From IMG/VR virus record IMGVR_UViG_3300025806_000072, positions 1 to 38,218 of that record: a stretch of 38,218 nt of DNA. The stretch is one strand, 5' to 3'. The notes beneath the pieces are model-generated. The model saw only the letters and a list, made by a program, of their open reading frames with translations, searched no databases and was not told the DNA's origin. Numbering within the stretch: the first letter of the stretch is position 1; the number at the start of each line of letters is the position of its first letter. Made by a program: the position numbers and the translations under genes. The stretch comes from a virus. Positions 1-38,218 of the stretch are shown here, piece after piece.

Positions 1-193
1 TAGGAGGATCAAGAACCAAAGAATCAATACGCGCCAAATTGCCGAACTGGTTCACATCAGTTCTGTTTATTGTGAATCCATAGTTAGCTCCCTGAACCCT
101 AATCAACTCGCTATGCTCTAAAGCACTTGTAGAATCTACATCAGCGCTCACAAACAAGGCCTCTGATTGATATATTACTCTGTTTCTCGACAT
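1..193 (-). CDS. Tail-tube-like protein, N-terminal part (cut by window edge)
   Basis: The reverse complement from the ATG at 193 reads MSRNRVIYQSEALFVSADVD and continues open to the window edge, giving 64 residues. It closely matches the N-termini of the two rightward tube genes at 20229 and 21429, including the block ANYGFTINR-DVNQ-GNLARIDSLVL-PP. It is therefore a third copy of the major-tail-tube-like protein, on the opposite strand about 20 kb away. The family role (stacked rings forming the tail tube) is inferred from neighbourhood and paralogy. The leader is AT-rich with no Shine-Dalgarno. A GTGTATAC element lies about 20 nt upstream (215-223) and may be a promoter. The 3' part is outside the window, so it is not known whether the gene is full length or carries an extra domain. 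Confidence 0.85.
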   Translation of the reverse strand, partial: MSRNRVIYQSEALFVSADVDSTSALEHSELIRVQGANYGFTINRTDVNQFGNLARIDSLVLDPP

Positions 194-238
194 AAATTAA
201 ATATTTCTATAAAGGTATACACATTTTAAGATAAAACA

Positions 239-682
239 TCAAGGCAAATTGGGGTATGTTGACCATAAAGCCACTTCCATACCATCATAAAAGTTCCCAA
301 CTCCTCCCGCGAAAGAATTAACATGTGCTTCGGTTACATATAACTTACCAGTAGGACCATTAAATAAAGTGTTAAAACCTAAACCAGAGGAGTCCAAATT
401 AAAAAAAACATTATCTATTTCATTACAAATAGAAAAAGCCTCTCTTCCTATTGAACTTACGTTGTCAGGAATAACTAAATCCCCAATATAACCACAATCA
501 TAAAAGGCATAATCCCCAATCTGCAGATTTTCTTTTTTACTAAATTGAATTCTTCTTATGTTTTCTCGAAAACTAACTGACCAACTATTAATTATATTTC
601 CTTGAATGTAACCCAAAATTCCGCCGTTACCATCAAACGCGTAATTATAAGAATAGTCTGGTCTTTTTACAATACATTTCAT
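239..682 (-). CDS. Small BspA-type leucine-rich repeat protein
   Basis: This 147-residue protein has the same module layout as the large LRR protein at 2765-7966. It has an aromatic N-terminal header (YNYAFDGNGG..W), then LRR_5-type repeats (IGDYAFYDCGYIGDLVIP, SIGREAFSICNEIDNVFF), then a cap (LYVTEAHVNSF...FYDGM) of the kind that ends BspA proteins. It ends in WSTYPNLP, almost the same as the large protein's WTTYPNPI. There is no tube-like domain and no signal peptide. It sits 11 bp after the tube-like gene at 694-1800 and is probably in the same operon. BspA-type LRRs mediate surface or ligand binding in other systems. A role as a host-recognition or tail-tip component is inference. It could be a detached or duplicated module of the larger protein. 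Confidence 0.8.
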   Translation of the reverse strand: MKCIVKRPDYSYNYAFDGNGGILGYIQGNIINSWSVSFRENIRRIQFSKKENLQIGDYAFYDCGYIGDLVIPDNVSSIGREAFSICNEIDNVFFNLDSSGLGFNTLFNGPTGKLYVTEAHVNSFAGGVGNFYDGMEVALWSTYPNLP

Positions 683-693
683 TTTTTAAAATT

Positions 694-1800
694 TTATTTA
701 TCCCCCATATAGAAAGAAAAGCCAGCTTCATACTGCATTTCTTCGTTGACGTTAACAGAGTAATTAAATGTTTCTAACTTTAAACCACTAAAACCAAACT
801 CACATTCAACCTCTTGGTCGCAACTTTTTGCCGTAACAGTAAAATCATAAGAAGATTCATTCCTCAATAATCCAGAAACAAAACCAGTTTCATATTTAGA
901 AACCAATGAAGATATATTTAAGTTTCCCCTAGATGGATACTGCATCTTCCTTTCCCTAACATAATCAGAACCAAGTCCATGAAGATCGACTCTTGTTACG
1001 GGAATACTTATTGACATTGATTTTATCATATGATTGGAACCCCCTATATTCTGTCCCCCAACTTGCAAGTTTTCGAGATCTAAAATAAAATCTCCTGGTT
1101 GTTGGGTTTTTGGGTCGGTCAAATCTAACCCAACACCCAATCCATAAAAATCTTCTTTTTGTGTTTTTGTTTCGCTTACATCAAGGTTTCCAACATTAAC
1201 ATTATTTCCCGATATCAAATTGATTGCTGGGCTTTCAATGTCTGCGGAATAATTTTCCGCCTTCATATTACTGCATTTAAATGTTGTAGAAACCGTAGGC
1301 AAGCTTCCATCCACGAAAGATAGATTATAATCTGTTAGATAAGCATTGCCAAACGATATAATTTCGCCATTATTAGGAGAGTTCGAAGAGGCGTTTTTTA
1401 AATATTTTATCGCGTCAAAGTTTTGGTTTGGGTGGTTGTAAAGATAAAAATTATAAGACTTATCCTCAATTCCAGAAAGAAACGAATTATCAGCGGTTAC
1501 TGGGGTTGTTATTTCTGGGGTGAAAGCTGTAAAAACAGTTAAACCCAAGGCGGATTCGTTTGCCATACTTGGCGAAAATAAATAATTAATCTGAAGACTT
1601 ATATCTGGATGTCTAATCAAATCATTGACAGCATAAGCATAAGAGCCTACCTGTTTTTGAGTTTGCCTTGTTTGGGGCAACGAAAAAGAAGCAGTCTGTA
1701 CGCCAGCAAACAGAATCCCTGTTTCATCGCTGGTTTTAAAAGAAGGCGAATCGCCAATTAAAACTGCGGTGTTGGCACTATTTAATACTATTCTTGACAT
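694..1800 (-). CDS. Tail-tube-fold minor tail protein
   Basis: This 368-residue protein shares conserved blocks with the tube proteins at 20229 and 21429. FGNAYLTDYNLSFVDGSLPT (residues about 150-170) matches FLTDYTLDLSVGSLPTA. QPGDFILDL matches RPGDITLDL. The SISIPVTRVDLHGLGSDY stretch matches the SLPLSRTPIERLGSKF block. It is therefore a divergent paralogue, probably of tail-tube fold, placed among the tail-tip genes downstream of the tape measure, where siphophages encode distal tail and baseplate proteins. It begins 23 bp after the gene at 1824-2753 and has an A/T-rich leader without a Shine-Dalgarno. I infer that it forms a specialised ring at the tail tip. Exact placement cannot be read from sequence. 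Confidence 0.75.
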   Translation of the reverse strand: MSRIVLNSANTAVLIGDSPSFKTSDETGILFAGVQTASFSLPQTRQTQKQVGSYAYAVNDLIRHPDISLQINYLFSPSMANESALGLTVFTAFTPEITTPVTADNSFLSGIEDKSYNFYLYNHPNQNFDAIKYLKNASSNSPNNGEIISFGNAYLTDYNLSFVDGSLPTVSTTFKCSNMKAENYSADIESPAINLISGNNVNVGNLDVSETKTQKEDFYGLGVGLDLTDPKTQQPGDFILDLENLQVGGQNIGGSNHMIKSMSISIPVTRVDLHGLGSDYVRERKMQYPSRGNLNISSLVSKYETGFVSGLLRNESSYDFTVTAKSCDQEVECEFGFSGLKLETFNYSVNVNEEMQYEAGFSFYMGDK

Positions 1801-1823
1801 ATTATTTAAAACTTTTATTGTCC

Positions 1824-2753
1824 TTATTTAGGTATTATTCCTAATGAGTCCTCCTCAAAACTAACTTGTAAATTATGATTGTTTTCGTATACAAAAGTAT
1901 GATTCCAAGAAGGGCATATAAATACTTTGGGTTTATTGTATACAGACGGTATTTGGTGTTTAAACCTCCTGTAGCCACATTTATTTTCAAGAAAATGAAG
2001 CATAGCTCTTAATTGTCTGCTAGATATGTTTGAAAAACTGTAATTTATAGGGAATGTCGCGGTATTCTTTTTAATCTTATTAAACACAGAAAACCCAGCA
2101 TCATACCTGACAGCGTCAAGTTTTACTTCCGTATTTATACCCAGGTCTGGCTTCCAGAAAAAATCTTGACTCCAAGAGGAATCTAATTGAGCTGGCGCAT
2201 TGCTTAAGTTTGACAAGTGGTCTTCCTTACAGTAGAAAAAATTATTTAACTTTAAATCATTGACCCCGCTATAAACAATATCATGTTTTTTATATTCTTT
2301 TGTGTCCTCCCATGCCTCTAAAGTATAATTTAAAAAGTTCATAGACTGCCAATTAAGTAATCCTGGAGCCTCTACAACTTCAATCTTTGATCTTACTTCG
2401 TAGTTTTGTTTATTTATGTGATTTATTGAATAGTCAGTGCAGTATCCAGATGTCTGCCTGTATATAGAAGGATCAGTATTTATCTCTAATAAATTAGCAC
2501 CTTCCGAAGACTCATAATAGTTTGCGAGCTTTCTTGCTCCATCTTCGTTTGTTTTATACACTAGATTAAACTTTGCTCTTAGGTTGTTTACCCCATTGGG
2601 TATAGATTGATAATAGTTATTATGAGTATCAAACCTCATGTTTTCAGAAGAAAAAGCGACAGACGAACCGTAGCTCGGTGTATATTCGTCGCTACCAATT
2701 AAGCTAACGCCGCTGATATTTCTTGTTCTGTCGTAAAATAAATCTTCGCTCAT
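1824..2753 (-). CDS. Minor tail protein, lambda gpM-like with two related halves
   Basis: This 309-residue protein ends in a pattern typical of minor tail proteins of the gpM/tail-tip type: basic RRFKHQIP, then PKVFICPSWNHTF, then an N-x-LQVSFEED ending. The N-terminal half (residues about 45-130) repeats the same plan: NLRAKFNLVYKTNEDGARKLANYYES, a YRQTSGYCTDYSI stretch, then YEVRSKIEVVEAP. This suggests an internal duplication. Between the halves is a linker (EAWEDTKEYKKHDIVYSG...FFYCKEDHLS) that resembles a small carbohydrate-binding-like insertion, which is speculative. It sits between the LRR fusion gene and a tube-like gene, 11 bp from the former, so it is very likely a tail-tip component. 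The assignment rests on motifs and position, not on a database match. Confidence 0.65.
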   Translation of the reverse strand: MSEDLFYDRTRNISGVSLIGSDEYTPSYGSSVAFSSENMRFDTHNNYYQSIPNGVNNLRAKFNLVYKTNEDGARKLANYYESSEGANLLEINTDPSIYRQTSGYCTDYSINHINKQNYEVRSKIEVVEAPGLLNWQSMNFLNYTLEAWEDTKEYKKHDIVYSGVNDLKLNNFFYCKEDHLSNLSNAPAQLDSSWSQDFFWKPDLGINTEVKLDAVRYDAGFSVFNKIKKNTATFPINYSFSNISSRQLRAMLHFLENKCGYRRFKHQIPSVYNKPKVFICPSWNHTFVYENNHNLQVSFEEDSLGIIPK

Positions 2754-2764
2754 ATCTATATATA

Positions 2765-5700
2765 TTATATTGGATTAGGATAAGTTGTCCACTGCCTAAC
2801 TGGTTTTGAGTTTGGTCCTGCTGATTCTCCTATCGTCCAACCATCTCCTGTTACATAAAATGCTCCAGACATACTGGTTGGCCACGTTGAATTGTTGAAG
2901 TTTACATAGCTATCAGAAGTCGTAGGAGAACTTCCGTTCCAATAATTACCATTAAGATAAACATTCCTAGGCTTATTGTTGATGTTTCCATCAAAAGCCC
3001 TATTAAGAATTTTTAAATCTTTAACCTTAGTTAAATTTCCAGCCCTAAATATAATGTCTCCAGTTATACCACAATTATTGAAAGATTCGACTCCAACTTG
3101 CTCAACATTAGCTCCGAAAGTCACCTCTTTCATATTTCTTTGATATCTAAAAGCACTTGTACCTATGTTTCTACAGTTCAATTCAGCAGAAGTAATCCAA
3201 CGATATCTGTAGGTGCCGTCATCATTGCTTGCAGTAAAAGCAGATGCCTCTATACTATCTATAGAAGACCCGACGTACAAATCCCCCACTGAAGGGTCTG
3301 CGTTTACTAGGCCCACTCTCCTAAACGCGCTAGTCTCTATTCTTCCTTGTGTGTTTTCTGTGTCGTTGCCTATATATACTCCAGTTATATTAGGACAATT
3401 TCTAAATGAATATTGCCAAATATTTTCTGGGTCTGGTATTTCTATTTTTGTTAAAGAACTGCAGCCCTGGAAAGTATCTGCCCCCTCGCCAACACTTCTC
3501 CCAATAATCTTCACTCCACTTCCAAATGTGACGCCAGTCATGTATCCTTGATTATAAAATGTTTGGAAACCACCAATTTCCCTAGAATTGATTGTGGCGC
3601 TTTTTATGTTATTGAATCTGTCAGCATCTCCACCGTCAGTTATACGAGCGTCAAAAGCCCTATCTCCTATACTATCTATAGAAGAACCTACATAAAGGTC
3701 TATAACGCCAGCAGCTAGGTATTGTGGACCTATTCTTCTAAACGCTCTAGCCTCTATTATTCCTTTTGTGTTTTCTGTGTCGTTACCTATAGATAAATTA
3801 GTTATACCAGCACAATAATTAAAAGCGTAAGGCTTAATATTTTTTGGATCTGGTATGACTACATTAGTTAATGAAGTGCACTCATAAAAAGCGCTTTCGT
3901 CTATTGTTTCACATTTGTCTGTAAGGTTTATGTTGCTTAAATTTCCTTGATACTTAAATGCCTCAACACCAATATATCTTGCACTGCAATTTAGAGTCTC
4001 GATCCATTTATCGCCCACATCTGGATCGTTATCAGCAAAAGATCTAGATCCAACCTGATCGACACTAAAACCTAAATTTACAGTTCCGTTGGTTATTGTT
4101 TTTGAAGTTGAAGAATAAAAAGCTTTTGAATTTATAATCGTTTTTCTACTTGTTGCATTATTTGACCCTATTGTAACTTCCTGTAATTGAGAGCAAGAAC
4201 TAAAAGCTTCACTTCCAATACTAATCAAAGTGCTTGGTAATGAAACAGACTCTAAAAACGAACATTCATAGAATGCTCTATAAGCGATTGTTTCAATACC
4301 TTTTTGACTTACTAAAGATGAAAGTGCGGTCTTGTTAAAAGCAGAATCTCCAATTGATTTTAGTGAACTAGGAACCACTAAAGTGCCGCGTAAATTTGAA
4401 GTTCCATAGTTGGTATGCTTGAATGCCCCATCTCCTATGCTTTGTGTTCTATTTCCAATATACAAGTAATATCCGTCGCCGTTATTTATTTTCCATTCAT
4501 CTATAACATTTCCATCAACACTATCAAGGATCGCAAAATTTTGATCATAATATGTTGTTATGTTTTGATCTTCTGGCCATATTGAAATTAAATTTCCTTG
4601 GTAATAGCCTGGAATAAAACCACCTTTAGCAGTTGTGCTTGCAGTATTATAGCCCGCAATATAATTTTCGGAAACAAACAATAGTCTATCTGACGTTGGC
4701 CCATCGTCTTGAAATCTTAAAGAATTATTATTTCCAATTGCGGTTTCTGGAACGTCTAAATAAGCGTATTGTATTCCGCTGCACTTGTGGAATGCGCTAT
4801 TTCCCACCGACACTATATTGTCTCTTAGTGTTACAGAATCAATACTTGTGCAAGCTTCAAAAGAAAGTGTACCAATAATTTGAACAGAACCCCCAAGTTC
4901 GAGACTTGCAATATTCGGGCATCTTTGAAAACAACTTCCACCAATACTGGTTACCGAATCAGGAATTGACAAATCGTTAGATATTCCAACACAATCTCTG
5001 AAAGCATCATTTCCCAACGATTTTATATTATTTCCTTGAAATTTTAACGAATTAAAACTTGAGCAACCCAAAAAAGCGGAGTTTCCAATGCCAGTTACGT
5101 TGCTTGGTATGTTGATTTCCCCGCCAAGATTTTCGCAAGAAGAAAAAGCACCCTCGCTGACTTTTTTCAGACCCTTGCCTATAGTTAATGTTCCGTCTAA
5201 CCCAATGCAGTCTTCAAATATTCCATTACCAATTCCAGTCACAGAATTTGGAATTACTACACCCCCTTTAATTTGATCACAATTACTAAATGCAAATTGA
5301 CTAATATATTGCAGACCTTCATTGAGGTATAGTTTGTCTATAGATGTGTTTTGAAATGCGTAGTTTCCTATAGTATTTACATTTTCTGGTATATTTACTA
5401 TTCCTTTTAAATATATATTATTTTTAAATGCATCAATACCAATTGCCGACGCTCCAGTTCCTATATCTATATAAACTTCTGGATTACCATTTGCATTAGA
5501 TTCCCCAATGTCATACCATTCATTAGGAACATCAAGAGCTGTTTCATTTAAAATAAAATCATCGCCAGCCCTATAAACCCTACTCTGAGCGGCTCCTCGG
5601 CATATAGATATCCCTTGAAACAATCCATTATTATCAAGTTGGTTTATATAATCATCGTAATCCCTTGCATTAGCATATAAACAGGAGCCACCAACATCGG

Positions 5701-7966
5701 AGCCAGCATTAAGAAAATGATTTGAATCTTTAAATACAGTATAAGGAAAATCTACAAAAACTCTTTTAATGTTTCTCAAATCTCTAAATGCTTCATTATA
5801 AACACCCGTAATGTTATTTTTTAATACTAAATCTCCAGTGAAGCTGCACCCCATAAACGACTTATATTGGATTTCCTCTAAGGTATCTGGTAACACCAAC
5901 TGGCTAGCAAATTTGCAATACTTAAATGATTCCGCCCCTACAATTTCTACATTAGCTCCTATATTTAAATCGCCACTAAAACCGCAATTATAAAATCCAC
6001 GATAAGGAGTCTTTATCAAACTATCGCTTATTGTTAAGCTGCCTTCTAAATTTATGCAATTTGCGAAAGCCTCGTCTTGTAAGTCAGTTAAGCTATTAGG
6101 TAAAACCAAATCTCCATTTAGACCATCGCAATCTTTAAACGCAAAAGATCCTATTGATTCAATAGAGTTAAACTTAACATTGCTTATTTTGTCGTCGTTT
6201 TTGAATGCGCCTGTTGATATTTCTTTTACATCCTTAAAATCAATTTCTCCAGCTAAATCTTCACAAAACTCAAAAGCCCCAACACCAATATACTCTAAAT
6301 TAGCTCCTATGTTTAAAGCGTTAATATTACTACAGTATTGAAATGCATAATCTTGAATTCCAGTTACAGAATCTGGTATGTCTAAATTTTTAAATATCTG
6401 AGAACAACCAGCAAATGAAGACCTGCCTATGTTTTGTAATGATGAGTTTAGAATTAATTTTTCATTGAATTCTTTGCAACCACTAAATGCAGCTTCTCCT
6501 ATTTTAATTAAATTTGGAGGCATATTTAAACCGCCCTTGAATTTATCGCATCCATAAAATGCAAACTCCTCTATATATTCTATACCAGTGCCCAAATAAA
6601 GACTTCCGTTAAACTGGCAATTTTGAAAAGCCCCAGATGGAATTGAATTGCTAATTTTATCTGGGATAACCAAATCTCCCTTAAAACCTACACAATCTTT
6701 AAAGCAATTATCATCCAGGCTAAACTTTTCGTTTGGCAATCTCAATATCCCATTAAAATTTTTACAACCATAAAATGCCTCGCCAGAAATTTGAGTTAAA
6801 CTATCTGGAAGTATAAGATCGCCATCGAGAGTAGTGTTTTTAAATGCTGCATACCCTATACTCTCTAAGCCCTCTTCTATAATTAGGTTGCCATCAAAAC
6901 CAGTGCACCCCTCAAATGCGCTATACCCTATGCTAGATATTGTTGGGCCGCTGCCCGAATCCATGTCTATATATAAATCGCCACCAAGATTCTGGCATCC
7001 ACTAAAAGCGCCAAAACCCACTTTTGTAACATTCTCTCCCAGTTGGATTCCGTAAATATTTGGATCTCCATCATACCATAGGTCAAGAAGCTCAGTAGAA
7101 CTTGTTTGATTATAAACCGCGCCATTCTCATCGAAAACGTAAGTAATATCTCCAGAAAGAGATGTCTCTTCATAAGCGGCGGAATGACCAATATATTTTA
7201 ATGTTATTCTGGTAGATCCATCGGCAGAAACCTGCAAATCTTCGCCAACCAAACTCGCGTTTGGTATATCCACGGACTGTATAAGTGATCCACTTCTACC
7301 GTTAACATTAAGAGATAAGGTCTTGTTTTCTTTTTCCTCTAAAAAACTATAAGCATCTTGCAAGAAAGCGTCATCAACATCAAGTTGAACAGTCGCATTA
7401 TACTCTAGTGGCGGCAATAGCTCAACCTTTACTATATCATCACTACCTATTGTTAGGTAGGCTTTTCTTTCGCACTTTACACCGTAATCAAAACCTACAA
7501 CTCTATTTGTAGTTGAGTTGTCACACGTAATAGAAATAGAACCTTGAGTTGGTATGTCTATAACTGGGTGTGACTGAGGTGCCAGATTGGCGTTTACGCC
7601 GCTCTTCATCTGGCTGGCAATCTGGAAGTTACAACTAACTCTAGGCACCGCTCCTACAGCACAATTAAGAGAGTAATCAACTAAATATCCAGTTTCGAAG
7701 CCATAATAATCATCTTCATAAAAGATACTCCCAGAAATAGGAGCCTCTCCAGTATATGAAAATATAGGATCGTTATATGTCAAAACCCTAGAAACAGAAA
7801 GCGTCTGTTGAATTGGGCCAGAGTGAGTCGTTAAACCATCTCTTGTTCCTAGAGGCTTAATTATGTTCGCGGCATTGTTGTATGAAAAAGTAACATTATC
7901 TACGCCCGATAGTTCATAACCATCGGCAAAAAACCTAGCTTCGTGATTGAATTTGCCCCCAAACAT
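2765..7966 (-). CDS. Giant tail protein: tube-like domain fused to BspA-type LRR array
   Basis: This protein has 1733 residues. Residues about 1-270 form a tube-like domain: YLVDYSLNCAVGAVPRVSCNF (about 94-114) aligns with the tube block FLTDYTLDLSVGSLPTATASF, and SISITCDNSTTNRVVGFD (about 143-160) with its second block. From about residue 273 to the end are LRR_5/BspA repeats (IGxxAFxxCxxLxGxLxIPxSVTx). They fall into three modules, each with an aromatic header and a cap: about 273-790 (cap LYANARDYDDYINQ), about 795-1133 (cap LFVSENYIAGYN), and about 1140-1733 (ends WTTYPNPI). The start ATG overlaps the tape measure stop as TAATG, which suggests coupled translation. There is no signal peptide or membrane segment. 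I infer a tail-tip ring subunit displaying a long LRR arm for host adhesion. The fusion is read directly; the function is inference. Confidence 0.85.
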   Translation of the reverse strand: MFGGKFNHEARFFADGYELSGVDNVTFSYNNAANIIKPLGTRDGLTTHSGPIQQTLSVSRVLTYNDPIFSYTGEAPISGSIFYEDDYYGFETGYLVDYSLNCAVGAVPRVSCNFQIASQMKSGVNANLAPQSHPVIDIPTQGSISITCDNSTTNRVVGFDYGVKCERKAYLTIGSDDIVKVELLPPLEYNATVQLDVDDAFLQDAYSFLEEKENKTLSLNVNGRSGSLIQSVDIPNASLVGEDLQVSADGSTRITLKYIGHSAAYEETSLSGDITYVFDENGAVYNQTSSTELLDLWYDGDPNIYGIQLGENVTKVGFGAFSGCQNLGGDLYIDMDSGSGPTISSIGYSAFEGCTGFDGNLIIEEGLESIGYAAFKNTTLDGDLILPDSLTQISGEAFYGCKNFNGILRLPNEKFSLDDNCFKDCVGFKGDLVIPDKISNSIPSGAFQNCQFNGSLYLGTGIEYIEEFAFYGCDKFKGGLNMPPNLIKIGEAAFSGCKEFNEKLILNSSLQNIGRSSFAGCSQIFKNLDIPDSVTGIQDYAFQYCSNINALNIGANLEYIGVGAFEFCEDLAGEIDFKDVKEISTGAFKNDDKISNVKFNSIESIGSFAFKDCDGLNGDLVLPNSLTDLQDEAFANCINLEGSLTISDSLIKTPYRGFYNCGFSGDLNIGANVEIVGAESFKYCKFASQLVLPDTLEEIQYKSFMGCSFTGDLVLKNNITGVYNEAFRDLRNIKRVFVDFPYTVFKDSNHFLNAGSDVGGSCLYANARDYDDYINQLDNNGLFQGISICRGAAQSRVYRAGDDFILNETALDVPNEWYDIGESNANGNPEVYIDIGTGASAIGIDAFKNNIYLKGIVNIPENVNTIGNYAFQNTSIDKLYLNEGLQYISQFAFSNCDQIKGGVVIPNSVTGIGNGIFEDCIGLDGTLTIGKGLKKVSEGAFSSCENLGGEINIPSNVTGIGNSAFLGCSSFNSLKFQGNNIKSLGNDAFRDCVGISNDLSIPDSVTSIGGSCFQRCPNIASLELGGSVQIIGTLSFEACTSIDSVTLRDNIVSVGNSAFHKCSGIQYAYLDVPETAIGNNNSLRFQDDGPTSDRLLFVSENYIAGYNTASTTAKGGFIPGYYQGNLISIWPEDQNITTYYDQNFAILDSVDGNVIDEWKINNGDGYYLYIGNRTQSIGDGAFKHTNYGTSNLRGTLVVPSSLKSIGDSAFNKTALSSLVSQKGIETIAYRAFYECSFLESVSLPSTLISIGSEAFSSCSQLQEVTIGSNNATSRKTIINSKAFYSSTSKTITNGTVNLGFSVDQVGSRSFADNDPDVGDKWIETLNCSARYIGVEAFKYQGNLSNINLTDKCETIDESAFYECTSLTNVVIPDPKNIKPYAFNYCAGITNLSIGNDTENTKGIIEARAFRRIGPQYLAAGVIDLYVGSSIDSIGDRAFDARITDGGDADRFNNIKSATINSREIGGFQTFYNQGYMTGVTFGSGVKIIGRSVGEGADTFQGCSSLTKIEIPDPENIWQYSFRNCPNITGVYIGNDTENTQGRIETSAFRRVGLVNADPSVGDLYVGSSIDSIEASAFTASNDDGTYRYRWITSAELNCRNIGTSAFRYQRNMKEVTFGANVEQVGVESFNNCGITGDIIFRAGNLTKVKDLKILNRAFDGNINNKPRNVYLNGNYWNGSSPTTSDSYVNFNNSTWPTSMSGAFYVTGDGWTIGESAGPNSKPVRQWTTYPNPI
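3250..4150 (-). repeat. Tandem internal duplication in the LRR gene (period about 411-415 bp)
   Basis: Near-identical stretches recur in the LRR gene. CTATACTATCTATAGAAGA occurs at about 3250 and again at about 3660, and GTGTTTTCTGTGTCGTT occurs at about 3350 and 3765. The encoded units share IGNDTENT(K/Q)G, (E/T)xRAFRR-type segments and DLYVGSSIDSI. A third, more diverged unit (NLGFSVDQVGSRSF...NCSARYIGVEAF) follows at about 3950-4150. The similarity at DNA level points to recent duplication compared with the older single-repeat duplications in the rest of the array. Confidence 0.75.
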
Positions 7967-10900
7967 TATAATCCTCCACCTCTAAGAGATCCTCCCAATC
8001 TTTTTTCGTCCTTGATGATTTTTAGCACTTCTTCTTTTAATTTTCTTGCCATTTGATTTGAACCTTCGCTGCTGTCCCCAGAGGATTCCTCTTCCTCTTC
8101 TCCAGTGCTTCCATTTACCGTTATGTTTATTTCCCCACTAGACTCTTTTGTTGCCGCAATCAGCTCGTCTAGTTTAGATACTAGTTTAGCGTCCGATTCT
8201 GAATTTGATTCTTCTGAGCCTGAAACTCCAGAGTTCATTCTCTCCAGATTGCCTTGGCCGATTTTATTCGCGGCGGCGCTATTCATTACAAACTCTCCGC
8301 CAGAAAGCATTGTTGGCACAGTGTCTACACCTGCTTGGTTGGGAATGGAACCTCCAGTAGCGAAGTTTTTAGGACCATTAGAACCATAATAATCTCCAGT
8401 AACCGCCCCTTGGTATTTAAAAGAATCTACCCATCGAGAACCGTCATATATTTTATATTGTAAACCATCCTTACTTAGGAATCTATTGCCTTTATTAGGT
8501 TGTCCACTATATTTTTGAATAGGCAACGAATCTAAACCCCTCAAAGCCCTATCCGCCGATCCTCCAGGACTATTGAAGTTTAATCCAGTAGGAGGTCTCT
8601 GTGATGCGCTTCTTATTGCAGAATTTGCAGGAAAACCACCCAAAGAGTTTGCTTTAGATGGAGCTGCGTATTTCTGGGCTATTTTTGAGCTAGGATTTTG
8701 TTTTATATATTGTTCAAGTCCATTTGTGCTTCCTATGTTCCCTTTAGCACTAAATAGGTTTCTAAGTCCACCTACATTTACAGAGTCCCCACTGCCGTCG
8801 GGCGCAGCTACGTCCTGACCAAACAACCCGCCCTTAATATATGTTTTTGTTTTTTTTGCCCCCCTAGTGATGAAGTTCCCGCCTTGTGAAATCCCATCTG
8901 CGGCTGCGTCAGCAGCTAAGGCAGCCTTTCCTCCTGTGTCAAATTTTTTAGCAGCGGCCCCAGCTCCTATTGCAGCAATCTGAATTAATCCATTTATAAT
9001 AATAGCTTTGTCTCTGTCCTTTATTGCCTGTTTCTGTTCTTCGTATAACTTTTCTGCTTGGATTTGTTCTCCTCGCAATTCAAAAGCTTGCCCCTTGGCT
9101 TCTTGAGTTGCTCTCTGAAGAGGTGTCCCTTGATTTCTGCCAAAATTTGTTAACCGAACACTTTCTGGCTCTAAAGATATAGAAGAAGCTCCGCCAAACT
9201 GATTAGAAGAACTAGATATAACATCTTTTTTTCCAGAAGTAAATGCTTGAGTAGAAAAGTTCAAAAGATTACTCTTCCCTCTTATGCCTCCACCGTAAGT
9301 CCCAGGAGTGAAAAATCCGCCATCCCCGCTTTGAATTTTTTTCTCTTCTTCTGGTATCACTAATCCCCCATTTGCAAATTGTTGTATCTCACTAGTTATA
9401 ACATTAGATGGAAGCTGACTTGTTAGTCCTGATCCAAAAGTATTTGTTGCTAGTGCAGGAGAAAAAGAATTCCCCAAAGAGGCCGAACTTTGAACAGCTG
9501 GAGCAAGAGCCTCTTGTGTGTCTTGTTGTATAACCGCTCCTCCTTCAGCAAATTTTTGAATTTCTTTTGGAGCTTTCCCGTTGTTGATAGATTCCATGAA
9601 GTTTGATCCGTATTTATTTACGGCGTTCTTCTTCATAACATACTCACCACCCATAAGAAGAGCAGGTACATCATCTTTAGATCCAGATCCCCCAGTTATC
9701 ATGCCTCCACTGGCTTTAGCGTTGCCTGTGAACGCCCCGACGATGCTCCCGATTAATCCTCCACCCCCGCCGCCTCCGCCGCTAGCAGAATCGCCTTCGC
9801 CAAAGAAGAGCTTTTTCAAAAGCAGTTTCTGGGATTCTTTAGCCATTGTAGCAAAGAAATCATAAGCAACAGATTGTAAAACATCACCCAAATCGCCGCC
9901 TTTAACAATGGCTTCGTTTATGCCGTCAGACAAGTTATCGACAAAAGTCTCAGATGCTCTCACAAAAGTATCCTCTAAACCTTCGCCAAGCTGTTCTTTT
10001 GTTACGCCTTTGGACGCAATCTTTTCTCTTAATGTTAGCCTCTCAGATTCAATTTTAGCTATTTTCTTTTCTCCTTGAAGCTGTAAATCCAAAAGATCTT
10101 CTTCGCTCGCTCCTTCTTCTATGAGTTTGGCTGTTTGTTTTGCTATGTCTTGTTTGACTCCTAAAATATCTATGTTTTTTCTAAATAAGGATTCAGCAGA
10201 CACCAACTCTGCTGCTGACGCAGCTTTTTCTATGTCTATTACTTTTTGTTTATCTGCGGCGAAAGTGCCAAAGTTTAATCTGTCTTTTTCTGCGGCCGTA
10301 TTTATTGCCTTGTTATTTGCATCTAGATCTAGCTTAAATTGATCTGCGCTAGTTACATTGCCCCCATTTTTGTCTAAATTCACTGGAACCTTAGCTGGTA
10401 CTGGCTCAGTAGCTATAGAGAATTGTTTGCCTTTTATTCCTTCTAAAAACTGGTTCAAACCATTGGTGGTCAATACATTAAGGTTACTAAGGTCTATCTC
10501 TGCAATTTTGACCAGAGACTCAGAAGCTTCCTCTGTAGCCTTTTTATAATCCTCTTTGGCCGAAATTACCTTATTATCTAGCTCTATTTTTTTCGCGGTG
10601 GTCTGTAAGCCAGATAGTCCAGCTCGGCTTTCCTTTTCCTTTACATCTGCCAGCTCTTCTGTTAATTTTGCGACCTTTGCAACAGAATCTGCATACTCTT
10701 TGTCGTAAAGTTGTGCCTGAGTGCTGCCAACAACCTGCCCAGAACTTACAGCTTGCTTATTCTTAAGTTCTGATATTTGAGCCTCTATATCTCCAGAGCT
10801 TTGAGTTGTCCCTGTTCCTATAAACCTAATCAAAGAATTCAAAGTCCCGTCAAGCTTGTTATATACAGCTGACTGCAAATCAACTATAGCACCCTGCTTC

Positions 10901-13900
10901 TCTGACAGCCCAAACTCTTTCTCGAGTTGTTTTTCTTGGGAGTCTAAAATACCAGTGGTTTTTCTAAAAAGCTCTTCGGCTTGTTTTTTTGCGGCGGCTC
11001 TTTCTGTTTCTGCGGCCTCGTTTATTAAATCTGAGGCTGCCTGTAAATTTTCTTCTGTTTGTCCGCTCCCTCCAGAGCGCAGCTTGTTTATAGCCTCAAT
11101 TACATCCTTGTTGCCAATTACACCTTGTGACTTAGCTATTTCTCTAAACTCGTCTCTGGCTTGTTTGAATATATCAAGTCTTCTTTCATCCTTGTCTGCC
11201 GACCTTAAAGTGGCGTCTTCTCTTGGCTTGAAAATTATATCCTCAACAGACGGACCAGAAACATTTCTAGAGGATCTTCTCGCTCTAGCGATCTCTACAG
11301 AATCTCTTTTTTCTCGCAATCTTAATTTAGCTGACTTGTCTTCAAGATCAAAAGTTCTTTTTAATATATCTTCTTTTGTTTGTATATCTTTATTGCCAAT
11401 TCTAATGAGTTCGTTTAGAGAGGTTTGTTGAAGTGCTTGGGCTTGTTGGATTGTTACTATCCTGCCCCTGCCATTTATTTCTGCATCTATTGCATCTAAA
11501 AGCTCTTCTGAAAATGTTTCGGAAACATTCAATCCACTCAAAGAATCTTGTAAACCTTTCCTTAATTCTGGAAACTTAACTCCGCGACCAAGTTCGGCTG
11601 CAGTTTTTGTTATGGCGTCTTGCAAGCCTTTTGCGGCTTCTAAGCTGACATTTTTAATATCGTTACCCTCTAAAAGAGCCTTTATTGGAGACGATCCTTG
11701 TATACCTTTAGAAAATATATCTGCGGCCTCTTGGTTCGCCTTTGTTGTGTCTTTTGTTATTCTAAGAATCTCAGTAAGCTGAAACTTTCTTGAATCTGCG
11801 GTAGTGGTTAAAGACTTCTCCGCTAAAATTGTGTTCTCTAATTCACTCTGGGATGAATTTAGTAGTTTTGCGACTTCTAGGTTTGTTTTTATTCTTATTT
11901 TTAAGACTGAAGATTTTATAGCGGCTAATGCTTTTTCTTGTGTTAATAGTTCTGCGCCTTTTTTGGTTAGTTTTGCCAGATTTTCTATGTCGTCTTCATC
12001 TGTTAAGGGCCCCTTGGCTAATTTTGTGGAAAGATCTTTAAACTCTTTGGACTTTCCGCTTTCCTTTATTCCTCTTGTTATAGCGGCGCTTATCAATTTC
12101 GGATCAGACGTAGCAAAAGCTTTGTTTATTTCTTCTCTTGTTTCTTTTCCTGCTAGAGAAGCAAAACCTAAAGCTAATCTTGCTTGGGCGTTTTGTTGTT
12201 CTGGTGATAATTCTCCAATTACTTTTCTATCTATTCTCAAACCTTTTGCGGCAGATTCTGGGCTAAAACCCTTTACAAGTTCATCCGCTAATTTTCTGGC
12301 AGATTCTTTACCTAGTTTTCCAATAACATCACTGGAAAATGTATCTATAGTCGTAGCAGACCCTATAGATCCTGACTGTATTGAACTAGTTCTTACTTCT
12401 ACATTACTCAAAATTGCTGGCAAATTAAGTTCGGCAACCGCCCCGAGTGCAGCTTGAGTTGTTAGTTGCTGAAGGAATGCGTCACCGCTAATACCTTTTT
12501 CTTTTCTTCCTCCTCCAAGTTTGGATGTGTCTGGCAATAAGTCATTAATGTCTTTTGCAAAATTCTTAAGCTCACCTCCTCTTAGACCCTCTCTAGCTAT
12601 AGCGCCTAAAGCACTAGTATTTAACTTATCCAAAGCGGCCGCAGCCTCTTGTGCTGGGGTTTTTATAAAACCAAGAGCGGTGCCTATTTTTTTTCCTATA
12701 TCGATATCGAAAGCTTTAAGGCCTGTATTAAGGACCTGAAAACCCAAAGTCAGCTGCCCTACAACAGGAAGAATACCAGAAAGTGTATTGCCAAAACCTC
12801 CTCCGTCTTTGTCTTTTTTACCTATTTTTTCAGCTATTTTACCAGCTATACCTTCTCCAGCCAAGTTGGCACCAAGTCCCTGAAACAATGTCAAGGTAGT
12901 TATAAGTTGAGTTAAACCTTGAGCAGCTGTTCCCAAAACCTTGCCCACGCCTTCTGACTCTTCCGCTACGCTGCCGAAAGCTCCTTGAAGAACAAACGCA
13001 GCAGTACTTAATGCAAAAAGTCTACCAGTTGCATCTTTGGCGGGTTTTTCAGTAGAACCTCCAGAAGCACTGCCGTCGCTAGCAAAATTAGGAGTATAAC
13101 CTCTCGCCGCATTTTTAGGTATAGCGCCAGTTGGTTCATCCCTAGTATTAGTTACAGCAAGACCATTCGGGTTTTGACTGTTTCTTAATTTGCCGCTTTG
13201 GTTTATTCTGATTTGGTTGACAGGGACTCCAGCATCTTTTTCGCGTTGAATGGCGTCATCGACAGGACTCATTGCAAAGTTAGGTATATAACCAGTAGAT
13301 GCTTTTTTGGCGACCGATTTTAACCTTCTTTTAGCTAAACTTTTTATGTATGAAGATTCTTCTCCATCCCTTAAAGCTTTACCTACTACACTACCAACAG
13401 TAGTAGTGGAGGCTGTTCTTTTGGCGTCTGCTTTTTTTAATGCATCACTAAAACCAAAAGCTTTTTTTAGCTCGCTTGAAGCAGATCCAGTTTCTTCGAA
13501 ATCAAAAGGAGAGGTTTCTGAGTCTCCGATTGAAGGCAAGCCAGAAATCCCCTTTGTTATTAAATCAACGGCAGACTCAAATATTCCTCCTTCAGCACCT
13601 TTAGAAAATAATTTCTTATTATTCTTTGTGTCTATAAGCTTTGTGGCATCATTAAGATCGTTACCTTTAAATAGTCCAGAACCACCCAGTAAGTCCTTAC
13701 CATAAGATGCTAGTGGTTGTAAAAAATAATCAAAAAGCCTATTTCTGTTTTTTTCTACAGCATTTTGCAACTCGTTCTCTTGTAAAGATTTTACCTGAAC
13801 TTTTCTAAAACTTATTGTGTCATAACCTTGCTCAATCAAAGCTTTAGCTGTCGGAGAAGATAAAGATGACGAGGATGCAAAAGAGGATAAAGGTTTGGGG

Positions 13901-16107
13901 GCTATATCGAATGGCGTTTCGTTCCCACCTTTGAGGTCGGTACCTATAGAAGCTATTCCATATCTTCTGCCGTTAACAGATAAGTTCGAAGAAAGATTAC
14001 TCTTTGATCCAGCTTTTTTGGCTTTTTCTCTTGATTTGGCTAAAGCCTCATTAGTCTCTTCCGCATTCAAAGATCCAAAACCTTTCTGGGACTGACCTCG
14101 TACGGTAGCACCCCTGGATAAAAGAAGAGCCAAGTCATCTTTCCTACTTCCAGTTGGTTTTAAACTTGAAAGACCTGCAAAGTTAGGGATAAACCCTCCA
14201 GCCGCGTTTATCTTCTTAGCTCCACTAGGCAGACCCATTGACTTAACCATGTCTTGGTTGAAGACGGCAGATCCACCACCAGCGTAGTTAGGGACAATAA
14301 ACTCACTGCTATTAGCGACCATTGTTCCTTTTTTGCCGTTTCCGAACGCAAAGTTTGGAATAACAACTGGCTTTGCCCCTCTAGGAGCTCCTCCTACGCC
14401 GCTATTGATATCTTTTTGTTCAGCACCTACAGGAAGGAATCCTCCAGCACTTCTTGAGACCTTGCTTTTACTGCCGCCAGCAACCCCAGCAACAATGCCT
14501 GGAGCAACCCTAGAAGAAATTTGTTGAAGCTCTAAAAGAACAGCTTTTTGACCAAGAAGGGATTTTGTAAATAACTCAGACTGAAGAACTCTTTTTTGTT
14601 CTACGCTTATAGAGGAATTCTCGATAGCAAGTATTTGTTTCCTTACATCTGAATTATTAAGAAGAATTTGGTAAGTTCTCTCTTCTATACTTTTTAACCT
14701 ATCTGCTGCATTGCCTATGCCAGCGAAGGTTTTTAAAGATTCCGCTCCGAACTTAATGAGATCTATTGAAAGCTTTCCTATTATAACAGCGATTATTCCA
14801 ATAGCTGGTAATATTAAACCACTAACACCCTTAACAAAGCTTTTTGCAAATTGAGACCCAATACCGTCTCCTTGAAGTATGTCTGTAATTGTTTTGACAA
14901 CATTATTAACGCTTGATATAAGACCCCCGAAAACATCTGTAACGCCGAGTTCGCCTAAAGAGTTAGCTAACTCTTCCACGCTTATTCTCGTACCTTGTAT
15001 GGCTGCAGATAACGTCTTGTTGAGTACCTCGTTCTTTTTAAATGCCTCGTCTGTCGCGTTTGCAAAAGTTTGTGTAGCTTTTACGGCTATAGAATTCTCT
15101 TCGCTGTAGTCCTGAAGCGCTGCGAGTAATGGAGCAATCTGAAATCCTCCGCCAATTTTGAATGCAACCTGTCTCTGCTGAGATTCGCTAAGTGTATCAA
15201 AACTTTTAGCCAGGTTTTCAATAACCTGTGTTGCTGGAAGCAGGTTTCCTTGAACGTTAGTTATTTCTACGCCAAGGTCTCTAAGAAGAGAAACGCTCTC
15301 CTCTTTTCCTATTCTTGTAAAAATTGTTTTAAGTGAGTTTCCGATAACAGCTCCACCACGGGCAGTCTTTTGCTGTACAGCGGTAATAATACCCCCAAGT
15401 TCATCTAAGCTAACACCTGCCTGTTGAGCAACAGAAGCGGAACGCTTAAATCCCTCAAACAAGTCTCGCTCTGATACAGCAAACTTGTTCGCGGCCGCAC
15501 TAACCTTGTTTAAAATCTCGCTGGTGGTTAACCCAGACTTAGAAAATCCGTTAACTGCAGCAGTCAAACTTCCTACTGCATCAGCCGCGCTAATTCCAGA
15601 AAGCCTAGAAAGAATCAATGAATCATTAAGGCGCTTTGTTACCTCTGTAGCGGACAAACCCTGTCTAGAAAGTTCAAGAGCGGCTTCGGCTACGGTATCA
15701 AATGTCTGTTCTGTATTTCTTGCTATATCAAAGATCTGACCCTTAAGTCTGTCTAATCCAGCAACGTTAGTATTGAGGATAGAGTTTATTTTAGCGAGGC
15801 TTTTTTCTACTTCGATGGTAGTGCTAACCAACACCTTGAAACTCTTAGTTACGGCAGCAAGAATACCCACAGAAGCACCAAAAGCAATAACACGGGCATT
15901 AGCTGCCTCCATTGACTTGGTAAACTCATCTGCTTTACCAGTTATTCGACCAAGAGGTTGAGATAAAGATTCAACATTTTTGCCGCTGCCAGTAAAATCA
16001 ATTTTCAGATTCTTGCTAGCTCTTTTGGCTAGCTGGGAAACTTGTCTTTCAAGTTGCCGAACGTTTTCTAGCTCTCCTCTTAATGGTAATGGTACTGATT
16101 CTGGCAT
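7966..16107 (-). CDS. Tail tape measure protein
   Basis: This 2713-residue protein sets tail length and is threaded inside the tail tube. Residues about 50-400 carry the classic tape measure region (ISAADAVGSLTAAVNGF, VSLDELGGIITAVQQKTARGG, SLKTIFTRIG). A hydrophobic stretch at about 419-447 (LILPAIGIIAVIIGKLSIDL) could insert in a membrane. Long alpha-helical, Lys/Glu-rich segments follow. A Gly run lies at about 2106-2125, and late modules of the kind common in tape measures include DVPALLMGGEYVMKKNAVNKYG (about 2145) and TVPTMLSGGEFVMNSAAANKIG (about 2595). Five copies of an (I/T/V)PN(F/Y)A heptad motif lie at residues about 580-1009. At about 0.15 nm per residue the tail could be near 400 nm, an upper estimate. 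The leader carries AGG about 10 nt before ATG. Confidence 0.95.
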   Translation of the reverse strand: MPESVPLPLRGELENVRQLERQVSQLAKRASKNLKIDFTGSGKNVESLSQPLGRITGKADEFTKSMEAANARVIAFGASVGILAAVTKSFKVLVSTTIEVEKSLAKINSILNTNVAGLDRLKGQIFDIARNTEQTFDTVAEAALELSRQGLSATEVTKRLNDSLILSRLSGISAADAVGSLTAAVNGFSKSGLTTSEILNKVSAAANKFAVSERDLFEGFKRSASVAQQAGVSLDELGGIITAVQQKTARGGAVIGNSLKTIFTRIGKEESVSLLRDLGVEITNVQGNLLPATQVIENLAKSFDTLSESQQRQVAFKIGGGFQIAPLLAALQDYSEENSIAVKATQTFANATDEAFKKNEVLNKTLSAAIQGTRISVEELANSLGELGVTDVFGGLISSVNNVVKTITDILQGDGIGSQFAKSFVKGVSGLILPAIGIIAVIIGKLSIDLIKFGAESLKTFAGIGNAADRLKSIEERTYQILLNNSDVRKQILAIENSSISVEQKRVLQSELFTKSLLGQKAVLLELQQISSRVAPGIVAGVAGGSKSKVSRSAGGFLPVGAEQKDINSGVGGAPRGAKPVVIPNFAFGNGKKGTMVANSSEFIVPNYAGGGSAVFNQDMVKSMGLPSGAKKINAAGGFIPNFAGLSSLKPTGSRKDDLALLLSRGATVRGQSQKGFGSLNAEETNEALAKSREKAKKAGSKSNLSSNLSVNGRRYGIASIGTDLKGGNETPFDIAPKPLSSFASSSSLSSPTAKALIEQGYDTISFRKVQVKSLQENELQNAVEKNRNRLFDYFLQPLASYGKDLLGGSGLFKGNDLNDATKLIDTKNNKKLFSKGAEGGIFESAVDLITKGISGLPSIGDSETSPFDFEETGSASSELKKAFGFSDALKKADAKRTASTTTVGSVVGKALRDGEESSYIKSLAKRRLKSVAKKASTGYIPNFAMSPVDDAIQREKDAGVPVNQIRINQSGKLRNSQNPNGLAVTNTRDEPTGAIPKNAARGYTPNFASDGSASGGSTEKPAKDATGRLFALSTAAFVLQGAFGSVAEESEGVGKVLGTAAQGLTQLITTLTLFQGLGANLAGEGIAGKIAEKIGKKDKDGGGFGNTLSGILPVVGQLTLGFQVLNTGLKAFDIDIGKKIGTALGFIKTPAQEAAAALDKLNTSALGAIAREGLRGGELKNFAKDINDLLPDTSKLGGGRKEKGISGDAFLQQLTTQAALGAVAELNLPAILSNVEVRTSSIQSGSIGSATTIDTFSSDVIGKLGKESARKLADELVKGFSPESAAKGLRIDRKVIGELSPEQQNAQARLALGFASLAGKETREEINKAFATSDPKLISAAITRGIKESGKSKEFKDLSTKLAKGPLTDEDDIENLAKLTKKGAELLTQEKALAAIKSSVLKIRIKTNLEVAKLLNSSQSELENTILAEKSLTTTADSRKFQLTEILRITKDTTKANQEAADIFSKGIQGSSPIKALLEGNDIKNVSLEAAKGLQDAITKTAAELGRGVKFPELRKGLQDSLSGLNVSETFSEELLDAIDAEINGRGRIVTIQQAQALQQTSLNELIRIGNKDIQTKEDILKRTFDLEDKSAKLRLREKRDSVEIARARRSSRNVSGPSVEDIIFKPREDATLRSADKDERRLDIFKQARDEFREIAKSQGVIGNKDVIEAINKLRSGGSGQTEENLQAASDLINEAAETERAAAKKQAEELFRKTTGILDSQEKQLEKEFGLSEKQGAIVDLQSAVYNKLDGTLNSLIRFIGTGTTQSSGDIEAQISELKNKQAVSSGQVVGSTQAQLYDKEYADSVAKVAKLTEELADVKEKESRAGLSGLQTTAKKIELDNKVISAKEDYKKATEEASESLVKIAEIDLSNLNVLTTNGLNQFLEGIKGKQFSIATEPVPAKVPVNLDKNGGNVTSADQFKLDLDANNKAINTAAEKDRLNFGTFAADKQKVIDIEKAASAAELVSAESLFRKNIDILGVKQDIAKQTAKLIEEGASEEDLLDLQLQGEKKIAKIESERLTLREKIASKGVTKEQLGEGLEDTFVRASETFVDNLSDGINEAIVKGGDLGDVLQSVAYDFFATMAKESQKLLLKKLFFGEGDSASGGGGGGGGLIGSIVGAFTGNAKASGGMITGGSGSKDDVPALLMGGEYVMKKNAVNKYGSNFMESINNGKAPKEIQKFAEGGAVIQQDTQEALAPAVQSSASLGNSFSPALATNTFGSGLTSQLPSNVITSEIQQFANGGLVIPEEEKKIQSGDGGFFTPGTYGGGIRGKSNLLNFSTQAFTSGKKDVISSSSNQFGGASSISLEPESVRLTNFGRNQGTPLQRATQEAKGQAFELRGEQIQAEKLYEEQKQAIKDRDKAIIINGLIQIAAIGAGAAAKKFDTGGKAALAADAAADGISQGGNFITRGAKKTKTYIKGGLFGQDVAAPDGSGDSVNVGGLRNLFSAKGNIGSTNGLEQYIKQNPSSKIAQKYAAPSKANSLGGFPANSAIRSASQRPPTGLNFNSPGGSADRALRGLDSLPIQKYSGQPNKGNRFLSKDGLQYKIYDGSRWVDSFKYQGAVTGDYYGSNGPKNFATGGSIPNQAGVDTVPTMLSGGEFVMNSAAANKIGQGNLERMNSGVSGSEESNSESDAKLVSKLDELIAATKESSGEINITVNGSTGEEEEESSGDSSEGSNQMARKLKEEVLKIIKDEKRLGGSLRGGGL

Positions 16108-16137
16108 AATTGTGCAACCTTTTGTCCTCGCTGTTTA

Positions 16138-16146
16138 ATTACACAA
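16138..16146 (-). promoter_or_regulatory. GTGTAAT-type element upstream of tape measure
   Basis: On the minus strand TTGTGTAAT lies in the short gap between the chaperone gene and the tape measure, 31 nt before the ATG. It matches the GTGTAA variant of the element found before several other late genes here. Unlike those at 8-10 nt, this one leaves room for a normal leader with an AGG-containing ribosome site. Confidence 0.35.
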
Positions 16147-16154
16147 TATTTCAA

Positions 16155-17141
16155 CTATTGACCTGCCAATTTCATCATTTGCTCCATATTTAACGTGCCC
16201 CCAGATTTTTTGATTTCTTCGGAAAGAGAAATAGACTTTCCTCCGCTATGATTAAGATCTTGAATATCTTCGGCTGTCCCTCCGAACACAGTGGATGCTG
16301 CTGCGTTATCATCAATGAATGCCTTGGAACCACTTTTACCTTTATTTTGTTTTGCATCAGCAAAAGCTAAAAGCCTGTCTGGATCATCCCTTATGTCGTC
16401 TGGTATATCGTCAACGAACTGGAATATACTCTGGAAGACTCTACCAAACACAACCATCTTCAATTGATAAACAGAAAGATCGACCAAAGGCTTGCCAAAA
16501 AAGTCCTTAGCGTTTTCGCAAAAGGACAAATACAAACTAAAGAACGGTCTCAATACAGTTTCCTGAATATGTTTTTCGCTTATCTTTTCTGTTATCTCAG
16601 ACTGTAGAGACCTTAAAGCAATAAGCTCTAAGTCGTCCATCTCATCAAACTCGTCTTTGGTGAAAGCGTGTTCATCTAAGTCCTTAGAATCAAATACAAA
16701 ATACCGAATCATCTCTGTAGATGCCATGTTAGAAGCATAATCTTCGGCAGTTTTACCCACTATTTCTTTTCTTTTATATAAAAGACTAAAATGCTCTTTT
16801 TGTTTCTCAGTTATTGTCTGCTGAACAGATTCTTTTTGAGAATTAAGGAATAAGCTATCCTTGGTTTTTTTTAAATTTTTAATTTCAGACGAAAGAGAGG
16901 ATATTTTTAAGTCGTCTTCATCCGTCCAAAGCCCGTCGTCCTTTACTTTTTGAAGAATTTCCTCTTCTGTTTCTACACCCCTGTTTATAGCAATATTTTT
17001 ATACTTTTCGTAGTATAAATGTATATTCCTTTGATCTTTAATAGTAAGGTGTTTGAGGTATACTGAGCGACCATTAAAGTCAAACTCAGTATACCCATCA
17101 AATATTTCACCAGCTAAAGAGATGTAAAACTCTTCATTCAC
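16155..17141 (-). CDS. Tail assembly chaperone-like protein (second of pair, GTG start)
   Basis: This 328-residue, acidic, mostly helical protein lies directly upstream of the tape measure, the place of tail assembly chaperones (lambda G/GT type), which hold the tape measure during tube polymerisation. It begins with a short beta-rich segment (FYISLAGEIFDGYTEFDFNGRSVYLKHL), then a coiled-coil-like stretch (residues about 75-130), then a helical domain. There is no in-frame ATG near the N-terminus, and the start chosen is GTG at 17141. This frame is the same as that of the preceding gene, and only its TAA and one TTC codon lie between. It may thus arise by re-initiation or as a stop-readthrough extension. 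No specific family was recognised; function is from position and shape. Confidence 0.7.
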   Translation of the reverse strand: MNEEFYISLAGEIFDGYTEFDFNGRSVYLKHLTIKDQRNIHLYYEKYKNIAINRGVETEEEILQKVKDDGLWTDEDDLKISSLSSEIKNLKKTKDSLFLNSQKESVQQTITEKQKEHFSLLYKRKEIVGKTAEDYASNMASTEMIRYFVFDSKDLDEHAFTKDEFDEMDDLELIALRSLQSEITEKISEKHIQETVLRPFFSLYLSFCENAKDFFGKPLVDLSVYQLKMVVFGRVFQSIFQFVDDIPDDIRDDPDRLLAFADAKQNKGKSGSKAFIDDNAAASTVFGGTAEDIQDLNHSGGKSISLSEEIKKSGGTLNMEQMMKLAGQ

Positions 17142-17144
17142 GAA

Positions 17145-17930
17145 TTACTTTTCTTCTTCAGCTTTTGCGTCGTCAGTGAGTTCTCCTGATTCAGCCTTTT
17201 CAATAAGCTCATGGAACTCTTCTTGCGTTGAAGCTTGGTTGAAGTACCAGAAAGCCACTACAGTAGTTACTTTTTTAATCAGGTCCCAATAAAACGGATC
17301 ATCAGCCTCTTCCAGATCGTAGTAAGATGTAATTTTTTCATCAAAATCTTCACCTTCAAAGTATTGAACGAACCTATCTCTTTCTTCGTCATAAACAAAA
17401 GTAAGATGCAGACAATACCAAAGCAAAACTCTATTTTGAGCCTTTACGTCGGCAGTGTGATCAAAGAGTGATTGAAAGTTTGATTCAAAATCAATAATTT
17501 CTTTTCTATTGACCGCAACTTCCCCTTTTAATTTCTCAAAGCGAGACTCTTGAGCTTTAGTCCTCTTCTTGACTGTTTCAAGACGAATATACTCGTTTTG
17601 CAAGTCCAATGCATCCTTATACATTTTCGCATAGTTATCAGAATCTTCTTCACTAAAAAGTCCTCCTGTATCACTATACTTTTTACCCAGCATTGCTTTT
17701 GTAAGAATACCCCTTTTGATGCACTTACTCATTTCAATAGAATACTCAAGCTCGGCCTCTTCAAGCTCTCGCCTATTAGGGCGTTTAACCTGAACCTCAA
17801 TAGGAATCTTTTCCTTGACTTTCTTTTTGGTAATAGTTTCTTCCCCAGTTTTTTTGTTTTTTCTGGTGGACTCTACGATTTTCTCAACCTCTTTATCGAG
17901 GGTGAATTGATATAATTGTTTGTTTTCCAT
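17145..17930 (-). CDS. Tail assembly chaperone-like protein (first of pair)
   Basis: This 261-residue charged protein has a beta-type N-terminus (QLYQFTLDKEVEKIVE), a Lys-rich segment (residues about 22-48), a conserved-looking RPNRRELEEAELEYSIEMSK stretch, and a helical C-terminus ending in an acidic tail. It sits two genes before the tape measure, consistent with a tail assembly chaperone. The ATG is preceded by AAGGA only about 4 nt away, so the Shine-Dalgarno is unusually close. It is 6 bp from the upstream small gene. The canonical -1 slippery heptamer used by many phages to fuse the two chaperones is not seen near its end; instead the next gene follows in the same frame. Confidence 0.7.
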   Translation of the reverse strand: MENKQLYQFTLDKEVEKIVESTRKNKKTGEETITKKKVKEKIPIEVQVKRPNRRELEEAELEYSIEMSKCIKRGILTKAMLGKKYSDTGGLFSEEDSDNYAKMYKDALDLQNEYIRLETVKKRTKAQESRFEKLKGEVAVNRKEIIDFESNFQSLFDHTADVKAQNRVLLWYCLHLTFVYDEERDRFVQYFEGEDFDEKITSYYDLEEADDPFYWDLIKKVTTVVAFWYFNQASTQEEFHELIEKAESGELTDDAKAEEEK

Positions 17931-17936
17931 TTTCCT

Positions 17937-18224
17937 TTATTTGAATTTAAAGCTTACTTGATAGTTTTCAATTTCCTTTTCCATGTTCCTTACAGATTCG
18001 TTACCATAATCCAATATCCTTTTCCTTATCCATGATAATTTATCTGGGGTAAAGTGGTCAGCAGTTTTAATTACTGGGTGATATTTTTTCGGCACTTCAT
18101 CATAAAGTTTTTGATAATGAAAGTCGTGATCTTTTTTCATATCCTCAACCAACATTAACATCGTCTTAAAAAGAGAAGAAATCTCCTTATAAGAGTGATC
18201 ATTTAGAATTTTTTTAGCACTCAT
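17937..18224 (-). CDS. Small hypothetical protein upstream of tail chaperones
   Basis: This is a 95-residue helical, charged protein (SYKEISSLFKTMLMLVEDMK ... LSWIRKRILDYGNESVRNME). I do not recognise a family. It is the first gene of the leftward tail operon, 6 bp before the first chaperone. It has one of the clearer Shine-Dalgarno sequences in the window (GAGG, 8 nt before ATG), and its promoter probably lies in the palindrome at 18236-18249. Position suggests a tail morphogenesis role, perhaps a chaperone accessory. Confidence 0.7.
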   Translation of the reverse strand: MSAKKILNDHSYKEISSLFKTMLMLVEDMKKDHDFHYQKLYDEVPKKYHPVIKTADHFTPDKLSWIRKRILDYGNESVRNMEKEIENYQVSFKFK

Positions 18225-18235
18225 ACCGTTTGCCT

Positions 18236-18249
18236 CGTATTATAATACG
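18236..18249. promoter_or_regulatory. Perfect 14-bp palindrome in divergent promoter region
   Basis: CGTATTATAATACG is its own reverse complement, so each strand carries TATAAT. It sits in the 46-bp gap between two divergent gene starts (18224 leftward, 18271 rightward). For the leftward gene the TATAAT ends 14 nt before ATG, leaving a short leader with GAGG. It could be a shared -10 element, an operator, or both. Confidence 0.5.
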
Positions 18250-18255
18250 AAAAAA

Positions 18256-18266
18256 AGTGTATTTTT
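18256..18266 (+). promoter_or_regulatory. GTGTAT-type late promoter candidate, rightward
   Basis: AGTGTATTTTT lies with GTGTAT at 18257-18262, exactly 8 nt before the ATG at 18271. The same arrangement is found before leftward genes at 29076 and 35315. If the TATTTT part acts as a -10, transcription would start at or next to the start codon. Confidence 0.4.
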
Positions 18267-18270
18267 CAAT

Positions 18271-18732
18271 ATGGCTGGCTTTTTATCTTCATCACAAATA
18301 TCTGAGATAGAATCTTTATATGGTACTCTCCACGAAACATTCGCTCAAAAAATAACCGTTTACAAGAACGGAAAGAAGACGCTTATCGCCCATGATCCCA
18401 AGTATAACTCAATATACAGCAGGAATGATTTGGGCAAAAGAGATAGCGTCGAGTATACTGTAGTATCTGAAACTTTCGATGCTAGGATATATTATATCAA
18501 AACAGAAGAAGAGTTTTTTAATAATTATAAAAGCCAAACAAAAGTAATTCTTCCTAAAGGGTCTGTAAAGGTAGTAGTAAAAAAAGAAGCCTTCGATTAT
18601 ATACAGGAAGCAAGAAGAGTTGAATTCGATGGCAGGAGGTTTACCATACATACAGATGGTGCTCCTTACGGACTGACGTCCAATCTGTTTTATACATTTT
18701 ACTTCACTCCACTTGACGAAGCTACAGATTAA
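18271..18732 (+). CDS. Head-tail connector / head completion protein (putative)
   Basis: This 153-residue protein opens the rightward block. It has a short helical N-terminus followed by mainly beta strands (KITVYKNGKKTLIAHDPKYN ... KVILPKGSVKVVVKKEAFDY). This is the pattern of small head-closure or stopper proteins of siphophages. It comes first in the order connector - neck - tail completion - tube. Its stop overlaps the next start as TAATG, suggesting coupled translation. No database family is claimed. The role is inferred from size, predicted fold and gene order. Confidence 0.6.
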   Translation: MAGFLSSSQISEIESLYGTLHETFAQKITVYKNGKKTLIAHDPKYNSIYSRNDLGKRDSVEYTVVSETFDARIYYIKTEEEFFNNYKSQTKVILPKGSVKVVVKKEAFDYIQEARRVEFDGRRFTIHTDGAPYGLTSNLFYTFYFTPLDEATD

Positions 18733-19310
18733 TGATCAGAATACCAAAAAGCGTAATTAAAAATATAGAGAGGAAGGCTCAAAAAGTCAAAAAGAAGGAC
18801 TTCCAAAATGTTTTTAAAAAAAGATTCGAAGAGACTAAAGCCGAAATGCTTCAGGAGTTCCTTTCTCATCCTGTCACGGTTGAGCTTTTAGGAGGGAATT
18901 CAAGTTCAAACATTAGCGGGACATTGGGAGGCCAATCTAACCTGTTCGCTTTTATTGGTTTCAACGCTACTGATAAGCCTGTAGATCAGATATTAAAAAT
19001 ACTAGAACAAACGAGCTTCAAAGATACTGGAGAATCAAATGCTGGAAGAAAATTTACAGTCATGATTCCCACCTCAGAAGAGATATTTTTGGCAACGCCC
19101 ATGCCTTGGGCAGCTGGTAGAAGTTGGGCTAGCGGTATCGAAAGAGGCATATCTGGATTAGGTTATTTACTAAATAAATCAAGTGCATCAAGTAGATCTG
19201 GTGTAGCTATACAAGCAGATAGAAAGGTTCGTACGGCCAAATTTCAAAACGTTCCATACATTTCGGCCCTTCTGAACAAGTACAAAAAAAAGTTTAAAGA
19301 AATGTCATGA
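18732..19310 (+). CDS. Neck / tail completion protein (putative, HK97 gp10-like position)
   Basis: This 192-residue protein has a strongly basic helical N-terminus (VIKNIERKAQKVKKKDFQNV) and a mixed C-terminal domain with MPWAAGRSWASGIERGISGL. The size, basic helix and position between the connector and a larger neck protein resemble HK97 gp10-type head-tail joining proteins. It overlaps its upstream neighbour by TAATG and its downstream neighbour by ATGA, so all three are probably translated as a coupled unit. The family assignment is inference. Confidence 0.55.
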   Translation: MIRIPKSVIKNIERKAQKVKKKDFQNVFKKRFEETKAEMLQEFLSHPVTVELLGGNSSSNISGTLGGQSNLFAFIGFNATDKPVDQILKILEQTSFKDTGESNAGRKFTVMIPTSEEIFLATPMPWAAGRSWASGIERGISGLGYLLNKSSASSRSGVAIQADRKVRTAKFQNVPYISALLNKYKKKFKEMS

Positions 19311-20179
19311 TCGAGCAACATCACCATAAAGTAACAAACTCATTTATTCTTTGGTTTGATAATTACTTATTAGACAAAGGTCAGGCCTACAGCAACAAAA
19401 CAGGTGTTCAATTTGAGCATTATGAAGATGCCCGTCTCGATTCTGGTTATCAAGCCTATGGAAGTCCCTACAAGCAATGGGTAACTGATTCTTCAATTCC
19501 TGGAGCAGTAATAGCTGACGGAGTCACTGTCGGAAACACGCCTTCAGGCGTATACGAATCTGGGATAACAGGAAGAAGCGGTATGGCTTTAGATTTCGAT
19601 AACGGCAGAGCTTTGATCGAAGGAACAAACAAGAATTATAACATCACATGTGATTTCGCTGTAAAAGACTTCAACGTATACTTTACCAACGATACCGAAG
19701 AAGATTTAATCGTAGAAAACAAATACGAACTAAACTCAAGAATATATTCGGAGCCAGAAGGGCACATTGAACCTTACGACCAAGTAGTCCCTGCTGTATT
19801 TATAACTACAGCGACATCACAAAACAAAGGTTTTGCTTTTGGCGGCATGGAAGAAACAACAATTACAATAAGTGCTTCGGTTTTGGCGGAAGACAGCTAC
19901 CAATTAGACGGAGTGCTTTCTATATTTAATGACTCAAGAAACGAGTGTTTTTCTTTGATTCCTATGTCCGCACATCCATTCAACGAATTCAACGATTTAA
20001 AAAGTGGAACTTATAACTATAAAGATCTCTCAAAAGAGCACGACAAGTGTAATAGTTTATATGTCAACGATGTAACCACATCAAAACTGACAGACAGGGC
20101 AAGAAAATCTTTATCTAATGATATGTTCGTTGGCTTTATAGATTTCGAACTTAAACAACATAGATTTAGACACCAATAA
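19307..20179 (+). CDS. Neck or tail terminator-like structural protein (putative)
   Basis: This 290-residue protein is predicted to be mainly beta and directly precedes two tail-tube genes, the usual place of the tail terminator. It is longer than usual terminators (about 130-200 residues). The middle part (residues about 40-90, rich in Gly, Tyr and Ser) may be an insertion, and the C-terminal region (DDLKSGTYNYKDL-type, then SNDMFVGFIDFELKQHRFR) ends in strands. No motif identifies it with certainty. It starts by ATGA overlap with the previous gene. Confidence 0.5.
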   Translation: MIEQHHHKVTNSFILWFDNYLLDKGQAYSNKTGVQFEHYEDARLDSGYQAYGSPYKQWVTDSSIPGAVIADGVTVGNTPSGVYESGITGRSGMALDFDNGRALIEGTNKNYNITCDFAVKDFNVYFTNDTEEDLIVENKYELNSRIYSEPEGHIEPYDQVVPAVFITTATSQNKGFAFGGMEETTITISASVLAEDSYQLDGVLSIFNDSRNECFSLIPMSAHPFNEFNDLKSGTYNYKDLSKEHDKCNSLYVNDVTTSKLTDRARKSLSNDMFVGFIDFELKQHRFRHQ

Positions 20180-20228
20180 ATTTCACAAACCCCCAAAACA
20201 ACTGTAACCATTTTAAATAATCATAGCT

Positions 20229-21395
20229 ATGGCAAGAAATAGAGTAATTTATCAATCAGAAGCACTTTTCGTCAGTAAAGAGTATAACTCAACTGGACTC
20301 AGTGATCACACGCAACTTCATCGTGTACAAAGTGCTAATTACGGTTTTACAATCAACCGTCAGGACGTTAACCAGTATGGCAACCTCGCCAGAATTGATT
20401 CTTTGGTGTTGGAACCACCAACGGTCAACTTCGACATTAGTTATTATGTAACTAACGGATACAACGAAAGAGCGTTGGATTTCGCCGTCGAAAACACATT
20501 CAATACAACTAAAGCACAATTTGCATCTGGTCACTTAGGTGCAGGTTCTGGGCAAAACTTCTACATTCTTACTGTAGACGAAGGTAAAGACGCAAACCTC
20601 AATAGGGCAGCTGGTGGTACAACCAACACTGTTATTGGTTTGGGCAATTCATTCCTTACGGATTACACCCTTGACCTTTCTGTTGGATCTCTCCCAACTG
20701 CTACAGCGTCCTTCGAAGCTTCAAACATTCTTTCTGACGCCACTGTATCTGGAAACCTTGGACTTAAGGCCTTTACTGGTATTAAAAGTCCAGGAGTAGA
20801 CCCAGTTAATGGAGATTCTATACCATTCGAAGTGCAAATTCCTTATGCATCAGGAAACTCACACACTGGAGATTATGTTGCAGACGCCGAAGACCAACTT
20901 TCAGCTCTTAGACCTGGAGACATCACACTTGATCTTTCTAGCTTCGATGGGGAGGTTCTCACAAAGTTAGACGGAACATCAGGCATTCACATTCAGAGCG
21001 CTTCTCTCTCTCTTCCTCTTTCAAGAACGCCAATCGAAAGACTTGGATCTAAGTTCCCATTTGCCCGAGTCGTCGACTTCCCAGTTAACGCTACTCTCAC
21101 AGTAAACGCTATTGTTAACACAATGGAGGCTCAAAACCTAGCAAGCATGATCAGTGGTTGCGGACAAGGTAACCTTAGAGATGTTACCATCACCATGAAA
21201 GAGTGTGGAGGAACCACCAATGGAATGATCTTCGGATTGTCTGGATGCACAATCGACTCAGAGAGCTTCTCTTCCAGCATTGGCTCAAACAAGAGTGTTG
21301 ACCTTACATTCTCCACTCAAATTGGCGGAACAAAGGATGTATCAAAAGGAATTTTCGTAAGCGGAAACAACGACACCAAGCTTCCTTGGGAATAA
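20229..21395 (+). CDS. Major tail tube protein, copy 1
   Basis: This 388-residue protein is paralogous to the next gene. Shared blocks are TINRQDVNQYGNLARIDS (residues about 41-58), FLTDYTLDLSVGSLPTA (about 142-158), RPGDITLDL, and SLPLSRTPIERLGSKFPFAR (about 258-278). Codons are more biased toward C-ending forms (AAC, TTC, CTC) than in the tail-tip genes, as expected for an abundant virion protein. Position after the neck genes fits the tail tube. The leader is AT-rich without a Shine-Dalgarno. Together with copy 2 it could form a mixed or alternating tube, or one copy may be an alternative form. The tube role is inferred from paralogy, abundance-type codon use and gene order. Confidence 0.8.
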   Translation: MARNRVIYQSEALFVSKEYNSTGLSDHTQLHRVQSANYGFTINRQDVNQYGNLARIDSLVLEPPTVNFDISYYVTNGYNERALDFAVENTFNTTKAQFASGHLGAGSGQNFYILTVDEGKDANLNRAAGGTTNTVIGLGNSFLTDYTLDLSVGSLPTATASFEASNILSDATVSGNLGLKAFTGIKSPGVDPVNGDSIPFEVQIPYASGNSHTGDYVADAEDQLSALRPGDITLDLSSFDGEVLTKLDGTSGIHIQSASLSLPLSRTPIERLGSKFPFARVVDFPVNATLTVNAIVNTMEAQNLASMISGCGQGNLRDVTITMKECGGTTNGMIFGLSGCTIDSESFSSSIGSNKSVDLTFSTQIGGTKDVSKGIFVSGNNDTKLPWE

Positions 21396-21428
21396 TATCA
21401 AAAAGTAAACAATAAACATTTTTAAAAC

Positions 21429-22565
21429 ATGTCAAGAAATAGAGTAATTTACCAATCAGAGTCTCTTTATACAAGTAAAGAGGTAAACTCCACTGCCACT
21501 GGAGATCACCATGAGCTAATCAGGGTTCAAAGCGCAAACTATGGATTCACCATTAATAGACAGGACGTTAACCAATACGGCAACCTTGCTCGTATTGATT
21601 CGCTTGTTCTAGAACCACCAACTGTAAACTTCGACTTTTCATACTATCTTACAGATGGACTCAATGAAAAAGCCTTAGGTTTTGATATATCCAACACCTC
21701 TCAGTTCGTTAGCGGGTTTTTGGAAACCTCTAGCGGCAAGAACTTCTACATAGTAACTTCAGATGAGGGCCAAGACTCTACAACGTTTGTGGAAAACGAA
21801 GAATACAGCCTTATTGGAATTGGTAATGCATTCCTTAGTGATTATACTGTGGATCTTTCTGTAGGCTCACTTCCTACGGCAACAGTATCCTTTGAAGGTT
21901 CAAACATCAACTCTCAAAACGGTTCCGTAACAGGAACAGTTCCTTCAGCTTTTGCTCTTACTGGAGCTCTTCCTTCTGTCGACCCAGAAGACGGAACCAT
22001 TATCGCTGGATCAACTAGTATCCAAGTGCCTCAAAACACTGGCCAAGACGGACCTACAGCATTAAGACCTGGAGATATTGTTCTCGGTTTTGACGGTTTT
22101 GACGGAGGCGCTGCAGAATCTGGAACGCTAACATCTCTTGTTGGTGCTGGAGGATTCCACGTTCAGAGTGCATCTATTTCAGTACCTCTCTCAAGAACAC
22201 CTATTGAGCGTGTAGGATCAAAATTCCCATTCGCGCGTGTTGTTGACTTCCCAGTTAACGCCACAATGACTGTAAACGCTGTTCTTAATGAAATCGAAGC
22301 TGGAAACCTTGCAGATCTTATCGCTGGTTGTGCTAGCTCAGAGGGCAAAGAAGTTTCTATCCTACTTAATCAATGTGAAGGCGACAACGCAATCAAATGG
22401 ACGCTCAAAGGAGCTACCCTTGATTCCGAGAGTTGGTCTTCTAGTGTTGGTTCTAACAAAACAGTTGACATCACCTTTGGTGTCCAACTTGGAGGAATCG
22501 AAGATATCGAAAGAGGTATCATTTGCAGCGGCGCTGGCAATACAAGGCCAGTATTCGGTGTATAA
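21429..22565 (+). CDS. Major tail tube protein, copy 2
   Basis: This 378-residue protein is a close paralogue of the preceding gene, with almost identical N-terminus (RNRVIYQSE), TINRQDVNQYGNLARIDSLV and PLSRTPIERVGSKFPFARVV blocks. The segments between the blocks (for example residues about 75-120 and 165-215) differ strongly, suggesting surface loops that diverge while the tube core is kept. It is the last gene of the rightward block and is followed by a strong bidirectional terminator. A third close copy is on the minus strand at the left window edge. Confidence 0.8.
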   Translation: MSRNRVIYQSESLYTSKEVNSTATGDHHELIRVQSANYGFTINRQDVNQYGNLARIDSLVLEPPTVNFDFSYYLTDGLNEKALGFDISNTSQFVSGFLETSSGKNFYIVTSDEGQDSTTFVENEEYSLIGIGNAFLSDYTVDLSVGSLPTATVSFEGSNINSQNGSVTGTVPSAFALTGALPSVDPEDGTIIAGSTSIQVPQNTGQDGPTALRPGDIVLGFDGFDGGAAESGTLTSLVGAGGFHVQSASISVPLSRTPIERVGSKFPFARVVDFPVNATMTVNAVLNEIEAGNLADLIAGCASSEGKEVSILLNQCEGDNAIKWTLKGATLDSESWSSSVGSNKTVDITFGVQLGGIEDIERGIICSGAGNTRPVFGV

Positions 22566-22601
22566 AACTTTCGCTGTTTGTGTTTGTTATATAAATGAAA
22601 A

Positions 22602-22619
22602 CCCCGCCTTAGGGCGGGG
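22602..22619. terminator. Bidirectional intrinsic terminator
   Basis: A CCCCGCC / GGCGGGG stem with a 4-nt loop is followed on the plus strand by a T-rich tail (CTTTCTTTTG) and preceded by AAAA, which gives a T tract on the minus strand. It lies between the rightward tube gene (stop 22565) and the convergent leftward gene (stop 22663), so it can end transcripts from both sides. Confidence 0.9.
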
Positions 22620-22662
22620 CTTTCTTTTGTCCAGTTGTTTCTGGCTATGTTGATTTTTAAAA

Positions 22663-23115
22663 TTAATCAGCAGCTTCTATACCTCCAACCTGTCTAGGCT
22701 CGGATTGGTACATGTTGTATTGTGCTACTAACATATCTAGGCTTGCTTTAGCGTCTCCAGCCATACCGCGAATTACTTTTGCGGTTTCGTTCTTATTAGT
22801 GAACGTCACCCTGCTCTCGCCATCGCTTATTGAGGCTATGCTATTTGAATCTGTCTCACATGTGCCTATAATGCCACGTAGAGCGTTCCTAGCCTTCTTG
22901 GAGTAGTAATTGTATAGATAGAGCTGCTTATACACAGCTTGCGCCTCAGAGTCCAATTCTTGAGCATCTATGCAGAACGATGTGTTGATCATAGTATTTA
23001 ACAACCCAAGGTTAGCCTCTAGCCAACACTCTATAGATTGTAAACTATTAAGTTCCGAGTCATTATCAAACTCGCACTCCATTATTTCCTTAGCAAGGTC
23101 TTCTAAAACAGCCAT
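22663..23115 (-). CDS. Head completion adaptor-like protein (putative)
   Basis: This is a 150-residue, mainly helical protein (SLQSIECWLEANLGLLNTMI, then a Tyr-rich QAVYKQLYLYNYYSKKARNAL stretch). It is the last gene of the leftward head operon, after the capsid genes, where helical packaging adaptors (gp6/gp15 type) are usually encoded. I infer an adaptor or other small virion protein; no family motif is claimed. A GTGTAAT element lies 11 nt before the ATG. Confidence 0.5.
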   Translation of the reverse strand: MAVLEDLAKEIMECEFDNDSELNSLQSIECWLEANLGLLNTMINTSFCIDAQELDSEAQAVYKQLYLYNYYSKKARNALRGIIGTCETDSNSIASISDGESRVTFTNKNETAKVIRGMAGDAKASLDMLVAQYNMYQSEPRQVGGIEAAD

Positions 23116-23125
23116 CTTATAAGAG

Positions 23126-23134
23126 ATTACACTA
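23126..23134 (-). promoter_or_regulatory. TAGTGTAAT late promoter candidate
   Basis: On the minus strand TAGTGTAAT occupies the short gap before the gene starting at 23115, with 11 nt between GTGTAA and ATG. It matches the elements at 34373 and 35650. Confidence 0.4.
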
Positions 23135-23138
23135 AGAA

Positions 23139-23681
23139 TTAAATTTCTCCCAGTATTCTAAGGGTTTCTGCGTGTTTTGGATTATTAGGGTCCAACTGAA
23201 CTACAGAACTTGCCTCTGGCATGATATTCCTCATGTTATTCTTGTTCGATGCATTGAATTCCTTCAACAAACAAGCTTTCAATTCAACTTGATTCATGAA
23301 TGGATTAATACCCACCTTATAAGCGAGGTCTCTCATGTCGCTATAAGTCATACCTTTGATTTTGTTCTCAAAAATATCTGCCTCATTAGTACCAAAAGGG
23401 TTAACCTCGTCAACACCAAGGATCTTTTCAAGCTTAGACATTTTTTCCCTAAACTCTGGAGTGTTTACCTCGTTATTAGCTTTCATCTCATTGATCTCGT
23501 CAATAAGGGTTTTCTTTTTTGGCTTTGGCTCCTCAGCAACTTCTTTTTTAGCTACTGCTTTCTTAGTCTTCTTTGCAGACTTCTTGCTTTTCTTTGAGGC
23601 TTTAGGCGTAAGGTCTGCACACTCTTGCGACTTATCTACACCGTAAGATACGTCCATTTTCTTTGAGTTTTCTTCTTCCAT
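23139..23681 (-). CDS. Lysine-rich hypothetical protein downstream of capsid gene
   Basis: This 180-residue protein has an N-terminal part (about 25-60) extremely rich in Lys/Ala (KASKKSKKSAKKTKKAVAKK), typical of flexible, DNA- or RNA-binding tails. The C-terminal half holds MTYSDMRDLAYKVGINPFMN followed by QVELKACLLKEF, which resembles a SAP/HeH-type helix-extended-loop-helix. A role in packing or binding DNA inside the head, or in the virion interior, is possible but not proven. A terminator separates it from the capsid gene upstream, and it has its own promoter candidate 9 nt before ATG. Confidence 0.65.
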   Translation of the reverse strand: MEEENSKKMDVSYGVDKSQECADLTPKASKKSKKSAKKTKKAVAKKEVAEEPKPKKKTLIDEINEMKANNEVNTPEFREKMSKLEKILGVDEVNPFGTNEADIFENKIKGMTYSDMRDLAYKVGINPFMNQVELKACLLKEFNASNKNNMRNIMPEASSVVQLDPNNPKHAETLRILGEI

Positions 23682-23686
23682 GATAT

Positions 23687-23696
23687 TATTATACGT
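23687..23696 (-). promoter_or_regulatory. ACGTATAAT late promoter candidate
   Basis: On the minus strand ACGTATAATAATATC precedes the ATG at 23681. TATAAT ends 6 nt before the ATG, so transcription would begin at about the start codon. It lies just after the terminator at 23721-23748, which supports a separate transcript. Confidence 0.5.
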
Positions 23697-23720
23697 TTGT
23701 TGTTAAGTATTTACACAAAA

Positions 23721-23748
23721 AAAGGCCACTCCGTTAAGAGTGACCTTT
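23721..23748 (-). terminator. Intrinsic terminator after major capsid gene
   Basis: On the minus strand an 11-bp stem AAAGGTCACTC / GAGTGGCCTTT (one G-U pair) with a 6-nt loop is followed by a run of T. It lies 25 bp after the capsid gene stop (23773). The G-U pair replaces a mismatch on the other strand, so it is best as a leftward terminator. Confidence 0.85.
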
Positions 23749-23772
23749 AAATTTATTAGTATTTAGTTTTTA

Positions 23773-24906
23773 TTAACCAAGTCCGTTAGCAACGATACCA
23801 AGAAGAGCGCGGTTATCAAGAACCATGCGTCCTTCTTCGAGGCCACCAAACCAACCGATCTTGTTTTGACGAATGCTGTACTGGTCGTCAGCTGTAAGCT
23901 GGAACTCAGAACCATTCTCTTCGTCAACTGCGATTGCCTTAACAAGGGCTTCGCGTCCACGATCAAGACCAACGAGGATTTCGTCACCTGTGCCAAACTC
24001 AGCGTCACCAGTAGTGCCGTCTGCTTTTGCATAGGTAGAAGAACCTGCAACAGTGTCAAAGATTGTGTTGAACTTTTGTCCAGCACCAAGCTCGTTAACT
24101 TCCATAAGGGAAATACCGTAGAAACTTGGAAGACCACCACCAGCTTGATAAACTGAATCACGAAGGCTCTCAGGAGCAGCGAGATCGTTACCAGTTGCAG
24201 CAGTAGACTTTGTGTTTACTGGGTTGTAAGCCATTTCACGAAGAGCTTTAACAGCTTCTGGGGAAACAAGGATGTCGGTAATACCGCGACGTCCACCTTC
24301 AGGTGATCCTTTGCTCCAAGAAGTATTAATGCGCTTGGCGCGAGTAAGAAGCTCGTTGAAGTCGTCAAGAAGGAACGAACCGTCTGTAGCAGCACGGAAA
24401 ACGTGATCCTTACCGTTAGTGGTAGCACCAGCAAGTGCGCCCATGATCAGGTTAGCAGAAGTACGCTCCTGCTTCATAAGGATTTCTTGAGCCATACGAG
24501 TGAATGTTTTGCTTACAACGTCCATGCGGCTCTTGGCAGCATAACGACGATCAAAGCTAACAGCAGTATCTAGGCTGTAAGTAGCAATCTTCAGCTCAGA
24601 AACTGTAGGAACAACTTGGTTCTGTGGAAGGCCACCAGCAACAGTGTTGCTGTATACCTGCACGTAGTCCTCGTCGCTTACGTCATAGTAAAGGTCAAGA
24701 GGAATAGAAGGGTTGTCTTCAGAGTTGAATTGAAGAGAAGTGAATAGGTTACTAAGCACTGGTGCGTTGTTGATGACTTCAGCGATAACTGGACCGATGA
24801 ATTCAGCAAGTGCAACTTGAGCTTCGTAAGCAACCGAGCGGTTCTTAGAAGCCATAGCTTTAATAAGCTCGATTTGTTCTGGTGTTCTTTTAAGAGAAAT
24901 TTTCAT
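23773..24906 (-). CDS. Major capsid protein (HK97 fold)
   Basis: This 377-residue protein follows the protease-scaffold and decoration genes. It has features of HK97-type major capsid proteins: a helical N-arm (EAQVALAEFIGPVIAEVINN), an acidic loop region, an A-domain-like end (DQYSIRQNKIGWFGGLEEGR) and the closing DNRALLGIVANGLG. Codon use is biased to favoured codons, as in the tube genes. The strong terminator just downstream fits an abundant product. The leader ends TATATATAAATATG, which is like a T4 late promoter (TATAAATA) placed at the start codon itself. No cleavage site by the prohead protease can be named. Confidence 0.9.
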   Translation of the reverse strand: MKISLKRTPEQIELIKAMASKNRSVAYEAQVALAEFIGPVIAEVINNAPVLSNLFTSLQFNSEDNPSIPLDLYYDVSDEDYVQVYSNTVAGGLPQNQVVPTVSELKIATYSLDTAVSFDRRYAAKSRMDVVSKTFTRMAQEILMKQERTSANLIMGALAGATTNGKDHVFRAATDGSFLLDDFNELLTRAKRINTSWSKGSPEGGRRGITDILVSPEAVKALREMAYNPVNTKSTAATGNDLAAPESLRDSVYQAGGGLPSFYGISLMEVNELGAGQKFNTIFDTVAGSSTYAKADGTTGDAEFGTGDEILVGLDRGREALVKAIAVDEENGSEFQLTADDQYSIRQNKIGWFGGLEEGRMVLDNRALLGIVANGLG

Positions 24907-24936
24907 ATTTATATATATTCTAGTTAATTGTTAAGA

Positions 24937-25545
24937 TTACAGACCAAGAGCGATAACAGCATAATTGCCTTCCCAAGCATCAGTAACGGTGCCGCTTGAA
25001 CGGCTACCAGTACCAATGACAGTACCAACTTTGTCAGCTGAGTTTGCTGCGCAAGCAATAACCTTGCCGCTTTCAGCCGCGCTGAGTTGAACTCCGCCTC
25101 CAACGACAAGTGCACCGCTGTAGCCCTCTGCAGTAAGAGTAAATACTCCGCGAGTGGCGACAGGGACAGCCTGACCTGGCATAACAGCAAAAAGCTCTTC
25201 AGCTTTTACTGGATTGTAAAGAAGCTTCTCACCGTTCTCGTCAGCCTTAGCGGTCTGGCGAAGAGTAAGACCAAGACATGCATCACCGCTAATAGCAGGA
25301 GTGCACTCAAGGTTTACCTTTGGGTATTGAGCTTTGATGAAAGGATAATCTGTCTTACCGAGGTAAGAGTCATCCGAGTAAGAAACTGGATCCTTATCAA
25401 AATCTCCAGCGGAGACTTTAACAAAAACACCAGCATCACCAGCACCTGTGTCTGTAGTAGACGCATTAGCACTAGCACCGTCAAGAGCGAAAAGATTGAT
25501 TACATCGTTTTCGTCATATTGTCTGAATGGTAGAATTCTGAGCAT
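24937..25545 (-). CDS. Capsid decoration / stabilisation protein (putative)
   Basis: This 202-residue, Gly/Ala/Val-rich beta protein lies between protease-scaffold and major capsid genes, the usual place of head decoration proteins (lambda gpD position). The C-terminal half, from PVATRGVFTLTAEGYSGAL to the DAWEGNYAVIAL end, has the repeating small-residue beta pattern of such proteins. Codons are biased like those of the capsid gene, suggesting high expression. The leader is A-rich (AAACAAAAAACAAAATT) without a Shine-Dalgarno. Confidence 0.65.
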   Translation of the reverse strand: MLRILPFRQYDENDVINLFALDGASANASTTDTGAGDAGVFVKVSAGDFDKDPVSYSDDSYLGKTDYPFIKAQYPKVNLECTPAISGDACLGLTLRQTAKADENGEKLLYNPVKAEELFAVMPGQAVPVATRGVFTLTAEGYSGALVVGGGVQLSAAESGKVIACAANSADKVGTVIGTGSRSSGTVTDAWEGNYAVIALGL

Positions 25546-25568
25546 AATTTTGTTTTTTGTTTAGATTT

Positions 25569-27110
25569 TTAAGAAATTTCAATGTTACTGCGATCAAAAG
25601 CGGAGGCGAACTTCTCTTTCAAGGAGGTCTCTTCGCGTGATACAGTTTCGTTAGAGTTTGCAATTGCAGTTTCGGTAGACTCGACACTGTCGAGGATTTC
25701 CTCAGTTGTCTTTTCGACAACCTCTACTGCTTCGTCAGGAGTTTTAGTAAGTCTCTTTTGGACTTCTTCCTGAATACGTGCTTCAATCTGCTTGTCGAAC
25801 TCAGCTTTGGCTTCCTTGCTCTTGTGCTTCCAGACAACATCCATTTTGTCTTGGAAGGAAGCGAAGGCCTCTTCAGTTTCTTCAACAGACTTCAGCTCGG
25901 AAGCTAAAAACTCTCTGTCTTCGTCTTCTAGATCAAATTTTTGATCTAGTACGTCCATACGCTCGTTAAAACGAGCAACCGCTTCTTCAGCCTTTTGACA
26001 GGACTCATATTCAGCGATTTTTGTTTGGGCTTGCTCAAACTTAGACTTTAATTCTTCGACTGAAGATTTAAGTTCCGCATGTTCGGTGGCTACAGCCTCT
26101 TTTTCTTCTTGTGCTTTAACAAGTTCTGCACGGAAGTGTTCGTCTTTTTCCTTGATAGCATCAGTAAAGGTGCTGGTCATGGAGGCGATTGCTTCCTGTG
26201 AGAACTTCTTGTCGGCAAGAAGATCCTTCAGTTCGTCGATAACTTTTTCAGTTTCCATAGAATTATTCTTTTTAAGGTTTACATTAGTTTTTTTACTTTG
26301 TGAAATATTTTTATCTCTTTTGTCCTTTATAATAACAGGATCTCGCCGCTCATCCTTCATATAAATGCCTTTGACATCTGCTGCAGGATTAGTTGTGTAC
26401 CCTATACCTAAAGGATAAATTTTTCCTTTGATGAGTCTATTCACTGACTCGCCCTTGTCTGTTTTTCCAGATCCACCGTAAGCTTTTAAATAACCTACCA
26501 TGTCTTCCATTTCGTCTGGGTCTGAAATAATTCTTGATTCATTCAATTTATCACTTCCAACTGCCAGAACAAATTCTGAGAAACCAACCTCCCAACTTGT
26601 AGATATCATATGATGACACCCTCCGTCTTCGTCTACGGACTTTTCAAGAGCTTCAGCAAAAGTGCTGTTAGCTGATTTGTAAACAACCGCCCCAAGAGCA
26701 ATGTTGAATGGTCCTTTAGATTTTCTGGCTTCAGATTCTGAAATTATTTTACTAGATCCATAGTCACTCCAACCAGCGGTTGCGATATGTCCTACGATCT
26801 TTTCCTTGTCATGCTCGATGTTTGTCGGCTTGTGCAGGAAGTTTTTGGTATAAGCGACTGCGGTCTCTGAGTCTATGCCGTCACCATTCTTATTGAATGT
26901 ATTAACAACGGCGGCATTAAATGCCACACCCATAAGATCTATGTTGCTTTCGAAGTCAATACCTTTTGGTATTAAGCTTTCTAAATTATGAAGTGAAGCC
27001 TCAGAAATAAAAGCATCGTTTATCTCGCATGGAGAAATACTTGCTTCAAAAGTTGTCGTGTATTTGTAATCCACTTTATTGGCTTTAGATAGGCTCTTCT
27101 TGTTTTTCAT
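25569..27110 (-). CDS. Prohead protease fused to scaffold protein
   Basis: This 513-residue protein has an N-terminal protease domain (about 1-265) with the His/Ser pair of herpesvirus-like head proteases: NIEHDKEKIVGHI (His100) and ISTSWEVGFSEF (Ser170 or Ser172). From about 285 it is a long coiled coil (TEHAELKSSVEELKSKFEQA) with an acidic end and a basic C-terminus (SLKEKFASAFDRSNIEIS) that probably binds the capsid protein. Met285 (ATG at 26256-26258) could start a separate scaffold of 229 residues, as in lambda C/Nu3. The start overlaps the portal gene by 26 bp. The protease matures the head and degrades the scaffold. Confidence 0.85.
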   Translation of the reverse strand: MKNKKSLSKANKVDYKYTTTFEASISPCEINDAFISEASLHNLESLIPKGIDFESNIDLMGVAFNAAVVNTFNKNGDGIDSETAVAYTKNFLHKPTNIEHDKEKIVGHIATAGWSDYGSSKIISESEARKSKGPFNIALGAVVYKSANSTFAEALEKSVDEDGGCHHMISTSWEVGFSEFVLAVGSDKLNESRIISDPDEMEDMVGYLKAYGGSGKTDKGESVNRLIKGKIYPLGIGYTTNPAADVKGIYMKDERRDPVIIKDKRDKNISQSKKTNVNLKKNNSMETEKVIDELKDLLADKKFSQEAIASMTSTFTDAIKEKDEHFRAELVKAQEEKEAVATEHAELKSSVEELKSKFEQAQTKIAEYESCQKAEEAVARFNERMDVLDQKFDLEDEDREFLASELKSVEETEEAFASFQDKMDVVWKHKSKEAKAEFDKQIEARIQEEVQKRLTKTPDEAVEVVEKTTEEILDSVESTETAIANSNETVSREETSLKEKFASAFDRSNIEIS

Positions 27111-29076
27111 TACTGTGATATAGAATTGCTGCTGAATAATTATCTAGTTCGTGCTTTGCCGCTATTTCTAAAATTTCAGGCAAAACATGCAGGTCTTGAA
27201 TCTCTTCTAAGTTAGATACACATGAAAGAGCCTTTTGTGTCCATTTTTCAACATCTGTGGAACATACTATAGCTTCGCACAAGCTGTCCAACATTTTTTC
27301 GTTCTTCTTTGTGAACCTTTTGATGTTTAACTTGTCTTTCATTAAGCCCTTAATAGAGCCTCTTGCTGCTTCAAGCTCGGCTATTGTTTTTTCTATTTCC
27401 TTTCTTGAATAATTTGCTTCTGAGTTAACTTGAGGTGAGCCACTTGTTCCTTCTGGTCTTCCAGCTTGCCCATTTGGTCCGCTTGGCTCTGAACTTTCAG
27501 CTCCTTCGACCATAGGTACGCCGCCAACGATAGGGTTGTAATAACCTTTCTCTCTCTCTTCTACAAACTTCTCTTGAGACGATGAGATATCATCAACTTT
27601 AGGAAACTTGCCAGTGTGGAACATTTCCATACCTTGCTGCGGAGTAATAACGCCGAGTTCCATGAGTCTTGTAGCTACTCTCATGAGTTGTGTCTCGTCT
27701 CTCATATCAATATCTTTAAATACTGCGGTTGGATAAGATCTAAACCCTAATTCAACAGCAACCCGTTTAATTTCTTTTTGTAAGAAGTCTGATAGGAAAG
27801 CATTCCTTGCCTCTTTAAGCCTGTCAATAAAGATTTGCGCCTTAACCTGAGTGGCTCCATACTTCTCTTCTCCAACCACTACGTTTTGCAGTCCTTGCTT
27901 GATATCCTCATTTAAAGTCTTGTATTTTTCTGAACCAAGCACCCTGTTAAGGTCTGGAATCACGAAATCAGCTTTTGTTGTATAATCAGAAACAAGAACA
28001 CGCCCAACACTTTCATTTTTGAAAAGGTTTTGCATGGCATTTAAGTTTTGAGCATTAATTCCCCCTTTATCTGGCTCTGCGCCCATTGTGATAAGAAGAA
28101 TAACATTCTCTACTGTTCTGGTTATAGCTTGATCCATTTTCTTGAGCTCAAGCTTCGCGTTTATGTCTTCAAGAACGGCGTAACCAAATGGGATAGCAAA
28201 AGGTTCGTAATCCTGCTTCTTGTAAAACGAATGAGATATCCTTTCTGGACTAAGTTCTATACTAAGTCCGTCTATTCCGTATTGACCGCTCTTGATTTCT
28301 TTTTGTACATCTGGCGGCAATGAATCATAAATCTCTTGGTCTTCTTCGGTAGATGGGTTTTGCAGTCTAGCCATCTCATACTCAGAAAGAACCTTTTGAT
28401 AGTTTCCAGCCTGAAATGTAGAAGATTTTTTCGCTATGATGTCATAAGGGTTCAATAAGATATATCTAATTGGTACTTTATTCTTTGCGCCGTTCTTAGG
28501 GGCTACTGAATTGATTAGTTTAATGAAATCCTCGGCTTTAAATTTTCCATCAAGGCGATACATGAAGATATTACCACTCCTGTAATACTCTCTAAAGTAT
28601 TGGTCTTTAAGATTGCTAAGGTTAATCTTTTTAAACCACTCTTCGAAGAAATCCCTGCTCTTCTTAGTTCCTCCTTCAAGAAATAATTCTGTATTTGCAA
28701 ATTCTGACATTATGTCCACAGCATTACGGAAAACAGATACGTTTGCGTAAGCTTTTTGACAAAGCTCTATAGCCTCCCTTACATCAATACCATCTTCTGA
28801 ATATTTATAAGGCAACAAACCCCTCCTTATGCTGGAGAACCTATCTATAGTATTGCTTAATGCAGATCTGTTTACCCTGCTTGCTGGTTGTCCTACGTTG
28901 GACTTTCTTGAGTAAGAAGCACTAGATGTACTTTTGTAAGATGCAGAGGAGACATAAAAAGGGTCCCCTACTATATCTGGAGCATACTCTTCCTGACTTG
29001 CCACTGGCCCTTGTTGCTGCTGCTCTTCGAACTTTTTCCAGTAGTCCGATTTCTTGTTATACTTTCTCTTCGCCAT
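27085..29076 (-). CDS. Portal protein
   Basis: This 663-residue protein forms the ring through which DNA enters and leaves the head. Supporting features are its position after the terminase and before the protease, a typical size, the pattern YREYYRSGNIFMYRL-like core at about 160-180, IRYILLNPYDI, a long helical region (NAKLELKKMDQAITRTVENV, about 325), and a C-terminal coiled region. A Gly/Ser/Pro-rich linker lies at about 535-570. The first 80 residues are basic and Ser/Tyr-rich and probably disordered. The start is the ATG at 29076, with a TATAAT element ending 5 nt upstream and no leader space. Confidence 0.9.
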   Translation of the reverse strand: MAKRKYNKKSDYWKKFEEQQQQGPVASQEEYAPDIVGDPFYVSSASYKSTSSASYSRKSNVGQPASRVNRSALSNTIDRFSSIRRGLLPYKYSEDGIDVREAIELCQKAYANVSVFRNAVDIMSEFANTELFLEGGTKKSRDFFEEWFKKINLSNLKDQYFREYYRSGNIFMYRLDGKFKAEDFIKLINSVAPKNGAKNKVPIRYILLNPYDIIAKKSSTFQAGNYQKVLSEYEMARLQNPSTEEDQEIYDSLPPDVQKEIKSGQYGIDGLSIELSPERISHSFYKKQDYEPFAIPFGYAVLEDINAKLELKKMDQAITRTVENVILLITMGAEPDKGGINAQNLNAMQNLFKNESVGRVLVSDYTTKADFVIPDLNRVLGSEKYKTLNEDIKQGLQNVVVGEEKYGATQVKAQIFIDRLKEARNAFLSDFLQKEIKRVAVELGFRSYPTAVFKDIDMRDETQLMRVATRLMELGVITPQQGMEMFHTGKFPKVDDISSSQEKFVEEREKGYYNPIVGGVPMVEGAESSEPSGPNGQAGRPEGTSGSPQVNSEANYSRKEIEKTIAELEAARGSIKGLMKDKLNIKRFTKKNEKMLDSLCEAIVCSTDVEKWTQKALSCVSNLEEIQDLHVLPEILEIAAKHELDNYSAAILYHSNEKQEEPI

Positions 29077-29081
29077 AACCT

Positions 29082-29090
29082 ATTATACAC
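29082..29090 (-). promoter_or_regulatory. GTGTATAAT late promoter candidate at portal gene
   Basis: On the minus strand GTGTATAAT is followed by AGGTT and ATG. The -10-like hexamer ends only 5 nt before ATG, so a start site 6-7 nt downstream would fall on the start codon. No recognisable -35 is present; two 19-bp direct repeats lie just upstream. Confidence 0.6.
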
Positions 29091-29100
29091 CCAAAAGTCG

Positions 29101-29140
29101 AAAGTTTAACTTTAACTTTCAAAAGTTTGACTTTAACTTT
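29101..29140. repeat. Two 19-bp direct repeats upstream of portal promoter
   Basis: AAAGTTTAACTTTAACTTT (29101-29119) and AAAGTTTGACTTTAACTTT (29122-29140) differ at one base and are 21 bp apart, two helical turns. Each contains the inverted repeat AAAGTT-N-AACTTT. The second copy overlaps the 3' end of the small gene at 29133-29402. The spacing suggests a protein binding site (activator or operator) for the portal promoter; a weak structured terminator is the alternative. Confidence 0.55.
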
Positions 29141-29402
29141 GGTATTTAACTTTTATGACCATAGTTTCGTCTCCATCTGTTTGTGTTATGTATGTTTCTC
29201 CTTTTTTGTGGAGCTCATTCATAGCTTCTTCTGAAATGGTCATTTCGTGGTCATATTCTCTCTCCTCAGTATCATCGCGGTCGTCAGATTCTTTATTATA
29301 ATCTTCGTTTGACTTAATTGTCATAAAGCGATCATTTGACAATTGAATTGTGGCGACAAATTTGCTGGTTTCTTTCTCTTTGTTTTCTTCAGGTAAACTC
29401 AT
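29133..29402 (-). CDS. Small acidic hypothetical protein
   Basis: This is an 89-residue acidic protein (MSLPEENKEKETSKFVATIQ at the N-terminus, a DDRDDTEEREYDHEM acidic patch, then a beta C-terminus ETMVIKVKYQS). I do not recognise a family. I choose the ATG at 29400-29402 rather than an in-frame GTG at 29415-29417, because that GTG lies inside the TAGTGTATAAT promoter candidate and the ATG sits at the same distance from the element as in other genes. It lies between large terminase and portal, so it may act in packaging. Confidence 0.65.
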   Translation of the reverse strand: MSLPEENKEKETSKFVATIQLSNDRFMTIKSNEDYNKESDDRDDTEEREYDHEMTISEEAMNELHKKGETYITQTDGDETMVIKVKYQS

Positions 29403-29408
29403 AATATT

Positions 29409-29419
29409 ATTATACACTA
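29409..29419 (-). promoter_or_regulatory. TAGTGTATAAT late promoter candidate
   Basis: This is the most complete copy of the element. TAGTGTATAAT is on the minus strand, with TATAAT ending 6 nt before the ATG at 29402. It fills the gap to the large terminase stop at 29424. A leaderless transcript is predicted. Confidence 0.6.
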
Positions 29420-29423
29420 AAAT

Positions 29424-31283
29424 TTAATCAATAAACATAGGCGTGAATGTACCTTGGTTTGTTTCAATCTTGTCATCAGTCATATCGTAATGTACGTTCA
29501 ACATCCAATTGCCAAGTATTAAAGCGGAATAGGAGTCTTTTCTTGCTTTGTCTGCACCTCTTTGCTTTCTTAAGTTTAAAGGAAGGTCGAAACTTTGAGT
29601 TCCTTGTGTCGACGTAGAAACCTGAACCATAGCACACTCCACTTTTATCAAATCCATCATATCTTTCTGATGCTCTACAAAGTCAATCATTTTTGAGGCC
29701 TCTGAAGATTCATTATAGTTGTTTATGAACTTTAATTTTTTTATTGGGATATTTGACTTCCTTTGTTTGTTGTAGTCGTCATCCATAGCCGCGCCAGCAA
29801 AGAATATTCTCTTGTGATCAAAAGAAGCCTGAAGAAGTTCGTTTGCATACCTTATCCATTTAGAACTAGGCTTCCTTAAGAATACGAAAGTCCTATTGTC
29901 CTTGTTGTACTGCCTCTTTAAATCACGAAGACCTTTATCGTAGTTTTGGTGATCGTCTAAATCGGCATCAATCAAGTTTAGTTTTATTTTTTTATCTTTA
30001 AAAATACTACTCTCGTTACATGAGTTTAAGAACTGGACACCGCCATTGTAGTCACCAACCACAGAAACAATATTGAAGTTTTCTAGTATGTAAGCCATAT
30101 AGTTAATGTGTGTTTTCAGGTTAGATCCTGATAAAGCATAACTATGAACTATTGTACCCTTTTTGGTTTCCTTATTAAGCTTAATAACCATCATGGCAAA
30201 GTCATCTGACCCGTCACTCTCTGACCAAGAAGGGTCAAAGGCTAATATATATTCATCCCCAGGTTGACCTTTAACTTCCACACATTGACCTTCTCCATCT
30301 GGTATTGTACATGCTGCCATCTTACTAACCTTGAAGTAACCAGAGCTATCGTCTGTAAACACAGCCATAAATTCTCTATCAAACTGAGACTGACTCATTG
30401 TTGCTTTTGCTTGATCAATAAGGTTCTGGTCGTATAGTTGGGGCGGCGCACAGTCATAACTAAAGTGCATTATAGTTCTATGAGCCTTGTCTTGCTCGTT
30501 TTCATTGAGAATCAATGACTCATATTGAGAATACATCTTGAATAAATGTTCGAACCTGTAAGACGCAGAAGACAAACCAATAATTTTGTTGTTCGGCCAC
30601 TTATGACGGTCCTCTTCCTTCATCTTTCCTTGTTTAATCATCTCTGTTTCAACATCATGAATTTCTTGTCTTTCTGTTGGGTTTTTAATAACAGACAGAA
30701 ACGGCATTATAACCTCGTTCAAAACCTTCTCTGGCATAAGAAGAAGTTCATCAATAATCATCCGCTCAAAACGGAAACCACGAAGCTTCTCTCCGTCGCC
30801 AAGAGGCAAAGCAGTAATTTTACTTCGACCGAGTTCCATTACCCATTGATCATTAGCTTTTGACACCCTTGTAATACATTGAGAAAGAAATTCGGCCTTT
30901 GGGCTCTGTGCTATCTCTTCCATCTTAGTAAATATCATTTTTGACTGTCGAAAAGACTTAGATATAATTCCAATGTGAACACCTTGGTTTAAAATAGCGT
31001 CTAATAGCGCAAAAACGGCCGTAGAGAAGCTTTTGGACATTCCGCGACTCCATATGCCCAAAAAGTAATCGGTCTCCATCATGGCCTTTATGGACATATG
31101 CTGGAAAGGGAACAATTTTACCCCAGTAATAAACTCAGCCGCGAAAGATGGGTTTTGCCTTAAGAATTTATAAAGCAATAATTTAGCTTCCTCTTCTTCG
31201 AGGTATCCATCCATTTCCAGAATCTCTTTATTGATGTCTGGGAACCTATTTCTAGATTCTTGTATTCCTGCTTCCCAACTCAT
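29424..31283 (-). CDS. terL: Terminase large subunit (ATPase and nuclease)
   Basis: This 619-residue protein packages DNA into the prohead. The Walker A-like motif is IWSRGMSKSF (residues 77-86, Lys84), and Walker B is RMIIDE (174-179). The nuclease domain shows the three expected acidic sites: LAFDPSWSESDGSD (Asp350), VVGDYNGG (Asp411) and ARKDSYSALILG (Asp583). The Walker A is the deviant phage type, with Arg before Gly and Lys five residues after Ser79. It starts by ATGA overlap with the upstream nuclease gene, so translation is coupled. Length and motif spacing are typical. Confidence 0.95.
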   Translation of the reverse strand: MSWEAGIQESRNRFPDINKEILEMDGYLEEEEAKLLLYKFLRQNPSFAAEFITGVKLFPFQHMSIKAMMETDYFLGIWSRGMSKSFSTAVFALLDAILNQGVHIGIISKSFRQSKMIFTKMEEIAQSPKAEFLSQCITRVSKANDQWVMELGRSKITALPLGDGEKLRGFRFERMIIDELLLMPEKVLNEVIMPFLSVIKNPTERQEIHDVETEMIKQGKMKEEDRHKWPNNKIIGLSSASYRFEHLFKMYSQYESLILNENEQDKAHRTIMHFSYDCAPPQLYDQNLIDQAKATMSQSQFDREFMAVFTDDSSGYFKVSKMAACTIPDGEGQCVEVKGQPGDEYILAFDPSWSESDGSDDFAMMVIKLNKETKKGTIVHSYALSGSNLKTHINYMAYILENFNIVSVVGDYNGGVQFLNSCNESSIFKDKKIKLNLIDADLDDHQNYDKGLRDLKRQYNKDNRTFVFLRKPSSKWIRYANELLQASFDHKRIFFAGAAMDDDYNKQRKSNIPIKKLKFINNYNESSEASKMIDFVEHQKDMMDLIKVECAMVQVSTSTQGTQSFDLPLNLRKQRGADKARKDSYSALILGNWMLNVHYDMTDDKIETNQGTFTPMFID

Positions 31284-32200
31284 TTTTCTTTTAAGTATTT
31301 AGCCCAAAAATAATTAATATCTGTCTCCCATAATTGTTTACCCATAACAAGCAGTTTTGGTATCAACAATTCACTCATATCTCTAGACCCAGAAAATACA
31401 AACTGACAACAGTCACTGTATTCTTTCTGTAACTTTCTAGTATTATGAAAAACATAATCTAATTTGTATTTTTTGTAGCTCTTTTTGTTTAATTCTTCTA
31501 TTTCCTCGAAAGGAACCTCCATTACAACGAATAAATAACACCCTAACGCACGGCACCTCTCCAACTCTTTGCAAAATCTAGCATACCCAACTGTTGTTGT
31601 TCCGCAAAAATCACCGAAAGACTTTCTGTCTACATGGGTATAATCATAATCAGAAGATTCAACAGAGTAATCGCCAATATCTGATTTATATTTTTCAGAG
31701 TTTTTAAACCTTAATGGTTGCTGTTCTCTGGTATCTATTAATACTTTGACATTTGAATAATCATTAAAAAATTCTTTTGGCAAATTCTTACCCAATAACG
31801 GTTTAACTTCACACTTTTCACAGGCCGCAGTATAGCTGCCAAAATACTTTTTGTATATGTCAACAGGCGGCAAGCCTGATGTCAATAGCTCCAACTCCGT
31901 TGGGCCGTAGTTTAAATCCTTTTCTTGCACCCTTTTAGCTAAAAGTTCAGCAATGTATTCTTTAACGTCGCTTTCTTTCGCTGTGTTGCACCACTCCATA
32001 AGTTGATGCGGTTGAGAGAAATCTTTGGAAAAATATTCGTCGTAATTCTTGAATGGCAGAAGATCGCCAGTAAGTTTGTTCTTTCTAGCAAAGTGTTTTA
32101 CATAGTAGTCGCCAAGAAACATCTTGTGCTTCTTGATGTGCGCATGTAAGCTTCTCAGGGTTTCGAAGTCCTGATCGCATTCTTTACAGTTAAATGACAT
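31280..32200 (-). CDS. C2H2 zinc finger / ERCC4-type (XPF-like) nuclease
   Basis: This is a 306-residue protein. Residues 5-25 form a classical C2H2 finger (CKECDQDFETLRSLHAHIKKH: Cys5, Cys8, His21, His25). Residues about 150-230 form an ERCC4 nuclease domain: VLIDTREQQPLRF (Asp156), GDYSV (Asp177) and VDRKSFGDF (Asp191, Arg192, Lys193), corresponding to the GDxxxERKxxxD signature with Asp for Glu. A further Cys pair (CEKC, 127-130) is seen. It overlaps the probable small terminase by 11 bp and terminase large by 4 bp. XPF-family enzymes cut branched DNA or single/double-strand junctions. A role in making or resolving packaging substrates, or processing termini, is inferred from location. Confidence 0.85.
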   Translation of the reverse strand: MSFNCKECDQDFETLRSLHAHIKKHKMFLGDYYVKHFARKNKLTGDLLPFKNYDEYFSKDFSQPHQLMEWCNTAKESDVKEYIAELLAKRVQEKDLNYGPTELELLTSGLPPVDIYKKYFGSYTAACEKCEVKPLLGKNLPKEFFNDYSNVKVLIDTREQQPLRFKNSEKYKSDIGDYSVESSDYDYTHVDRKSFGDFCGTTTVGYARFCKELERCRALGCYLFVVMEVPFEEIEELNKKSYKKYKLDYVFHNTRKLQKEYSDCCQFVFSGSRDMSELLIPKLLVMGKQLWETDINYFWAKYLKEK

Positions 32201-33239
32201 CGTCTTGACTTATCCCTAATACTCTAGCCTTCCATTCAGCCATTCCCTCAAGTCTTTCGGCCTCTTTCTTGGCTGTCATTTTCTGCATCTCTGCCATCCT
32301 TACCATGTTGTCTCTCTCTTCTTTCTCTTGAAACAATTGAACAATTGACAAAATAGAAGCATTGTCTTTGGTTTTGTTTTGCATTCTTGTAGACCTGTCG
32401 CCTTGGAGTTTTTTAGTAAGGTTTTCTATTCTTCCTTCACACTGGTGGTATTCAGAACTTTTTGCCTTAATAATTTCAGCGAGACGTACGGACATTTCTG
32501 TTTGATCGTCTGCGACGTCAAACATATCGTTAAGTTTGTTGAGGTGCTTGCTCACAACCTCCAAGTTAATGATTTCCTTGCATACGTTTAGGTAAAGGTT
32601 GATTTCGTCTGCCGTAAGGTCAGGCTTATCCCATGTAAGACGTATAAATTCCTGCTCGAATAAATCTCTGTCACTTTTGTCTAAGTAATTATTCATTATC
32701 TTAAGGAAACGTGAGTTGTTTAAGTGAATGCCAAGCCTCTCGACACAAACTTGGTATTGTCTATTTAATTTGTTCTCGTCAAACGTATTGCCAGTTGCAT
32801 CGTTAATCTTTTTTATGATTCGGCTAGTGGCTTTCGGGGCAATGTAAGAATCCAAAGCGCCGCTGTCTTGAGTAGGCAGGAAATCGGGGTTGACAGTCTG
32901 TATGTGCGCGAGAACAGTTCTTTGCTCATTGCTTAATGCTGTAACGTTTTTATGAGGGAATACCAACTTAGCTATTGCGAGTGAAGAAATTCCGTCTCTA
33001 GCTTGATCTATAATAAACTCGCCTTGTTGTTCAGTTAGTTCTATTTTTTTGCACTTTTTGGGCTTTGTTGTCTTGTAGTTGAGCCCTTTCTCGACTAAAA
33101 AAGCAGCAACCAACTTACCCTCTTTGTTTCTGCCGTCTAAACTATCGTCCTCAAAACATCTTTTGGTCAGGATGTTTAAATCTGTTACCTTTTTATAGTT
33201 TTTAATTAAAAAGTCTTCTTGTTCTGTTGTTAGTTTCAT
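32190..33239 (-). CDS. Probable terminase small subunit
   Basis: This 349-residue protein is placed before the nuclease and large terminase. Two helix-turn-helix-like regions lie in the first 110 residues (LTTEQEDFLIKNYKKVTDLN and LTEQQGEFIIDQARDGISSL, with SSLAIAKLVFP). A helical middle (about 150-290) could oligomerise, and a charged coiled C-terminus (FQEKEERDNMVRMAEMQKMT) follows. This is the layout of small terminases, which recognise packaging sites. It has one of the best Shine-Dalgarno sequences here (GGAG, about 8 nt before ATG) and lies 2 bp after the sigma factor gene. It is longer than many small terminases, so the call is by context. Confidence 0.65.
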   Translation of the reverse strand: MKLTTEQEDFLIKNYKKVTDLNILTKRCFEDDSLDGRNKEGKLVAAFLVEKGLNYKTTKPKKCKKIELTEQQGEFIIDQARDGISSLAIAKLVFPHKNVTALSNEQRTVLAHIQTVNPDFLPTQDSGALDSYIAPKATSRIIKKINDATGNTFDENKLNRQYQVCVERLGIHLNNSRFLKIMNNYLDKSDRDLFEQEFIRLTWDKPDLTADEINLYLNVCKEIINLEVVSKHLNKLNDMFDVADDQTEMSVRLAEIIKAKSSEYHQCEGRIENLTKKLQGDRSTRMQNKTKDNASILSIVQLFQEKEERDNMVRMAEMQKMTAKKEAERLEGMAEWKARVLGISQDDVI

Positions 33240-33241
33240 TT

Positions 33242-33943
33242 TTAATCTCCGTCGTTTATTATTATGTCGTTTTCTTGAATAATTTCAGAAGCTTTCTCCT
33301 GAAACATCTTTTTTAAATTCTTTACTTGCCTATACCCTGCTTTACGCTTCTTCTCGTTGGTTTTGTATCCCATCATTTTTGCCACATCCTCCTCAGTCGC
33401 ATCTTTGAAATACAACATCTCATAAGCAGAGTAGTGAACCTCGCTAAGACAAATTTTCATGTAATGATTTAATTTCTCAATGCACGAATTAAAACACATT
33501 TCACTTTCTGGGTCGTAACTCATCTCATGAAGATGGTTCTCAGAAGGGACAGCAATCTTTAAATCAAATGCCGCCTTTTTAGTCTTCGCCCACTTAGCAT
33601 ACTTGCTACACTCGGAGTTTTGGGATTTACTAGGTGTATAAGAACAAGCCTCATCCCCCATATTAAATTCACAATTAGAACATGGCTTAATATAATTACC
33701 ATAATGGTTCCTAACCAGATTTCTTATCTGATTTGTAACTATAATATTGATCCAAGGCTCCAAGGGCCTCTTTTGATCCCACATATCCCACTTATTGTAG
33801 ATATGTAGTTTTATTACCTGCTCTACATCTTCAAAGTCAAACCAAGCAATACAATCCAATCTCCAACGGCTCCGTTGTTTTCTGATTGCTGTTTCTATTA
33901 CTTCTATATAATCCTCAAATCTTTTTTTATCGCCGTTTGTCAT
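33242..33943 (-). CDS. Phage sigma-70 family factor with zinc-binding insertion
   Basis: This is a 233-residue protein. Residues about 30-85 resemble sigma region 2 (FDFEDVEQVIKLHIYNKW, PLEPWINIIVTNQIRNLVRN), which melts and reads the -10 element. Residues about 162-215 resemble region 4 (LSEVHYSAYEMLYFKDATEE, DVAKMMGYKT, then a basic helix), which reads a -35 or an activator. Between them is a Cys cluster (Cys88, Cys91, Cys100, Cys112) likely to bind zinc. It overlaps the zinc-ribbon gene upstream by 17 bp, and the TerS gene begins 2 bp after it. I infer that it directs late transcription from the GTGTATAAT elements, as T4 gp55 does for TATAAATA. That function is not shown by sequence alone. 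Confidence 0.75.
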   Translation of the reverse strand: MTNGDKKRFEDYIEVIETAIRKQRSRWRLDCIAWFDFEDVEQVIKLHIYNKWDMWDQKRPLEPWINIIVTNQIRNLVRNHYGNYIKPCSNCEFNMGDEACSYTPSKSQNSECSKYAKWAKTKKAAFDLKIAVPSENHLHEMSYDPESEMCFNSCIEKLNHYMKICLSEVHYSAYEMLYFKDATEEDVAKMMGYKTNEKKRKAGYRQVKNLKKMFQEKASEIIQENDIIINDGD

Positions 33944-34253
33944 TAATAAAGTCTTCTAAGTTTTTAGAACCTCTATTTCTGACTCTTGAGTTTTTTGGCT
34001 CTTCTCCCGCTAAAGATCCAAGGGTAAATATATTTTCGTCGTACTGTTCAACATCAAATTCAAGCCTATCTATATCAGGAATGAAATCTATAGACGTTTC
34101 GTCATCAGATAGTTCTTCCTCTACAAATTTAGGCTTAGACAAACTGCTTTTTGAAACGGGACCAGTGGTTACGCCGCATTTAGAACAGAAATTGGGCTTA
34201 GAGAGAGCAAAGCTCATCTTGTTGCCACATTCGGTACAAAACATATGGTTCAT
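33927..34253 (-). CDS. Zinc-ribbon acidic protein, possible transcription cofactor
   Basis: This 108-residue protein has an N-terminal zinc ribbon (FCTECG and FCSKCG; Cys6, Cys9, Cys23, Cys26) followed by an acidic, probably disordered linker (EEELSDDETSIDF) and NIFTLGSLAGEE, then a basic end. It overlaps the sigma factor gene, so the two products are likely made together. Zinc ribbons plus acidic tails occur in transcription cofactors, and phage late sigma factors often need a partner (T4 gp33 is one). That role here is inference. A second in-frame ATG lies at 34244. A CCGTATATT element precedes it. Confidence 0.65.
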   Translation of the reverse strand: MNHMFCTECGNKMSFALSKPNFCSKCGVTTGPVSKSSLSKPKFVEEELSDDETSIDFIPDIDRLEFDVEQYDENIFTLGSLAGEEPKNSRVRNRGSKNLEDFINDKRR

Positions 34254-34260
34254 ATATCTT

Positions 34261-34269
34261 AATATACGG
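34261..34269 (-). promoter_or_regulatory. CCGTATATT promoter candidate
   Basis: On the minus strand CCGTATATT lies with TATATT ending 7 nt before the ATG at 34253. It is a weaker match to the shared late element, with 10 nt between CCGTAT and ATG. Sequence from here to 34394 (141 bp) holds no gene, only AT-rich DNA and the element at 34373. Confidence 0.35.
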
Positions 34270-34372
34270 TTTTATTGGGTTTTTTCAAAAAAAATCAGTT
34301 AGTTATGAAATATTTTTTTATATTAGCGCTTTTCGCAGCTTTAGCGTAAATCTTTACTTACTGATAATATAT

Positions 34373-34381
34373 ATTACACTA
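34373..34381 (-). promoter_or_regulatory. TAGTGTAAT element in the gap before the zinc-ribbon gene
   Basis: TAGTGTAATATATATT on the minus strand lies just after the tube-like gene stop (34395) and about 120 nt before the zinc-ribbon start. It matches the elements at 23126 and 35650. If active it would give the transcription unit with sigma, terminases and nuclease its own late start. Confidence 0.35.
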
Positions 34382-34394
34382 ACAAAAAATAAAT

Positions 34395-35315
34395 CTACAA
34401 AAGTACTTCGCTTATGGCGGCTTGGGTCTTGATTACATCACCGCCCTGAATACCATAACTATAAGTATTGACTTTCGCACCACTATTGGCCGCGAATTCA
34501 AAACCGTCATTATATTCTGGCAGTATCTTGTTGCCATCTATGTCTTTAACAATTAAAGCAACGGGCTCTTGTAATTTTATACCATCATAATCGGCGAAGT
34601 TACTTATCCCAGTTGATTCTAGCTGTATTTGAGATTCTACAGCGTCAATCAGAAAATTTGTAGGCTTAGTACTTCCTAATGTATAAACTGGTGTTCTAGC
34701 ATACCTCTTAGAAAAAGACATACTAGGAATAACGTCCCCATAAACAACATCATCATACACTCCGCTTAACTCACAGGTGTTGGCGGTTATTATTGAGCGT
34801 CCACTCATATAATCATTGTAAGAATTAAAATTAACATCCGCCTCTTGTTTTGTTTCTCCCTCGGTAGGTGGATCGAAACACTTAAAGTTAGCGTTCACCT
34901 TTAAGGGGGCAAAAGCAGAAACTTGCACAGTATAATCCTGAATATAACACCTGTTGTAAATATTTGCGCCAATTCTGATCGGAAAATAATTAGCTCCCGT
35001 TCCATTACCCAAAATGTTGCCTTTATAATTAGCACCGTCCATTAAAAACCCGTAAACATTCTGACCATCTACTCCTTTTTTAGGATAAGAGTAAAAATTA
35101 AATGCTAAACTAATACTACATGAAGAATCAGATGTATAAACATATTGATTGTCTTTATCAATACTAGATCCCAACCTCCTGTTCGGGATAGACGCAGATG
35201 AATAACTCACAGAGACGCCGTCAGCATAAAGCATGAAGTCTTTATGAAAACCCCAATCACTAACAAAATCTCTATTCCCGTACCCAATATATACTGGAAA
35301 ATTCTTATACGTCAT
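34395..35315 (-). CDS. Outlying tail-tube-fold protein
   Basis: This 306-residue protein belongs to the same paralogue family as the tube proteins. CYIQDYTVQVSAFAPLKVNA (residues about 123-142) aligns with the FLTDYTLDLSVGSLPTAT block, and SMSFSKRYARTPVYTLGSTK (about 198-217) with SLPLSRTPIERLGSKF. Its N-terminus (FMLYADGVSVSYSSASI) is closer to the tube-like domain of the 1733-residue LRR fusion. It sits far from the tail cluster, between a small basic protein and the transcription genes, which is unusual. Probable role: a specialised ring such as a tail tip or neck ring. A GTGTATAAA element lies 8 nt before its ATG. Confidence 0.75.
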   Translation of the reverse strand: MTYKNFPVYIGYGNRDFVSDWGFHKDFMLYADGVSVSYSSASIPNRRLGSSIDKDNQYVYTSDSSCSISLAFNFYSYPKKGVDGQNVYGFLMDGANYKGNILGNGTGANYFPIRIGANIYNRCYIQDYTVQVSAFAPLKVNANFKCFDPPTEGETKQEADVNFNSYNDYMSGRSIITANTCELSGVYDDVVYGDVIPSMSFSKRYARTPVYTLGSTKPTNFLIDAVESQIQLESTGISNFADYDGIKLQEPVALIVKDIDGNKILPEYNDGFEFAANSGAKVNTYSYGIQGGDVIKTQAAISEVLL

Positions 35316-35320
35316 AAAAG

Positions 35321-35331
35321 TTTATACACTA
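35321..35331 (-). promoter_or_regulatory. TAGTGTATAAA late promoter candidate
   Basis: On the minus strand TAGTGTATAAA is followed by CTTTT and ATG (35315). The TATAAA hexamer ends 5 nt before the start codon, as at the portal gene. A leaderless mRNA is predicted. Confidence 0.55.
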
Positions 35332-35336
35332 TTTTG

Positions 35337-35636
35337 TTACGCAGTGCGCTTCAATAACCTTTTTAAGCAATTAGGGGAAATATCATACAGCCATAGCCCG
35401 AAATTAATCATTTTTACCAAATTTTTTGGTATTTTATACCTCCTAAGTAGTTTTATAAAGCTTTTTCTGTTGTGCTTGGCAGTGTTAGGGTATTTAAACG
35501 TCAACCAATCATGGAATTTACCACCACGGTCAATCAAAGCCATGGTTTCCTCGCCGTATTTCTTCAAAATCCACTTTCTGAAGAATTTTGGTAGTGTAGC
35601 TCCGTCGCTTTTGTCGTAATTTTCCCACTCAGCCAT
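35337..35636 (-). CDS. Small basic hypothetical protein
   Basis: This is a 99-residue, strongly basic protein with aromatic residues (GGKFHDWLTFKYPNTAKHNR, KSFIKLLRRYKIPKNLVKMI). I do not recognise a family. It lies between the GIY-YIG-like gene and the outlying tube-like gene, with a GTGTAATAAT element 14 nt before its ATG. Its charge is compatible with nucleic-acid binding or a small virion protein. Confidence 0.6.
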   Translation of the reverse strand: MAEWENYDKSDGATLPKFFRKWILKKYGEETMALIDRGGKFHDWLTFKYPNTAKHNRKSFIKLLRRYKIPKNLVKMINFGLWLYDISPNCLKRLLKRTA

Positions 35637-35649
35637 AATTGCGTAAATT

Positions 35650-35658
35650 ATTACACTA
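35650..35658 (-). promoter_or_regulatory. TAGTGTAAT late promoter candidate
   Basis: TAGTGTAATAAT on the minus strand, 14 nt before the ATG at 35636, lies in the gap after the GIY-YIG-like gene (stop 35667). It matches the elements at 23126 and 34373. Confidence 0.4.
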
Positions 35659-35666
35659 TTTAGCCG

Positions 35667-36743
35667 CTACTTAACCAAAACACTCCCACTAATACCCTTT
35701 TTTATAATAGATTTGGCCTTTTCAATATCATCCCCCGACAAATCGAACCACTCGCCACGAAAACGTTTAGAATCAAACAGTGTATGTAAATACCTTTCTG
35801 TTTCATTCATATGCAAAACCTCACGATGAAAAATAAGATTCACTTCTGGCTCTTGGCTTTGCAACGTTCTCTCTCTATATACAGGTTTGTCTTTTGTTCT
35901 GCCTATCTTTATCCGACCATTTAAGTCGCTCTTCATTAAATAAACATTGCCGACTTCTGTGTATTGGTTAGAACTATAATCAACTTTCTTTTTAGCGCTT
36001 TCTTTGGGGGTTGCCTTTGTTTTTTCTTTTTTCTTTTTAAAATATTCCTTATTGTGTTTAATAGGGGTTGGGTAAATAGATTCTTCTAATTCCATTAGTT
36101 CTTCGCTATTTCTTTTCTCCCCTGCCTTATTCCAAGAATTTAAATAGTCTTTTCTGCTCATTTTTTTATGTTTGCAGCATCTTTTATAAAACACAGCTTG
36201 AGTTCGAAGGTTAGCTAAATAAGTGTCGCTAAATATATAACCAACAGCATCTTTGTTTTCATTACAATCTAAGTCGCCACAAAATGGACATAAGGTTGCC
36301 GAATCTTCATAAAAAATATGAATATTTCTATCACCCATAACATAGTGAACTTTAGATTGATTCATTATGTTTATATCAACAATATAATATTTAGGTTTAC
36401 CAGAATACAAAACCCTTTCCTCTAAAGATCTAGAAGACTTCTCTATGTAACAAAAATCATTCTCTTTTCTGTAGTAGTCGGAACTCCAATTACCTAAATG
36501 CTTAAAATCAAAAACACGATCACACGCATGAACAATAGTATTCTTGAAATCTAAATTTCTTATAACTATAACATCCTCATGAGGAACGCCTAATGTATCA
36601 AACATTTTAATATATTGATTACGTTTTCTCTTTTTAAGATCTTTTTCTGCTTCCTGTTGTAAACGCTCTTCTTCTTGCTTCTTCTCATGCTCCAATAAAA
36701 GCCTCTGTATTAAATCTTCTTTAGTCTCTGTTTTCATCTCCAT
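35667..36743 (-). CDS. Protein with C-terminal T5orf172/MUG113 (GIY-YIG-like) domain
   Basis: This is a 358-residue protein. Residues 1-45 are a charged coiled coil. A Cys cluster lies at 152-160 (CPFCGDLDC) with Cys189, Cys190 and His192 beyond, likely a zinc site. A basic Lys-rich linker (235-255) follows. Residues about 264-345 match the T5orf172/MUG113 branch of the GIY-YIG fold: NVYLMKS, IKIGRT, Arg289/292, ETERYLHTLF and GEWFDL. Such domains are found in phage proteins, often with unknown targets; nuclease activity is not certain. It is the first leftward gene, under a TTGACA-N16-TAAAAT promoter, so it is probably expressed early. A second ATG lies two codons downstream. Confidence 0.75.
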   Translation of the reverse strand: MEMKTETKEDLIQRLLLEHEKKQEEERLQQEAEKDLKKRKRNQYIKMFDTLGVPHEDVIVIRNLDFKNTIVHACDRVFDFKHLGNWSSDYYRKENDFCYIEKSSRSLEERVLYSGKPKYYIVDINIMNQSKVHYVMGDRNIHIFYEDSATLCPFCGDLDCNENKDAVGYIFSDTYLANLRTQAVFYKRCCKHKKMSRKDYLNSWNKAGEKRNSEELMELEESIYPTPIKHNKEYFKKKKEKTKATPKESAKKKVDYSSNQYTEVGNVYLMKSDLNGRIKIGRTKDKPVYRERTLQSQEPEVNLIFHREVLHMNETERYLHTLFDSKRFRGEWFDLSGDDIEKAKSIIKKGISGSVLVK

Positions 36744-36772
36744 AATCTTAAAGTAATCGGGGTATATTAATT

Positions 36773-36800
36773 ATTTTATATTCTTTTGTTTATTTGTCAA
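36773..36800 (-). promoter_or_regulatory. Sigma-70-type promoter, leftward
   Basis: On the minus strand TTGACA (36795-36800) is followed after 16 bp by TAAAAT (36773-36778). The start site would be near 36766, giving a leader of about 23 nt before the ATG at 36743. The perfect -35 contrasts with the late-type elements elsewhere, which lack one, and suggests recognition by host RNA polymerase. Confidence 0.65.
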
Positions 36801-36915
36801 GACTTAATGTTTTCGCGGCATTGGAGTTATTATATTTTACTTTTTTTTAAAATGGCCGATCCGATTTTTTCCAGTTAACGACTCTGGGTTTATATTTTTT
36901 ATATATTGCTCCTCA

Positions 36916-37213
36916 TTAATGGGGGAGGGGCATCGCCCCCGCATTACCTTATATGAAAATGTCATTGATAAACTAAGATTGGATTCCCCCGCGCGAAATC
37001 TCACATTTACCACTCTAACAGATTGCTTTAATGGGGTAGGGTGCTTTCTAACAGCAATTAAGGCTCAAGCACTCTCTAGTTTTGAAACTTTTTATGCCGC
37101 CCCTTACAGCTAAGAATTTTCTATGCCCTAACTTTCATTTTTCCCACGGCTGGCAAACTAAACAAATACCCCTCCCCTAAACTGTATATGCTGGCGGGTT
37201 AATGGGTGGGGGC
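36916..37213 (+). repeat. Three G-rich direct repeats TTAATGGG-n-GGG
   Basis: TTAATGGGGGAGGGGC (36916-36931), TTAATGGGGTAGGGTGC (37028-37044) and TTAATGGGTGGGGGC (37199-37213) share the same orientation and stand out in AT-rich DNA. Spacing is 112 and 171 bp, so this is not a tight iteron array. They could be binding sites for a phage protein or parts of an origin or packaging signal. Confidence 0.6.
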
Positions 37214-37237
37214 TGTGGAACATTCTTGTGGAACATT
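37214..37237 (+). repeat. Paired TGTGGAACATT direct repeat
   Basis: TGTGGAACATT occurs at 37214-37224 and again at 37227-37237, 13 bp apart, directly after the third G-rich repeat and about 65 bp upstream of the rightward -35. It is a candidate operator or origin element. Confidence 0.55.
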
Positions 37238-37300
37238 TTAACTCGTTGATACTCAGTTGATTAAAACACGAAAATAAATGATCTTTTATGCCGAATGTGC

Positions 37301-37328
37301 TTGTTTTTTTCGCCGATTCTGCTATAAT
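37301..37328 (+). promoter_or_regulatory. Extended -10 promoter for rightward early genes
   Basis: TTGTTT (37301-37306) is followed after 16 bp by TATAAT (37323-37328), and TGC directly before it completes an extended -10 (TGnTATAAT). The start site is near 37335. The leader of about 48 nt carries a hairpin and ends with the shared ATCACT start signal of the first small gene. Confidence 0.8.
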
Positions 37329-37340
37329 ATAGTCAAGCAA

Positions 37341-37355
37341 GAGGGAAAAGCCCTC
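37341..37355 (+). other. 5' leader hairpin
   Basis: GAGGG-AAAAG-CCCTC forms a perfect 5-bp stem at the start of the predicted early transcript. No T-run follows, so it is not a terminator. It may stabilise the mRNA or act as a regulatory structure. Its GAGGG is too far from the ATG (about 38 nt) to be the ribosome site. Confidence 0.5.
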
Positions 37356-37382
37356 AGATTAAACCACTAACTAAATATCACT

Positions 37383-37583
37383 ATGAAAAACACTACACTA
37401 TCGCCAATCCCCAATCCTAATGTTCAGCACATCCTCACTGAGATGGTTGCCAACGCTAACAAGAATCTTGAGCGTCAGCTTGAGCGTCAGCGTCAGTTCG
37501 AGATCAAGCGTGAGCGTGAGATGGTAATGAAAGCAAAAAGAGATGCTGAAAATAAGTGTCGAAACATCTTGCAAGGTCACTAA
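37383..37583 (+). CDS. Small coiled-coil hypothetical protein
   Basis: This 66-residue protein has a Pro-rich N-terminus and a long, highly charged helix of E-R-Q repeats (NLERQLERQRQFEIKRERE). It is the first gene behind the extended -10 promoter. Codons are GC-richer (CGT, GAG, ATC) than in the tail genes. I do not recognise a family. Small early phage proteins of this kind often bind host factors, but nothing specific can be said. Confidence 0.65.
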   Translation: MKNTTLSPIPNPNVQHILTEMVANANKNLERQLERQRQFEIKREREMVMKAKRDAENKCRNILQGH

Positions 37584-37618
37584 AAATATCGTAAAATATA
37601 ACCAGAAAGAAAATCACT

Positions 37619-37900
37619 ATGAAAGCATACACTACACCACCACTCAATCCCTACTCACTACGCATCAACAGCCTAACAGCTTTTGACTTCCGTAGATACC
37701 CTACCTTCTCACATGTAGAGAAGACAATCCATGACGACAAGGCTGGATGGTCTGTGACTGTCTACTTTAAATCTGGTAGCTTCTCCGCTGTCTCATGTCG
37801 TGGATACGATGTGACCATCAACGGCACACCCTTCACACATGGCGACATCACCAAGGCATGTGTGCTACTCGCTAACGAGCCAACCCGCTACAATCGCTAA
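37619..37900 (+). CDS. Small hypothetical early protein
   Basis: This is a 93-residue, beta-rich protein (FRRYPTFSHVEKTIHDDKAG, WSVTVYFKSGSFSAVSCRGY, TPFTHGDITKACVLL). No family is recognised. It follows the first small gene by 35 bp, carries the same ATCACTATGAA start signal and uses similar GC-richer codons, so the genes form one early unit. Confidence 0.7.
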   Translation: MKAYTTPPLNPYSLRINSLTAFDFRRYPTFSHVEKTIHDDKAGWSVTVYFKSGSFSAVSCRGYDVTINGTPFTHGDITKACVLLANEPTRYNR

Positions 37901-37922
37901 TCACTAACAGAATAATATCACT

Positions 37923-38165
37923 ATGAACACTAATATACTAACAGGAACAAAGTTCCAATTCAATTGCTCCGAGCGTGGAGCTTATACCGCCCAGATCTCT
38001 AACATCGAAATCGATGGACTCGACCATCGTGACTATCCCGACTTTGTGGATGCCTTCATCATGGATGCCCGTGTTGATGGTAGACAAGCTACCGATGAAG
38101 AGCTTGACCAGATGAATGATGACGGCATGTTCCGTTATGAAGCAGTCGAAGCAAGCCTATACTAA
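37923..38165 (+). CDS. Small acidic hypothetical early protein
   Basis: This is an 80-residue, strongly acidic protein (DGLDHRDYPDFVDAFIMDAR, ATDEELDQMNDDGMF). No family is recognised. It shares the start signal and strand of the preceding gene. Acidic small early proteins in phages can be DNA mimics, but there is no direct evidence here. Confidence 0.7.
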   Translation: MNTNILTGTKFQFNCSERGAYTAQISNIEIDGLDHRDYPDFVDAFIMDARVDGRQATDEELDQMNDDGMFRYEAVEASLY

Positions 38166-38179
38166 CATCTAACAGAATA

Positions 38180-38208
38180 GATACTAATAGATACTAGAAT
38201 GGATACTA
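38180..38208 (+). repeat. GATACTA triplet repeat at right edge
   Basis: GATACTA occurs at 38180-38186, 38190-38196 and 38202-38208, with 10- and 12-bp steps, close to one helical turn. It follows CTAACAGAATA, which also precedes the ATCACT signal at 37908-37918. It may be a leader or binding site of the next gene. Confidence 0.5.
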
Positions 38209-38218
38209 GAACAAAGAC
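38199..38218 (+). CDS. Possible start of next early gene (cut by window edge)
   Basis: An ATG at 38199 opens a frame reading MDTRTKD up to the edge. It is in the right place for the next gene of the early unit and follows CTAACAGAATA, but it lacks the ATCACTATGAA signal, so it is uncertain. Confidence 0.2.

Follow-up and report, generated by a model that had tools for sequence, protein, structure and literature searches.

A probable tail-tip tube subunit with giant BspA-type leucine-rich repeat arms encoded by a metagenomic phage

What is a protein for that continues from a tail-tube-like domain into almost 1500 residues of leucine-rich repeats (LRRs)? Such a protein is encoded in the IMG/VR virus record IMGVR_UViG_3300025806_000072, which was analysed over its full 38,218 nucleotides (the window). 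Known phage adhesion devices are trimeric fibres, tailspikes, Ig-like domains and carbohydrate-binding modules, and searches of the open-access PMC literature found no paper that describes LRR arms on the tail-tube proteins of phages. We propose, with a probability of roughly 0.7, that the protein is a subunit of a tube ring at the tail tip, probably trimeric like that of T5 p140, which carries C-terminal LRR adhesin arms.

The gene (X-LRR, 1733 residues) lies on the minus strand, with its ATG at 7966 and its stop at 2765; the first-pass annotation gave the coordinates 2765-7966 correctly and left the strand unstated. Its ATG shares one base with the tape measure gene, the final base of that gene's stop codon, and it directly follows the tape measure (Table 1). 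By the usual length rule, a tape measure of 2713 residues would correspond to a tail of ~400 nm or more, and in one relative the open frame reaches 3361 residues. Several tail-tube-like paralogues are present in the window (20229-22565, 694-1800, 7181-7966, 34395-35315 and 2-193). The adjacent pair at 20229-22565 is probably the main tail tube, and the 306-residue protein at 34395-35315, near the terminase, is tied to the tube family by one weak alignment. We refer to the N-terminal domain and its stand-alone counterparts as X, and to the other tail-tip genes as Y, Z and W.

Table 1. Tail-region features of the window and the evidence used to name them.
Feature	Position	Strand	Basis and remarks
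W, start of a tube-family gene, first 64 residues	2-193	minus	Cut by the window end; named from likeness to 20229-22565
Separate LRR protein, 147 aa	239-682	minus	LRR_5, E 1.8e-9; module header (itself a seed of the header model) and cap-like end
Z, tube-family paralogue	694-1800	minus	Profile similarity; plain in the window
Y, Phage_min_tail	1824-2753	minus	PF05939 minor tail protein, E 1.2e-11; plain in the window
LRR module 3, residues 1138-1733 and stop	2765-4555	minus	Header; distal end, ~950 aa longer in the orthologue G014
LRR module 2, residues 797-1137	4556-5578	minus	Header; 4fd0 alignment
LRR module 1, residues 275-796	5579-7144	minus	Header 275-327, repeats, cap; LRR_5, header model, 4fs7 alignment
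Linker, residues 263-274	7145-7180	minus	pLDDT <50 at 263-270; end of stand-alone X
X domain, residues 1-262	7181-7966	minus	Two-domain tail-tube subunit, T5 p140/pb6-like predicted fold
Tape measure protein, 2713 aa	7966-16107	minus	Named from size, position and sequence character; no family match
Adjacent pair of tube-family paralogues, 388 and 378 aa	20229-22565	plus	~60% identical to each other

Residues 1-262 were aligned with the matching gene of ten relatives (alignment A1, used for folding and profile searches), and the resulting AF2 model has a pLDDT of 79.8 and a pTM of 0.79. Its best PDB match by Foldseek is chain G of the T5 tail tip structure 7qg9 (E 7e-10); next come chains from the tubes and tail tips of further siphophages, with T5 and DT57C chains among the matches. 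VIA-align superposes residues 6-262 onto chain A of 9ioz, also of the T5 tail tip, with a Z score of 17.5 and an rmsd of 3.5 for 228 residues, and residues 5-262 onto 7qg9_G with a Z score of 16.9. The T5 chain of 293-298 residues in these two entries is presumably p140, judging from its length and the entry titles. The T5 tube (Z 17.1) and the major tail protein of SH-Ab15497 (Z 17.0) also align from residue 5 or 6 to residue 262, compared to Z scores of only ~9 to 10 for single-domain tube proteins. The structural comparison thus places two tandem tail-tube domains across the whole of the predicted X model. The first-pass annotation had regarded the first 270 residues as a tube part and had named structure prediction as the test of that idea; a predicted tube fold is found there, with a real extent of ~262 residues, where the arm-less relatives end. 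The two sequence blocks that it saw as shared with the tube family hold as homology, since profile-profile comparison gives E values of 1.3e-10 for X with Z, 2.1e-6 for X with the pair at 20229-22565, and 2.8e-32 for Z with this pair. Both the fusion of X to the LRR array and the predicted tube fold are well supported.

A search of the PDB with the A1 profile returned chance matches only (cytochrome P450, E 0.5) and none to T5 p140. The assignment to p140 therefore draws on the predicted fold and the approximate gene position, as the two proteins have no detectable sequence similarity. According to the available sections of PMC10038345, p140 sits between the tube and the distal tail hexamer as a trimeric ring of pseudo-hexameric form, is built of tube domains like those of pb6 without the Ig domain of pb6, and touches with its C-terminus the p132 collar, onto which the side fibres are grafted. 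X resembles p140 in consisting, from end to end, of two tandem tube domains and in its tail-tip context; the C-terminus of p140 is at the outer side, where the side fibres are held, and it is at the C-terminus of X that the arm starts. The two differ in that p140 has no C-terminal extension or decoration, and in that the gene of X follows the tape measure. The succession of genes, with X between the tape measure and the PF05939 protein, agrees only loosely with the position of the p140 ring, and X could sit elsewhere in the tail tip.

The arm (residues 275-1733) consists of three header-repeat-cap modules of BspA-type LRRs (PF13306), with headers at residues 275, 797 and 1138. It matches Pfam LRR_5 in 10 stretches with an E value of 3.2e-160 and a score of 525 bits, where the cut-off is 27.7, and the BspA-type repeat LxxLxLxxxLxxIgxxAFxx(C/N)xx is found above the curated cut-off, in the form in which the TpLRR consensus is printed in the accessible part of PMC2946307. 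Both the BspA-type character of this array of ~1460 residues and its division into three modules, as originally proposed, are confirmed. Most of the headers found by the header model had also served as its seeds; among the matches listed, those to Y of G012 (E 1.9e-12) and Y of G014 (E 6.7e-8) are strong and independent. A separate structure model, of residues 1-1137, has the tube domain joined in a single chain to two solenoids of the BspA type. Its confidence drops below 50 at residues 263-270, in several stretches of 778-828, and at 1090-1092 and 1110-1121, and these drops mark the linker and two inter-module junctions; the overall pTM is only 0.48, as expected of jointed domains.

Residues 317-717 align with 4fs7 (Z 22.9) and residues 792-1130 with 4fd0 (Z 24.0), both bacterial LRR proteins, the latter alignment covering a whole header-repeat-cap module. 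By sequence, module 1 matches 4fs7 (E 9e-32) and the TpLRR protein 6mlx (E 4e-13). The arm thus shares its repeat consensus and solenoid fold with BspA/TpLRR proteins, but the structures 4fs7, 4fd0 and 6mlx are of bacterial proteins, whereas here the array is borne by a phage tail subunit. The Trichomonas BspA-like proteins are described as potential extracellular proteins with lengths of 58 to 1865 residues (PMC2843621, in the portion available), a maximum exceeded by five of the phage fusion proteins (1944 to 4393 residues). A BspA-type LRR gene is also known, as an annotation, from the jumbo phage vB_VhaM_pir03 (ORF 287), for which the available text of PMC7765460 mentions no tail-tube domain.

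Comparisons with related records allowed us to follow where such modules occur. A terminase search of IMG/VR gave 312 related stretches, 80 of which were retained; among 39 records picked from 97 loci, the tape measure was matched in 22 and LRR_5 in 7. The region after the tape measure was inspected in 12 records. Ten of them have X, Y and Z in recognisable succession after the tape measure, and other genes follow it in the distant L171 and L172 (the X profile was not applied to these two). The arm is on X in the window and in G014 (2671 residues). LRRs are on Y in G014, G035, G009 and G012, and on W in G035, G012 and G009, and G012 has a separate LRR protein of 964 residues. Z carries an arm in G035 (4393 residues), G009 (3918), G012 (3172), G004 (1944) and G007 (cut by the contig end). 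For W of G009 and for Z of G009, G004 and G007, the basis is the genome search together with motif counts. The same search found no LRR_5 match within the records of G024, G030 and G027. Four different tail-tip proteins (X, Y, Z and W) thus carry the same kind of LRR module across the relatives, linked by a common header. The Z gene of G035 (L160 2991-16172) is a single phage open reading frame of 4393 residues with 35 LRR_5 stretches.

The modules appear to have been added at the native C-terminus each time, since their headers begin about where the plain proteins end. Plain X, when aligned with the fused form, stops at the very residue beyond which the latter continues. Plain Z is mostly 361 to 368 residues long and the headers on Z begin at ~370-377; plain Y is mostly 309 to 343 residues long and the headers on Y begin at 338-344. 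Z of G014 (L164 11157-14165, cut by the contig end) has a short, sub-threshold LRR_5 stretch followed by weak Ig-like and AGS_C matches, suggesting that this point may also receive domains of other kinds.

Searches of viral contigs with a single sequence, either the whole protein or residues 1-270, gave no close relatives, and an alignment was needed. A scan with the X alignment found 197 relatives, and X is a complete stand-alone frame of 260-273 residues in all of the best 80; many LRR motifs occur on Z in 3 of the 66 loci with a recognisable downstream Z, two of the three being G004 and G007. The scan is not exhaustive and gives no frequency of X-arms, because the G014 record, which holds X, is not among its matches. 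A scan with the arm itself returned the G014 record as its sole X-arm. Most relatives are without an X-arm, which is therefore not essential to the tail. No deposited phage has an X domain at E values up to 0.1, and the matches of deposited phages to the whole protein reflect LRR similarity, at <35% identity; the gene contexts of four such matches were inspected, the last of which carries no annotation. The X profile also matched three contigs of metagenome bins, assigned to Lokiarchaeota, Verrucomicrobiales and Alphaproteobacteria; we rejected a host assignment on this basis, since the three bins disagree.

Within the family the arms both grow and diverge. The X proteins of the window and G014 are collinear over ~1650 residues, with headers and core kept, and G014 has ~950 extra residues at the far end. 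The X domains of the two are ~60% identical (56 to 68% per 50-residue block), compared to ~42% for the arms (mostly 25 to 54% per block). The Z proteins of G035 and G009 are 78% identical, with two additional blocks in G035, of 231 (182 + 49) and 246 residues. In a masked self-search these blocks are 75% or 70% identical to the adjoining block, and they represent tandem block gains. Identity falls towards the distal end between G035 and G012, and between G004 and L187. The expectation that the arrays gain or lose repeats between relatives is borne out by the G035 blocks and the longer end of G014. The arms change faster than the tail core and in a modular manner, which is the pattern of receptor-binding-type evolution.

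Substitution within the repeats of the X-arm is uneven. With the AF motif as register, we distinguished a variable segment (xxIgxxAFxx(C/N)x) from the other exposed sites, nearly all of which lie in a highly conserved segment; exposure was assigned by repeat register, not by side-chain coordinates. Over 40 repeats of the window/G014 pair, exposed positions of the variable segment are 15.7% identical (shuffle mean 11.5%), compared to 41.0% for the other exposed positions (shuffle 12.9%) and 61.5% for the core (shuffle 32.0%). Because the positions had been picked from this same pair, the test was repeated with positions chosen from one half and tested on the other, which gave 15.1 versus 35.6% (p 1e-5) and 20.6 versus 43.8% (p 1.5e-4). 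Z-arm pairs of similar core identity have no such contrast (46.9 versus 49.4% and 49.5 versus 52.8%), and it is absent in all four Z-arm pairs compared; two Y-arm pairs have a weaker one (36 versus 50% and 30 versus 49%, over 8 and 10 repeats). Approximate pN and pS are 0.59 and 0.65 for the variable segment of the X pair and 0.27 and 0.71 for the tube domain, rough rates, since synonymous sites approach saturation and just one pair of X-arms is known. With pN so near pS under these conditions we do not claim positive selection, and the pattern fits either selection for change or a loss of constraint confined to the variable segment. The fastest-changing positions are those of this segment, probably on the convex or lateral face. 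Many LRR receptors bind through their concave face instead, and this point speaks against an adhesin role.

LRR genes are also found outside the tail-tip cluster. G020 and G004 encode short LRR_5 proteins elsewhere in the genome (L173, L175), and an 882-residue protein of G020 (L174 295-2943), away from the tail tip, has eight stretches of DUF285, a family listed for a phage BspA-like protein in the available part of PMC7765460. The contig L261, apparently of an unrelated phage, encodes two LRR proteins in which both the header and the W-x-x-Y-P-N end are similar; it carries a portal-like and a capsid-like frame (read from the frames, not from database matches), and a profile scan found no match to X, Z or the tube in it. 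A sulfotransferase-like frame and a small frame with a YAI-GPQG-type start, both named by reading, adjoin the LRR genes in L261 (5149-9442), L173 (1386-5917) and L175 (1382-6494). The three kinds of gene may form a cassette shared between phage groups.

Could X-LRR be something other than an adhesin ring of the p140 type? The gene directly after the tape measure of a siphophage is often the distal tail protein Dit, and X can also be aligned with single tube domains from tail proteins of lambda and phage 80alpha (Z ~9), so that X might form a Dit-type hexameric ring, an evolved Dit with a binding domain, and not a trimeric one. Evolved Dit and baseplate adhesion devices do add binding domains to a tail-tip ring protein, as X-LRR would, but they combine carbohydrate-binding modules with the Dit fold, and X-LRR has LRR solenoids. 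This reading is quite unlikely, as the best matches span both domains of X (Z 15 to 17.5), with two-domain tube and tail-tip chains far above single-domain tail proteins, and the next gene, Y, encodes a PF05939 protein; in T5, moreover, subunits with two domains assemble into a trimer instead of a hexamer (PMC10038345, available sections). A misassembly that joined a tail gene to an unrelated LRR gene is extremely improbable. The window is a single metagenomic record containing repeats, but the collinear orthologue G014 comes from a different IMG/VR record and its fusion has its own longer end, and the frame of X-LRR is open across 5.2 kb; on the strength of this orthologue we rejected a chimeric contig.

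The role of the arms themselves can also be read differently. They could be tail decorations that stick weakly to glycans, mucus, particles and many kinds of cells, the receptor being bound by a protein encoded outside the window, which stops before all tip genes appear. Tube proteins often bear C-terminal Ig-like decorations, T5 pb6 among them (PMC10038345, in the sections available); like the arm of X-LRR, the decoration of pb6 is a C-terminal add-on to a two-domain tube subunit, and it is exposed to the outside, as the arm would be, but it is an Ig domain compared to ~1460 LRR residues and sits at a different ring position. The absence of the arm from most relatives also agrees with a decoration. 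We nevertheless consider a mere decoration unlikely, since arms that measure ~1500 to 4000 residues, duplicate blocks and diverge distally resemble selected binding surfaces, and the variable segment of the X pair has turned over to near chance level while the core was kept. Alternatively, the modules could be mobile cargo that is placed after any outward-facing C-terminus and has no settled function, the uneven substitution being relaxed constraint. Their presence on at least four different genes and as stand-alone frames fits this, and the near-chance identity of the variable segment could reflect no constraint at all. Yet the X-arms of the window and G014 remain collinear with headers and core conserved, reading frames stay open up to 4393 residues, and the Z-arms conserve both exposed classes equally, indicating that an LRR arm does not in itself leave such positions unconstrained; cargo is thus a very unlikely explanation.

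For the adhesin ring, we propose the following arrangement by analogy with T5. Three X subunits, with two tube domains each, would assemble into a pseudo-hexameric ring where the tube ends distally, close to the tape measure. The T5 ring touches the fibre-holding collar with its C-terminus, which therefore faces outward; each X chain would continue past a short linker as a series of three jointed LRR solenoids, and a virion with such a ring would show three long curved arms round the tail tip. Most likely, these arms would make the first contact with the host surface. Specificity could then shift through replacement of exposed residues in the variable segment of the repeat, through gain or loss of repeat blocks, or through movement of a module between tail-tip genes. 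We infer the stoichiometry of the ring, its presence in the virion, the outward orientation and host binding from fold, gene position and evolution. More tentatively, the family may practise a repeat-based form of variable recognition, in which modules with a common header migrate among at least four ring or tip subunits and grow by tandem duplication of blocks of ~10 repeats, and the X-arm exchanges the residues of one repeat segment almost completely on a kept scaffold; this wider proposal is possible, if doubtful on present evidence.

If the proposal of an adhesin ring is true, a tube ring with LRR arms of ~1500 residues or more would be a new recognition scaffold, the specificity of which could be adjusted repeat by repeat. 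Repeat-based recognition, if real, would follow a logic like that of immune-system LRR receptors, employed here by a virus for host recognition. The family also offers a natural experiment, as the same tail core occurs without any arm, with the arm placed on one subunit or another, and with shorter or longer arms, and this variety allows tests of how phages invent and relocate their receptor-binding parts.

Follow-up and report, generated by a model that had tools for sequence, protein, structure and literature searches.

A probable GTGTA promoter class with predicted leaderless or short-leader mRNAs in an uncultured group of phages encoding a sigma factor

The 38,218-nucleotide stretch of phage DNA analysed here, referred to as the window, contains the short sequence GTGTA close to several start codons, which raises the question of whether these sites form a promoter class positioned so near to the genes that the mRNAs would be leaderless. 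A preliminary description listed six such sites as copies of one late-promoter element, and all the sequences that it named are present. GTGTAT-8-ATG is found at 29076 and 35315 (minus strand) and 18271 (plus strand), GTGTAT-9-ATG at 29402, ACGTAT-9-ATG at 23681, and CCGTAT-10-ATG at 34253, whereas GTGTAA, treated separately, is located 37, 17, and 20 nt upstream of 16107, 23115, and 35636, respectively, and near 34373. The GTGTA boxes of the window are listed below with the position of their first G.

18257–18265, plus strand: GTGTATTTT, G at −14 of gene 18271; predicted leader 0, with the start at the A of the ATG.
23124–23132, minus strand: GTGTAATCT, G at −17 of gene 22663–23115; predicted leader 3 nt.
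29082–29090, minus strand: GTGTATAAT, G at −14 of the portal gene 27085–29076; predicted leader 0.
29409–29417, minus strand: GTGTATAAT, G at −15 of gene 29133–29402; predicted leader 0–2 nt.
35321–35329, minus strand: GTGTATAAA, G at −14 of gene 34395–35315; predicted leader 0.
35648–35656, minus strand: GTGTAATAA, G at −20 of gene 35337–35636; predicted leader 6 nt.
16136–16144, minus strand: GTGTAATTA, G at −37 of the tape-measure-sized gene 7966–16107; predicted leader ~23 nt, an exception to the short-leader rule.
34371–34379, minus strand: GTGTAATAT, near no called ATG, 126 nt before 34253.

The spacing had been judged too regular for chance, and the counts bear this out. GTGTA is located at exactly −14 or −15 of four of the 31 gene starts of the window, compared to 0.03 expected from dinucleotide shuffles, and none of 4000 shuffles reached four. 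Across the whole window, matches to GTGTATAAT allowing one mismatch were only mildly more numerous than expected (17 versus 9.3). The GTGTA signal is positional and not frequency-based.

The same positioning was found in about 150 related phages with 1554 unique gene starts. GTGTA occurs at −14 to −21 of 274 of these starts, compared to 7.8 expected from the shuffle control, and 160 starts have it at −14 or −15 (1.9 expected). Nearer than −14, the motif is at the chance level, with seven starts at −5 to −13 versus 7.7 expected from the shuffle control, and three of these seven sites belong to one ClpB-like gene beginning with ATGATG, the second ATG of which is at a distance of 14–16 nt. After the removal of similar sequences, the counts were 0, 1, 2, and 1 at −10 to −13, with about 0.9 expected per position, and 52, 27, 19, 10, 9, 5, 7, 3, and 0 at −14 to −22 (p ~1e-71 for −14). 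The distribution is one-sided, its mode lies directly on a hard 14-nt edge, and the positioning is also seen in whole relatives of 92–140 kb. A promoter with a start site 14 bases past the first G would give such an edge.

A pyrimidine–purine step, as expected of an initiator, is present 14 bases past the first G (G+14) in 95% of the 14-nt sites and in 31 of the 54 sites at 16–21 nt, compared to 24% (p = 1.8e-7), and in the latter sites the step tracks the box and not the ATG. The 15-nt sites have the step at G+13 instead of G+14. Based on the 14-nt edge and the initiator step, leaders of 0–7 nt are predicted for most GTGTA genes. The idea of leaderless mRNAs put forward earlier can therefore be retained in a relaxed form, since not all the predicted transcripts are strictly leaderless, and a few genes have longer predicted leaders of ~12–23 nt. 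These are the tape measure gene, which has GTGTA at −27/−28 in relatives, and, in one relative, gene 17937–18224. The phage group is without Shine-Dalgarno sequences; a Shine-Dalgarno-like tetramer at −16 to −4 was found in none of the 252 motif genes, which is a weak test because the motif itself occupies part of this stretch.

Comparison of dissimilar upstream regions of orthologs showed which sites belong together. GTGTA is present in 22 of 22 such regions for the portal gene, 20 of 22 for gene 34395–35315, 16 of 24 for gene 22663–23115, and 3 of 3 for gene 35337–35636, and the box at 18257–18265 is retained in 7 of 7. The sites before 29076, 35315, 18271, and 29402 represent one element, as proposed, and the GTGTAA sites of 23115 and 35636, which had been set apart, fall into the same class. 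In contrast, the sites before 23681 and 34253 have to be removed from it. None of the four orthologs of 23681 has GTGTA at −14 to −21, and they contain TATAAT-like −10 boxes instead. GTGTA is likewise lacking at these positions in all 33 orthologs of 34253, and 22 of the 33 have a −10-like box. The following promoter elements of the window lie outside the GTGTA class.

18242–18269, minus strand: TTGAAA-16-TATTAT, promoter of the divergent gene 17937–18224.
23688–23693, minus strand: TATAAT box before the ATG at 23681, behind an intrinsic terminator (23721–23748).
34261–34288, minus strand: TTGAAA-16-TATATT, ending 7 nt before the ATG at 34253, in front of the operon that holds a sigma factor gene.

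The promoter of gene 17937–18224 is conserved in 9 of 9 relatives, and the rightward GTGTA box of gene 18271 sits within its spacer. A conserved −35 for gene 33927–34253 was sought in the relatives and was not consistent. A scan for sigma-70 promoters in general found 52 where 48 were expected and was, overall, uninformative.

The consensus of the class is GTGTA(A/T) followed by an A/T-rich stretch, and its core is a GTG directly before a TANNNT-like −10 box (GTG-TATAAT or GTG-TAATAT). Strong constraint applies to the GTG, which differs from the usual TGn extended −10. The logo of 61 dissimilar 14-nt sites contains no conserved −35 block, in agreement with the preliminary description. The designation "late" is not supported, since GTGTA in the relatives precedes portal and tail genes and also those of the ribonucleotide reductase small chain, PhoH, and a ClpB-like ATPase.

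The proposed reader of the GTGTA promoters is encoded in the window.

33242–33943, minus strand: phage sigma factor with domain 2, a cysteine-rich insert, and domain 4.

Sigma70_r2 was detected in all 45 homologs (best E 1.7e-6) and a match to phrog_1740 (sigma factor) in 40 of them, whereas Sigma70_r4_2 was found in only one, weakly. The gene is present in all 73 relative loci that hold both of its neighbours. The structure model is of moderate quality (mean pLDDT 75, pTM 0.40), and its fold resembles ECF sigma factors according to Foldseek, with no single match passing E 0.001. Residues 6–84 form domain 2 (rmsd 2.4 to 5uxx) and residues 147–228 domain 4 (rmsd 2.9 to 3hug), with no evident domain 3. 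A profile search against PDB sequences gave one short, irrelevant-looking match only. No phage RNA polymerase was found among the large proteins checked. The sigma factor has a domain 4, yet the GTGTA promoters lack a conserved −35.

The computed features, namely the motif, its positional edge, the initiator step, the absent −35, and the identity of the sigma factor, are probably best explained by a phage-sigma promoter class that produces mRNAs with leaders of 0–7 nt. GTGTA would be the core of promoters of this uncultured phage group, at which RNA polymerase would start about 14 nt past the first G. Because the box is usually 14–21 nt before the ATG, the mRNAs would either be leaderless or carry a leader no longer than 7 nt, without Shine-Dalgarno sequences. 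The claim of a promoter-like element in an extreme position, with starts on or just before the ATG, is in accord with the edge, the G+14 step, and the conserved sigma factor. The host core RNA polymerase together with the phage sigma factor most likely reads the class. The promoter of the sigma operon looks host-like and lacks GTGTA, so the sigma factor could be made first and then activate portal and tail genes, together with some metabolic genes, as its regulon. The actual start sites, the pairing of sigma factor and promoters, and the timing are what we infer from sequence, with group-wide co-occurrence linking the sigma factor to the motif.

The same promoter class may have another reader, a host primary or ECF sigma factor acting with a phage activator or a sigma-remodelling protein, as in phage P23-45. 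GTG-TATAAT includes a canonical −10, the portal promoter has a conserved AAAGTTAA..TTAACTTT element immediately upstream that could bind an activator, and phage remodelling of sigma that favours −10-only promoters is known (PMC7403470). However, the phage sigma factor is universal in the group, the constrained GTG is not the usual TGn, and the ordinary −35/−10 promoters of the same phage (gene 17937–18224 and genes near 37500) look different. We consider such a reader unlikely.

It is very improbable that GTGTA is instead a ribosome-binding or enhancer motif of the mRNA that replaces the Shine-Dalgarno sequence, although the fixed distance to the ATG in a group without Shine-Dalgarno sequences would fit. 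A spacing optimum would be two-sided, in contrast to the observed edge, and the initiator step follows the box. Furthermore, GTGTA is nearly all-or-none by gene family (0 of 15–42 for most neighbouring genes) and is absent from all 347 starts that overlap a co-directional upstream gene, compared to 33–59% of starts in co-directional gaps of 11–120 nt, which together argue against ribosome binding. A site of RNA processing, at which longer transcripts are cut back to a leaderless form, would likewise fix the distance to the 5′ end and has an equally slim chance of being correct, since the box resembles a −10 element and is conserved in all relatives before the rightward gene of the divergent pair, whose gap is 45 nt and where a promoter is required. 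Chance, or one ancestral upstream region copied along with homologous genes, could be entertained from the few sites of the window by themselves, and is refuted by the shuffles, the removal of similar sequences, and 42 GTGTA sites at −14 to −21 of genes without a homolog in the window.

The phages have no cultured relative: the terminase and portal proteins match those of Bacillus and Microcystis phages at only 21–26%, and the sigma factor has no such match. The terminase occurs in one Flavobacteriaceae and one Verrucomicrobiales MAG, lineages that both include Shine-Dalgarno-scarce members. An assignment to either host was rejected, because the terminase was absent from 396 other Flavobacteriaceae and 288 other Verrucomicrobiales genomes and the matches are therefore probably co-binned phage contigs. 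Documented leaderless phage mRNAs come mainly from Thermus phages, and documented phage sigma factors belong mainly to T4- and SPO1-like phages. In a large, widely sampled group of uncultured tailed phages, both features seem to occur together. We speculate, tentatively, that the phage sigma factor is dedicated to leaderless transcription and couples a transcription switch to a translation switch, with nearly the whole regulon starting on or at most 7 nt before the AUG, a form that only a minority of the mRNAs of the host would have. In Flavobacterium psychrophilum, leaderless transcripts account for only 5.5% of the mRNAs whose starts were mapped (PMC9723704), so that the contrast would be sharp for a flavobacterial host. 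The hard positional edge would make the promoter start site legible from sequence alone, which yields start-site predictions that can be tested at hundreds of genes and a means of correcting start codons, as in the ATGATG cases. The group may offer a natural system for studying the competition of leaderless mRNAs for ribosomes in the course of infection, in a lineage without Shine-Dalgarno sequences.

Several known systems share parts of this arrangement. The late promoters of T4 consist of a −10 box near the start site, TATAAATA, precede virion genes, and are read by the host RNA polymerase with the phage sigma factor gp55, which needs gp33 and the sliding clamp. The likeness to T4 noted previously holds as an analogy, comprising a phage-encoded sigma factor with domain 2 and −10-only promoters of virion genes, and not as membership, since the box here is GTGTA(A/T) and not TATAAATA. 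ECF sigma factors similarly have sigma2 and sigma4 without an evident sigma3, but the protein described here is a phage gene product with a cysteine-rich insert. ECF promoters are normally bipartite with a conserved −35, unlike the region upstream of GTGTA, if the GTGTA boxes are the promoters of this sigma factor. Leaderless mRNAs, predicted here, are known from Thermus phages, whose hosts belong to a thermophilic lineage in which leaderless genes are common. The genes of phiYS40 are mostly transcribed as leaderless mRNA (PMC3594737). P23-45 uses extended −10 promoters for its middle and late genes and relies on host sigmaA with remodelling proteins and no phage sigma factor, gp39 sparing the extended −10 promoters (PMC7403470); here, GTG directly precedes TANNNT in place of TGn, and a phage sigma factor is present. 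In Deinococcus-Thermus, a TANNNT −10 separated from the ORF by only a few bases, in a specific spacing, results in leaderless mRNA (PMC12340547), but that motif lacks the GTG and belongs to cellular genes, not phage genes. Late promoters that are phage-specific and whose short box keeps a constant distance to the start site are known from AR9 and phiKZ (PMC5312081), an arrangement also predicted here. These promoters are read by phage multisubunit RNA polymerases and, in AR9, give leaders of 26–491 nt, whereas the reader proposed for the GTGTA class is a phage sigma factor and the predicted leaders are mostly 0–7 nt.

The virus record of 38,218 bases comes from an uncultured tailed phage, and database searches for a close cultured relative found none. 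About 150 related viral loci were gathered by terminase and portal searches; the genomes in the comparison are incomplete, and five contigs of 92–140 kb each were analysed over their full length. Gene starts were set mechanically as the first ATG of every long open reading frame, and the start caller was therefore blind to the motif described below. Landmark genes of the phage are:

7966-16107, tape-measure-sized protein, 2713 aa
27085-29076, portal
29424-31283, terminase large subunit

On a Verrucomicrobiales MAG contig (CALFSW010000038.1, 8162-11224), an in-frame insert of about 400 aa, in all probability an intein, interrupts the terminase gene behind residue 114. Genes 694-1800, 20229-21395 and 21429-22565 are alike, with homologs that match the same places in relatives; this paralogous family of about 370-390 aa has several copies in relatives.

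A preliminary description proposed a shared promoter element at regular spacing before ATG, and every site that it listed is present at the distance reported. Counted from the first G of GTGTA to the ATG, 4 of 31 window starts have the box at -14/-15, where dinucleotide shuffles of the window average 0.03 and not one of 4000 has as many as 4, so the regularity exceeds chance. Of 1063 unique starts, 93 have GTGTA at -14, 42 at -15, 99 at -16 to -21, and none at -13 to -6. With whole contigs included, the box is at -14/-15 in 160 of 1554 starts (1.9 in shuffles) and at -14 to -21 in 274 (7.8 in shuffles); at -5 to -13 it is at chance level (7 vs 7.7). Three of these seven nearer sites stand before one and the same ClpB-like gene, found in three phages; its start reads ATGATG in each, with the second ATG at 14-16 from GTGTA. 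With similar sequences removed, the number of sites per position, starting at -14 and moving away from the ATG, is 52, 27, 19, 10, 9, 5, 7, 3 and 0. Genes without a window homolog have the same pattern (42 sites at -14 to -21), and control 5-mers, including the reverse complement, gave no positional signal. A promoter with its transcription start 14 nt past the first G is expected to leave such a one-sided edge with the mode on it, because the mRNA would lack any ATG lying upstream of the start site.

Sites with the ATG at 16-21 nt still tend to have a pyrimidine-purine step at G+14, 14 nt downstream of the first G: of 54 dissimilar sites 31 show it, compared with 24% at other offsets (p = 1.8e-7). 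A pyrimidine immediately precedes the A of ATG in 95% of 14-nt sites. The 15-nt sites favour G+13, and the predicted start is therefore G+13 to G+14. The logo consists of GTGTA(A/T) and an A/T-rich stretch and, as first described, has no conserved -35 block. Judged by its sequence, the element joins GTG to a TANNNT -10 box and takes the form GTG-TATAAT or GTG-TAATAT. The six sites originally united do not form one element: those at 23681 and 34253 group instead with TATAAT-like boxes without GTG.

A reading of GTGTA as a ribosome site is made very unlikely by its dependence on gap length and its ties to gene families. The box precedes none of 347 starts that overlap a co-directional upstream gene, is uncommon where the gap is 0-10 nt long and reaches 33-59% where it is 11-120 nt. 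By family, it is found before the portal in 22/22, the gene at 18271 in 7/7, 34395-35315 in 20/22, 35337-35636 in 3/3 and 22663-23115 in 16/24, and before most neighbouring genes in 0 of 15 to 42. No Shine-Dalgarno-like tetramer precedes any of the 252 motif genes, and such tetramers show no enrichment upstream of tightly packed genes, at 10% (controls, 9-13%).

In relatives, the class precedes genes for the portal, a tail protein L homolog, baseplate-like proteins and a large Ig-domain protein, and also for ribonucleotide reductase small chain, PhoH and a ClpB-like ATPase. "Late" timing is thus plausible but unproven.

Directly upstream of the portal GTGTA box, direct/inverted AAAGTTAAA..TTAACTTT repeats (29091-29135, minus strand) persist in relatives whose portal identity is as low as about 60-70% and look like a candidate operator or activator site. 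An intrinsic terminator (23721-23748, minus strand) has a T-tail continuing into GTGTAAATA, an arrangement conserved in relatives before gene 23139-23681. Ordinary -35/-10 promoters also occur elsewhere in the phage:

before leftward gene 17937-18224, TTGATA-16-TATAAT or close, in 9/9 relatives
before 35667-36743, TTGACA-16-TAAAAT
before the gene at 37619, TTGCAA-17-TATAAT, in relatives

The divergent gap 18225-18270 is 46 nt long; its rightward GTGTA box falls within the spacer of the leftward -35/-10 promoter, and every relative compared retains this box. The gap forms a compact divergent promoter pair, in which the leftward -35 overlaps the rightward start region. A common string, TCACTATG, is found at the starts of three small rightward genes, at 37383, 37619 and 37923 (plus strand), which are possibly early genes; the ordinary promoter at 37619 would give a leader of about 15-25 nt.

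Gene 33242-33943 (minus strand) encodes a sigma factor. Pfam Sigma70_r2 is matched by 45/45 homologs (best 1.7e-6; the window copy, at 9.5e-4, is under the curated cut-off), and the PHROG "RNA polymerase sigma factor" by 40 of the 45. An AlphaFold2 model of moderate quality (pLDDT 75.5, pTM 0.40) has sigma factors as nearly all of its best fold matches. In the model, domain 2 (residues 6-84) agrees with 5uxx at 2.4 Å over 76 residues and, separately, domain 4 (residues 147-228) with 3hug at 2.9 Å; a cysteine-rich insert separates them. The gene is present in 73/73 loci holding both neighbours, and a scan of large proteins turned up no RNA polymerase. We infer that this sigma factor reads GTGTA.

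T4 gp55 is a phage sigma factor with -10-only promoters, and the GTGTA class would be of this kind, given the proposed sigma-promoter pairing. A limited literature search returned no match for a phage sigma class, shared by an uncultured phage group, whose promoters give 0-7-nt leaders, as the GTGTA promoters are predicted to do here, presumably with the phage sigma factor. Among known systems, phiYS40 has leaderless phage mRNAs (PMC3594737), the middle and late promoters of P23-45 are of the extended -10 type and are used with the host sigma factor (PMC7403470), and in Deinococcus-Thermus -10 boxes adjoin open reading frames (PMC12340547).
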